Assembly: GCA_964019135.1 (NCBI GenBank)
Contig: OZ025248.1
Location: 75,398,119 to 75,462,118 of the forward strand
Direction: 5' to 3'
Length of the DNA stretch: 64,000 nt
Source: Arenicola marina
Lineage: Eukaryota; Annelida; Polychaeta; Arenicolidae
Part shown: positions 1-64,000 of the stretch, in pieces
How positions within the stretch are numbered: position 1 is the first letter of the stretch
Layout: each line of letters begins with the position of its first letter
Program-made: the position numbers and the translations under genes
The notes under the pieces: model-generated
Seen by the model: the letters and a program-made list of their open reading frames with translations, nothing else
Database searches by the model: none
Told to the model about the DNA's origin: nothing

Positions 1-938
1 ATACGTCGTGCAATGTATATGTACGTCATACTCCTCGGGTGATACACACACTGGGCACACATCTACCGACCATACGTCGTGCAATGTATATGTACGTCAT
101 ACTCCTGGGGTGATACACACACTGGGCACACATCTACCGACCATACGTCGTGCAATGTATATGTACGTCATACTCCTGGGGTGATACACACACTGGGCAC
201 ACATCTACCGACCATACGTCGTGCAATGTATATGTACGTCATACTCCTCGGGTGATACACACACTGGGCACACATCTACCGACCATACGTCGTGCAATGT
301 ATATGTACGTCATACTCCTGGGGTGATACACACATTGGGCACACATCTACCGACCATACGTCGTGCAATGTATATGTACGTCATACTCCTCGGGTGATAC
401 ACACACTGGGCACACATCTACCGACCATACGTCGTGCAATGTATATGTACGTCATACTCCTCGGGTGATACACACATTGGGCACACATCTACCGACCATA
501 CGTCGTGCAATGTATATGTACGTCATACTCCTCGGGTGATACACACATTGGGCACACATCTACCGACCATACGTCGTGCAATGTATATGTACGTCATACT
601 CCTCGGGTGATACACACATTGGGCACACATCTACCGACCATACGTCGTGCAATGTATATGTACGTCATACTCCTCGGGTGATACACACACTGGGCACACA
701 TCTACCGACCATACGTCGTGCAATGTATATGTACGTCATACTCCTCGGGTGATACACACACTGGGCACACATCTACCGACCATACGTCGTGCAATGTATA
801 TGTACGTCATACTCCTCGGGTGATACACAAACATTGGGCACACATCTACCGACCATACGTCGTGCAATGTATATGTACGTCATACTCCTGGGGTGATACA
901 CACACTGGGCACACATCTACCGACCATACGTCGTGCAA
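1..938. repeat. 71-bp tandem array, about 13 copies
   Basis: The unit starts CCATACGTCGTGCAATGTAT and repeats every 71 bases with very few changes: CTCGGG or CTGGGG, and CACACTGGG or CACATTGGG. The array runs off the left edge and lies in the intron after exon 31. It does not include the exon end. The plus-strand open frame here is a repeat artefact. Confidence 0.97.
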
Positions 939-978
939 CAGCCCCACTACATAGACTGAAGAACAGCATGGATCCTAC

Positions 979-1149
979 CTGGAAGCAAGTGACGATGTCC
1001 TTGAGGGTGAAGAGGTAGTGGGCGCGGCCGGGGGTGACTGAGGGCCTGAGGACCTGGCGGACGTCGGCCAGGAGGCGGCAGGAGGCCCCGACCAGGGCCC
1101 CGTGCAGGTCCATGTCCAGGCCCGGGTGGTCCCCGTACAACATGTTGCC
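979..1149 (-). CDS. Exon 31: AAA3 C-terminal part; last exon in window
   Basis: This 171-nt exon has 57 codons (residues 1424-1480), phase 0/0, with acceptor CGTTGGCAG and donor CAG|GTAGGA. GALVGASCRLLADVRQVL followed by TPGRAHYLFTLKDI matches the family ..A...LY......LLPTP.KSHY.FNLRD pattern. The following exons (AAA4 onward) lie beyond the left edge. A 71-bp array begins about 40 bases into the next intron. Confidence 0.94.
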
Positions 1150-4100
1150 CTGCCAACGACAAGACACGAGAGGCGTCAGCGGCCACACGGCACACGGCGC
1201 CATAGCAACGTCCAGCTTAATACCCCACGACATGGATTATTGTATTCCATGCGAGGCTTGATTAATACGTGAGCTGTACGACCAGACAGGAATCACAGGC
1301 ACAACAGGATAGGAATCAACATCAAACAGGGCTCATCTGTTGTCAAGGCTTCATGCGCTCAATCTCACAGAACATACTATATAATGTATCCCATATAACG
1401 TGTATGCAATACTTCCTGTTTATCTACAATCCTAAACGAATCTACACTACTTTACCCACATGTCATAGTTGTCATCCTTTGTCAATGTCACTTGCGCTTG
1501 ATCTCATTTCACGATTACCCAGCATGCCATGTCACTGCGCACATGTGCTACACGCAGTACTCACCTTACCAGTACAGTTCCTCACTCAGTTGTGCTACAG
1601 AAGTATCCCTATACTTTCAGATTTCCCACTAAGCGTTGAGACTGCTGACGAAGCGTTTAGTAAGGTCTACGAAGATGGCATCTGGTGCTCTGCCAATGCA
1701 CCAGCACGTGTATTGTTTGTGGAACGTTCCCAAGCCTACCTCCAGTATTCCATGGACAACTGTTTTCATGGCGTCGTCTTCAGGATACGGCAAGTGGAGG
1801 ACGGCAAAGTGACGCTGCAATCACCATAGCATTATCAATAACAAGTTTCACTCGATCGTAAATGTACGAAGCTTTTGTTACCTACTAGTAATTCTCTATT
1901 TGCAAACAATACATGACAATAAAAATGACAACAAAAGCGATTAAGTATCATACGATGTGACAATGTTTGCAATTCCCATAACTGAAGGAAAAAGTGAAAC
2001 AGAAAGAAAACAGAATTTCACAATACTACAAAAGGAATCACGCTTGTTGTCTCGTGCTACGACTGAAACACGTGATAGTGAGTTACCTACTTTACATCGC
2101 ATTTTACTAGGCGGCACACCACACTGGAGCGGATCGAAATGCCTTAATACCGATAACTCACCAGTAGTCTTGGCGACAGGACTCTGTCAGTGACACTGGC
2201 ACTGTCACTGAGGTTGACGGCACCCAGGACACTGAGACCCTCGACGGAGCGACATTCGAAGGGTCGTTCCTGTGTGCACAGCACCCCCTCATCCAACAGA
2301 CGCCTCAGCAACTGCAACAGAGACAACCCCAAAAATCACATACTTAGGCAATGTGAGGCATATCCAGTGTCGTGTGGGACTCCATTTCTCAATAACTAGA
2401 TAGAAGAAATTATTCGCTACAATTTCAATTCATGTCATTCAGTCAAGTCGTGTACACGCGAATATTGTCGTCGGTATCAAGTCGTGCACACGCGAATATT
2501 GTCCTCGGTATCAAGTCGTGCCCACGCGAATATTGTCGTCGGTATCAAGTCGTGTACACGCTAATGCTGTTATCGGTACCAAGTCGTATATACGCGAATA
2601 TTGTTTTCGGTATCAAGTCGTGTACACGGGAATATTGTCTTTAGTCGTATACACGCGAATATTGTCCTCGGTATCAAGTCGTATATACGCGAATATTGTT
2701 TTCGGTATCAAGTCGTGCACACGCGAATATTGTCGTCGGTATCAAGTCGTGTACACGCTAATGCTGTTATCGGTATCAAGTCGTATATACGCGAATATTG
2801 TTTTCGATATCAAGTCGTGTACACGGGAATATTGTCTTTAGTCGTATACACGCGAATATTGTCCTCGGTATCAAGTCGTATACACGCGAATATTGTCCTC
2901 GGTATCAAGTCGTGTACACGCTAATGTTGTCATCGGTATTTAAGTCGTGTACACGCTAATGTTGTCATCGGTATTTAAGTCGTGTACACGCTAATGTTGT
3001 CATCGGTATTTAAGTCGTGTACACGCTAATGTTGTCACCGGTTTGAAGTCGTGTACACGCTAGTCTGCAAGGAAACAGTGATGTTTTAGCAGGGCCAAAA
3101 ATGCAGTTATTAATTGAATAGATGGAATACATAAATCTCAAGGAATGTGTCATGTCGTTGTTTGTGAATAAAAACACATTATTCAAGAACCTTTCTGTGA
3201 AGCGATCTGTCTAACTTAAGATAAATCAAGATGCCATGTCCTTCTTCACAGGGAGCAGAGGGTTACCCCCAGAAACATGGCTCCTCTCTTACCTTGACAG
3301 TTCTCATTTTGGCGATATGACCTGCACAGCTTGGTTAAAAGCGTCCTATTTACAATATCGATCCCCCACGCTAACACACTGGTTGTAGGCATACCTCGTT
3401 GCACCTCTGTACGCCGTGGTCGTCATAGCCCGGCAGGTTGAGGTCGTCGATGAACAACTGAAGCTTCTTGTTGTCCTTGGCGCCGTACACATAGCCTAAA
3501 ACACAGAGCGTACACCATCTACATGTACAGTACATATAGCCTACAACACAGAGCGTACACCATCGACATGTACAGTACACAGCCTACAACACAGAGCGTA
3601 CACCATCTACATGTACAGTACACAGCCTACAACACAGATCGTACACCATCTACATGTACAGTACAGAGCCTACAACACAGAGCGTACACCATCTACATGT
3701 ACAGTACACAGAGCCTACAACACAGAGCGTACACCATCTACATGTATAGTACACAGAGCCTACAACACACTGTGTACACCATCGACATGTACAGTACACA
3801 GCCTACAACACAGAGCGTACACCATCGACATGTACAGTACACAGCCTACAACACAGAGCGTACACCATCGACATGTATAGTACACAAAGCCTACAACACA
3901 GCGTACACCATCTACATGTACAGTACACAGAGCCTACAACACAGAGCGTACACCATCTACATGTATAGTACACAGAGCCTACAACACACTGTGTACACCA
4001 TCGACATGTACAGTACACAGCCTACAACACAGAGCGTACACCATCTACATGTACAGTACACAGAGCCTACAACACAGAGCGTACACCATCTACATGTATA

Positions 4101-7100
4101 GTACACAGAGCCTACAACACACTGTGTACACCATCGACATGTACAGTACACAGAGCCTACAACACAGCGTACACCATCTACATGTACAGTACACAGTCTA
4201 CAACACAGAGCGTACACCATCTACATGTACAGTACACAGCCTACAACACAGAGCGTACACCATCTACATGAACAGTACACAGCCTACAACACAGAGCGTA
4301 CACCATCTACATGTACAGTACACAAAGCCTACAACACAGAGCGTACACCATCTACATGTACAGTACACAGCCTACAACACAGCGTGCACCATCGACATGT
4401 CAGTACACAGAGCCTACAACACAGAGCGTACACCATCTACATGAACAGTACACAGCCTACAACACAGAGCGTACACCATCGACATGTACAGTACACAGAG
4501 CCTACAACACACTGTGTACACCATCGACATGAACAGTACAAAGAGCCTACAACACGGAGCGTACACCATCGACATGTACAGTACACATAGCCTACAACAC
4601 AGAGCGTACACCATCTACATGTACAGTACACAGAGCCTACAACACAGAGCGTACACCATCTACATGAACAGTACACAGCCTACAACACAGAGCGTACACC
4701 ATCTACATGTACAGTACACAAAGCCTACAACACAGAGCGTACACCATCTACATGTACAGTACACAGCCTACAACACAGCGTGCACCATCTACATGTACAG
4801 TACACAGCCTACAACACAGAGCGTACACCATCTACATGTACAGTACACAAAGCCTACAACACAGAGCGTACACCATCTACATGTACAGTACACAGCCTAC
4901 AACACAGCGTGCACCATCTACATGTACAGTACACAGCCTACAACACAGAGCGTACACCATCTACATGTACAGTACACAGCCTACAACACAGCGTGCACCA
5001 TCTACATGTACAGTACACAGCCTACAACACAGAGCGTACACCATCTACATGTACAGTACACAGAGCCTACAACACAGCGTACACCATCTACATGTACAGT
5101 ACACAGAGCCTAGAATACAGAGCGTACACCATCTACATGAACAGTACACAGCCTACAACACAGAGCGTACACCATCTACATGTACAGTACACAGCCTACA
5201 ACACAGAGCGTACACCATCTACATGTACAGTACACAGCCTACAACACAGAGCGTACACCATCGACATGTACAGTACACATAGCCTACAACACAGAGCGTA
5301 CACCATCGACATGTACAGTACACAGCCTAGAACACAGAGCGTACACCATCTACATGTACGGTACACTAAAACCATACACTGAAGAGAGCGTACATCATGT
5401 ACACACAAAGATCGCTGAAGCGAGCGCACACCGTGCACATGAAAAGCGCAGTTATAACCAATGTTATCATGGCCAGTCATCGCAATTCACCATATTGATA
5501 ACGTATCTTCACGCGACGAAGATCAAAGGCATGTGAATCGGTCGACATTGCTTAACATTACTCGCAATGTCCGTGTGTGTTAAATATGCAAAGACAAATA
5601 ATCCGCCATCGCTACAGGCAGAACAAGACTAATTTAAGTGCCTGCCTAGAACACATAACTTCTCAATTATTTACAAGGGGTCTGGTTTCTACAGTAATCC
5701 ATAAACATATGATCATTATTCTTATTATAACTATAATTACCTTGTCTGTGGTATATATTTGAAGACATGAAGTTGTGGAGTTGCTGGGCGGATGACGATC
5801 TGGAATACACCAATCTCTTCGCCACGTGGCTGGCAGAGTCTGTGCGGGATGATAAATAAAAGGACATGTGTTAATTAACTAGAAACTATCGATAATGATC
5901 GATTGATAATTACCCATACCGCGTATATTAAACACTGCCCTATCAGGGACTATCAGACTCTAGCGATTAAATCGATATTAAAACACAAGATACAAACAAG
6001 AGCTCAGTCAGTAAGGTCGGTATAACTACGTCACGGTCACTGCAGCAACGACGCCAGACTAATGATCCCATACTACTTTCTAATGAAGGACAGTCTGGAT
6101 GGCTGTATACATTCAGGACGTTTTAGCCACTTTTGGTCATATCGCCTCAATGGGAGAAGGAATGGAAGAGTGAAGCCATGTCTCCGGAGGTAAACTACTA
6201 CTCTTTGCGAAGGACATGGGATCTTCATCCTGCGACCACACAGACATGGCCACAGCGGGGCTCGAACCACCGATCCACGTCCCGTTAAGGTCTCAGCTGG
6301 CCAGAGGAAGGTCTGTCTGTCGCCAGCCTTAAAGCTGCTTCTAGATACAATAACCGGTTGGACTGCAGCGATCTCACTGCCTGTCGACCCCCAGGTCTCC
6401 CTTATCCTACTAAGAAGATAACATGGCAAGCTGCATAATCCTTGGTCCCGAGATCAATCCAGGGAGAAGCTCAGTGTTTAAGCTGACTGAGCTACGGCTC
6501 AACAGGTTGTGGGTTCGCACCTTGGCAGACATATGACGCATGTTTCATTCAATTCCATTACTCAATTGTCCCGAGAAAATGTGGTTAAAGTGTCCTGAAT
6601 ACACAACCAACCATTAATTATCCCTGAGAGCTTTCTGGGCCCCGTTTACCCCACATATATAACAACAAAGTGGCTTAGAACACCATCACGTCCTGAGTCA
6701 CTTCAGACCGGATGACTCTCCAGAGGTCAGTCTGTCGGTCCAGGTCCGGTTGGTACATCACCTTGGGTGTCCAGGAAGTCGTTGATCATGGACGTCTTTC
6801 CGGATCCGGGGGGTCCAGTCAGCAGGACGTTCTGACCCGAGGAGCAGGCGAACTCCATCAACATCCGGGTCCGGATCTGAACAGGTAGAGAGGGTAGGGG
6901 GTCTGTGTGAACAACAGGCTGACAGAGATCAGGAGGGGGTCTGTGTGAACAACAGGCTGACAGAGATCAGGAGGGGGTCTGTGTGAACAACAGGCGGGCA
7001 GAGATCAGGAGAGGGTCTGTGTGAACAACAAGCGGACAGAGATCAGAAGGCGGTCTGTGTGAACAACAGGCGGACAGAGATCAGGGAGGGGGGGGGGGTC

Positions 7101-10100
7101 TGTGTGAACAACAGGTGGACAGAGATCAGGGAGGGGGGGGGCTGTGTGAACAACAGGCGGACAAAGATCAGGGAGGGGGGGTGTCTGTGTGAACAACAGG
7201 CGGACAGAGATCAGGACGGGGTCTGTGTGAACAACAGGCGGACAGAGATCAGGAGGGGGTCTGTGTGAACAACAGGCGGACAGAGACCAGGAGGGGGTCT
7301 GTGTGAACAACAGGCGGACAGAGACCAGGAGGGGGTCTGTGTGAACCACAGGCGGACAGAGATCAGGAGGAGGTCTGTGTGAACAAGAGGCGGACAGAGA
7401 CCAGGAGGGGGTCTGTGTGAACAACAGGCGGACAGAGACCAGGAGGGGGTCTGTGTGAACAACAGGCGGACAGAGACCCGGAGGGGGTCTGTGTGAACAA
7501 CAGGCGGACAGAGATCAGGAGGGGGTCTGTGTGAACAACAGGCGGACAGAGATCAGGAGAGGGTCTGTGTGAACAACAGGCGGACAGAGACCAGGAGGGG
7601 GTCTGTGTGAACAACAGGCGGACAAAGATCAGGAGGGGGTCTGTGCGAACAACAGGCGGACAGAGATCAGGAGAGGGTCTGTGTGAACAACAGGCGGACA
7701 GAGACCAGGAGGGGGTCTGTGTGAACAACAGGCGGACAGAGATCAGGAGGGGGTCTGTGTGAACAACAGGCGGACAGACACCAGGAGAGGGTCTGTGTAA
7801 ACCACAGGCGGACAGAGACCAGGAGGGGGTCTGTGTGAACAACAGGCGGACAGAGACCAGGAGGGGGTCTGTGTGAACCACAGGCGGACAGAGACCAGGA
7901 GGGGGTCTGTGTGAACAACAGGCGGACAGAGATCAGGAGGGGGTCTGTGTGAACAACAGGCGGACAGAGACCGGGAGAGGGTCTGTGTGAACCACAGGCG
8001 GACAGAGACCAGGAGGGGGTCTGTGTGAACAACAGGCGGACAGAGACCAGGAGGGGGTCTGTGTGAACAACAGGCGGACAGAGATCAGGAGAGGGTCTGT
8101 GTGAACAACAGGCGGACAGAGATCAGGAGGGGGTCTGTGTGAACAACAGGCGGACAGAGATCAGGAGGGGGTCTGTGTGAACAACAGGCGGACAGAGATC
8201 AGGAGGGGGTCTGTGTGAACAACAGGCGGACAGAGACCAGGAGGGGGTCTGTGTGAACAACAGGCGGACAGAGACCAGGAGGGGGTCTGTGTGAACCACA
8301 TGCGGACAGAGATCAGGAGGAGGTCTGTGTGAACAAGAGGCGGACAGAGACCAGGAGGGGGTCTGTGTGAACAACAGGCGGACAGAGACCAGGAGGGGGT
8401 CTGTGTGAACAACAGGCGGACAGAGACCCGGAGGGGGTCTGTGTGAACAACAGGCGGACAGAGATCAGGAGGGGGTCTGTGTGAACAACAGGCGGACAGA
8501 GATCAGGAGAGGGTCTGTGTGGACAACAGGCGGACAGAGACCAGGAGGGGGTCTGTGTGAACAACAGGCGGACAAAGATCAGGAGGGGGTCTGTGTGAAC
8601 AACAGGCGGACAGACACCAGGAGAGGGTCTGTGTGAACCACAGGCGGACAGAGACCAGGAGGGGGTCTGTGTGAACCACAGGCGGACAGAGACCAGGAGG
8701 GGGTCTGTGTGAACAACAGGCGGACAGAGATCAGGAGGGGGTCTGTGTGAACAACAGGCGGACAGAGACCGGGAGAGGGTCTGTGTGAACCACAGGCGGA
8801 CAGAGACCAGGAGGGGGTCTGTGTGAACAACAGGCGGACAGAGACCAGGAGGGGGTCTGTGTGAACAACAGGCGGACAGAGATCAGGAGAGGGCCTGTGT
8901 GAACAACAGGCGGACAGAGACCAGGAGGGGGTCTGTGTGAACAACAGGCGGACAGAGATCAGGAGGGGGTCTGTGTGAACAACAGGCGGACAGAGACCAG
9001 GAGAGGGTCTGTGTGAACCACAGGCGGACAGAGACCAGGAGGGGGTCTGTGTGAACAACAGGCGGACAGAGATCAGGAGGGGGTCTGTGTGAAGTGCAGG
9101 CGGACAGAGACCAGGAGGGGGTCTGTGTGAACAAGAGGCGGACAGAGATCAGAAGAGGGGTCTGTGTGAACAACAGGCGGACAGAGACCAGGAGAGGGTC
9201 TGTGTTAACCACAGGCGGACAGAGACCAGGAGGGGGTCTGTGTGAACAACAGGCGGACAGAGACCAGGAGGGGGTCTGGGCGAACAAGAGGCGGACAGAG
9301 ACCAGGAGGGGGTCTGTGTGAACCACAGGCGGACAGAGACCAGGAGGGGGTCTGTGTGAACAACAGGCGGACAGAGACCAGGAGGGGGTCTGTGTGAACA
9401 ACAGGCGGACTGAGACCAGGAGGGGGTCTGTGTGAACCACAGGCGGACAGAGACCAGGAGGGGGTCTGTGTGAACCACAGGCGGACAGAGACCAGGAGGG
9501 GGTCTGTGTGAACCACAGGCGGACAGAGACCAGGAGGGGGTCTGTGTGAACAACAGGCGGACAGAGACCAGGAGGGGGTTTGTGTGAACCACAGGCGGAC
9601 AGAGACCAGGAGGGGGTCTGTGTGAACCACAGGCGGACAGAGACCAGGAGGGGGTCTGTGTAAACCACAGGCGGACAGAGACCAGGATGGGGTCTGTGTG
9701 AACCACAGGCGGACAGAGACCAGCATGGGGTCTGTGTGAACCACAGGCGGACAGAGACCAGGAGGGGGTCTGTGTGAACAACAGGCGGACAGAGACCAGG
9801 AGGGGGTCTGTGTGAAGTGCAGGCGGACAGAGACCAGGAGGGGGTCTGTGTGAACCACAGGCGGACAGAGACCAGGAGGGGGTCTGTGTGAACAACAGGC
9901 GGACAGAGACCAGGAGGGGGTCTGTGTGAACAACAGGCGGACAGAGACCAGGAGGGAGTCTGTGTGAACAACAGGCGGACAGAGACCAGGAGACGGTCTG
10001 TGTGAACAACAGGCGGACAGAGACCAGGATGGGGTCTGTGTGAACAACAGGCGGACAGAGACCAGAAGGGGGTCTGTGTGAACAACAGGCGGACAGAGAC

Positions 10101-13100
10101 CAGGAGGGGGTCTGTGTGAACAACAGGCGGACAGAGACCAGGATGGGGTCTGTGTGAACCACAGGCGGACAGAGACCAGGAGGGGGTCTGTGTGAACCAC
10201 AGGCGGACAGAGACCAGGAGGGGGTCTGTGTGAACCACAGGCGGACAGAGACCAGGAGGGGGTCTGTGTGAACCACAGGCGGACAGAGACCAGGATGGGG
10301 TCTGTGTGAACCACAGGCGGACAGAGACCAGGAGGGGGTCTGTGTGAACCACAGGCGGACAGAGACCAGGAGGGGGTCTGTGTGAACAACAGGCGGACAG
10401 GGACCAGGAGGGGGTCTGTGTGAACAACAGGCGGACAGAGACCAGGAGGGGGTCTGTGTGAACCACAGGCGGACAGAGACCAGGAGGGGGTCTGTGTGAA
10501 CAACAGGCGGACAGAGACCAGGAGGGGGTCTGTGTGAACAACAGGCGGACAGAGACCAGGAGGGGGTCTGTGTGAACAACAGGCGGACAGAGATCAGGAG
10601 AGGGTCTTTGTGAACAACAGGCGGACAGATCCCAGGAGGGGGTCTGTGTGAACAACAGGCGGACAGAGATCAGGAGGGGGTCTGTGTGAACAACAGGCGG
10701 ACAGAGACCAGGAGAGGGTCTGTGTGAACCACAGGCGGACAGAGACCAGGAGGGGGTCTGTGTGAACAACAGGCGGACAGAGACCAGGAGGGGGTCTGTG
10801 TGAAGTGCAGGCGGACAGAGACCAGGAGGGGGTCTGTGTGAACCACAGGCGGACAGAGATCAGAAGAGGGGTCTGTGTGAACAACAGGCGGACAGAGACC
10901 AGGAGAGGGTCTGTGTTAACCACAGGCGGACAGAGACCAGGAGGGGGTCTGTGTGAACAACAGGCGGACAGAGACCAGGAGGGGGTCTGTGCGAACAAGA
11001 GGCGGACAGAGACCAGGAGGGGGTCTGTGTGAACCACAGGCGGACAGAGACCAGGAGAGGGTCTGTGTTAACCACAGGCGGACAGAGACCAGGAGGGGGT
11101 CTGTGTGAACCACAGGCGGACAGAGACCAGGAGGGGGTCTGTGCGAACAAGAGGCGGACAGAGACCAGGAGGGGGTCTGTGTGAACCACAGGCGGACAGA
11201 GACCAGGAGGGGGTCTGTGTGAACAACAGGCGGACAGAGACCAGAAGGGGGTCTGTGTGAACAACAGGCGGACAGAGACCAGGATGGGGTCTGTGTGAAC
11301 AACAGGCGGACAGAGACCAGGAGGGGGTCTGTGCGAACAACAGGCGGACAGAGACCAGGAGGGGGTCTGTGTGAACCACAGGCGGACAGAGACCAGGAGG
11401 GGGTCTGTGTGAACAACAGGCCGACAGAGACCAGGAGGGGGTCTGTGTGAACAACTGGCGGACAGAGACCAGGATGGGGTCTGTGTGAACCACAGGCGGA
11501 CAGAGACCAGGAGGGGGTCTGTGTGAACCACAGGCGGACAGAGACCAGGAGGGGGTCTGTGTGAACCACAGGCGGACAGAGACCAGGAGGGGGTCTGTGT
11601 GAACAACAGGCGGACAGAGACCAGGAGGGGGTCTGTGTGAACCACAGGCGGACAGAGACCAGGAGGGGGTCTGTGTGAACCACAGGCGGACAGAGACCAG
11701 GAGGGGGTCTGTGTGAACCACAGGCGGACAGAGACCAGGATGGGGTCTGTGTGAACCACAGGCGGACAGAGACCAGGATGGGGTCTGTGTGAACCACAGG
11801 CGGACAGAGACCAGGAGGGGGTCTGTGTGAACAACAGGCGGACAGAGACCAGGAGAGGGTCTGTGTGAACAACAGGCGGACAGAGACCAGGAGGGGGTCT
11901 GTGTGAACCACAGGCGGACAGAGACCAGGAGGGGGTCTGTGTGAACAACAGGCGGACAGAGACCAGGAGGGGGTCTGTGCGAACAACAAGCGGACAGAGA
12001 CCAGGAGGGAGTCTGTGTGAACAACAGGCGGACAGAGACCAGGAGGGGGTCTGTGTGAACAACAGGCGGACAGAGACCAGGATGGGGTCTGTGTGAACAA
12101 CAGGCGGACAGAGACCAGAAGGGGGTCTGTGTGAACAACAGGCGGACAGAGACCAGGATGGGGTCTGTGTGAACCACAGGCGGACAGAGACCAGGATGGG
12201 GTCTGTGTGAACCACAGGCGGACAGAGACCAGGAGGGGGTCTGTGTGAACCACAGGCGGACAGAGACCAGGAGGGGGTCTGTGTGAACCACAGGCGGACA
12301 GAGACCAGGATGGGGTCTGTGTGAACGACAGGCGGACAGAGACCAGGATGGGGTCTGTGTGAACCACAGGCGGACAGAGACCAGGAGGGGGTCTGTGTGA
12401 ACAACAGGCGGACAGAGACCAGGAGGGGGTCTGTGTGAACAACAGGCGGACAGAGACCAGGAGGGGGTCTGTGTGAACCACAGGCGGACAGAGACCAGGA
12501 GGGGGTCTGTGCGAACAACAGGCGGACAGAGACCAGGAGGGGGTCTGTGTGAACAACAGGCGGACAGAGACCAGGAGGAGGTCTGTGTGAACAACAGGCG
12601 GACAGAAATCAGGAGAGGGTCTTTGTGAACAACAGGCGGACAGAGACCAGGAGGGGGTCTGTGTGAACAACAGGCGGACAGAGATCAGGAGGGGGTCTGT
12701 GTGAACAACAGGCGGACAGAGACCAGGAGAGGGTCTGTGTGAACCACAGGCGGACAGAGACCAGGAGGGGGTCTGTGTGAATAACAGGCGGACAGAGACC
12801 AGGAGGGGGTCTGTGTGAAGTGCAGGCGGACAGAGACCAGGAGGGGGTCTGTGTGAACAAGAGGCGGACAGAGATCAGAAGAGGGGTCTGTGTGAACAAC
12901 AGGCGGACAGAGACCAGGAGAGGGTCTGTGTTAACCACAGGCGGACAGAGACCAGGAGGGGGTCTGTGTGAACAACAGGCGGACAGAGACCAGGAGGGGG
13001 TCTGTGCGAACAAGAGGCGGACAGAGACCAGGAGGGGGTCTGTGTGAACCACAGGCGGACAGAGACCAGGAGGGGGTCTGTGTGAACAACAGGCGGACAG

Positions 13101-16100
13101 AGACCAGGAGGGGGTCTGTGTGAACAACAGGCGGACAGAGACCAGGATGGGGTCTGTGTGAACCACAGGCGGACAGAGACCAGGAGGGGGTCTGTGTGAA
13201 CCACAGGCGGACAGAGACCAGGAGGGGGTCTGTGTGAACCACAGGCGGACAGAGACCAGGAGGGGGTCTGTGTGAACAACAGGCGGACAGAGACCAGGAG
13301 GGGGTCTGTGTGAACCACAGGCGGACAGAGACCAGGAGGGGGTCTGTGTGAACCACAGGCGGACAGAGACCAGGAGGGGGTCTGTGTGAACCACAGGCGG
13401 ACAGAGACCAGGATGGGGTCTGTGTGAACCACAGGCGGACAGAGACCAGCATGGGGTCTGTGTGAACCACAGGCGGACAGAGACCAGGAGGGGGTCTGTG
13501 TGAACAACAGGCGGACAGAGACCAGGAGGGGGTCTGTGTGAACAACAGGCGGACAGAGACCAGGAGGGGGTCTGCGTGAACCACAGGCGGACAGAGACCA
13601 GGAGGGGGTCTGTGTGAACAACAGGCGGACAGAGACCAGGAGGGGGTCTGTGTGAACAACAGGCGGACAGAGACCAGGAGGGAGTCTGTGTGAACAACAG
13701 GCGGACAGAGACCAGGAGGGGGTCTGTGTGAACAACAGGCGGACAGAGACCAGGATGGGGTCTGTGTGAACCACAGGCGGACAGAGACCAGGAGGGGGTC
13801 TGTGTGAACCACAGGCGGACAGAGACCAGGAGGGGGTCTGTGTGAACCACAGGCGGACAGAGACCAGGAGGGGGTCTGTGTGAACCACAGGCGGACAGAG
13901 ACCAGGATGGGGTCTGTGTGAACCACAGGCGGACAGAGACCAGGATGGGGTCTGTGTGAACCACAGGCGGACAGAGACCAGGAGGGGGTCTGTGTGAACA
14001 ACAGGCGGACAGAGACCAGGAGGGGGTCTGTGTGAACAACAGGCGGACAGAGACCAGGAGGGGGTCTGTGTGAACCACAGGCGGACAGAGACCAGGAGGG
14101 GGTCTGTGTGAACAACAGGCGGACAGAGACCAGGAGGGGGTCTGTGAACAACAGGCGGACGGAGACCAGGAGGGGGTCTGTGTGAACAACAGGCGGACAG
14201 AGATCAGGAGAGGGTCTTTGTGAACAACAGGCGGACAGAGACCAGGAGGGGGTCTGTGTGAACAACAGGCGGACAGAGATCAGGAGGGGGTCTGTGTGAA
14301 CAACAGGCGGACAGAGACCAGGAGAGGGTCTGTGTGAACCACAGGCGGACAGAGACCAGGAGGGGGTCTGTGTGAACAACAGGCGGACAGAGACCAGGAG
14401 GGGGTCTGTGTGAAGTGCAGGCGGACAGAGACCAGGAGGGGGTCTGTGTGAACAAGAGGCGGACAGAGATCAGAAGAGGGGTCTGTGTGAACAACAGGCG
14501 GACAGAGACCAGGAGAGGGTCTGTGTTAACCACAGGCGGACAGAGACCAGGAGGGGGTCTGTGTGAACAACAGGCGGACAGAGACCAGGAGGGGGTCTGT
14601 GCGAACAAGAGGCGGACAGAGACCAGGAGGGGGTCTGTGTGAACCACAGGCGGACAGAGACCAGGAGAGGGTCTGTGTTAACCACAGGCGGACAGAGACC
14701 AGGAGGGGATCTGTGTGAACCACAGGCGGACAGAGACCAGGAGGGGGTCTGTGCGAACAAGAGGCGGACAGAGACCAGGAGGGGGTCTGTGTGAACCACA
14801 GGCGGACAGAAACCAGGAGGGGGTCTGTGTGAACAACAGGCGGACATAGACCAGAAGGGGGTCTGTGTGAACAACAGGCGGACAGAGACCAGGATGGGGT
14901 CTGTGTGAACAACAGGCGGACAGAGACCAGGAGGGGGTCTGTGCGAACAACAGGCGGACAGAGACCAGGAGGGGGTCTGTGTGAACCACAGGCGGACAGA
15001 GACCAGGATGGGGTCTGTGTGAACAACAGGCGGACAGAGACCAGGAGGGGGTCTGTGTGAACAACAGGCGGACAGAGACCAGGATGGGGTCTGTGTGAAC
15101 CACAGGCGGACAGAGACCAGGAGGGGGTCTGTGTGAACCACAGGCGGACAGAGACCAGGAGGGGGTCTGTGTGAACCACAGGCGGACAGAGACCAGGAGG
15201 GGGTCTGTGTGAACAACAGGCGGACAGAGACCAGGAGGGGGTCTGTGTGAACCACAGGCGGACAGAGACCAGGAGGGGGTCTGTGTAAACCACAGGCGGA
15301 CAGAGACCAGGAGGGGGTCTGTGTGAACCACAGGCGGACAGAGACCAGGATGGGGTCTGTGTGAACCACAGGCGGACAGAGACCAGGATGGGGTCTGTGT
15401 GAACCACAGGCGGACAGAGACCAGGAGGGGGTCTGTGTGAACAACAGGCGGACAGAGACCAGGAGGGGGTCTGTGTGAACAACAGGCGGACAGAGACCAG
15501 GAGGGGGTCTGTGTGAACCACAGGCGGACAGAGACCAGGAGGGGGTCTGTGTGAACAACAGGCGGACAGAGACCAGGAGGGGGTCTGTGTGAACAACAAG
15601 CGGACAGAGACCAGGAGGGAGTCTGTGTGAACAACAGGCGGACAGAGACCAGGAGGGGGTCTGTGTGAACAACAGGCGGACAGAGACCAGGATGGGGTCT
15701 GTGTGAACAACAGGCGGACAGAGACCAGAAGGGGGTCTGTGTGAACAACAGGCGGACAGAGACCAGGAGGGGGTCTGTGTTAACAACAGGCGGACAGAGA
15801 CCAGGATGGGGTCTGTGTGAACCACAGGCGGACAGAGACCAGGAGGGGGTCTGTGTGAACCACAGGCGGACAGAGACCAGGAGGGGGTCTGTGTGAACCA
15901 CAGGCGGACAGAGACCAGGAGGGGGTCTGTGTGAACCACAGGCGGACAGAGACCAGGATGGGGTCTGTGTGAACGACAGGCGGACAGAGACCAGGATGGG
16001 GTCTGTGTGAACCACAGGCGGACAGAGACCAGGAGGGGGTCTGTGTGAACAACAGGCGGACAGAGACCAGGAGGGGGTCTGTGTGAACAACAGGCGGACA

Positions 16101-19100
16101 GAGACCAGGAGGGGGTCTGTGTGAACCACAGGCGGACAGAGACCAGGAGGGGGTCTGTGTGAACCACAGGCGGACAGAGACCAGGATGGGGTCTGTGTGA
16201 ACCACAGGCGGACAGAGACCAGGATTGGGTCTGTGTGAACCACAGGCGGACAGAGACCAGGAGGGGGTCTGTGTGAACAACAGGCGGACAGAGACCAGGA
16301 GGGGGTCTGTGTGAACAACAGGCGGACAGAGACCAGGAGGGGGTCTGTGTGAACCACAGGCGGACAGAGACCAGGAGGGGGTCTGTGTGAACAACAGGCG
16401 GACAGAGACCAGGAGGGGGTCTGTGTGAACAACAGGCGGACAGAGACCAGGAGGGGGTCTGTGTGAACAACAGGCGGACAGAGATCAGGAGAGGGTCTTT
16501 GTGAACAACAGGCGGACAGAGACCAGGAGGGGGTCTGTGTGAACAACAGGCGGACAGAGATCAGGAGGGGGTCTGTGTGAACAACAGGCGGACAGAGACC
16601 AGGAGAGGGTCTGTGTGAACCACAGGCGGACAGAGACCAGGAGGGGGTCTGTGTGAACAACAGGCGGACAGAGACCAGGAGGGGGTCTGTGTGAAGTGCA
16701 GGCGGACAGAGACCAGGAGGGGGTCTGTGTGAACCACAGGCGGACAGAGACCAGGAGAGGGTCTGTGTTAACCACAGGCGGACAGAGACCAGGAGGGGAT
16801 CTGTGTGAACCACAGGCGGACAGAGACCAGGAGGGGGTCTGTGCGAACAAGAGGCGGACAGAGACCAGGAGGGGGTCTGTGCGAACAAGAGGCGGACAGA
16901 GACCAGGAGGGGGTCTGTGTGAACCACAGGCGGGCAGAGACCAGGAGAGGGTCTGTGTTAACCACAGGCGGACAGAGACCAGGAGGGGATCTGTGTGAAC
17001 CACAGGCGGACAGAGACCAGGAGGGGGTCTGTGCGAACAAGAGGCGGACAGAGACCAGGAGGGGGTCTGTGTGAACCACAGGCGGAGAGAAACCAGGAGG
17101 GGGTCTGTGTGAACAACAGGCGGACAGAGACCAGAAGGGGGTCTGTGTGAACAACAGGCGGACAGAGACCAGGATGGGGTCTGTGTGAACAACAGGCGGA
17201 CAGAGACCAGGAGGGGGTCTGTGCGAACAACAGGCGGACAGAGACCAGGAGGGGGTCTGTGTGAACCACAGGCGGACAGAGACCAGGAGGGGGTCTGTGT
17301 GAACAACAGGCGGACAGAGACCAGGAGGGGGTCTGTGTGAACAACAGGCGGACAGAGACCAGGATGGGGTCTGTGTGAACCACAGGCGGACAGAGACCAG
17401 GAGGGGGTCTGTGTGAACCACAGGCGGACAGAGACCAGGAGGGGGTCTGTGTGAACCACAGGCGGACAGAGACCAGGAGGGGGTCTGTGTAAACCACAGG
17501 CGGACAGAGACCAGGATGGGGTCTGTGTGAACCACAGGCGGACAGAGACCAGGATGGGGTCTGTGTGAACCACAGGCGGACAGAGACCAGGAGGGGGTCT
17601 GTGTGAACAACAGGCGGACAGAGACCAGGAGGGGGTCTGTGTGAACAACAGGCGGACAGACCCCAGGAGGGGGTCTGTGTGAACCACAGGCGGACAGAGA
17701 CCAGGAGGGGGTCTGTGTGAACAACAGGCGGACAGAGACCAGGAGGGGGTCTGTGTGAACAACAAGCGGACAGAGACCAGGAGGGAGTTTGTGTGAACAA
17801 CAGGCGGACAGAGACCAGGAGGGGGTCTGTGTGAACAACAGGCGGACAGAGACCAGGATGGGGTCTGTGTGAACAACAGGCGGACAGAGACCAGAAGGGG
17901 GTCTGTGCGAACAACAGGCGGACAGAGACCAGGAGGGGGTCTGTGTTAACAACAGGCGGACAGAGACCAGCATGGGGTCTGTGTGAACCACAGGCGGACA
18001 GAGACCAGGAGGGGGTCTGTGTGAACCACAGGCGGACAGAGACCAGGAGGGGGTCTGTGTGAACCACAGGCGGACAGAGACCAGGAGGGGGTCTGTGTGA
18101 ACCACAGGCGGACAGAGACCAGGATGGGTTCTGTGTGAACGACAGGCGGACAGAGACCAGGATGGGGTCTGTGTGAACCACAGGCGGACAGAGACCAGGA
18201 GGGGGTCTGTGTGAACAACAGGCGGACAGAGACCAGGAGGGGGTCTGTGTGAACAACAGGCGGACAGAGACCAGGAGGGGGTCTGTGTGAACCACAGGCG
18301 GACAGAGACCAGGAGGGGGTCTGTGTGAACAACAGGCGGACAGAGACCAGGAGGGGGTCTGTGTGAACAACAGGCGGACAGAGACCAGGAGGAGGTCTGT
18401 GTGAACAACAGGCGGACAGAAATCAGGAGAGGGTCTTTGTGAACCACAGGCGGACAGAGACCGGGAGGGGGTCTGTGTGAACCACAGGCGGACAGAGATC
18501 AGGAGGGGGTCTGTGTGAACAACAGGCGGACAGAGACCAGGAGAGGGTCTGTGTGAACCACAGGCGGACAGAGACCAGGAGGGGGTCTGTGTGAATAACA
18601 GGCGGACAGAGACCAGGAGGGGGTCTGTGTGAAGTGCAGGCGGACAGAGACCAGGAGGGGGTCTGTGTGAACAAGAGGCGGACAGAGATCAGAAGAGGGG
18701 TCTGTGTGAACAACAGGCGGACAGAGACCAGGAGAGGGTCTGTGTTAACCACAGGCGGACAGAGACCAGGAGGGGGTCTGTGTGAACAACAGGCGGACAG
18801 AGACCAGGAGGGGGTCTGTGTGAACCACAGGCGGACAGAGACCAGGAGGGGGTCTGTGTGAACAACAGGCGGACAGAGACCAGGAGGGGGTCTGTGTGAA
18901 CAACAGGCGGACAGAGACCAGGAGGGGGTCTGTGCGAACAACAGGCGGACAGAGACCAGGAGGGGGTCTGTGTGAACCACAGGCGGACAGAGACCAGGAG
19001 GGGGTCTGTGTGAACCACAGGCGGACAGAGACCAGGAGGGGGTCTGTGTGAACAACAGGCGGACAGAGACCAGGAGGGGGTCTGTGTGAACCACAGGCGG

Positions 19101-22100
19101 ACAGAGACCAGGAGGGGGTCTGTGTAAACCACAGGCGGACAGAGACCAGGAGGGGGTCTGTGTGAACCACAGGCGGACAGAGACCAGGATGGGGTCTGTG
19201 TGAACCACAGGCGGACAGATACCAGGATGGGGTCTGTGTGAACCACAGGCGGACAGAGACCAGGAGGGGGTCTGTGTGAACAACAGGCGGACAGAGACCA
19301 GGAGGGGGTCTGTGTGAACAACAGGCGGACAGAGACCAGGAGGGGGTCTGTGTGAACCACAGGCGGACAGAGACCAGGAGGGGGTCTGTGTGAACAACAG
19401 GCGGACAGAGACCAGGAGGGGGTCTGTGTGAACAACAAGCGGACAGAGACCAGGAGGGAGTCTGTGTGAACAACAGGCGGACAGAGACCAGGAGGGGGTC
19501 TGTGTGAACAACAGGCGGACAGAGACCAGGATGGGGTCTGTGTGAACAACAGGCGGACAGAGACCAGAAGGGGGTCTGTGTGAACAACAGGCGGACAGAG
19601 ACCAGGAGGGGGTCTGTGTTAACAACAGGCGGACAGAGACCAGGATGGGGTCTGTGTGAACCACAGGCGGACAGAGACCAGGAGGGGGTCTGTGTGAACC
19701 ACAGGCGGACAGAGACCAGGAGGGGGTCTGTGTGAACCACAGGCGGACAGAGACCAGGCGGGGGTCTGTGTGAACCACAGGCGGACAGAGACCAGCATGG
19801 GGTCTGTGTGAACAACAGGCGGACAGAAATCAGGAGAGGGTCTTTGTGAACCACAGGCGGACAGAGACCGGGAGGGGGTCTGTGTGAACCACAGGCGGAC
19901 AGAGACCAGGAGGGGGTCTGTGTGAACCACAGGCGGACAGAGACCAGGATGGGTTCTGTGTGAACGACAGGCGGACAGAGACCAGGATGGGGTCTGTGTG
20001 AACCACAGGCGGACAGAGACCAGGAGGGGGTCTGTGTGAACAACAGGCGGACAGAGACCAGGAGGGGGTCTGTGTGAACAACAGGCGGACAGAGACCAGG
20101 AGGGGGTCTGTGTGAACCACAGGCGGACAGAGACCAGGAGGGGGTCTGTGTGAACAACAGGCGGACAGAGACCAGGAGGGGGTCTGTGTGAACAACAGGC
20201 GGACAGAGACCAGGAGGAGGTCTGTGTGAACAACAGGCGGACAGAAATCAGGAGAGGGTCTTTGTGAACCACAGGCGGACAGAGACCGGGAGGGGGTCTG
20301 TGTGAACCACAGGCGGACAGAGATCAGGAGGGGGTCTGTGTGAACAACAGGCGGACAGAGACCAGGAGAGGGTCTGTGTGAACCACAGGCGGACAGAGAC
20401 CAGGAGGGGGTCTGTGTGAATAACAGGCGGACAGAGACCAGGAGGGGGTCTGTGTGAAGTGCAGGCGGACAGAGACCAGGAGGGGGTCTGTGTGAACAAG
20501 AGGCGGACAGAGATCAGAAGAGGGGTCTGTGTGAACAACAGGCGGACAGAGACCAGGAGAGGGTCTGTGTTAACCACAGGCGGACAGAGACCAGGAGGGG
20601 GTCTGTGTGAACAACAGGCGGACAGAGACCAGGAGGGGGTCTGTGTGAACCACAGGCGGACAGAGACCAGGAGGGGGTCTGTGTGAACAACAGGCGGACA
20701 GAGACCAGGAGGGGGTCTGTGTGAACAACAGGCGGACAGAGACCAGGAGGGGGTCTGTGCGAACAACAGGCGGACAGAGACCAGGAGGGGGTCTGTGTGA
20801 ACCACAGGCGGACAGAGACCAGGAGGGGGTCTGTGTGAACCACAGGCGGACAGAGACCAGGAGGGGGTCTGTGTGAACAACAGGCGGACAGAGACCAGGA
20901 GGGGGTCTGTGTGAACCACAGGCGGACAGAGACCAGGAGGGGGTCTGTGTGAACAACAGGCGGACAGAGACCAGGAGGGAGTCTGTGTGAACAACAGGCG
21001 GACAGAGACCAGGAGGGGGTCTGTGTGAACAACAGGCGGACAGAGACCAGGATGGGGTCTGTGTGAACAACAGGCGGACAGAGACCAGAAGGGGGTCTGT
21101 GTGAACAACAGGCGGACAGAGACCAGGAGGGGGTCTGTGTTAACAACAGGCGGACAGAGACCAGGATGGGGTCTGTGTGAACCACAGGCGGACAGAGACC
21201 AGGAGGGGGTCTGTGTGAACCACAGGCGGACAGAGACCAGGAGGGGGTCTGTGTGAACCACAGGCGGACAGAGACCAGGCGGGGGTCTGTGTGAACCACA
21301 GGCGGACAGAGACCAGGATGGGGTCTGTGTGAACGACAGGCGGACAGAGACCAGGATGGGGTCTGTGTGAACCACAGGCGGACAGAGACCAGGAGGGGGT
21401 CCGTGTGAACAACAGGCGGACAGAGACCAGGAGGGGGTCTGTGTGAACAACAGGCGGACAGAGACCAGGAGGGGGTCTGTGTGAACCACAGGCGGACAGA
21501 GACCAGGAGGGGGTCTGTGTGAACAACAGGCGGACAGAGACCAGGAGGGGGTCTGTGTGAACAACAGGCGGACAGAGACCAGGAGGAGGTCTGTGTGAAC
21601 AACAGGCGGACAGAAATCAGGAGAGGGTCTTTGTGAACCACAGGCGGACAGAGACCGGGAGGGGGTCTGTGTGAACCACAGGCGGACAGAGATCAGGAGG
21701 GGGTCTGTGTGAACAACAGGCGGACAGAGACCAGGAGAGGGTCTGTGTGAACCACAGGCGGACAGAGACCAGGAGGGGGTCTGTGGGAATAACAGGCGGA
21801 CAGAGACCAGGAGGGGGTCTGTGTGAAGTGCAGGCGGACAGAGACCAGGAGGGGGTCTGTGTGAACAAGAGGCGGACAGAGATCAGAAGAGGGGTCTGTG
21901 TGAACAACAGGCGGACAGAGACCAGGAGAGGGTCTGTGTTAACCACAGGCGGACAGAGACCAGGAGGGGGTCTGTGTGAACAACAGGCGGACAGAGACCA
22001 GGAGGGGGTCTGTGCGAACAAGAGGCGGACAGAGACCAGGAGGGGGTCTGTGTGAACAACAGGCGGACAGAGACCAGGAGGGGGTCTGTGTGAACAACAG

Positions 22101-25100
22101 GCGGACAGAGACCAGGAGGGGGTCTGTGTGAACAACAGGCGGACAGAGACCAGGATGGGGTCTGTGTGAACCACAGGCGGACAGAGACCAGGAGGGGGTC
22201 TGTGTGAACCACAGGCGGACAGAGACCAGGAGGGGGTCTGTGTGAACCACAGGCGGACAGAGACCAGGAGGGGGTCTGTGTGAACAACAGGCGGACAGAG
22301 ACCAGGAGGGGGTCTGTGTGAACCACAGGCGGACAGAGACCAGGAGGGGGTCTGTGTGAACCACAGGCGGACAGAGACCAGGAGGGGGTCTGTGTGAACC
22401 ACAGGCGGACAGAGACCAGGATGGGGTCTGTGTGAACCACAGGCGGACAGAGACCAGGATGGGGTCTGTGTGAACCACAGGCGGACAGAGACCAGGAGGG
22501 GGTCTGTGTGAACAACAGGCGGACAGAGACCAGGAGGGGGTCTGTGTGAACAACAGGCGGACAGAGACCAGGAGGGGGTCTGTGTGAACCACAGGCGGAC
22601 AGAGACCAGGAGGGGGTCTGTGTGAACAACAGGCGGACAGAGACCAGGAGGGGGTCTGTGTGAACAACAGGCGGACAGAGACCAGGAGGGAGTCTGTGTG
22701 AACAACAGGCGGACAGAGACCAGGAGGGGGTCTGTGTGAACAACAGGCGGACAGAGACCAGGATGGGGTCTGTGTGAACAACAGGCGGACAGAGACCAGA
22801 AGGGGGTCTGTGTGAACAACAGGCGGACAGAGACCAGGAGGGGGTCTGTGTGAACAACAGGCGGACAGAGACCAGGATGGGGTCTGTGTGAACCACAGGC
22901 GGACAGAGACCAGGAGGGGATCTGTGTGAACCACAGGCGGACAGAGACCAGGAGGGAGTCTGTGTGAACCACAGGCGGACAGAGACCAGGAGGGGGTCTG
23001 TGTGAACAACAGGCGGACAGACCAGGAGGGGGTCTGTGTGAACAACAGGCGGACAGAGACCAGGATGGGGTCTGTGTGAACCACAGGCGGACAGAGACCA
23101 GGAGGGGGTCTGTGTGAACCACAGGCGGACAGAGACCAGGAGGGGGTCTGTGTGAACCACAGGCGGACAGAGACCAGGAGGGGGTCTGTGTGAACCACAG
23201 GCGGACAGAGACCAGCATGGGGTCTGTGTGAACCACAGGCGGACAGAGACCAGGATTGGGTCTGTGTGAACCACAGGCGGACAGAGACCAGGAGGGGGTC
23301 TGTGTGAACAACAGGCGGACAGAGACCAGGAGGGGGTCTGTGTGAACAACAGGCGGACAGAGACCAGGAGGGGGTCTGCGTGAACCACAGGCGGACAGAG
23401 ACCAGGAGGGGGTCTGTGTGAACAACAGGCGGACAGAGACCAGGAGGGGGTCTGTGTGAACAACAGGCGGACAGAGACCAGGGGGGAGTCTGTGTGAACA
23501 ACAGGCGGACAGAGACCAGGAGGGGGTCTGTGTGAACAACAGGCGGACAGAGACCTGGATGGGGTCTGTGTGAACCACAGGCGGACAGAGACCAGGAGGG
23601 GGTCTGTGTGAACAACAGGCGGACAGAGACCAGGAGGGGGTCTGTGTGAACAACAGGCGGACAGAGACCAGGAGGGGGTCTGTGTGAACCACAGGCGGAC
23701 AGAGACCAGGAGGGGGTCTGTGTGAACAACAGGCGGACAGAGACCAGGAGGGGGTCTGTGTGAACAACAAGCGGACAGAGACCAGGAGGGAGTCTGTGTG
23801 AACAACAGGCGGACAGAGACCAGGAGGGGGTCTGTGTGAACAACAGGCGGACAGAGACCAGGATGGGGTCTGTGTGAACAACAGGCGGACAGAGACCAGA
23901 AGGGGGTCTGTGTGAACAACAGGCGGACAGAGACCAGGAGGGGGTCTGTGTTAACAACAGGCGGACAGAGACCAGGATGGGGTCTGTGTGAACCACAGGC
24001 GGACAGAGACCAGGAGGGGGTCTGTGTGAACCACAGGCGGACAGAGACCAGGAGGGGGTCTGTGTGAACCACAGGCGGACAGAGACCAGGAGGGGGTCTG
24101 TGTGAACCACAGGCGGACAGAGACCAGGATGGGGTCTGTGTGAACGACAGGCGGACAGAGACCAGGATGGGGTCTGTGTGAACCACAGGCGGACAGAGAC
24201 CAGGAGGGGGTCCGTGTGAACAACAGGCGGACAGAGACCAGGAGGGGGTCTGTGTGAACAACAGGCGGACAGAGACCAGGAGGGGGTCTGTGTGAACCAC
24301 AGGCGGACAGAGACCAGGAGGGGGTCTGTGTGAACAACAGGCGGACAGAGACCAGGAGGGGGTCTGTGTGAACAACAGGCGGACAGAGACCAGGAGGAGG
24401 TCTGTGTGAACAACAGGCGGACAGAAATCAGGAGAGGGTCTTTGTGAACCACAGGCGGACAGAGACCGGGAGGGGGTCTGTGTGAACCACAGGCGGACAG
24501 AGATCAGGAGGGGGTCTGTGTGAACAACAGGCGGACAGAGACCAGGAGAGGGTCTGTGTGAACCACAGGCGGACAGAGACCAGGAGGGGGTCTGTGGGAA
24601 TAACAGGCGGACAGAGACCAGGAGGGGGTCTGTGTGAAGTGCAGGCGGACAGAGACCAGGAGGGGGTCTGTGTGAACAAGAGGCGGACAGAGATCAGAAG
24701 AGGGGTCTGTGTGAACAACAGGCGGACAGAGACCAGGAGAGGGTCTGTGTTAACCACAGGCGGACAGAGACCAGGAGGGGGTCTGTGTGAACAACAGGCG
24801 GACAGAGACCAGGAGGGGGTCTGTGCGAACAAGAGGCGGACAGAGACCAGGAGGGGGTCTGTGTGAACAACAGGCGGACAGAGACCAGGAGGGGGTCTGT
24901 GTGAACAACAGGTGGACAGAGACCAGGAGGGGGTCTGTGTGAACAACAGGCGGACAGAGACCAGGATGGGGTCTGTGTGAACCACAGGCGGACAGAGACC
25001 AGGAGGGGGTCTGTGTGAACCACAGGCGGACAGAGACCAGGAGGGGGTCTGTGTGAACCACAGGCGGACAGAGACCAGGAGGGGGTCTGTGTGAACAACA

Positions 25101-28100
25101 GGCGGACAGAGACCAGGAGGGGGTCTGTGTGAACCACAGGCGGACAGAGACCAGGAGGGGGTCTGTGTGAACCACAGGCGGACAGAGACCAGGAGGGGGT
25201 CTGTGTGAACCACAGGCGGACAGAGACCAGGATGGGGTCTGTGTGAACCACAGGCGGACAGAGACCAGGATGGGGTCTGTGTGAACCACAGGCGGACAGA
25301 GACCAGGAGGGGGTCTGTGTGAACAACAGGCGGACAGAGACCAGGAGGGGGTCTGTGTGAACAACAGGCGGACAGAGACCAGGAGGGGGTCTGTGTGAAC
25401 CACAGGCGGACAGAGACCAGGAGGGGGTCTGTGTGAACAACAGGCGGACAGAGACCAGGAGGGGGTCTGTGTGAACAACAGGCGGACAGAGACCAGGAGG
25501 GAGTCTGTGTGAACAACAGGCGGACAGAGACCAGGAGGGGGTCTGTGTGAACAACAGGCGGACAGAGACCAGGATGGGGTCTGTGTGAACAACAGGCGGA
25601 CAGAGACCAGAAGGGGGTCTGTGTGAACAACAGGCGGACAGAGACCAGGAGGGGGTCTGTGTGAACAACAGGCGGACAGAGACCAGGATGGGGTCTGTGT
25701 GAACCACAGGCGGACAGAGACCAGGAGGGGATCTGTGTGAACCACAGGCGGACAGAGACCAGGAGGGAGTCTGTGTGAACCACAGGCGGACAGAGACCAG
25801 GAGGGGGTCTGTGTGAACAACAGGCGGACAGACCAGGAGGGGGTCTGTGTGAACAACAGGCGGACAGAGACCAGGATGGGGTCTGTGTGAACCACAGGCG
25901 GACAGAGACCAGGAGGGGGTCTGTGTGAACCACAGGCGGACAGAGACCAGGAGGGGGTCTGTGTGAACCACAGGCGGACAGAGACCAGGAGGGGGTCTGT
26001 GTGAACCACAGGCGGACAGAGACCAGCATGGGGTCTGTGTGAACCACAGGCGGACAGAGACCAGGATTGGGTCTGTGTGAACCACAGGCGGACAGAGACC
26101 AGGAGGGGGTCTGTGTGAACAACAGGCGGACAGAGACCAGGAGGGGGTCTGTGTGAACAACAGGCGGACAGAGACCAGGAGGGGGTCTGCGTGAACCACA
26201 GGCGGACAGAGACCAGGAGGGGGTCTGTGTGAACAACAGGCGGACAGAGACCAGGAGGGGGTCTGTGTGAACAACAGGCGGACAGAGACCAGGGGGGAGT
26301 CTGTGTGAACAACAGGCGGACAGAGACCAGGAGGGGGTCTGTGTGAACAACAGGCGGACAGAGACCTGGATGGGGTCTGTGTGAACAACAGGCGGACAGA
26401 GACCAGAAGGGGGTCTGTGTGAACAACAGGCGGACAGAGACCAGGAGGGGGTCTGTGTGAACAACAGGCGGACAGAGACCAGGATGGGGTCTGTGTGAAC
26501 CACAGGCGGACAGAGACCAGGAGGGGGTCTGTGTGAACCACAGGCGGACAGAGACCAGGAAGGAGTCTGTGTGAACCACAGGCGGACAGAGACCAGGAAC
26601 GGGTCTGTGTGAACAACAGGCGGACAGACCAGGAGGGGGTCTGTGTGAACCACAGGCGGACAGAGACCAGGAGGGGGTCTGTGTGAACAACAGGCGGACA
26701 GAGACCTGGAGGGGGTCTGTGTGAACCACAGGCGGACAGAGACCAGGAGGGAGTCTGTGTGAACAACAGGCGGACAGAGACCAGGATGGGGTCTGTGTGA
26801 ACCACAGGCGGACAGAGACCAGGAGAGAGTCTGTGTGAACAACAGGCGGACAGAGACCTGGGGGGGGTCTGTGTGAACAACAGGCGGACAGAGACCTGGA
26901 GGGAGTCTGTGTGAACCACAGGCGGACAGAGACCAGGAGAGGGTCTGTGTGAACAACAGGCGGACAGAGACCTGGAGGGAGTCTGTGTGAACAACATGCG
27001 GACAGAGACCAGGAGGGGGTCTGTGTGAACAACAGGCGGACAGAGACCTGGAGGGAGTCTGTGTGAACAACAGGCGGACAGAGACCAGGAGGGGGTATGT
27101 GTGAACAACAGGCGGACAGAGACCTGGAGGGGTCTGTGTGAACAACAGGCGGACAGAGACCAGGAGGGGGTCTGTGTGAACCACAGGCGGACAGAGACCA
27201 GGAGGGGGCCTGTGTGAACCACAGGCGGACAGAGATCAGGAGGGGGGTCTGTGTGAATAACAGGCGGACAGAGACCAGGAGAGGGTCTGTGTAAACCACA
27301 GGCGGGCAGAGACCAGGATGGGGTCTGTGTGAACAACAGGCGGGCAGAGACCAGGAGGGGGTCTGTGTGAACCACAGGCGGACAGAGACCAGGAGGGGGT
27401 CTGTGTGAACCACAGGCGGACAGAGACCAGGATGGGGTCTGTGTGAACGACAGGCGGACAGAGACCAGGATGGGGTCTGTGTGAACCACAGGCGGACAGA
27501 GACCAGGAGGGGGTCCGTGTGAACAACAGGCGGACAGAGACCAGGAGGGGGTCTGTGTGAACAACAGGCGGACAGAGACCAGGAGGGGGTCTGTGTGAAC
27601 CACAGGCGGACAGAGACCAGGAGGGGGTCTGTGTGAACAACAGGCGGACAGAGACCAGGAGGGGGTCTGTGTGAACAACAGGCGGACAGAGACCAGGAGG
27701 AGGTCTGTGTGAACAACAGGCGGACAGAAATCAGGAGAGGGTCTTTGTGAACCACAGGCGGACAGAGACCGGGAGGGGGTCTGTGTGAACCACAGGCGGA
27801 CAGAGATCAGGAGGGGGTCTGTGTGAACAACAGGCGGACAGAGACCAGGAGAGGGTCTGTGTGAACCACAGGCGGACAGAGACCAGGAGGGGGTCTGTGT
27901 GAATAACAGGCGGACAGAGACCAGGAGCGGGTCTGTGTGAAGTGCAGGCGGACAGAGACCAGGAGGGGGTCTGTGTGAACAAGAGGCGGACAGAGATCAG
28001 AAGAGGGGTCTGTGTGAACAACAGGCGGACAGAGACCAGGAGAGGGTCTGTGTTAACCACAGGCGGACAGAGACCAGGAGGGGGTCTGTGTGAACAACAG

Positions 28101-31100
28101 GCGGACAGAGACCAGGAGGGGGTCTGTGCGAACAAGAGGCGGACAGAGACCAGGAGGGGGTCTGTGTGAACCACAGGCGGACAGAGACCAGGAGGGGGTC
28201 TGTGTGAACAACAGGCGGACAGAGACCAGGAGGGGGTCTGTGTGAACAACAGGCGGACAGAGACCAGGATGGGGTCTGTGTGAACCACAGGCGGACAGAG
28301 ACCAGGAGGGGGTCTGTGTGAACCACAGGCGGACAGAGACCAGGAGGGGGTCTGTGTGAACCACAGGCGGACAGAGACCAGGAGGGGGTCTGTGTGAACA
28401 ACAGGCGGACAGAGACCAGGAGGGGGTCTGTGTGAACCACAGGCGGACAGAGACCAGGAGGGGGTCTGTGTGAACCACAGGCGGACAGAGACCAGGAGGG
28501 GGTCTGTGTGAACCACAGGCGGACAGAGACCAGGATGGGGTCTGTGTGAACCACAGGCGGACAGAGACCAGGATGGGGTCTGTGTGAACCACAGGCGGAC
28601 AGAGACCAGGAGGGGGTCTGTGTGAACAACAGGCGGACAGAGACCAGGAGGGGGTCTGTGTGAACAACAGGCGGACAGAGACCAGGAGGGGGTCTGTGTG
28701 AACCACAGGCGGACAGAGACCAGGAGGGGGTCTGTGTGAACAACAGGCGGACAGAGACCAGGAGGGGGTCTGTGTGAACAACAGGCGGACAGAGACCAGG
28801 AGGGAGTCTGTGTGAACAACAGGCGGACAGAGACCAGGAGGGGGTCTGTGTGAACAACAGGCGGACAGAGACCAGGATGGGGTCTGTGTGAACAACAGGC
28901 GGACAGAGACCAGAAGGGGGTCTGTGTGAACAACAGGCGGACAGAGACCAGGAGGGGGTCTGTGTGAACAACAGGCGGACAGAGACCAGGATGGGGTCTG
29001 TGTGAACCACAGGCGGACAGAGACCAGGAGGGGATCTGTGTGAACCACAGGCGGACAGAGACCAGGAGGGAGTCTGTGTGAACCACAGGCGGACAGAGAC
29101 CAGGAGGGGGTCTGTGTGAACAACAGGCGGACAGACCAGGAGGGGGTCTGTGTGAACAACAGGCGGACAGAGACCAGGATGGGGTCTGTGTGAACCACAG
29201 GCGGACAGAGACCAGGAGGGGGTCTGTGTGAACCACAGGCGGACAGAGACCAGGAGGGGGTCTGTGTGAACCACAGGCGGACAGAGACCAGGAGGGGGTC
29301 TGTGTGAACCACAGGCGGACAGAGACCAGCATGGGGTCTGTGTGAACCACAGGCAGACAGAGACCAGGATTGGGTCTGTGTGAACCACAGGCGGACAGAG
29401 ACCAGGAGGGGGTCTGTGTGAACAACAGGCGGACAGAGACCAGGAGGGGGTCTGTGTGAACAACAGGCGGACAGAGACCAGGAGGGGGTCTGCGTGAACC
29501 ACAGGCGGACAGAGACCAGGAGGGGGTCTGTGTGAACAACAGGCGGACAGAGACCAGGAGGGGGTCTGTGTGAACAACAGGCGGACAAAGACCAGGGGGG
29601 AGTCTGTGTGAACAACAGGCGGACAGAGACCAGGAGGGGGTCTGTGTGAACAACAGGCGGACAGAGACCTGGATGGGGTCTGTGTGAACAACAGGCGGAC
29701 AGAGACCAGAAGGGGGTCTGTGTGAACAACAGGCGGACAGAGACCAGGAGGGGGTCTGTGTGAACAACAGGCGGACAGAGACCAGGATGGGGTCTGTGTG
29801 AACCACAGGCGGACAGAGACCAGGAGGGGGTCTGTGTGAACCACAGGCGGACAGAGACCAGGAAGGAGTCTGTGTGAACCACAGGCGGACAGAGACCAGG
29901 AGGGGGTCTGTGTGAACAACAGGCGGACAGACCAGGAGGGGGTCTGTGTGAACCACAGGCGGACAGAGACCAGGAGGGGGTCTGTGTGAACAACAGGCGG
30001 ACAGAGACCTGGAGGGGGTCTGTGTGAACCACAGGCGGACAGAGACCAGGAGGGAGTCTGTGTGAACAACAGGCGGACAGAGACCAGGATGGGGTCTGTG
30101 TGAACCACAGGCGGACAGAGACCAGGAGAGAGTCTGTGTGAACAACAGGCGGACAGAGACCTGGGGGGGGTCTGTGTGAACAACAGGCGGACAGAGACCT
30201 GGAGGGAGTCTGTGTGAACCACAGGCGGACAGAGACCAGGAGAGGGTCTGTGTGAACAACAGGCGGACAGAGACCTGGAGGGAGTCTGTGTGAACAACAG
30301 GCGGACAGAGACCAGGAGGGGGTCTGTGTGAACAACAGGCGGACAGAGACCTGGAGGGAGTCTGTGTGAACAACAGGCGGACAGAGACCAGGAGGGGGTA
30401 TGTGTGAACAACAGGCGGACAGAGACCTGGAGGGGTCTGTGTGAACAACAGGCGGACAGAGACCAGGAGGGGGTCTGTGTGAACCACAGGCGGACAGAGA
30501 CCAGGAGGGGGCCTGTGTGAACCACAGGCGGACAGAGATCAGGAGGGGGGTCTGTGTGAACAACAGGCGGACAGAGACCAGGAGAGGGTCTGTGTAAACC
30601 ACAGGCGGGCAGAGACCAGGATGGGGTCTGTGTGAACAACAGGCGGGCAGAGATCAGGAGGGAGTCTGTGTGAACAACAGGCGGACAGAGATCAGGAGGG
30701 AGTCTGTGTGAACAACAGGCGGACAGAGACCAGGAGGGAGTCTGTGTGAACAACAGGCGGACAGAGACCAGGAGGGGGTCTGTGTGAACCACAGGCGGAC
30801 AGAGACCAGGAGGGGGTCTGTGTAAACCACAGGCGGACAGAGACCAGGAGGGGGTCTGTGTGAACAACAGGCGGACAGAGATCAGGAGGGGGGTCTGTGT
30901 GAACAACAGGCGGACAGAGACCAGGAGAGGGTCTGTGTAAACCACAGGCGGGCAGAGACCAGGATGGGGTCTGTGTGAACAACAGGCGGGCAGAGATCAG
31001 GAGGGAGTCTGTGTGAACAACAGACGGACAGAGACCAGGAGGGAGTCTGTGTGAACAACAGGCGGACAGAGACCTGGAGGGGGTCTGTGTGAACAACAAG

Positions 31101-34100
31101 CGGCCAGAGATCAGGAGGGGGGGGGGTCTGTGTGAACCACAGGCGGACAGAGATCAGGAGGGGGTCTGTGTGAACCACAGGCGGACAGAGACCAGGAGGG
31201 AGTCTGTGTGAACCACAGGCGGACAGAGATCAGGAGGGGGTCTGTGTGAACCACAGGCGGACAGAGACCAGGAGGGAGTCTGTGTGAACCACAGGCGGAC
31301 AGAGATCAGGAGGGGGTCTGTGTGAAGCGATGGGCGATAGGGTCGCATTGGCACGGCATAACGCGCATATTCCGTAGAAAATTAAACATTCGATATCATC
31401 ATTTTAGTCAAAGAAACTATATACCTTCTGGATGTAATTAAGACAAAATCATTCACTTCATACATTCTCTGCCAGGTCACTGAATATATTTTATTAAATT
31501 CCGTTACAATTAAATACTACTAAAATATTTACAAACATTTGTTGCGCCATGCATACTTGTTCCATATGGCAACGCTACACAAGTGGCAGTGATATTTAGA
31601 AAGGTTGTAGTGCCACACTGCACACGCAAGACCATGAGCACCGTCGCTGCTCAGTTTGCGAACTGTTTACTGTATCGTGGATGCTACTATTGGTTAGTAT
31701 TACTTACGGTGTCCACGGTGTCGATGAAGACTTCACCGAGAGGGTCTGTGTGCTCAGTGAACACCGTCTCGGGAACTCTGTCCGAAACAAACACCTCTCA
31801 TCGTCAGGAGTTCATCACAGATATTAGCATGAACTAGTAACCCGTATTAACTAAGGACATTAGCGTTTGACTCGTAAATCTAAAACGTGTATCGTCAGTA
31901 TTTTCGAGCGATTATCGGGTTCAAAATACATAACTGGTCACCCAAGAGGTGGATTTTCTGAATTAAGAAAGTGCTAAAATTATATTGAAGAGGATTTCTT
32001 AATCATGAGCACCGCCATAACGAGATGGTGAGGCTAAGATGAAAATGCACTGTTCGTGCGTAACTTACGAGGGGATTATGAATACGGCCCCTGGTGAGTA
32101 CACACATTCTTAACTCAATAATAATCAATATGAACAATAATAGCGCCATTTATTGACACGATTATAACATATTTCAATAAAGTAAGCATTAATTTGTATG
32201 GTTCAAAGCATGATGGCCAGCGTCGCATTGGTATTAACCCAGGCTTTTGGTACTGGGGGAGGGTACTGGGGGTGGTACTGAAGGGGGTACTGGGATGGTA
32301 CTAGGGTGATACTGGGGGTGTACTGAGGGTGCATTGAGGGTGGTACTGGGGGAGGGTACTGGGGGTGTACTGGGGGAGGGTACTGGGGGTGGTACTTGGT
32401 GTGGTACTGGGGGTTATACTTGGTGTGGTACTGGTGTGGTACTGGTGTGGTACTGGGGGTGTACTGGGGGTGGTACTTGGTGTAGTACTGGGGGTGGTAC
32501 TGGGGATGGCACTGGCTGTGGTACTGTGAGTGGTACTGGAAATGGTATTGTGGGTGGCACTGGGCGTGGTACTGGGGGCGGCACTGGGGGGGGGGGTATT
32601 GGGTATGGTAATGGGCGGGTACTAGGGGGGCACTGGGGGTGGTACTGGGGGTGGTACTGGGAGTGGTACTGGGCGCGGTACTGGGGGTGGTACTAGGGGT
32701 AGTACTGGGCGTGGCACTGGGGGGGGGGGCACTGGGTACTGGGATGGTACTGCCTGTGGTACTGGGGGAGGGTACTGGGGTAGTACTGCCTGTGTTACTG
32801 GGGGAGGGTACTGAGGTAGTACTGGGGTTGATACTGTGAGTGGTACTGGGGTTGTACTATGAGTGGTACTGGGGGCGGTACCGGGGGTGGTACTGAGGGT
32901 GGTACTGGGGTGGTACTGTGAGTGGTACTGGGGGTGGTACTGAGGGTGGTACTGGGGTGGTACTGCGAGTGGTACTGGGGGCGGTACTGGGGGTGGTACT
33001 GAGGGTGGTACTGGGGTGGTACTGCGAGTGGTACTGGGGGCGGTACTGGGGGTGGTACTGAGGGTGGTACTGGGGTGGTACTGTGAGTGGTACTGGGGGT
33101 GGTACCTGGCGGTCCAGGGGTCCCACTCGCCGGATTCGTCCACGTAGTAATCAAAGAAACAGATGTGGCGGTCATCATCCGGGAGTCTGGAGCAGAGGAC
33201 ATCACATTACAATGCTATAAGTTTGTCACATATAATGCTATATTGTTGTGACGTATAATGTTATATTGTGGTCACGTATGTTATATTGCGGTCACGTATG
33301 TTATATTGTGGTCTGGTATAATGTTATATTGTGGTCACGTATGTTATATTGTGGTAACGTATAATGTTATATTGTGGTCACGTATAATGCTATATAGTTG
33401 TCACGTATAATGCTATATTGTTGTCACAATGCTATATTGTTGTCACGCATAATGCTATATTGTGGTCACGTATAATGCTATATTGTTGTCACGTATAATG
33501 CTATATTGTGGTCGCGTATAATGGCATATTGTTGTCACGTATAATGCTATAATGTAGTCACGTATAATGCTATATTGTTGTCACGTGTAATGCTATAATG
33601 TTGTCAACGTATAATGGCATATTGTTGTCACGTATAATGCTATAATGTAGTCACGCATAATGCTATATTGTTGTCACGTATAATGCTATACTGTGATCAC
33701 GTATAATGCTATATTGTTGTCACGTATAATGCTACATTGTGGTCAGGTATAATGCTATATTGTGGTCACGTATAATCCTATATTGTTGTCACGTATAATG
33801 CTACATTGTTGTCACGTATAATGGTATAATGTTGTCACCGTATAATGGCATATTGTTGTCACGTATAATGCTATAATGTTGTCAACGTATAATGGCATAT
33901 TGTTGTCACGTATAATGCTACAGTGTTGTCACGTATCATGTTATTTTTTTGTCACGTATCGCGCTATATTTGTGTCACGCAAAGTGCTATATTTTGGTCA
34001 AATATCATATAGTATTGTGATCGCGTTATTATACTATTTTCATCTCACGTCACAGTGACAGCATACAGGCGTCATGATAGCTGTAATTACACAAATGGAC

Positions 34101-37100
34101 TGATGGACGGAAGGATGGACTACTGTTCTGTGCCACCTATGTGCACAAATGAACTGATGACACATTGCCAAGAGCCCCTGGCGGAATACGTTGAAACAAC
34201 GACGGGTATTATGTCGACTCCGTAAACAGTTCCAGAGACGGATTGAATAAGGAAGGAGCGGGGTGGGTAGGGTGGGGGGGGGGTCAGGAAGCTGCCTGAG
34301 CGAGGTGACTCACGCTGTGGACAGGGTGGCCAGCAGGTCGTTGAAGGCCCGACGGTCCTTCTCGTTGAGGAGACCCCCGAAGGTCCACATGAGACAGAAG
34401 AGGTAGAGTCGCTCGACGTGCAGCTCCCCGCCCAGCTCGATGTTGTCCGCCAGCATGGCCGACAGCAGGAGCAGGGTCGTCTGGAACAGGCCGACCTCGG
34501 ACAGCGGCACCTTGGACCTGCGAGGAGCAGAGAGACGGTTGTGTATTCAGGACGCTTTAACCACTGTTGATCATATCGCCTCAATGGGAGAAGGAAGGGA
34601 GTGGAGCCATGTCCCCGGGAGTAACCCCCTACTCTTTGCGAAGACAAGGGATCTTTATCATGCGACCACACAGACATGGCCACAGTGGGGCTCGAACCAT
34701 CGAGCCACGTGCCTTTAGGCTCTCAGGTGACCAGAGCACTCAATGTTCCATCGGTGCACACACAACTTAATACACCAACCAGGATATGCATGTACATCCA
34801 GTGGTAATCATGACGCACAGTTAACACCATCAGAAGTAGGGGATATTTACCGCAAAATGAAAAAAACAGCAGTTGAGCATTAAACATATAACAAAAAGTA
34901 AATAAATGGTTATCGAGTAGATGAAACGTTTATGTAAATCCCTGACAGAATCTTGTCTGCGTGGAGATTTATAAGCCTGGTCGTGATGTCTTCACAACAC
35001 AAGAAGCCAGTTTAACCAATAAAACGGCAATGAAATATTACAGATTAGGCATCAAATGAAAATGAGAAAGAACATGCACGTAATTTGCCAATTAGTGAAA
35101 CAATTGTTTTTAAACAGAACAACTATGATGAGATATTCTTGAAGCATGTTTTTGCACTGTTTTGACAGCGTCGTGTTGATACGATCGCTTCGGTTTGAAC
35201 TTGTGGTTGGGGGTATCTCACTCATCACGAATCAAGGCTGGCTGTTCACTTACTTGCACTCCGAGGTGACAAAGTTTGACAAAACATCGACCGTCTTGTC
35301 GAAAGCCCTTTGCAACACCTTGTAACAGAGATTACGGCACACATGCAAAGTTATAATATCGCACAATTTCAGTAAAAACCTCTAGCCAGGACCGTTTGCA
35401 ATACTATTTTCAACATGTTTGCTTCTGGCAATAAATTGTACAATTATTAAGATCACGTTATTCGCATTAGCAACTAGAATAATACCTTTACAACATACTC
35501 GTACATTTAATGCATGAATGAACTTTCAGAAAAAAAACATATATATATAGGATTAAAAATTAATGAATTACATTTTGTTTAAGTGACACGGAAATACAAG
35601 ATATCGATATGTTAATACTATTTTTATATTAATAAACTTTATTGTTATTATATACATATGTATTGACGTCCGTTAATTTAGCAAGAAACACCACGCAATC
35701 AGCCATGGAAGAAAGTATATGGAAGAAAGCCAGTCCAGCAGAAAGTCATATGTAAGTCGGATTAGGAAATACCACATGCAATGCACTTACTTTTGAAGTC
35801 ACTCTAACATAACCTCCCCAAATATTGTTAGAAACTGGTGTTAGATAACATATTTGACATATTTTTCTTACATTACATTACGTACATTAGAGCTTCTAAA
35901 TGGTAGTGTTTAAGATGAGTAGAGGGATGTGTTACAGATTGTTCTTACATTATACTGTACACATTAAACATGTTAAAGAAATATTGGACAGCTTTTAAGA
36001 GGAGGAGACATTGTTCACACAGTGTTATTCCATTGATGAATTAGAAGGGAAGGACAATGAGGCTTAAAATCGATTACGTCGATTCGCCAAATAGACATTG
36101 GCATTGAAAACACGTGGCTGGGAATCGTTCGTTCGCTCGCGAATCGCGCACACTACCATTTGTTTAACCTGCGAATCACGAAAATTCTTTGATACATTTT
36201 GCTTGCCTCCGATTGGCAGGTCCAATGGAAAGAAACAAAAAACGTCATTCTCTCTTGGACACCCACTCAGGGAAGTCTGATTGTTAATGGACCATGGTAC
36301 ACCATGTGACACCCATTGTACAAACAAGAGATCTTCTTTGAGAGTAAACACTGACGTTATTTCAGAGCAGCTCGGGTACTACATACGGGTACTACATACG
36401 GGTACTACATACGGGTACTACATACGGGTACTACATACGGGTACTACATACGGGTGCATACACCATCCGCGCGTCCTTTGCCCATAGCCGAATATGTTGC
36501 TTATACTTTGCATAATATTTGATTTCATAGGGGGGTCCCGGTACTTTCAGTGGTCAGTATGGTGACGAGTTCAATCAAAACTGCTAATGCCTGTTAATTA
36601 CAGGTTCAAACTACGATGTAACCCAACACACACTTGTATTGAGATGGACTTTGTCACGGGTGATCAAGAGGATATGGTTATCACATTTGCTGAATGCAAC
36701 AGCGAATGATTCAGAATTTAAGCTGGTAAGGGAGATATTCTGATACGGTCATAAACGTAGGTGGATTTCATTTAACAAATTGAATTATTTGTATGCTTAT
36801 GGGTGGTACGAATACTTGTGGTACTGTCTTAAGTTTTATTTCTACTTGATAAGAAAGCAGGTATCAAGTCCTGTCATTGTGTGCCCGGCCCAAGTCTCAC
36901 AACTACTGCTGCTCTTATATGCTATTTACCCTATATTGTACTGTTACACGATATTCCGTATGTTAGATCGCTATTGCCTTCGGCAAATTGTACTCTGTTA
37001 GGCTTGTATGGAACCGATCTATCCCAATGATAAATTTACGACCACTTTTCCACTGAGCAATCAAACCCCGCCATCGACACAATCGAAGAGCGCGCTTAAC

Positions 37101-40100
37101 ATTCGGCCACACGGGTGGCCCGCTTACAAGATACAACACACACATTAATTAATATGTTAGGGAAGAGGTGAAAGATTAAAGTGCGATCTCCAAACAAGGT
37201 GCATGCCGTGTTACTGCCTAAGCCAACTCACATGAACTTCCTGCCGTGACCGGTTCTCGAGCCAAGCCTTGGCGACGGGCCGCCAGCCCACCACGTTCTT
37301 GTCCACAAACACCACGCCCTGCAAAAAAACAAGTCGGTATTTTAAGCCATTTTTGTGCACACAAGGGCCACACTGGGCCAAGGTCTAGTGCGCCAGCAAC
37401 CACAACATGAAGGCCCCCAGGACCTATTGATCTGCGGTCTAGTGCGCCAACAACTACACCAGGAAGGCCCCAAGACCTATTGCTCTGCGGTCTAGTGCGC
37501 CAACAACTACACCAGGGAGGCCCCAGGACCTATTGATTTGCGGTCTAGTGCGCTAACCACTACACCAGAGGCCCCCAGGACCTATTGGTCTGCGGTCTAG
37601 TGCGCTAACCAATATACCAGGGAGGCCCCCAGGACCTATTGATCTGTGGTCTACTGCGCTAATCAATATACCAGGGAGGCCCCCAGGACCTATTGATCTG
37701 CGGTCTAATGCGCTAGCCACTATACCAGGGAGGCCCCGAGGACCTATTGATCTGTGGTCTAGTGCGCTAACCACTATACCAGGGAGGCCCCCAGGACCTA
37801 TTGATCTGCGGTCTAGTGTCCTAACCACTATACCAGAGAGGCCCCGAAGACCTATTGATCTGTGGTCTAGTGCGCTAACCACTATACCAGGGAGGCCCCG
37901 AGGACCTATTGATCTGTATTCTAGTGCGCTAACCAATATACCAGAGAGGCCCCGAGGACCTATTGATCTGTGGTCTAGTGCGCTAACCAATATACCAGGG
38001 AGGCTCCCAGGACCTATTGATGCGCGGTCTAGTGCGCCAACAACTACACCAGGGACTTAAAGATCTTCGAAACACTAATATCCAGTATTGCCAAATATTA
38101 ATAACATTGTCCGAGAGAAATCACGTTACAGTAACACAATAATACTAATTGCACAATATTTATTACTTATTTATCTTTATGGAACAGACTTTGCTGAATC
38201 AGTAACTCGAGACCAGTAACTGGAGATCAGTAACTGGAGATCAGTAATTGGAGATCAGTAACTGGAGACCAGTAACTGGAGATCAGTAACTGGAGATCAG
38301 TAACTGGAGATCAGTAACTGGAGATCAGTAACTGGAGATCAGTAACTGGAGACCAGTAACATCTCAGGCCTACTCACACTTCTGGCCACGACACCGGGCG
38401 AGGCGGAGCTGAGATCGTCAGTTTCAAAGACCAACTTGATATTGGAGGAGAGGAACAGTTGGTCTCCATTCGACAGCGTCAACGTCTACAAGAAACATTA
38501 ACGCAACAGGTGAACAACGATTATGTAGTTTTTCTCATGACCTGTAACATATTCGGCCTGTAATAATTCGATATTGGTATAGATTTCACCTATTTGATCG
38601 TCGCAAAAATATACATAGGACGATAGTTCACATAGTAAGTAAATTCCTATTCACGAAATATTATTTCATATTTTATATTTTATTTTTAAATTATTGTTGC
38701 GTTCGTTAAGTCACATGACTTAGTGACTATTGAGAGAGATATGCGTATTATACAAAATACCGATAGACATAGACTAATGCGTGAATTATGCAGTTCATCA
38801 CGAAACGAAACTAAAGTTGACATTGGCATGGTTAAAGGCTGCAGTATGACCTTGCCGGCGTCGAGGACACTGGTGAAGTGGTCGGCCCAGCTGGCATTGA
38901 GGGGGCCATCCATACACAGCCACGCGGTACTCTGGTTCTACAACGGAAAACACAGATATACAAATACCGTTATAGTCCATACACAGCCACGAGGTACTCT
39001 GGTTCTACAACAGTAAACACAGATATACAAATACCGTTATAGTCCATACACAGCCACGTGGTACTCTGGTTCTACAACGGAAAACACAGATATACAAATA
39101 CCGTTATAGTCCATACACAGCCACGTGGTACTCTGGTTCTACAACGGAAAACACAGATATACAAATACCGTTATAGTCCATACACAGCCACGTGGTATTC
39201 TGGTTCTACAACAGAATACACAGATATACAAATACCGTTATAGTCCATACACAGCCACGTGGTAATCTGGTTCTACAACGGAAAACACAGATATACAAAT
39301 ACCGTTATAGTCCATACACAGCCACGTGGTACTCTGGTTCTACAACAGTAAACACAGATATACAAATACCGTTATAGTCCATACACAGCCACGTGGTACT
39401 CTGGTTCTACAACGGAAAACACAGATATACAAATACCGTTATAGTCCATACACAGCCACGTGGTACTCTGGTTCTACAACGGAAAACACAGATATACAAA
39501 TACCGTTATAGTCCATACACAGCCACGTGGTACTCTGGTTCTACAACGGAAAACACAGATATACAAATACCGTTATAGTCCATACACAGCCACGTGGTAC
39601 TCTGGTTCTACAACGGAAAACACAGATATACAAATACCGTTATAGTCCATACACAGCCACGTGGTACTCTGGTTCTACAACGGAAAACACAGATATACAA
39701 ATACCGTTATATTCCATACACAGCCACGTGGTACTCTGGTTCTACAACGGAAAACACAGATATACAAATACCGTTATAGTCCATACACAGCCACGTGGTA
39801 CTCTGGTTCTACAACGGAAAACACAGATATACAAATACCGTTATAGTCCATACACAGCCACGTGGTATTCTGGTTCTACAACAGTAAACACAGATATACA
39901 AATACCGTTATAGTCCATACACAGCCACGTGGTACTCTGGTTCTACAACGGAAAACACAGATATACAAATACCGTTATAGTCCATACACAGCCACGTGGT
40001 AATCTGGTTCTACAACGGAAAACACAGATATACAAATACCGTTATAGTCCATACACAGCCACGTGGTACTCTGGTTCTACAACAGTAAACACAGTGGTCA

Positions 40101-43100
40101 CCTCCATTATCAGTAACAGTTCAGCTCTGGCTATCAATACAGATATGTTACCCTCTACTATAAGTAACAGTTCAGCTCTGGTTGTCAATACAGAGATGTT
40201 ACCTTTATTATAAGTAACAGTTCAACTCCGGTTGTCAATACAGAGAGGTTACCTCCATTATAAGTAACAGTTCAGCTCTGGCTATCAATACAGAGATGTT
40301 ACCTCTATTATAAGTAACAGTTTAGCTCTGGCTGTCAATACACAGATGTCATTCATGTTACTAAATAATTCGAGCCCCACTCTGTCTCTACACAAGTAAA
40401 ATATACGCGAGCTCCGTTACAAATACAAGTAGCGTTTTTCCTGTAAAACACTTTCATTAACAGCTTGACCTCATACTACAGGAAGCATTACACCTTCAAT
40501 TCATTCAACTAGCGTTTTCATCATTAGCAAGTATACTTATAATTGTCACAATGTATGTATCTGAGCGAGTTAATAATATGGCGTCAATAAGATTGTATTA
40601 CTCCTTCTCCCCAATGAGACCCCGCTATAGTGTAATACGTGTATTTCATTACATGTAAGTCCATCATCATTGTTCGGACCCAAGAAGGATTGTCAAGTAG
40701 GCAGAAATACAAGTTTTCAAGATAAAGCAGTATATATTTTACAGAATCATCAAACTTGTATCGATGACAGAATGAAAGGCTTTAGCAGACAGACGTATCC
40801 TAGCTACAACAATCATTCTATCGATAGAATGATTTGTGTTGTAATGTTTCTACTTTTAACCTCCGAGCAGAGTTGAGATAAAGGGTGCTATGAATAGCGA
40901 TTGAATAATAAAATGATCGGTGTTGCAAAGTACTTTTACCCTCTGAGCATAGTCTATACATGAGCGATGGTATGACTAGGTGTCGTAACCTTTGCTCGTA
41001 GATAAAGGTGTTATGTATAGAGATTGATTAATAGAATGGCTTATGTTGCAATGTATGTACCTTTAACGTATGTTGAGAAAAAGTGTGTTATGTACAGAGA
41101 TTGAATAAAAAAAGAATGATCGATCTGAATATCTACGGTGATTGGACGGAAAGTGAAGGGATGTACAGAAATATCAGCTACTCAGCGTATGTAAATACAG
41201 GTCTGCAATAATACAGACATGACATTCAGGGGGAAGAACCTATATATATATACGGTGTATACACATACCTTTCGGTGCGACACCTGGCGAAAAGACAACA
41301 AACAACTTCAACTCCCAACCAAATTACTCCAAGCGAATTTTGTGACTGAGTCGGTATAGTTAATTAAACATTCAAGCTTGGGGACTCACAAGTTAAAGGT
41401 GTTGAACCAGCGTTTCGGTGCAGTTTACAACATTATTAAACATTATTGTCGTGGACGACAAGCCAATATACTTGCCCTCGATATGCATTTTTACATTTAT
41501 CTTCACTTCGATCCCGCCTGACCTAACCCTTATGGCTGGGCATCACGTTGGCACAATGTAGCTCACATAATACTCACAAAGGGCGTTCATTAATAAACTT
41601 CAGCACCGCAATTCACCCTTGTATAACGCGACTTTCAAACCACGAGTCATCACCTACCCTCACCAATAACTAATAAATCACCAACATAGCTCACGTATTG
41701 CTTACATATAATGAGTCACCACCTACCCTGGACGCCTTCCTCCAGGTCGAGGTCAAGACGCCATCCACCCAGTCGTGGCTGGCCGTCACGTGACCAAAGA
41801 CATCGCTGACGTCATCCGTGACGAGGGGGAAGACCCTCTGCAGCTTGTGGGTCGTCTCCGTGGACGCCATCGTCAGGCGGCTGCGCGTCGACCCACGTGA
41901 CGTGCCACGTGACCCGCCACGTGGTACGACACAGAGAGCCTCGACCACGCTGCGGATGACGGAGGACTTGCCCGTCCCCGGCCCGCCCACCACCAGGATA
42001 CCTGACACAACAGAGTTGATGCGATTCATCATTATTTTAAACTTCTGTAATACCTGAAGAATTTGAAATGCATCTCGACCAATATCATATTTTATTTATA
42101 CATTTCATTATTTATCATGTACCGGTAATACATAAAAGACGTTAAATTCATCTCCAATTTTATAGCTTATTTCTTATATTTTATTATATATCATGTAATA
42201 CACAAATAATCTTAATGCATAATCGTAAAGATATTGATTAAATTATATAAAATATCATATATGTTAAGATATACCCACAATTATATTTATCTTATATATT
42301 TATTTTATGTAAGTATATACAATATTACATGATATCCTAAATGACATTCAATCTGTTGGCTGACCTTGATGGACCTGAGCCACGTTGTAGAGCTGCATGC
42401 ACTTGTCCCTCCATGCCTTCTGGGGCACGAGGCCGGCCTGCTGGGCGACCGTGTCCAGGGCGGCCTCCATGTCATAGCTACGGGAGACGGCGGACAGCAG
42501 CCCGCCGTGGGAGGAGGCGGCCGGGTCCGGCAGGCCACTGAACAGGTCCTTCACCATGGCCTTGAACACCGGCAGGTGCTGCAACACCAGGATTATAGAG
42601 AGGGATTAGTGTGAGGGCAATGATACACAAGGAGAGGAATAGGCAGAACCAGCAGCAATCATAGAGAGGGATTTGTATGCAGGACAATGATACACAAGGG
42701 GAGTAACAGGCAGAACCAGCAGCAATCATAGATAGGGATTAGTGTGAAGGCAATGATACACAAGGAGAGGAATAGGCAGAACCAGCAGCAATCATAGAGA
42801 GGGATTTGTATGCAGGACAATGATACACAAGGGGAGTAACAGGCAGAACCAGCAGCAATCATAGAGAGGGATTTGTATGCAGGGCAATGATACACAAGGG
42901 GAGTAACAGGCAGAACCAGCAGCAATCATAGATAGGGATTAGTGTGAAGGCAATGATACACAAGGAGAGGAACAGGCAGAACCAGCAGCAATCATAGAGA
43001 GGGATTTGTATGCAGGGCAATGATACACAAGGGGAGTAACAGGCAGAACCAGCAGCAATCATAGATAGGGATTAGTGTGAAGGCAATGATACACAAGGAG

Positions 43101-46100
43101 AGGAACAGGCAGAACCAGCAACAATCATAGAGAGGGATTTGTATGCAGGGCAATGATACACAAGGGGAGTAACAGGCAGAACCAGCAGCAATCATAGATA
43201 GGGATTAGTGTGAAGGCAATGATACACAAGGAGAGGAACAGGCAGAACCAGCAGCAATCATAGAGAGGGATTTGTATGCAGGACAATGATATACATAGTA
43301 ACAGGCAGAACCAGCAGCAATCATAAAATCATGTTGACACACGTAACACCGGCAGGTGCTAAAACCCAAGCATCATTAATAGAAAGGGATTTGTATGCAG
43401 GGCAATGATGCACAATGGAAATAATACGCAACGCAATAATACAAAGGGGATTGTGTATAACATGGTCATAGGTTGTACAAATTATACCCAAGAACCGATC
43501 ACCGATTGATGTAACATAGCCTGACACCCTGTAGTGGGCGTACCCATACAGTGCCGCCACCCGTGGCCGTACCTGTTGCGCCAGCCGTGGGCCGATGACG
43601 TCGAGCAGAGTTTGGGCCACGATCACGTGCTCAGCCTTGGCGGCCGCCGTCATGGTGTTGGGGGAGCCCGTCTTCCGACCCCCCCTCTCCCCGGGGGTCG
43701 TGCCCTTCACGCTGCCCGGGGGGCCTGGCGGCAGGGAGAAAGAACGTTGGAAATGGGAAACAACGTGGATATTGTTGGTATATTTGGGGCACATGAAACC
43801 TAAATGGGGACAATGAATTTGGGGTTGGCTGAAAAATGCCTGAGAAAAATGAAATTCTTCTCCTTCACAAGTTTGGCTAATGTTTCCTAAGTTGGAAATG
43901 TTGAAAATGAAATTAGGGTTGGCTGAAAAAGGCCTGAGAAAAATGAAATTCTCCTCCTTCACAAGTTTGGCTAATGTTTCCTAAGTTGGATTTGACTAGA
44001 CATGTAGATATTTGCACAGGTGGGGTTGGATCCCCGCACTGGCCGCTTGGGGCAGCACGTCCCAGGGAGTCCTACCGATCGATCCGGAGCTGTGCTGCTG
44101 CACGGGGAAGCTGGATGCGGCCGTGGAGAGGACGCTGTTGGACCTGGATCCGTCCGCCCCCTCCGGCAGCCGCTTGTCCGTCCGCTCCCCGGATCTGTCG
44201 ACCTCCTTCAGCGTCCGGCGCCGCTGGGCGGCTCGCTCCAGAACGCCCGTTAGCGCCGCCGTGCTGAACTCATACTGCACGGTGTCCGGCCTGGAGTCAT
44301 ATCCAAGTACATACGCCATAATAGCCGCATAAGGAAGCGCCTTTATCCATCGAGAGTGTTACGTAAGACTGAATTGCATGTATAACCCTCATATCATAGC
44401 CAAAATAAACAAGATTTGGATATGAATAATATGAAGGAGCTGTTTGTTCTGGGCGGCCTGGATTAGGCTGTACACGGCACAGGTGCACGTGCTCTCAGGG
44501 GTATGGTGCCAAGCGATGTTTCAGATTGCTATGATGGTCGAGGTCACGAAGCGAAGTCTTACGCATCATAGAGATTCGGTCACATGATCAATTCAGGTTT
44601 TTTCCCATGCTTTGGACCTAATTTTGGACGCCACTCGTTGTCAACGTGTCACTGTTTGTCAAAGTCCGTGCGACCCTTATCCCGTTATAACCAAGAATAT
44701 AATTAATTATTATAGCAAATCAATAGATGCTAGGATACTAACATGCCAGAGCGAGGGTGCATACCGACGGGCATGCCAGAGCGAGGGTGCATACCGACGG
44801 GCATGCCAGAGCGAGGGTGCATACCGACGGGCATGCCAGAGCGAGGGTGCATACCGACGGGCATGCCAGAGCGAGGGTGCATACCGACGGGCATGCCAGA
44901 GCGAGGGTGCATACCGACGGGCATGCCAGAGCGAGGGTGCATACCGACGGGCATGCCAGAGCGAGGGTGCATACCGACGGGCATGCCAGAGCGAGGGTGC
45001 ATACCGACGGGCATGCCAGAGCGAGGGTGCATACCGACGGGCATGCCAGAGCGAGGGTGCATACCGACGGGCATGCCAGAGCGAGGGTGCATACCGACGG
45101 GCATGCCAGAGCGAGGGTGCATACCGACGGGCATGCCAGAGCGAGGGTGCATACCGACGGGCATGCCAGAGCGAGGGTGCATACCGACGGGCATGCCAGA
45201 GCGAGGGTGCATACCGACGGGCATACCAGAGCGAGGGTGCATACCGACGGGCATGCCAGAGCGAGGGTGCATACCGACGGGCATGCCAGAGCGAGGGTGC
45301 ATACCGACGGGCATGCCAGAGCGAGGGTGCATACCGACGGGCATGCCAGAGCGAGGGTGCATACCGACGGGCATGCCAGAGCGAGGGTGCATACCGACGG
45401 GCATGCCAGAGCGAGGGTGCATACCGACGGGCATGCACTGCAGCAATAATCTATTTCTAAAAGTTAAGGCAATATTACACAATACTAACAGTGCTTACAG
45501 CTTTTTAATAATAATAATAATTATAAGTTTATTGCACTAAAAGTCCTCAGGCCCATGGTAAAATACACATATACAAACGCAATTGTTCTTTCTGGTCCCT
45601 GTATAAACCAGTTTAATTTAAATTGTTTCCCTTAATCTCCCTGCATAGACTATAAACTTACAGCTGGTCTTTGGCGAGCTCGGCGATGAGCTTCAAGCGG
45701 AGGGCGAGGACAGAGGGCGCCTTTAGCCCCAGCCTCGAGCACTTGGCCTTGAGAACGAGGCTCAGGCTGGGCTGTACGAGCGCCACCTGGCGGAACATGG
45801 CCCGCAGGTGGGCGGGGAGATCGTGGGGCCCGCCACTGGACGTCATAAACACACTGACATTGCGCTGCACCGGGATCTAAGGGATGTGCATGTTAGGCAC
45901 CATGAAAAATATACTTTCGCAGTAAATGACTACGTGTGAGTAGTACCTGAGCTATACTGACATTATGGTGGAGCGAGTTATTTTGCTTCAGCAATTTTAA
46001 ATTTAAAAATTTCACAAAATCGAAGAACTGTAGCAAAACACTATTATATCGTGGGATATACTTCAGATATGCTGAAACAATACCAACACGCTTGTTAACT

Positions 46101-49100
46101 TGAAGATACGTAATTTTCAGAATCACGACTTCAATAATTCAAGTTTTACTTATAGCGACCTTTAGAGCAGATAAGCGTTTGCATTAAACTGCCACACCCA
46201 GACAAAAAACGGGCCGGCCCGGTACCTCAGTGGGTTAGAGCGCTCGCCTTGATGAGTGCTCTGGCCATCTGAGAGCCTAACGGCACGTGGATCGATCGTT
46301 CGAGCCCCGCTGTGGCCATGTCTGTGTGGTCGCAGGATAAAGATCCCATGTATTTCTTCGTTTAGAATAAGGCGTTACCTCCGGGGACATGGCTCCACTC
46401 TCCCTTCCTTCTCCCATTGACGCGATATGACCGTAAGTCGTTAAAGCGTCCTGAATATACAACCCACAAACCCAGACAGGAAGATTGATACCTGTTGTCC
46501 ATCGCCCAGGTAGCAGTACTCCTGCTTGGCCTTCACTGCTCCCAAGATGGCGGCCGTGTGGTCGATCAGCACCGAGCGGCCGGCATCATTCAGCAGGTGG
46601 ACGTCATCAAAACAGCCCCAGCTACCGTCCTGGCGGCACAGCAAACGGTGTTAGAGCTAGGAGACATTTCTTACATTAAACCTTTCTTACAAGGACAATC
46701 AAATCAAATCATGTATATTTGATATTATTTCGGTGCGAACAAAAAAGACGACAGTTCATGTACACGGGACGCCGCCCTGATTTCATTTGATTAGATTTGA
46801 TTTGATTTGGTTTTAAGAACACCGCCACGAAATAACTGCATAAAGAAACGCAATAATTTCGTCGGAAAGACGTCGGCGATATCAGTATAGTGTTCCAGAA
46901 AATATTTGTTTTTCAATTTCAAATTCCGAGTTTTCGTCACAAATTGTAGGTATCCCAATAGCGATATTAAGGTAGGTTTACCATGGCCAGCCCCTGGAGG
47001 ACCTTGCCGAGACTGGTGGAATTGGAATTGGCAGCACATTGGAAGAGGACCAGGAAGCGACCCATCGTGTGACCGAACGCCTGAAACACAACATAGAGCG
47101 GAATAGACAGCAGTAACCAAGCAACGATAACATCATAACACCCACTCTTTGTTTTGATATATTATATCTTAAACTATATATATGAAAATTATATGATGCT
47201 TATAACAATTAATATAATGATGTTTATAGAAAATAATGTTAATTATAAACAAAATTATATTACATTTATTAAACAATGATACAATGATATTTATGAAAAT
47301 AATATGATATTTATAGAATAATATAATGATATACATAAGAATAATATAATAATATTTATAAGCATAACATAATGATATTTATAAGAATAATATAATGAGT
47401 TATAAAAATCAAATAATGATATTTATAAACAAAGTTATAAATGATTACTTATGGAGACCAGGCCAGATTATCGCTCTCACCTTGATGGTCTCAGTCTTGC
47501 CGACCCCGGGCTGGCCGCTGAGCATGGCCCCCTGACCCTGACTCATGGCTTGGCACATAGACAGGAAGCACTTGTCGGTGGTGCTGGTCTGGCCGGCCAC
47601 GGGCGGCGCGCCGTAGAACTCGCAGCCGTACGTGTATGGCTGCTCCAGCACGTAGAACCGGGGGCACGGCTTGCCATCTGGTGAGCGACACGGGTTGGTT
47701 GTATATTCAGGACTTTAACCACTTTTGGTCATATCGCGTCAATGGGAGAAGGAAGGCAGAGTGGAGCCATGTCCCCGGTGGTAACCCCCTATTCTTTGAG
47801 AAGAAGGACATGGGATCTTTATCCAGGGACCACACAGGCATGGTCAGAGCGGGGCTCGAACCACCGATGCACGCGCCGTTAGGCTCTCAGGTGGCCAGAA
47901 CACTCAAGGCGAGCGCTCTAACCCACTGAGCTATCGAGCCGACCCCGGGTGACACGGGGAAAGGGACAGCTATAGTATCATCGTCTGTACATCTACAGGG
48001 TGAGTCAGAATAATTTTACAATTTTAAACTGCTTGAAACACTACAAAGTACCAAACATAAGAAATTAATACAGATTGAAACTGAACTGAGATCTCCAATT
48101 GTTTTCATTCTCCTAAATTATCCAAAATCAGAAATACAGGCCGAGGAGCCTTACTTACCCTCTTGGCGGACATACAGGCCGAGGGTCCTTACTTACCCTC
48201 TTGGCGGACATACAGGCCGAGGGTCCTTACTTACCCTCTTGGCGGACATACAGGCCGAGGGTCCTTACTTACCCTCTTGGCGGACATACAGGTCGAGGAT
48301 CTTTACTTACCCTCTTAGCGGACATACAGGCCGAGGGTCCTTACTTACCCTCTTGGCGGACATACAGACCGAGGATCCTTATATACCCTCTTGGCGGACA
48401 TACACGCCGAGGATCCTTACTTACCCTCTTGGCGGACATACAGGCCGAGGATCCTTACTTACCCTCTTGGCGGACATACAGGCCGAGGGTCCTTACTTAC
48501 CCTCTTGGCGGACATACAGGCCGAGGGTCCTTACTTACCCTCTTGGCGGACATACAGGCCGAGGGTCCTTACTTACCCTCTTGGCGGACATACAGGCCGA
48601 GGATCCTTACTTACCCTCTTGGCGGACATACAGGCCGAGCATCCTTACTTACCCTCTTGGCGGACATACAGGCCGAGGGTCCTTACTTACCCTCTTGGCA
48701 GACATACAGGTCGAAGATCCTTACTTACCCTCTTGGCGGACATACAGGCCGAGGATCCTTACATACCCTCTTGGCCGACATACAGGCCGAGGATCCTTAC
48801 TTACCCTTTTGGCGGACATACAGGCCGAGGAGCCTTACTTACCCTCTTGGCGGACATACAGGCCGAGGATCCTTACTTACCCTCTTGGCGGACATACAGT
48901 CCGAGGATCCTTACATACCCTCTTGGCCGACATACAGGCCGAGGATCCTTACTTACCCTCTTGGCGGACATACAGTCCGAGGATCCTTACATACCCTCTT
49001 GGCCGACATACAGTCCGAGGATCCTTACTTACCCTCTTGGCGGACATACAGGCCGAGGATCCTTACTTACCCTCTTGGCGGACATACAGGCCGAGGATCC

Positions 49101-52100
49101 TTACATACCCTCTTGGCCGACATACAGGCCGAGGATCCTTACTTACCCTTTTGGCGGACATACAGGCCGAGGAGCCTTACTTACCCTCTTGGCGGACATA
49201 CAGGCCGAGGATCCTTACTTACCCTCTTGGCGGACATACAGTCCGAGGATCCTTACATACCCTCTTGGCCGACATACAGGCCGAGGATCCTTACTTACCC
49301 TCTTGGCGGACATACAGTCCGAGGATCCTTACATACCCTCTTGGCCGACATACAGTCCGAGGATCCTTACTTACCCTCTTGGCGGACATACAGGCCGAGG
49401 ATCCTTACTTACCCTCTTGGCGGACATACAGGTCGAGGATCCTTACATACCCTCTTGGCCGACATACAGGCCGAGGATCCTTACATACCCTCTTGGCGGA
49501 CATACAGGCCGAGGATCCTTACTTACCCTCTTGGCGGACATACAGGCCGAGGGTCCTTACTTACCCTCTTGGCGGACATACAGGCCGAGGATCCTTACTT
49601 ACCCTCTTGGCGGACATACAGGCCGAGGATCCTTACATACCATCTTGGCGGACATACAGGCCGAGGGCCCTTACTTACCCTCTTGGCGGACATACAGGCC
49701 GAGGATCCTTACTTACCCTCTTGGCGGACATACAGGCCGAGGATCCTTACTTACCCTCTTGGCGGACATACAGGCCGAGGGCCCTTACTTACCCTTTTGG
49801 CGGACATACAGGCCGAGGATCCTTACTTACCCTCTTGGCGGACATACAGGCCGAGGATTCTTACTTACCCTCTTGGCCGACATACAGGCCGAGGATCCTT
49901 ACATACCCTCTTGGCGGACATACAGGCCGAGGATCCTTACTTACCCTCTTGGCGGACATACAGGCCGAGGGTCCTTACTTACCCTCTTGGCGGACATACA
50001 GGCCGAGGATCCTTACTTACCCTCTTGGCGGACATACAGGCCGAGGATCCTTACATACCCTCTTGGCGGACATACAGGCCGAGGGCCCTTACTTACCCTC
50101 TTGGCGGACATACAGGCCGAGGGCCCTTACTTACCCTCTTGGCGGACATACAGGCCGAGGATCCTTACTTACCCTCTTGGCGGACATACAGGCCGAGGAT
50201 CCTTACTTACCCTCTTGGCGGACATACAGGCCGAGGGCCCTTACTTACCCTTTTGGCGGACATACAGGCCGAGGATCCTTACTTACCCTCTTGGCGGACA
50301 TACAGGCCGAGGATTCTTACTTACCCTCTTGGCCGACATACAGGCCGAGGATCCTTACATACCCTCTTGGCGGACATACAGGCCGAGGATCCTTACTTAC
50401 CCTCTTGGCGGACATACAGGCCGAGGGTCCTTACTTACCCTCTTGGCGGACATACAGGCCGAGGATCCTTACTTACCCTCTTGGCGGACATACAGGCCGA
50501 GGATCCTTACATACCCTCTTGGCGGACATACAGGCCGAGGGTCCTTACTTACCCTCTTGGCGGACATACAGGCCGAGGATCCTTATATACCCTCTTGGCG
50601 GACATACAGGCCGAGGATCCTTACTTACCCTCTTGGCGGACATACAGGCCGAGGATCCTTACATACCCTCTTGGCGGACATACAGGCCGAGGGTCCTTAC
50701 TTACCCTCTTGGCGGACATACAGGCCGAGGGTCCTTACTTACCCTCTTGGCGGACATACAGGCCGAGGATCCTTACTTACCCTCTTGGCGGACATACAGG
50801 CCGAGGATCCTTACTTACCCTCTTGGCGGACATACAGGCCGAGGATCCTTACTTACCCTCTTGGCGGACATACAGGCCGAGGGCCCTTACTTACCCTTTT
50901 GGCGGACATACAGGCCGAGGATCCTTACTTACCCTCTTGGCGGACATACAGGCCGAGGATCCTTACTTACCCTCTTGGCGGACATACAGGCCGAGGATCC
51001 TTACTTACCCTCTTGGCGGACATACAGGCCGAGGATCCTTACATACCCTCTTGGCGGACATACAGGCCGAGGGTCCTTACTTACCCTCTTGGCGGACATA
51101 CAGGCCGAGGATCCTTACTTACCCTCTTGGCGGACATACAGGCCGAGGATCCTTACATACCCTCTTGGCGGACATACAGGCCGAGGGTCCTTACTTACCC
51201 TCTTGGCGGACATACAGGCCGAGGATCCTTACTTACCCTCTTGGCGGACATACAGGCCGAGGATTCTTACTTACCCTCTTGGCCGACATACAGGCCGAGG
51301 ATCCTTACATACCCTCTTGGCGGACATACAGGCCGAGGATCCTTACTTACCCTCTTGGCGGACATACAGGCCGAGGGTCCTTACTTACCCTCTTGGCGGA
51401 CATACAGGCCGAGGATCCTTACTTACCCTCTTGGCGGACATACAGGCCGAGGGTCCTTACTTACCCTCTTGGCGGACATACAGGCCGAGGATCCTTACTT
51501 ACCCTCTTGGCGGACATACAGGCCGAGGATCCTTACTTACCCTCTTGGCGGACATACAGGCCGAGGATCCTTACTTACCCTCTTGGCGGACATACAGGCG
51601 GAGGTTTCTTCTCCATTCAAAGTCCGTGCTCTCTCGTAGTTTCCTGGTTCCCAGGTTATCGATTGTGTCCCGCAAGAACGAGGATTGCTGGAAAGAAATC
51701 CACATCAATAATCTATTTGAAAAAAATATTAATTACATGCAAATGTTACGGCAGTACATGTAATAATATTTGACATATTATTTGTATTCGCACTACTGTA
51801 AAGATGCAATAACTTATTGAACACTTGTTTAAAAACGCAACCGTTTTAAGACAAGAGGGGCGAAACTGAAAAAGGTTATACATATTAAACATTTGAATTA
51901 AGATATAAATATAGAAATCACAATTTCGTATTCCTTATATTCATTACATCTCATTACGTCTCATGACCTTATGGTCTGGTATAGACATAATTACATACAT
52001 AAACCAACAAACAAGTATCTAACTAAACATGGCCTGGCATGTCCTACCGTGATCATGTTTTCTATCCTGAGGCGGTGTTTAGGCTGGAGCGGCTCTTCCA

Positions 52101-55100
52101 CCGCGCGGTAGGCCCCCCTCCCCAGCAGGGACGGCAGCTTGGTGACGAAGGTGGCGAAGCGACGGCTGAGGCCGGCCAGCGCCTTGCGGTCGTACTTGAG
52201 TTCGGCCACTGCCAGCTCACACTCCCGGGTCCAGTAGTACAGCAGACCCAGGCGACACACCTGGGTGCAGTACTGCAAACACAACACGGAAACAAGCATA
52301 GCTATATAGCCATCGGGTATATGTTTAGGCGTTTTTTACAAATTAAATACATAATTTTAATAATAATAAAGTTTTAAATATGAATTGCTATTTATTTTTA
52401 TTTATTTCTTTACTCTTATTTAATCGAATATTACTTAGTTTTTATATATTTAAATTTTGTCTGATTTCGTAATTTATCTGACCGATATATAACTTGGCGT
52501 CTAATGTTAAGGTTTACGAAGTGATGCCGTACGCATCGCCGTGTGGCCGTGCCACCCACCTTGTAGGTCCACTCCTACCCACCTTGTAGGTCCACTCCTA
52601 CCCACCTTGTAGGTCCACTCCTACACACCTTGTAGGTCAAGTCCTACCCACCTTGTAGATTCACCCCTACCCACCTTGTACGGCCACTCCTACCCACCTT
52701 GTAGGTCCACTCCTACCCACCTTGTAGGTCCACTCCTACCCACCTTGTAGGTACACTCCTACCCACCTTGTAGGTCAAGTCCTACCCACCTTGTAGGTCC
52801 ACTCCTACCCACCTTGTAGGTCCACTTTTACCCACCTTGTAGGTGTCCACTCCTACCCACCTTGTAGGTCCACCCCTACCCACCTTGTAGGTACACTCCT
52901 ACCCACCTTGTAGGTCCACTTCTACCCACCTTGTAGGTCCATTCCTACCCACCTTGTAGGTCAAGTCCTACCCACCTTGTAGGTCCACCCCTACCCACCT
53001 TGTAGGTCCACCTCTACCCACCTTGTAGGTCCACTCCTACCCACCTTGTAGGTACACTCCTCCCCATCTTGTAGGTCCACTTCTACCCACCTTGTAGGTC
53101 CACTCCTACACACCTTGTAGGTCCACTCCTACACACCTTGTAGGTACACTTCTCCCCATATTGTAGGTCCACTCCTACACACCTTGTACGGCCACTCCTA
53201 CCCACCTTGTAGGTACACTCCTACCCACCTTGTAGGTCCACTCCTACCCACCTCGTAGGTTTACTCCTACCCACCTTGTAGGTCAAGTCCTACCCACCTT
53301 GTAGGTCCACTCCTACCCACCTTGTAGGTCCACTTTTACCCACCTTGTAGGTCCACTCCTACCCACCTTGTAGGTCCACTCCTACCCACCTTGTAGGTCC
53401 ACCCCTACCCACCTTGTAGGTACACTCCTACCCACCTTGTAGGTCCACTCCTACCCACCTTGTAGGTCAAGTCCTACCCACCTTGTAGGTCCACCCCTAC
53501 CCACCTTGTAGGTCCACCCCTACCCACTTTGTAGGTCCACTCCTACCAACCTTGTAGGTACACTCCTCCCCATCTTGTAGGTCCACTCCTACCCACCTTG
53601 TAGGTCCACTCCTACCCACCTTGTAGGTACACTCCCACCCACCTTGTAGGTCCACTCCTACCCACCTTGTAGGTACACTCCTCCCCATCTTGTAGGTCCA
53701 CTCCTACACACCTTGTAGGTACACTCCTCCCCATCTTGTAGGTCCACTCCTACCCACCTTGTAGGTCCACCCCTACCCACCTTGTAGGTACACTCCTCCC
53801 CATCTTGTAGGTCCACTCCTACACACCTTGTACGGCCACTCCTACACACCTTGTAGGTACACTTTTACCCACCTTGTAGGTCCACCCCTACCCACCTTGT
53901 AGGTCCACTCCTACACACCTTGTACGGCCACTCCTACACACCTTATAGGTACACTCCTACCCACCTTGTAGGTCCACCCCTACCCACGTTGTAGGTACAC
54001 TCCCACCCACCTTGTAGGTCCACCCCTACCCACCTTGTAGGTACACTCCTCCCCACCTTGTAGGTCCACTCCTACACACCTTGTACGGCCACTCCTACAC
54101 ACCTTGTAGGTACACTCCTACCCACCTTGTAGGTCCACCCCTACCCACGTTGTAGGTACACTCCCACCCACCTTGTAGGTCCACCCCTACCCACCTTGTA
54201 GGTACACTCCTCCCCACCTTGTAGGTCCACTCCTACACACCTTGTAGGTCCACTCCTACCCACCTTGTAGGTCCACCCCTACCCACCTTGTAGGTACACT
54301 CCTCCCCACCTTGTAGGTCCACTCCTACCCACCTTGTAGGTACACTCCCACCCACCTTCTAGGTCCACCCCTACCCACCTTGTAGGTCCACCCCTACCCA
54401 CCTTGTAGGTACACTCCTCCCCACCTTGTAGGTCCACTCCTACCCACCTTGTAGGTACACTCCCACCCACCTTATAGGTCCACCCCTACCCACCTCGTAG
54501 GTCCACCCCTACCCACCTTGTAGGTACACTCCTCCCCATCTTGTAGGTCCACTCCTACACACCTTGTAGGTACACTCCCACCCACCTTCTAGGTCCACCC
54601 CTACCCACCTTGTAGGTCCACCCCTACCCACCTTGTACGGCCACTCCTACCCACCTTGTAGGTCCACTCCTACCCACCTTGTAGGTCCACTCCTACCCAC
54701 CTTGTAAGTCCACCCCTACCCACCTTGTAGGTACACTCCTCCCCACCTTGTAGGTCCACTCCTACCCATCTTGTAGGTCCACTCCTACCCACCTTGTAGG
54801 TACACTCCCACCCACCTTGTAGGTCCACTCCTACCCACCTTGTAGGTACACTCCTCCCCATCTTGTAGGTCCACTCCTACACACCTTGTAGGTACACTCC
54901 TCCCCATCTTGTAGGTCCACTCCTACCCACCTTGTAGGTCCACCCCTACCCACCTTGTAGGTACACTCCTCCCCATCTTGTAGGTCCACTCCTACACACC
55001 TTGTACGGCCACTCCTACACACCTTGTAGGTACACTTTTACCCACCTTGTAGGTCCACCCCTACCCACCTTGTAGGTCCACTCCTACACACCTTGTACGG

Positions 55101-58100
55101 CCACTCCTACACACCTTGTAGGTACACTCCTACCCACCTTGTAGGTCCACCCCTACCCACGTTGTAGGTACACTCCCACCCACCTTGTAGGTCCACCCCT
55201 ACCCACCTTGTAGGTACACTCCTCCCCACCTTGTAGGTCCACTCCTACACACCTTGTACGGCCACTCCTACACACCTTGTAGGTACACTCCTACCCACCT
55301 TGTAGGTCCACCCCTACCCACCTTGTAGGTACACTCCTCCCCACCTTGTAGGTCCACTCCTACACACCTTGTAGGTCCACTCCTACCCACCTTGTAGGTA
55401 CACTCCCACCCACCTTCTAGGTCCACCCCTACCCACCTTGTAGGTCCACCCCTACCCACCTTGTAGGTACACTCCTCCCCACCTTGTAGGTCCACTCCTA
55501 CCCACCTTGTAGGTACACTCCCACCCACCTTATAGGTCCACCCCTACCCACCTCGTAGGTCCACCCCTACCCACCTTGTAGGTACACTCCTCCCCATCTT
55601 GTAGGTCCACTCCTACACACCTTGTAGGTACACTCCCACCCACCTTCTAGGTCCACCCCTACCCACCTTGTAGGTCCACCCCTACCCACCTTGTACGGCC
55701 ACTCCTACCCACCTTGTAGGTCCACTCCTACCCACCTTGTAGGTCCACTCCTACCCACCTTGTAAGTCCACCCCTACCCACCTTGTAGGTACACTCCTCC
55801 CCACCTTGTAGGTCCACTCCTACCCACCTTGTAGGTACACTCCCACCCACCTTCTAGGTCCACCCCTACCCACCTTGTAGGTCCACCCTTACCCACCTTG
55901 TAGGTACACTCCTCCCCATCTTGTAGGTCCACTCCTACACACCTTGTAGGTCCACTCCTACACACCTTGTAGGTACACTCCCACCCACCTTCTAGGTCCA
56001 CCCCTACCCACCTTCTAGGTCCACCCCTACCCACCTTGTAGGTCCACCCCTACCCACCTTGTAGGTACACTCCTCCCCATCTTGTAGGTCCACCCCTACC
56101 CACCTTGTAGGTACACTCCTCCCCATCTTGTAGGTCCACCCCTACCCACCTTGTAGGTCCACTCCTACACACCTTGTAGGTCCACTCCTACACACCTTGT
56201 AGGTCCACCCCTACCCACCTTGTAGGTCCACTCCTCGCAGGCCACGCCGCTCCGGACGTCCTCCGTGATCCCGATGAGCTGTGTCTGGATCGCCTCCGCC
56301 AGGGACTGCCGCAGCCTGTCCAGCCACTGCTCCACGCCGTCAGACAGCGACACCTGGCGACCAGAAACACACGATCTCATTGGAAAGGACATGCTGGGTG
56401 TTTTTATGTCAGTTTTGTACACATAAAGGACCAAGAAACGTCCCGGGTCAACGGTACTGGGTTGAATGAAACTTAGCCCAGATCCAGGTGTCAGGGCTCG
56501 AACCTACGACCTCGTGATCGGCAGCTCAGCTTGCTTACCAGTTTCACTTAGACCAAGACAAAATGTGACTTGATGTTTTAAGCCAGTTTTGTGCACATGA
56601 AGGTTAAACTGGGTCCAGAATGCTCCAAACTCAGCAGGTTTTGCGGTGGCGGTGGTTACAAGTGCCCAACACGGCCAAAAATACCAACATTTCGTTGCTA
56701 TTGAGGAGGTTGATTTTGTCTTTGTTACCTTGTCATTGAGCGTGACCACTTCGCCCTGACTACTGGTGACGGCGTAGGCGTCCAGGGCTGGGGCCTCCTC
56801 CCGTAGCAGCTCGGAGGGCAGCGTGACCGACGGGTACTGGGACATGGTGCTGTGGTTCACGGTCTGCAACGTGGGAACCATGGCCAGCAGTTACAGGCAT
56901 GTGAGTGACTCCAGCAGTGCGAGCGACTCCAGCAGTGCGTGTGGCAGGCTAGCGCTTCCACCCAGTATTCATGTATACTCCAGTCATAAATAAGCAACGT
57001 GGAATAATCATTGAACTGCATCTACAATAACCAAATATATTGGTGTCCTACAAATCATTCCATTACGTTTACTAATTCATTCATATGAAGTAATTGTGTA
57101 CCTAACTAACTATAAAGTTAAAACGTACAAACATTCCAAGAAATCGTTCTCTCTCTTCCATAGATATGTGTTACTGCATCGCAATTGTATTGATCACATT
57201 TATCACAAGAGAAAAAAGTGTTAGAAATGAAAATGTGAAACACCTTGAGCATAGAGTGAAAGATTAAGGGACTTAATTAGCACAAAACCCTTCATCCATT
57301 CAATGACATGCAGTTAAAATTCACACGAAACCACTAAAACGTTCAAACTGACATTATAAAGGCAACTTCTCCTTTATAGTATCTTCAGCAAAGGTGTTGC
57401 GAAAAAAAAATAAGCCTCTGTCATTCCGAACTTCTATGAAAACAAAGCAAGTTTGCAAAACTTTAACCAATCTTATGGAGTAAATATAAGTAAAAAGATG
57501 AATATCGACAGCCCGCAGACTATAATAGTTCGCCAATATCGACTCTAGTTTAACCAGTGACGCGTTTCCGGTTCCGTAATCAGACCAGAGAACACGCTCT
57601 GGTGTCTCCGGATTTGCGGGACGGATGTGCGCCATGTTGGACGTAGTGAGTTCGTTTTGACAGAACCAGACATGCGTGCTAGATATTTCGCAGTTAAGAC
57701 TATAGTCCACACCCGAAGTCGCTGACAGACGCGATATGTGACCACTGGGCAGTACGAATACAATCACATCCCAACGGAAGCGGTGAAATATATTGACAAT
57801 GTGCACCTTCCCCATAATGAAAATACCCTTGGGCGGTGCATTTTCACATCCCATTAAACGTGTCTTAATTTCTAAACAAATAACACACTTCGATATTGTT
57901 CCAAGGTCTTTAATGCGACATCCCGAATCAGTTCTGCATGCCATGAGAAGGCACTGATTAATTACGTTTCTTAATCCAGCAACTTGTATTTTTCCATTCC
58001 ATGCCAGGAAAAAGAACCATACTTATGCCGCTCGTAACATAAATACATTCCTTAGTTCAAATTACGCGACTAACTTGTCGAAAGATATTGGCATTAAATG

Positions 58101-61100
58101 CTTTACATTAATTGACAAAATACTGAGAAACTGTGGACATAAAAAATTGGGCCAGATATGGAACTATTTCTTTATAATTATTATTAGTATAAGTGTAGGT
58201 AGAAAAACGGCTGTCATCCTTGTGAAAAGTGTTTATAAAAGAGTGCAATCAATACAATATTGTCAAATGCGTATTAAGTGTCTCAGCGAGTTGTTCATGC
58301 AAACCTATAAAACACAACACAACACATTGTTTTACAGAAAGAAAAGAACCAAACAATTAGAAACAGCCAAACTTAAGTAATTGGAACCCGCACCCCCATG
58401 CTTTCACTTCTCGTGCGTGGATGGCGCAGCGCGTACGCATGCGCGACACGAGGTGTCACCATGGTTACTTACACTCCGTCGCGTCGCCTGGCGACTGCGC
58501 GCGGGGCGCGTGTCCCCGGACGCGGCGTCCGACTCGTCAGGTTGCGGAGACTTGATCTGATTGGCCCGCCGAGCGCACCCATTAAAACAGCGGCCACACA
58601 CCACAGGTTAATACAACGTCGGGAAAACTTCACCATGCAATACACTAATCTAACTGATCCTTGTTCCATGTTAGAACGAACCATTGTTTCAGCACATCTC
58701 ACGTATCACTCACGCCTACCATAATTCATCTCGTGGGTTCTAACATGGAAGTTGGACATTCTGACTAATGCGTATAACCTAGTCTGTGGATAATGTACGT
58801 GACCTACACCGGCATGTTCACGTGGTACAATCATTATAGCCTTCATTAGTAAGGTGACGAGTGAGGAGGTTGCTAGGGACATGGGTTTATACAGCAATGG
58901 GGTGGGTCACAGGAGGGCACATTTCTATGCAGGTTATATGTCACGTATCTACGTCATCGTGTTTACTTCGTTGTGAAATCTCGCGGGATACACAACACAG
59001 TTCTAGACATATACCAGTCACACACCACGTGCTATATACTGACGGAAGTGGCATAGGGGGGGGTGGGGGGGTTTAGGTCCAGTCCCTAGCAGATTTCGCC
59101 AGAACTAAATTTTGGGCTTGTTTTTTAAATTAACATATGAATTTAAAACAAAAGTTAAAAAAATCAAGTAGATCTACATCCACAATCAATCCATACACAA
59201 AATAATTTAAGCCTATCGACGATTATGTTTCGTCAATTCACCGACTATTGACCTTATGTGAAGCGGCAGTACAATCACTGCAGTACACGGCAGTACAATC
59301 ACTGCAGTACACGGCAGTACAATCACTGCAGTACACGGCAGTACAATCACTGCAGTACACGGCAGTACATTATCACTGCAGTACACGGCAGTACAATCAC
59401 TGCAGTACACGGCAGTACAATCACTGCAGTACACGGCAGTACAATCACTGCAGTACACGGCAGTACAATCACTGCAGTACACGGCAGTACAATCACTGCA
59501 GTACACGGCAGTACATTATCACTGCAGTACACGGCAGTACAATCACTGCAGTACACGGCAGTACAATCACTGCAGTACACGGCAGTACAATCACTGCAGT
59601 ACACGGCAGTACAATCACTGCAGTACACGGCAGTACAATCACTGCAGTACACGGCAGTACATTATCACTGCAGTACACGGCAGTACAATCACTGCAGTAC
59701 ACGGCAGTACATTATCACTGCAGTACACGGCAGTACAATCACTGCAGTACACGGCAGTACAATCACTGCAGTACACGGCAGTACAATCACTGCAGTACAC
59801 GGCAGTACATTATCACTGCAGTACACGGCAGTACAATCACTGCAGTACACGGCAGTACAATCACTGCAGTACACGGCAGTACAATCACTGCAGTACACGG
59901 CAGTACAATCACTGCAGAACACGGCAGTACAATCACTGCAGTACACGGCAGTACAATCACTGCAGTACACGGCAGTACAATCACTGCAGTACACGGCAGT
60001 ACAATCACTGCAGTACACGGCAGTACAATCACTGCAGTACACGGCAGTACAATCACTGCAGTACACGGCAGTACATTATCACTTTCATTAATCGGTGTCT
60101 GCTCGCTCGAGCCCCTCCCCACCCTACATATACATGAAACATACCCTGCATCCGATCAACTTTAAATATCATATGCCACCAAAGCTGGAGGTAGGACGGA
60201 CAGCGAGGAGGTACGGGAGGCTAGTCTATATATACATATATGTACACTCATAGCAGACACCAAAACACTCCCCATATGCTGCCCATTGTAATAATATCAT
60301 CATTCCCTTCCCTCTCCCCGCCCCGCTCCGCCCCGCTCCTCCCCTCCCAGCTCCTCTCAAACCCTCCCAGCTTCTCTCAAACCCTCCCCACACCGCCCCT
60401 CCCCTCCTCACACCGCGCTGCCCCTCCCCTCCCCGCCCCTCCCCCCCCCCCCAGCTCCTCTCAATCCCTTACACCGCCCCTCACTTCCTCATACCGCGCC
60501 TCCCCTCCCCGCCCCTCTCAGCCCCTCCTCACACCACCCCGCCCCCGCCCCCCACTTACATGGACGTGGGCCAGTCTCTTGTCGATCTTGTTGGCGGGGG
60601 TTGCGCTCTGGATGAAGGGGGACCCGGCCGCCAGCCGGCTGCGGGTCAGGGCGGCAGACCGCCTCTTGTCCTCCCCACCCTCGTCGTCCGAGTCCGGCTG
60701 GTGTTGCTGCTCCAGACACACGTCATGGATCCCGCTGAACAGCGACCTGGCAGGGCGACAAGGGAGAGGCTCCGTATGTCAGGCCACAGGGGTGCACGTG
60801 ACGTCTGTTTAAGTGGCTCCCATGCTGGCGACTAACCGTCTTCATGGGGGTCTCCTCAAGTAATGCCAATGTATTTTTGTCTTGTCAGTAGGTACTATTC
60901 ACTGTATTTCTTGTATGTTTCTTTTTGGGCATGTGGAAATAAACATATATCATCATCTACGCTGGGCCAAATACGCTGAAATCGTGGGTGTTTTATTTGG
61001 GCCGCTTTTGGCTAGATTGCATAAATGAGCCAGGAGGGCTCCCTTAATCGTATATCATCTACCCGATGTCTTTCTTATTTGTATCTAAAGTTTGCCTCCC

Positions 61101-63959
61101 ACCTGTTCAGCAAATCCGTGTTTGCCATCGCTCATTTCTTAATATGAGAGAAGAGCGAGCGGACTGATGCCTAATTATCGACAGTGGTTATTTCATTGAG
61201 TGACTAATGCCTAATTATCGACAGTGGTTATTTCATTTAGCGGACTGATGCTTAATTATCGACAGTGGTTATTTCATTGAGCGACTGATGCCTTATAATC
61301 GACAGTGGTTGTTTCATTGAGTGACTGATGTCTAATTATCGACAGTGGTTATTTCATTTAGCGAACTGATGCCTAATTATCGACAGTGGTTCTTTCATTA
61401 AGAGGACAGCTGATCGACAGTGGTTCTTTCATTAAGCGGACAGCTGATCGACAGTGGTTATTTCATTAAAGCGACTGATGCTTAATTATCGACAGTGGTT
61501 ATTTCAGTGAGTGACGGATCGAACGGCGTCGATCTTGTGAATTTCACTGAGATATAAAGTACGAGGCACCAGGTTATTACGGCCACCTTTGTAAACACAT
61601 GAGACAAGCCGGCTCTACATACAGAGCCAAGGACACTCCTTGTCTTGGGGCAGATTACACGGTTATCGCCTAGATACTAATTCAAAGACGCGTTCTGTCG
61701 AGCACTGACCTGAGGTGCGGCCTCACGGACACCAGGTCGTTGGGTTTGCTCAGGATGGCCAACAACACCGGGTCAGACACGAAGAAAAAGCGCGGGAACA
61801 GACGACGCTTGTTGTCAAGGTAACCGACGAGCGACTTGAAGCAGATCTCCAGTTCCTGGTGTATATGCCTGAGCACAACGCCTTTGGGGACGTCCTCTCC
61901 ATAGCAACACTGCAACCACACGGCAACCAGGAATGTCTATTTCATGTCTTAATTATCAACTGTTTTGCACCCCCTGAATTGGCAGTACCCCATTGTGACG
62001 TCACATCAGGAATAATCTAATGACGCAATCTGCAATTTAACTTTCTGGGGTGAGACTCACATACGTTTATGCGAGAAACAAAACATCTTCAAACATGTTA
62101 AGTGCTGAAGTAAACCCATCTCACCCTAAACCCAATGTTATGTAGATATGATTTATTAAAACCTATCGAGATCGTCTTTAAACTGAATTTATTACAATAT
62201 GTAAACACGGAGAAATTATTAGTCACTACATCCGACAACTATATAAGCGTGAACATATTGGCCAGATATTTTAACATTTATCAAGAAGCATTTTATCGTT
62301 TTATAATATTTGTCTATATCTGGGTCGAAGTCCTCACATATAACAGTAATTACATCAGCGGTGTTTACCTGGAGCACATTCCTTGTATCAAAGGCCCGTT
62401 TCATCAATTTTGTCCAGCCCTTGTCAATACGCTGGAATCGCTTAGCTTCCTGCGGCAGCTCCTAGAGATCATAACGTTGAGGATTTTATGTACGTCAATT
62501 TGCATCAGGCTATAGCTTCAGTACCTGGCCTGGTAGCCTGTATAGTAGTTCAGTCAAATGACATTAGCTGTCAGTCGGTACTGATAATAAAATACACGAC
62601 ACATTTGAATTGCCTTCTGGATATCTTGAGGATAACGGAAAAAATGAGATAACGAAATAAAATATATGACAAAAAACCGCGGTAGAACCAGCAACACGTT
62701 GGTCTGTAGTCGATCACCTTTAATGTTATGCAAATATTTAACTGAAGGCAAAGAGGACAAACTATTAAAGACGCCAGAAAGAATCAAAGAGTAGCGGCCA
62801 GAGTATCCAGAGATGCCCGGACAGCTTGAGCGCCGTACCTTGGCGGTGTCCGGATTGTTGAAGACGGCCTCCAGGTACTGCCAGAGGTCCTGCACCTCGA
62901 GCCACTGCTCCAGGACCTGGGCGACCTCCTTGAGCTTCTCGGCCCAGGACGCGGCCTCGTCCCGGAGCGGCCCGATGTAGCGGGAGGTGAGCATCTGGGC
63001 GAGCAGCGCCTGGGCGTCCTCTAGCTGCTCCAGAAAGCGCTCTGTGGACACCTTCTCCAGGTAGATGGGACCTCGCCGCTTGTACGGCTCCAGGGTCAAC
63101 ACCTGTGGTGGGCGGTTGGCGGGGGGCAGGGGAGGTGGGCAGGGGCGGCGGAGGTGGCAGGGGATAGGAGGTAGTTGGGAGGAGGTGGGGGGAGGATGGT
63201 TGGGGGAGGATGGCGGGGAGCAGGGGCGGCGGAGGTCAAGGGGGGGCAGGAGGAAGGTGGCGGGGGTCAGGGGCGGCGGAGGCGGCGGGGGGCAGGCGGG
63301 GGATGACAGGGGCGGCGGGGGTGGCGCCAGGCAGGGAACGGCGCAGGTGGCGGCGGGCAGGGACGGCGGAGGTGGCGGGTGGGCGAGGGAGGGAAAAGAC
63401 GCGAATCACATTATTACTTTTTACATCACGTTACTTTATTGCCTTACTGGAATGGACGAGGATAGCTCTTGGCTTTCATTTACAGAATCTGTGGCTTTCA
63501 TTAAGCACGTGGAGGCGGGATCAGGCGAAGCAACAACAAGGACAATGGAAGGGGTTGGACGAAAAACGCGGTACCCCACGCGACTTGTCGTTCAGCGCGC
63601 TTGCCAACCGGCCTAGGGAAGCTCCATCTGAGACGATTTAAACCACTCTCAAGCGATTTAATGGGTCCATTTGTCGATCACAAAGTGAAGCTCCAATACT
63701 TTCTAATGATAAGATAAACCCCAAAGTTTTATTTAATATACTATTTTGTTCATTGGACTCATGAGGTAATTCAGATGTATCACTTGGCGGGCCGGAGATT
63801 CATACGCCACGTGCATGAGCAGTCACGTGTCTTGGCCCCATCACGTGGTCCAGTCCACTCACCTGTTCAGTCCACTCTTCCTCAGTCATTCGCAGCTTCA
63901 CTTCCAAATCCAGCTCACGGTTGGCACTGGTACAAATCTCTTGAATTTTCTCGCGATGT
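979..63959 (-). CDS. Divergent dynein heavy chain, internal part (linker to AAA3), 31 exons
   Basis: The minus strand carries 31 exons that join in phase into about 1,480 codons. Dynein heavy chains are giant AAA+ ATPases that move on microtubules. The order seen is linker (residues 1-510), AAA1 (about 511-790), AAA2 (849-1103), then AAA3 (about 1104-1480). Family signatures include FPRFFFVSDP (exon 4), TDFEW (exon 10), GQPGVGKTETIK (564-575), WGCFDD (612-617), LPAHLRAMFR in AAA1, GGPGTGKS (925-932), WLCMDGPLNASW, ASPGVVARSGVVFVD, GPPGSGKT (1264-1271), LFIDDLNLP and HYLFTLKDI. The N-terminal tail lies to the right of the window; AAA4, the stalk, AAA5-6 and the C-terminus lie to the left. The AAA1 Walker B ends in Asp rather than Glu and sensor-I Asn is missing, so ATP turnover in AAA1 is doubtful. 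The linker resembles DNAH5/DNAH8, while the AAA1 divergence suggests a DNHD1-like protein. Dynein identity is secure; the subfamily is not. Confidence 0.93.
1150..1739. other. Intron between exons 30 and 31, no further feature seen
   Basis: This is unique-looking intronic sequence. A plus-strand frame of 186 codons (1269-1829) crosses it and runs antisense over exon 30. It lacks family motifs and I take it as chance. Confidence 0.6.
1740..1814 (-). CDS. Exon 30: AAA3
   Basis: This 75-nt exon has 25 codons (residues 1399-1423), phase 0/0, with acceptor TGATTGCAG and donor GAG|GTAGGC. RHFAVLHLPYPEDDAM matches the family RHF.V......D..T...I motif right after the sensor Arg of exon 29. Confidence 0.93.
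2162..2311 (-). CDS. Exon 29: AAA3
   Basis: This 150-nt exon has 50 codons (residues 1349-1398), phase 0/0, with acceptor TGTTGCAG and donor CTG|GTGAGT. LLRRLLDEGVLCTQE matches the family ELLRQ.IDHGG.YD, and SVLGAVNLSDS then VLSPRLL match the ..V.AM.P......T.RF. sensor region. The sensor-I area is loosely conserved. Confidence 0.93.
2442..3064. repeat. About 34-bp minisatellite, about 18 diverged copies
   Basis: The unit resembles AAGTCGTGTACACGCGAATA plus 14 more bases. Subtypes (TATACGCG, GTACACGCTAATG) are arranged in a partly repeated higher order, and the right part is a run of four near-identical copies. It lies in the intron between exons 28 and 29, about 130 bases from exon 29, and does not contain a splice junction. 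Confidence 0.93.
3250..3350 (+). mobile_element. SINE fragment, 3' part only
   Basis: ACATGGCTCC, CGATATGACC and GGTTAAAAGCGTCC occur in the same order as in the 3' half of the full SINEs elsewhere in the window. The tRNA-like head is missing, so this is an old truncated copy. Confidence 0.6.
3395..3495 (-). CDS. Exon 28: AAA3 Walker B; its start is copied in a minisatellite
   Basis: This 101-nt exon (codon 1315, residues 1316-1348) has acceptor CTCTGTGTTTTAG and donor GAG|GTATGC. YVYGAKDNKKLQLFIDDLNL matches family YGPP.GK.L..FIDD.NMP, with both acidic Walker B residues intact. The next array repeats its acceptor and first dozen bases. The nearest copy (exon start at 3540) is in frame and would add 15 residues. 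Confidence 0.95.
3484..5366. repeat. 43-45-bp minisatellite spanning the exon 28 acceptor, about 43 copies
   Basis: On the minus strand each unit contains CTCTGTGTTGTAG|GCT followed by (ATG)TGTACTGTACATGTAGATGG. The true exon 28 boundary is CTCTGTGTTTTAG|GCTATGTGTACGG, so each unit carries a copy of the 3' splice site and the first bases of the exon. Unit length varies (43 or 45) by an AG near the junction. Open frames of up to about 200 codons are artefacts. Confidence 0.95.
5741..5839 (-). CDS. Exon 27: AAA3
   Basis: This 99-nt exon (codon 1282, residues 1283-1314, one base over) has acceptor TCCCGCACAG and donor CAAG|GTAATT. YSRSSSAQQLHNFMSSNI corresponds to the family INFSA.TS...Q..IE..L segment between the AAA3 Walker A and Walker B. 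Phase fits both neighbours. Confidence 0.88.
6098..6315 (-). mobile_element. tRNA-derived SINE, head truncated or decayed
   Basis: On the minus strand the order is B-box GGTTCGAGCCCC, then a body with ACATGGCTTCAC, then CGATATGACC and the CCTGAATGTATAC tail. It matches the copies at 34535, 46212 and 47692. The 5' end is eroded. Confidence 0.8.
6459..6612 (+). mobile_element. Short tRNA-like SINE sharing the tail of the longer family
   Basis: It shows a tRNA-like head with GGGTTCGCACC as B box, a different short body (GTTTCATTCAATTCC), and the same final GGTTAAAGTGTCCTGAATAC plus ACAACCAACC tail as the longer SINEs. I infer a second family mobilised by the same partner. Confidence 0.65.
6762..6876 (-). 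CDS. Exon 26: AAA3 P-loop GPPGSGKT
   Basis: This 115-nt exon (residues 1244-1281 plus one base) has acceptor CTACCTGTTCAG and donor CAAG|GTGATG. RMLMEFACSSGQNVLLTGPP continues into GSGKTSMINDFL, matching the family R....L......LL.G..G.GKT of AAA3. It is separated from exon 25 by an intron of about 24.8 kb, almost all of it one tandem array. Confidence 0.95.
6893..31326. repeat. 24.4-kb minisatellite, 38-bp unit, about 640 copies
   Basis: The plus unit is built from GGTCTGTGTGAACAACAGGC and GGACAGAGACCAGGAGGG. It fills the intron between exons 25 and 26 and starts 17-20 bases from the exon 26 acceptor. Variants (AACCACAGG, AAGTGCAGG, GAAATCAGG, GGTCTTTG) recur in blocks, giving higher-order repeats of about 1.4 to 3.3 kb. 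On the gene strand each unit ends GTTGTTCACACAG|AC, an acceptor-like sequence. The very long open frames (up to 1,001 codons) arise because 38 bases without stops repeat out of phase; they are not genes. Confidence 0.97.
31327..31707. other. Intron flank between the giant array and exon 25
   Basis: Unique AT-rich intronic sequence; no gene, RNA or repeat recognised. Confidence 0.6.
31708..31777 (-). CDS. Exon 25: N-terminal edge of AAA3 (VDT motif)
   Basis: This 70-nt exon (codon 1220, residues 1221-1243) has acceptor GTTTCGGACAG and donor ACC|GTAAGT. PLGEVFIDTVDT matches the family motif F..I.VPT.DT.R that precedes the AAA3 P-loop. Bases 31738-31752 equal a 15-base stretch of the unit of the giant 38-bp array that fills most of the next intron. 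Confidence 0.92.
31778..32246. other. Intron 24-25, unique part
   Basis: AT-rich sequence without recognised features up to the start of the GGTACT array. Confidence 0.6.
32247..33110. repeat. GGTACTGGGGGT minisatellite starting at the exon 24 donor
   Basis: A degenerate array of GGTACTGGGGGTGGTACT-type units, 9-18 bp, plus a better ordered block of about 54 bp near exon 24. On the gene strand the intron begins CAG|GTACCACCCCCAGTACCAC, so the array starts at the 5' splice site and its CAGTACC core equals the junction CAG|GTACC less one G. The strand asymmetry is extreme (G-rich plus strand). Confidence 0.93.
33106..33186 (-). CDS. Exon 24: before AAA3 (FDYYVD motif)
   Basis: This 81-nt exon (codon 1193, residues 1194-1219, two bases over) has acceptor CTGCTCCAG and donor CAG|GTACCA. 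LPDDDRHICFFDYYVD and EWDPW match the family motif FP....VFDYY.D.....W..W. The donor is the first base pair of a C-rich minisatellite on this strand. Confidence 0.92.
33203..34010. repeat. 23-bp AT-rich minisatellite, about 35 copies
   Basis: The unit is close to CACGTATAATGCTATATTGT plus TGT, with many substitutions and decaying toward 34000. It lies in the intron upstream of exon 24, starting about 17 bases from the acceptor, but does not include it. Confidence 0.93.
34314..34517 (-). CDS. Exon 23: AAA2-AAA3 connector helices
   Basis: This 204-nt exon (codon 1125, residues 1126-1192, two bases over) has acceptor CTCCTCGCAG and donor AGC|GTGAGT. PLSEVGLFQTTLLLLSAML matches the family I...N.V.SL..LL..LL pattern, and FCLMWTFGGLLNEKDRRAF matches F...WA.GG.......R..F. 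A same-strand SINE tail ends about 18 bases upstream of the acceptor. Confidence 0.94.
34535..34745 (-). mobile_element. tRNA-derived SINE, head truncated, next to exon 23 acceptor
   Basis: Same family as 47692-47945: B-box GGTTCGAGCCCC, GACATGGCTCCACTCC, CGATATGATC and the TCCTGAATACACAACC tail. The tail ends about 18 bases before exon 23 on the transcribed strand, so the branch point must lie in or beside the SINE. The extreme 5' head is missing. Confidence 0.83.
34746..35253. other. Intron 22-23, no feature recognised
   Basis: Moderately AT-rich sequence with no tandem repeat, coding exon or known element visible. Confidence 0.55.
35254..35318 (-). CDS. Exon 22: AAA2-AAA3 connector
   Basis: This is a short 65-nt exon (residues 1104-1124 plus two bases) with acceptor TGTTACAAG and donor CAA|GTAAGT. 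QRAFDKTVDVLSNFV fits the family L..LFDKYV...L.FV segment after AAA2. The acceptor choice is set by phase; a second AAG lies 9 bases further in. Confidence 0.8.
35319..36369. other. Intron 21-22, mostly featureless
   Basis: AT-rich sequence with a short (AT)n run near 35550. Small open frames near 36064-36351 have no support from splice phase or family motifs. Confidence 0.55.
36370..36458. repeat. 13-bp tandem repeat, about 7 copies
   Basis: Near-perfect GGGTACTACATAC repeats within the intron between exons 21 and 22. Confidence 0.95.
36459..37231. other. Intron between exon 21 donor and the 13-bp repeat
   Basis: No recognised feature; unique AT-rich sequence. Confidence 0.55.
37232..37318 (-). 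CDS. Exon 21: AAA2 end
   Basis: This 87-nt exon has 29 codons (residues 1075-1103), phase 0/0, with acceptor TTTTTGCAG and donor CAT|GTGAGT. GVVFVDKNVVGWRPVAKAWL matches the family motif G.VY.....LGW.P...SW. It follows directly from ASPGVVARS in exon 20. Confidence 0.94.
37381..38053. repeat. About 53-55-bp minisatellite, about 12 copies, tRNA-like core
   Basis: The plus unit includes CCTATTGATCTGCGGTCTAG and ACCAGGGAGGCCCC. On the minus strand each copy reads CTGGTATAGTGGTTAGCGCA, which resembles the A box of a tRNA gene, but no B box is present. It lies between exons 20 and 21, about 60 bases from the exon 21 acceptor. Confidence 0.92.
38197..38360. repeat. 14-bp tandem repeat after exon 20, about 11 copies
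   Basis: TAACTGGAGATCAG repeats with A/C exchanges, starting about 18 bases into the intron after the exon 20 donor. The donor itself is not in the unit. Confidence 0.95.
38378..38485 (-). CDS. Exon 20: AAA2
   Basis: This 108-nt exon has 36 codons (residues 1039-1074), phase 0/0, with acceptor ACTTGTAG-type and donor AGT|GTGAGT. LTLSNGDQLFLSSNIKLVFE and DDLSSASPGVVARS match the family L.L.NGERI.L.....LFE..DL..ASPATVSR motif, including the Arg. Confidence 0.94.
38851..38931 (-). CDS. Exon 19: AAA2 Walker B region; its start is copied in a minisatellite
   Basis: This 81-nt exon has 27 codons (residues 1012-1038), phase 0/0, with acceptor GTAGAACCAG and a weak donor AAG|GTCATA. AWLCMDGPLNASWADHF matches the strongly conserved W.V.DGP.DA.W.E..N. 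Its first 22 bases plus about 45 bases of preceding intron form the 67-bp unit of the adjacent array, so 17 further acceptors lie upstream of the real one. Confidence 0.92.
38910..40090. repeat. 67-bp minisatellite spanning the exon 19 acceptor, 17 copies plus the original
   Basis: Each 67-base unit carries, on the gene strand, about 45 bases of intron end (...CCGTTGTAGAACCAG) and the first 22 bases of exon 19 (AGTACCACGTGGCTGTGTAT plus GG). Copies are nearly identical and start at 38979, 39046, 39113 and so on every 67 bases. The real exon differs from the unit only at one base of this stretch (CGCGTGG versus CACGTGG). Open frames here are artefacts. Confidence 0.97.
40097..40350. repeat. 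About 50-bp tandem repeat, 5 diverged copies
   Basis: Copies of TAAGTAACAGTTCAGCTCTG followed by GCTATCAATACAGAGATGTT, directly beyond the 67-bp array. Confidence 0.9.
40351..41726. other. Intron 18-19, unique part
   Basis: It contains a loose threefold repetition around 40860-41120 (GATTGAATAAT/AATAGAATG with CTTTTACCCTCTGAGC). Otherwise no gene, RNA or mobile element is recognised. Confidence 0.5.
41727..42001 (-). CDS. Exon 18: AAA2 P-loop GGPGTGKS
   Basis: This 275-nt exon (codon 920, residues 921-1011) has acceptor GTTGTGTCAG and donor AGG|GTAGGT. It begins ILVVGGPGTGKSSVIRSV, the AAA2 Walker A of dyneins. FPLVTDDVSDVFGHV matches the family NPKA.T..ELFG motif, and HDWVDGVLTSTWRKA matches ..EW.DGL....R. 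A Gly/Arg/Ser-rich segment sits between them. Confidence 0.94.
42002..42364. other. AT-rich intron 17-18
   Basis: Very AT-rich sequence with imperfect TATTTATCATGTAATACA-like repetition; no other feature. Confidence 0.6.
42365..42578 (-). CDS. Exon 17: lead into AAA2; its start is duplicated 780 bases upstream
   Basis: This 214-nt exon (residues 849-919 plus one base) has acceptor GTGTTGCAG and donor CAAG|GTCAGC. LPVFKAMVKDLFSGLP matches VP.F..LI.DLFPG. CMQLYNVAQVHQ matches K..QLYE....RH just before the AAA2 P-loop. A second copy of its first 14 bases, with an AG acceptor, lies at 43345-43360. Confidence 0.93.
42584..43430. repeat. About 67-bp minisatellite with exon 17 boundary copies at both ends
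   Basis: Two alternating unit types (GAGAGGGATTTGTATGCAGG and GATAGGGATTAGTGTGAAGG) followed by CAATGATACACAAGG, about 11 units. The left end touches the exon 17 acceptor. At the right end, 43345-43360 repeats AACACCGGCAGGTGCT, which is the exon 17 start at 42565-42580, with a T-rich AG in place of the acceptor. The duplication therefore began by including the exon boundary. Confidence 0.92.
43573..43724 (-). CDS. Exon 16: AAA1-AAA2 connector
   Basis: This 152-nt exon (codon 798, residues 799-848) has acceptor CTGCCGCCAG and donor CAG|GTACGG. The first half is a Gly/Thr/Arg insert. EHVIVAQTLLDVIGPRL follows the family pattern E..VL..ALRD.N.P.L that leads into AAA2, and exon 17 continues this motif. 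Confidence 0.88.
43821..43989. repeat. Direct duplication, two copies of about 74 bp
   Basis: GGGTTGGCTGAAAAATGCCT through TTTCCTAAGTTGGA occurs at about 43821-43894 and again at 43916-43989 with only a few differences, in the intron between exons 15 and 16. Confidence 0.93.
44076..44290 (-). CDS. Exon 15: AAA1-AAA2 connector with low-complexity insert
   Basis: This 215-nt exon (codon 726, residues 727-797, one base over) has acceptor ATGACTCCAG and donor ATCG|GTAGGA. YEFSTAALTGVLERAAQRRR matches the family HYD.GLRA.K.VL..AG..KR helix. The rest is a polar Ser/Arg/Gly-rich stretch (e.g. SNSVLSTAASSFPVQQHSS) not present in typical dyneins. Confidence 0.87.
44291..44742. other. Intron 14-15, unique part
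   Basis: No feature recognised up to the 30-bp array. Confidence 0.55.
44743..45436. repeat. 30-bp minisatellite, 23 near-perfect copies
   Basis: The unit ATGCCAGAGCGAGGGTGCAT plus ACCGACGGGC repeats 23 times. The only difference seen is one G-to-A near 45225. Because 30 is a multiple of three, at least five frames stay open and give decapeptide repeats such as QSEGAYRRAC; I regard these as non-coding. The array lies in the intron between exons 14 and 15 and does not touch a splice site. Confidence 0.98.
45662..45876 (-). CDS. Exon 14: AAA1 sensor region
   Basis: This 215-nt exon (residues 655-725 plus two bases) has acceptor ATCCCTTAG and donor CT|GTAAGT. VSVFMTSSGGPHDLPAHL occupies the place of the family motif ..FITMNPGYAGR.ELP.NL, but the sensor-I Asn-Pro and the following Tyr-Ala-Gly-Arg are absent. 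RAMFRQVALVQP keeps the L..LFRPV..M.PD block with its Arg. Confidence 0.92.
45877..46211. other. Intron 13-14, no feature
   Basis: Unique AT-rich sequence before the SINE; nothing recognised. Confidence 0.55.
46212..46467 (+). mobile_element. Full-length tRNA-derived SINE, antisense to the gene
   Basis: The head reads like a tRNA: A box TACCTCAGTGGGTTAGAGCG and B box CGTTCGAGCCCC about 60 bases later. Then follow CAGGATAAAGATCCCATG, GGACATGGCTCCACTCTC, CGATATGACC and the tail GTTAAAGCGTCCTGAATAT. The 3' domain recalls, from memory, the Meta-type SINE tails of molluscs and other invertebrates. It ends about 25 bases into the intron after the exon 13 donor. Confidence 0.88.
46492..46629 (-). 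CDS. Exon 13: AAA1 Walker B with an altered acidic residue
   Basis: This 138-nt exon has 46 codons (residues 609-654), phase 0/0, with acceptor TGCCGCCAG and donor CAG|GTATCA. It begins DGSWGCFDDVHLL, matching family G.WGCFDEFNR. The catalytic Glu position is Asp (617), and the conserved FNRI is replaced by VHLL. An antisense SINE lies about 25 bases into the downstream intron. Confidence 0.92.
46630..46981. other. Intron 12-13, no feature
   Basis: Contains an imperfect TTTGATTTGATT/AATCAAATCAAA pair near 46700-46810; nothing else recognised. Confidence 0.5.
46982..47080 (-). CDS. Exon 12: AAA1
   Basis: This 99-nt exon has 33 codons (residues 576-608), phase 0/0, with acceptor TGTTTCAG and donor ATG|GTAAAC. 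It contains FGHTMGRFLVLFQCAANS and LGKVLQGLAM, which align by position with the family region ..A.ALG..V.V.NC.E..D....G.I..GLAQ. Conservation is low, but the order and spacing to the P-loop and Walker B are right. Confidence 0.87.
47130..47450. repeat. AT-rich degenerate repeat
   Basis: A run of imperfect AATAATATAATGATATTTAT units of about 25-30 bases in the intron between exons 11 and 12. Composition is almost purely A and T. Confidence 0.8.
47481..47677 (-). CDS. Exon 11: AAA1 start with P-loop GQPGVGKT
   Basis: This 197-nt exon (codon 510 completed, residues 511-575) has acceptor GCTCACCAG and donor AAG|GTGAGA. It contains YTYGCEFYGA (family Y.YG.EYLG), TDKCFLSMCQAM (TDRCY.TL.QA.) and the AAA1 Walker A GQPGVGKTETIK. 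The family form is GPAGTGKTET, so the nucleotide-binding Lys and Thr are kept. A same-strand SINE tail ends 15 bases upstream of the acceptor. Confidence 0.95.
47692..47945 (-). mobile_element. Full-length tRNA-derived SINE next to exon 11 acceptor
   Basis: On the minus strand the A box is TAGCTCAGTGGGTTAGAGCG and the B box GGTTCGAGCCCC. The body and tail match the copy at 46212, ending TCCTGAATATACAACCAACC. The tail stops about 15 bases from the exon 11 acceptor, so most of the functional 3' splice region is SINE-derived. Confidence 0.9.
48134..51597. repeat. 38-bp minisatellite spanning the exon 10 donor, about 91 copies
   Basis: On the gene strand each unit is CTGTATGTCCGCCAAGAGG, the last 19 bases of exon 10, followed by GTAAGTAAGGATCCTCGGC, the first 19 intron bases. 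The repeat closest to exon 10 is the real junction. Variants change GGATCC to GGACCC or GGCTCC and GTAAGTAAG to GTATGTAAG, but the 5' splice site consensus is usually kept. Plus-strand open frames of over 1,000 codons are artefacts of a 38-base unit without stops. Confidence 0.98.
51579..51687 (-). CDS. Exon 10: linker-AAA1 hinge (TDFEW); its 3' end is copied in a minisatellite
   Basis: This 109-nt exon (residues 474-509 plus one base) has acceptor TCTTTCCAG and donor GAGG|GTAAGT. It encodes FLRDTIDNLG and TDFEWRRNLRLYVRQE, the invariant S..DFEW..QLR.Y motif just before AAA1. It was missed by simple ORF calling. Its final 19 bases plus the first 19 intron bases form the unit of the adjacent 38-bp array. 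Intron retention stops translation within a few codons. Confidence 0.9.
51688..52047. other. Intron 9-10, no feature
   Basis: AT-rich unique intron between exons 9 and 10; nothing recognised. Confidence 0.6.
52048..52272 (-). CDS. Exon 9: dynein linker C-terminal part
   Basis: This 225-nt exon has 75 codons (residues 399-473), phase 0/0, with acceptor GTTTGCAG and donor ACG|GTAGGA. It holds QVCRLGLLYYWTRECE, corresponding to the family Q....Q..WT...E segment, and continues to KHRLRIENMIT, matching the R..LE.LI..H helix that precedes AAA1. Confidence 0.92.
52553..56233. repeat. 23-bp minisatellite spanning the exon 8 donor, about 160 copies
   Basis: On the gene strand the unit is GAGTGGACCTACAAG, the last 15 bases of exon 8, followed by GTGGGTAG, the start of the intron. 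Subtypes such as GTGTACCTACAAG, GGCCGTACAAG, GATGGGGAG and GTGTGTAG recur in blocks; for example the region 53700-54100 is repeated near 54880-55270. Nearly all units keep AAG|GTGGGT or AAG|GTGTGT. Short 63-89-codon frames here are artefacts. Confidence 0.98.
56219..56353 (-). CDS. Exon 8: dynein linker; its 3' end is copied in a minisatellite
   Basis: This 135-nt exon has 45 codons (residues 354-398), phase 0/0, with acceptor GGTCGCCAG and donor AAG|GTGGGT. It contains LSDGVEQWLDRLRQSL, the family V..WL..L...L pattern, and ends CEEWTYK. Its last 15 bases and the first 8 intron bases form the unit of the 23-bp array that follows directly. Reading past the donor gives about 17 off-frame repeat codons before a stop. 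Confidence 0.87.
56390..56560 (-). mobile_element. tRNA-like SINE copy, decayed
   Basis: On the minus strand GTCGTAGGTTCGAGCCC is a B box. It is followed by GTTTCATTCAACCCAGTAC, which resembles the body of the short SINE at 6459-6612. The tail and ends are unclear. Confidence 0.5.
56729..56863 (-). CDS. Exon 7: dynein linker after the insert
   Basis: This 135-nt exon has 45 codons (residues 309-353), phase 0/0, with acceptor ACGTTGCAG and donor AAG|GTAACA. The first half (HSTMSQYPSVTLPSELL) looks like more insert. The second half, TSSQGEVVTLNDK, restores the family motif S.EGE.V.L that precedes the W.. L.. L segment encoded by exon 8. Confidence 0.85.
56864..58472. other. Intron 6-7, with an unassigned open frame
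   Basis: A minus-strand frame at 57354-57944 stays open for 196 codons starting MACRTDSGCR. It shows no domain, signal or transposase motif that I recognise and no fitting splice phase. It may be chance or a decayed repeat. The rest is AT-rich with no feature, apart from a two-copy CGACTCCAGCAGTGCG repeat near 56910. Confidence 0.4.
58473..58556 (-). CDS. Exon 6 (predicted): polar insert in the linker
   Basis: This is an 84-nt candidate exon with 28 codons (residues 281-308), phase 0/0, matching the phase of both neighbours. The acceptor is GGCCAATCAG and the donor is a strong AGT|GTAAGT. It encodes KSPQPDESDAASGDTR and SRQATRRS, a charged Ser/Arg/Asp-rich stretch with no family match. It is supported only by splice sites, phase and a local GC-rich island, so it could be alternative or absent. 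Confidence 0.6.
58557..59262. other. Intron 5-6, no feature
   Basis: Unique sequence with a G run near 59057; no gene or element recognised. Confidence 0.55.
59263..60079. repeat. 24-bp minisatellite with PstI-like palindromes, about 34 copies
   Basis: The unit CACTGCAGTACACGGCAGTA plus CAAT is nearly invariant. A 26-base variant has ACATTATCACTGCAG. It lies in the intron between exons 5 and 6 and is not attached to a splice site. Every frame is a repeat artefact. Confidence 0.97.
60310..60547. repeat. C-rich imperfect repeat beside exon 5 donor
   Basis: CCCCTCCCCTCC and CTCACACCGC motifs recur irregularly. On the gene strand the intron starts GTAAGTGGGGGGCGGGGG, giving many G runs just after the exon 5 donor. 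Confidence 0.85.
60560..60746 (-). CDS. Exon 5: dynein linker, start of polar insert
   Basis: This 187-nt exon (end of codon 218, then residues 219-280) has acceptor GCCAG and donor CAT|GTAAGT. It begins SLFSGIHDVC, matching the S.FD.I segment after the FPRF motif. It then departs from family length with an acidic and basic low-complexity stretch (QPDSDDEGGEDKRRS) ending in KIDKRLAHVH. The downstream intron is very G-rich on this strand for about 240 bases. Confidence 0.85.
60747..61165. other. Intron 4-5, unique part
   Basis: No feature recognised between exon 5 and the repeat at 61166. Confidence 0.5.
61166..61512. repeat. About 38-58-bp irregular tandem repeat, about 9 copies
   Basis: ATCGACAGTGGTTATTTCAT recurs with GACTGATGCCTAATT and partial copies, in the intron between exons 4 and 5. 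Confidence 0.92.
61710..61909 (-). CDS. Exon 4: dynein linker core (FPRFFFVSDP)
   Basis: This 200-nt exon (residues 152-217 plus two bases of codon 218) has acceptor GGTTGCAG and donor CTCAG|GTCAGT. It contains CCYGEDV, HQELEICFKSLVGYLDNKRR and LFPRFFFVSDPVLLAIL. FPRF(F/Y)F(V/L)S is one of the strongest dynein linker signatures. The preceding CC.G..V...L pattern resembles outer-arm DNAH5/DNAH8-type chains, from memory. Confidence 0.95.
61910..62368. other. Intron 3-4, no feature
   Basis: Unique AT-rich intron; nothing recognised. Confidence 0.6.
62369..62461 (-). CDS. Exon 3: dynein linker
   Basis: This 93-nt exon has 31 codons (residues 121-151), phase 0/0, with acceptor CTCTAG and donor CAG|GTAAAC. 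ELPQEAKRFQRIDKGW corresponds to the conserved LPEE.KRF..VD..W motif of the linker that follows the YLE.IF block, in the expected order. Confidence 0.9.
62462..62838. other. Intron 2-3, no feature
   Basis: Unique intron; the long open frame of exon 2 runs into it beyond the donor by chance. Confidence 0.6.
62839..63102 (-). CDS. Exon 2: dynein linker
   Basis: This 264-nt exon has 88 codons (residues 33-120) and is phase 0 at both ends, with acceptor CCACCACAG and donor AAG|GTACGG. It contains LTLEPYKRRG, SRYIGPLRDEAASWAEKL, EQWLEVQDLWQYLEAVF and NNPDTAK. This is the classic linker block (target segment, W.. L ..L..WL..Q..W.YLE.IF). The flanking intron on the acceptor side is a C-rich imperfect repeat on the minus strand. 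Confidence 0.93.
63104..63392. repeat. G-rich imperfect repeat abutting exon 2 acceptor
   Basis: GGGGCAGGGGCGGCGGAGGT and GGTGGCGGGG motifs recur irregularly. On the gene strand this is a C-rich pyrimidine tract directly before the exon 2 acceptor CCACCACAG. Open frames rich in Gly and Arg here are artefacts. Confidence 0.85.
63393..63862. other. Intron 1-2, unique part
   Basis: No recognised feature between the G-rich repeat and exon 1. Confidence 0.55.
63863..63959 (-). CDS. Exon 1 in window: dynein linker (DHC_N2) segment
   Basis: This 97-nt exon has acceptor TTTATTTAG and donor CAG|GTGAGT. It starts with the last base of a split codon, followed by 32 codons (residues 1-32) including HREKIQEI, ANRELDLEVKLR and EEEW. 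This matches the family pattern in which a short helix (EI..A.KE..LE..L) opens the linker domain. Upstream exons are outside the window. Confidence 0.85.
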
Positions 63960-64000
63960 CTAAATAAAAACAAACAAATGTGTTCAAGACAATTAACAGC

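Follow-up and report, generated by a model that had tools for sequence, protein, structure and literature searches.

Four minisatellites in a dynein heavy-chain gene of the polychaete Arenicola marina are built from the splice junctions that they adjoin: each repeat unit carries the edge of the neighbouring exon together with its splice site. The arrays are very probably minisatellites of the mirage type known from amphioxus, which arose as independent duplications of junctions and expanded later, with the exon-proximal splice site in use.

The host gene is a DNAH5-like axonemal dynein heavy chain

The window, a 64,000-nt stretch of contig OZ025248.1 (assembly GCA_964019135.1), represents one haplotype and contains part of a DNAH5-like gene for an axonemal dynein heavy chain, on the minus strand; all features given below lie on that strand. 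The gene model has 31 exons and 1482 codons without a stop, and all of its introns are GT-AG. Exon ends are predicted from the reading frame, from homology and from the splice consensus. The predicted protein matches the Pfam families DHC_N2 (4e-77) and AAA_6 (9.4e-59), and the domains PF08393, PF12774, PF12775 and PF17852 identify it as a dynein heavy chain. DNAH5 is the best PDB match by E-value (5.9e-193). A search of the window against Rfam gave no match at the gathering threshold.

Four arrays are built from real splice junctions

Two of the arrays span donors. A 23-bp array (52554..56235, ~160 copies) extends 17 bp into exon 8 (56219..56353, 135 nt, donor AAG/GTGGGT), and its units contain the exon 8 end and the donor. 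A 38-bp array (48134..51604, ~91 copies) likewise extends 26 bp into exon 10 (51579..51687, 109 nt, donor AGG/GTAAGT) and contains the exon end and the donor. Both exons have an open frame. The DNAH5 alignment crosses the exon 8/9 join without a gap; it is also gapless at the exon 10/11 join, with a 2-residue gap a few residues further on.

The other two arrays carry acceptors in their units. Specifically, a 67-bp array (38909..40094, 17.7 copies) reaches 29 bp into exon 19 (38851..38937, 87 nt), and a 43/45-bp array (3489..5366, ~43 copies) reaches 7 bp into exon 28 (3395..3495, 101 nt). Exon 19 is placed by the open-frame model and by the DNAH5 alignment, which has a 2-residue gap just past the exon 18/19 join; exon 28 is placed by the open-frame model. 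Exonic overlaps were measured on the array bounds called by Tandem Repeats Finder (TRF), and unit counts come from wrap-around alignment; an earlier fuzzy pattern search had found only 22, 34, 10 and 11 units, respectively.

The first-pass annotation, made from the sequence alone, had proposed that the units at these four junctions hold the exon edge and the splice site, and the TRF overlaps bear this out. At all four, the unit contains exon and intron sequence across the boundary, as mirages do. Copies of the exon end in the exon's own adjoining intron reach the test floor (p 0.005) at 6 of 60 junctions, namely the donors of exons 1, 8 and 10 and the acceptors of exons 17, 19 and 28. When only the exon side is matched, the arrays at exons 8, 10 and 19 rank their own junction first of 62. 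The exon 28 array ranks its own junction fourth of 62, because the copied part of the exon is short. With full-window matching, the arrays at the exon 5 donor, the exon 17 acceptor and the exon 24 donor also rank their own junction first, in a test that is partly circular, since array sequence forms part of the junction window wherever an array spans the junction.

Units of different arrays have no evident common sequence and look like the products of separate events, as the annotation had maintained. Within arrays, the likeness of units to the exon-containing unit is about equal far from and near the exon, with a slight fall in the exon 10 array, which fits homogenisation. By eye, the flanks of the exon 8 array show no microhomology, and the two ends of the exon 10 array match at 12 of 13 positions.

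Long arrays are difficult to assemble, and the PGBD5 repeats of the lancelet are reported to differ in copy number between two genome versions (PMC3902484), as might be expected if arrays were inflated or invented by repeat mis-assembly. Such an artefact is extremely unlikely here: the arrays are not one copy repeated, with 37 distinct units of 160 at exon 8, 22 of 91 at exon 10, 8 of 17 at exon 19 and 18 of 43 at exon 28, and the reading frame is intact throughout the gene model.

Arrays at exons 17, 24 and 26 are related to their junctions to different degrees

A 67-bp array in intron 16 (42595..43325) ends 16 bp from the acceptor of exon 17 (42365..42578, 214 nt, open-frame model), and the unit matches that junction on the intron side. 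Past the far end of the array, ~780 bp before the true acceptor, lies a copy of the exon 17 start (43345..43367) that comprises AG and the exon's first 14 bases. This displaced copy, which had been noted before, was recovered with p at the test floor; the likeness of the intron sequence upstream of both sites was judged by eye.

The 12-bp array at the exon 24 donor (32248..33113) is a borderline case. It begins at the donor, where the TRF call includes 8 bp of exon, and its intron side matches the junction; its exon side alone ranks only sixth of 62 junctions.

The largest array, of 38-bp units (6896..31326, ~642 copies, 24.4 kb), ends 19 bp before the acceptor of exon 26. Its resemblance to that junction holds for acceptor-likeness and fails for shared sequence. 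Specifically, when AGs were scored with leave-one-out matrices against the gene's median acceptor as threshold, 586 of 656 in the array scored at least as high as that median, and the commonest array unit scored 7.3 versus 5.8 for the real exon 26 acceptor. No homology of the unit to its own junction, which ranks 19th of 62, was found in the junction-match tests. As controls, 35 of 799 AGs in unique intron sequence were as strong as the median acceptor, and the other 20 arrays (without those at exons 19 and 26) each had 0 to 4 such AGs in sense. In the exon 8 array, read on the antisense strand, 92 of 155 AGs are that strong by accident, and a single acceptor-like array before exon 26 may be accidental as well.

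Two short repeats also lie over donors. A two-copy 17-bp repeat (63848..63877) straddles the donor of exon 1 and a two-copy 24-bp repeat (43555..43590) that of exon 16; both are possible newborn cases.

Many decoy splice sites are strong by score, and almost all would break the frame

The four junction-derived arrays contain 308 decoy sites. Of these, 293 keep GT or AG, the splice signals that mirage copies also carry, and 219 match or outscore the real site. At exon 8, GT is kept in 144 of 159 decoys and 101 equal or exceed the real donor in score; at exon 10, all 90 keep GT and 71 reach the real donor. All 17 decoys at exon 19 keep AG, and 12 match or outscore the real acceptor. All 42 at exon 28 keep AG too, and 35 reach the real acceptor, which is weak; only 3 reach the gene's median acceptor score.

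Strong sites in such numbers, together with the 586 further acceptor-like sites before exon 26, would be expected if the arrays were functional and their repeated donors and acceptors fed regulated alternative splicing. There is a precedent in the human IFI6 minisatellite, downstream units of which are taken as donors (PMC4526556). Against this, 292 of the 293 canonical decoys would, if used, cause a frame shift or an added stop; the sole exception, in the exon 28 array at +45 nt, would keep an open frame. Moreover, 15 of the 159 exon 8 decoys, in units scattered along the array, have lost the splice dinucleotide, which is barely better kept there than the other columns of the unit (mean minor frequency 0.047 versus 0.072). 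A functional role is thus quite improbable. Comparison of the dinucleotide with other unit columns gave no clear sign of selection on the decoys in either direction. The earlier expectation that a duplication across a junction leaves the mRNA unchanged when the exon-proximal site is used agrees with the frame analysis, in which almost only that choice keeps the frame. Recursive splicing was also considered and judged unlikely, since inspection by eye revealed no pyrimidine tract ahead of the donor in the donor units.

Arrays crowd near junctions

Whether arrays favour junctions was assessed on 22 arrays with a TRF score of 50 or more and a period of 10 or more, after manual merging of overlapping and neighbouring rows; a 5-bp array at 46778-46813 was excluded. 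Arrays were either placed anywhere or kept in their own intron, giving two nulls. Junctions are spanned by 5 of 22 arrays, against null means of 2.60 (anywhere, p 0.10) and 3.63 (own intron, p 0.28). If an array counts as spanning only when it holds 7 or more exonic bp, the null probability is 0.14 for four or more spanning arrays, 0.044 for five or more and 0.011 for six or more. At up to 10 bp from a junction the count is again 5 of 22 (p 0.22 and 0.50, respectively). In contrast, 11 of 22 arrays lie within 20 bp of a junction (null 4.03, p 0.0006, anywhere; 5.52, p 0.0064, own intron) and 14 of 22 within 40 bp (p 0.0004 and 0.0006), at cut-offs chosen post hoc, once the distances were known. 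The non-spanning arrays alone show the same tendency, with 6 of 17 within 20 bp at the same post hoc cut-off (p 0.013). In a smaller set of 19 arrays, with minor TRF loci left out, p was 0.05 for spanning and 0.00025 for lying within 20 bp. A further null, which forbade overlap with exons, gave far smaller p-values and was discarded, because it rules out spanning by construction.

Unique sequence amounts to 152 to 640 bp in 23 of 30 introns, and array units measure 12 to 94 bp. Because unique intron sequence is so short relative to such units, chance alone would let ~2 to 4 of the 22 arrays span a junction, and the first-pass claim that a boundary would rarely be caught up in an intronic duplication by chance was overstated. 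The spanning count is therefore marginal against chance; the crowding near junctions is the better evidence for a junction bias.

These numbers bear on where the arrays were born. Minisatellites may have arisen all over the introns, with exonic ones purged by selection and some left straddling junctions as unique intron sequence is short. The spanning count and the count within 10 bp fit this account, as do the two-copy repeats in unique sequence, which show no junction preference (2 of 17 spanning, null mean 3.42); the crowding within 20 and 40 bp, including that of the non-spanning arrays, speaks against it. We regard chance plus selection as a serious possibility, somewhat short of an even chance. 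It is compatible with the mirage anatomy of the arrays and denies junctions a role in their births.

Alternatively, junctions may be preferred birthplaces of minisatellites, through the junction sequence itself or through a break linked to transcription or splicing. Introns would then grow mainly by recopying their own ends, and the exon 26 array would be an extreme, diverged case. The absence of a junction preference among two-copy repeats lowers the standing of this account and raises that of chance plus selection, and we hold the birthplace account to be rather unlikely.

Proposed origin and significance

Mirage-type duplication, which we favour for the four arrays, would proceed as follows. 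A short tandem duplication over a splice junction would have occurred independently at four junctions (or at five if exon 17 is counted, and six if exon 24 is too). Slippage, unequal exchange or gene conversion would then have multiplied the copies, and the units of any one array would have been homogenised. Splicing presumably keeps to the site closest to the body of the exon, leaving the protein unchanged, and all other copies would become intron, as silent and probably neutral decoys. Choice of the proximal site would probably depend on exon definition and, for donors, also on the order of transcription.

The gene is a natural experiment on how splice sites are chosen. A single true donor stands beside 90 or 159 copies, many of them equally strong by score; one true acceptor lies downstream of 17 or 42 copies, and 586 acceptor-like sites accompany that of exon 26. 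If RNA bears out use of the proximal site, the acceptor cases would favour exon definition over choice of the first AG. The crowding statistic is simple and can be applied to whole genomes. Should junctions prove to be birthplaces, introns would grow largely by copying their own ends over and over.

Comparison with known systems

The Drosophila genes kl-3 and kl-5 code for dynein heavy chains. Like those of the gene studied here, their introns are swollen by tandem repeats: they are giant introns filled with satellite (PMC6508621). These introns are of megabase size and consist of satellite DNA, and the abstract of that report makes no mention of splice-junction copies. In human segmental-duplication genes, exons and introns have been lengthened by minisatellites with units of ~30 bp, and some of the expansions turn on cryptic splice sites and give rise to new introns (PMC2812944). 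Those arrays have ~4 repeats on average, lie in recent paralogues and are half coding, and junction copies are not described in the text available from that source. Likewise, the available parts of PMC12783039, PMC8724738 and PMC4476131 describe no junction-spanning arrays.

In the model of Rogers, tandem duplication of AGGT makes a new intron from exon sequence (PMC4974935). Splice signals are duplicated in tandem there as in the dynein gene; in the latter, existing introns have probably grown. In human IFI6 (G1P3), a minisatellite at an exon end provides several splice donors (PMC4526556, citing Turri 1995). Its downstream units are used and yield isoforms, whereas nearly all of the dynein decoys would break the frame.

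The closest parallels are found in amphioxus. Although the first-pass annotation knew of no description of a gene with many such arrays, tandem repeats over exon-intron boundaries have been described there as "mirages" in Adh3, the globins BflGb6 and BflGb9, troponin C and PGBD5 (PMC3087553, PMC3902484). Units of 10-72 bp make up the mirages of Adh3, and those of the globins measure about 150-160 bp; many copies carry AG or GT. According to their authors, data on Adh3 and RT-PCR of the globins point to splicing that is not disturbed (PMC3087553, PMC3902484). Length differences between alleles are a further trait of mirages, and cephalochordates are their only hosts in the descriptions available. 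The anatomy is the same as in the dynein arrays, namely a unit across the exon-intron boundary with splice signals. The described mirages have few copies (3 and 6 in BflGb6; 2 to 7 in PGBD5), in contrast to ~160, 91, 18 and 43 here, where the arrays involve four to six junctions of one gene. The dynein gene thus adds to the known mirages both arrays that reach ~160 copies and the involvement of several junctions in one gene.

Four arrays repeat a splice junction of a dynein gene

The window, 64 kb of eukaryotic DNA with 0 N, carries a partial dynein heavy-chain gene on its minus strand. A 31-exon model, whose exon numbers are those of the first-pass annotation, was drawn up by visual inspection of the sequence, every exon being preceded by AG and followed by GT. 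The joined exons form an open frame of 1482 codons, whose translation contains the Pfam domains DHC_N2, AAA_6, AAA_7, and dynein AAA lid and has DNAH5 as its best PDB match by E-value (5.9e-193). Two inserts, of low complexity by eye, are unmatched in the printed alignment with DNAH5: residues 230–338 (exons 5–7, 60746–56729) and 751–827 (exons 15–16, 44290–43573), both on the minus strand; the remainder is recognisable as dynein. Nineteen TRF regions, merged by hand, cover 42.1 kb of the window.

The real junction lies inside each of four arrays, as the first-pass annotation had read. Specifically, 17 exonic bp fall within the exon 8 donor array (52554–56235, 23-bp unit), 26 within the exon 10 donor array (48134–51604, 38-bp unit), 29 within the exon 19 acceptor array (38909–40094, 67-bp unit), and 7 within the exon 28 acceptor array (3489–5366, 43- or 45-bp unit), all on the minus strand. 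When units were matched against the 62 junctions, each taken with 25 flanking bases in either direction, the own junction was the best match for these four arrays, and likewise for those near the exon 5 donor, exon 17 acceptor, and exon 24 donor; these ranks are partly circular because the junction window includes array sequence. On the exon side alone, the own junction ranks first for exons 8, 10, and 19, fourth for exon 28, sixth for exon 24, and ninth for exon 17. In a fairer test, the 25 exon bases next to each junction were sought in the adjoining intron and compared with windows of other introns; the floor p of 0.005 was reached at 6 of 60 junctions (donors of exons 1, 8, and 10; acceptors of exons 17, 19, and 28).

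Exon 17 adds a fifth case, in altered form: its array ends 16 bp short of the exon. The displaced copy of the exon start noticed earlier is present past its far end, as AG plus the first 14 bases of exon 17, and the intron upstream of this copy resembles that upstream of the real junction over about 50 bp by eye. The simplest reading is that a duplication across the junction came early and that its exon-less part then expanded. The exon 24 donor array begins at the donor, as had been claimed, but is borderline as a junction repeat, with only a few exon bases possible in its unit. Exon 24 itself (33106–33186, 81 nt) has arrays on both flanks, 15 bp before the acceptor and directly at the donor.

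Other repeats are present in the window. An interspersed repeat, located by pattern with at most three mismatches (0 expected from shuffles), has four copies, at 6127–6159, 34561–34593, and 47719–47751 (minus strand) and 46408–46440 (plus strand), and is probably a SINE, with a head that looks tRNA-like. A tRNA-like look is also seen in the unit of a 54-bp array at 37382–38055, for which a Rfam search returned nothing at the gathering threshold. GC-rich degenerate repeats at 63123–63378 stop 20 bp short of the exon 2 acceptor.

Arrays crowd at exon edges

Twenty-two arrays (the 19 merged regions and three smaller ones) were collapsed to one unit each and placed randomly in the gene, wholly exonic placements barred, or, in a second null, confined to their own introns. 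Five of 22 span a junction (null mean 2.60, p = 0.10; own introns 3.63, p = 0.28), so the argument that boundaries would rarely be included by chance fails as stated. If an array must include 7 or more exonic bp to count as spanning, the null probability is 0.14 for four or more arrays, 0.044 for five or more, and 0.011 for six or more, and significance hinges on the inclusion of exons 17 and 24.

The arrays are, however, crowded around exon edges. Five of 22 lie within 10 bp of a junction (p = 0.22; own introns 0.50), 11 within 20 bp (mean 4.03, p = 0.0006; own introns 5.52, p = 0.0064), and 14 within 40 bp (p = 0.0004; own introns 0.0006), with edges as set by TRF, cut-offs picked after the distances were seen, and a small sample of one gene chosen for its striking look. 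Of the 17 arrays that span no junction, six come within 20 bp of one (null mean 2.27, p = 0.013) and none comes within 10 bp (null mean 1.17). Among 17 two-copy repeats of unique sequence, possible newborn arrays although many may be chance matches, two cross a junction (exon 1 and exon 16 donors; null mean 3.42), and the group thus shows no junction bias. That junctions promote the birth of such arrays, rather than merely tolerating them, is doubtful.

The array before exon 26 (6896–31326) fills most of intron 25 with about 642 copies of a 38-bp unit (24.4 kb), and its edge is 19 bp before the acceptor. Of its earlier description as near the junction and resembling it, the acceptor-like AG in most units stands, but shared sequence does not: the own junction ranks 19th of 62 in the 25+25-base comparison, with no homology evident. 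Specifically, 586 of 656 AGs reach the gene's median acceptor score, versus 35 of 799 in unique intron, and the commonest unit scores 7.3 versus 5.8 for the real acceptor. Because 92 of 155 AGs in the antisense exon 8 array, which serves as a control, are acceptor-like by an accident of its unit, this likeness, in one array among 22, is not strong evidence. Identity falls from 0.925 at a one-unit lag to 0.70 at fifteen units, a drop to which small indels may contribute; the exon 10 array, by contrast, stays between 0.958 and 0.965 across its 15 best lags.

Decoy splice sites

Wrap-around alignment of the exon 8, 10, 19, and 28 arrays gives 159, 90, 17, and 42 extra splice-site copies, or decoys (308 in total), of which 144, 90, 17, and 42 (293) keep the canonical GT or AG. 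By a home-made weight matrix built from the gene's other 30 exons, the real site is equalled or outscored by 101, 71, 12, and 35 decoys (219); the real exon 28 acceptor is itself weak, and 3 of its 42 decoys reach the gene's median. When the 293 canonical decoys were put one by one in place of the real site, a single one, at +45 nt in the exon 28 array, kept the frame open; therefore, the gene depends on picking the exon-proximal copy, and we infer that this copy is the one chosen in splicing.

Mean minor frequencies at the splice dinucleotide versus columns outside the splice site are 0.047 versus 0.072, 0.000 versus 0.026, 0.000 versus 0.015, and 0.000 versus 0.039 in the same order, with units within an array non-independent. 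This comparison gives no clear sign of decoy destruction in the four arrays and leans slightly towards decoys being kept rather than lost.

Discussion

The junction arrays are very probably mirage-type minisatellites, "mirage" being the amphioxus term for tandem repeats across an exon–intron boundary. Independent tandem duplications across junctions would have supplied units that later expanded and were homogenised, and the arrays would be tolerated because the proximal splice site stays in use. In the accessible parts of the literature covered, which took in few subscription papers, we found no gene with at least four junction arrays or about 160 copies. As far as the available text of each source goes, amphioxus mirages are described in Adh3 and globin genes (PMC3087553), the references of that paper lead to two further amphioxus loci, and PGBD5 and troponin C are additional cases (PMC3902484). 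Likewise from partial texts, repeat units serve as donors in human IFI6 (PMC4526556), minisatellites lengthen exons and introns of human paralogues and can form introns (PMC2812944), AGGT duplication has been modelled (PMC4974935), and fly kl-3 and kl-5 have giant introns holding satellites (PMC6508621).
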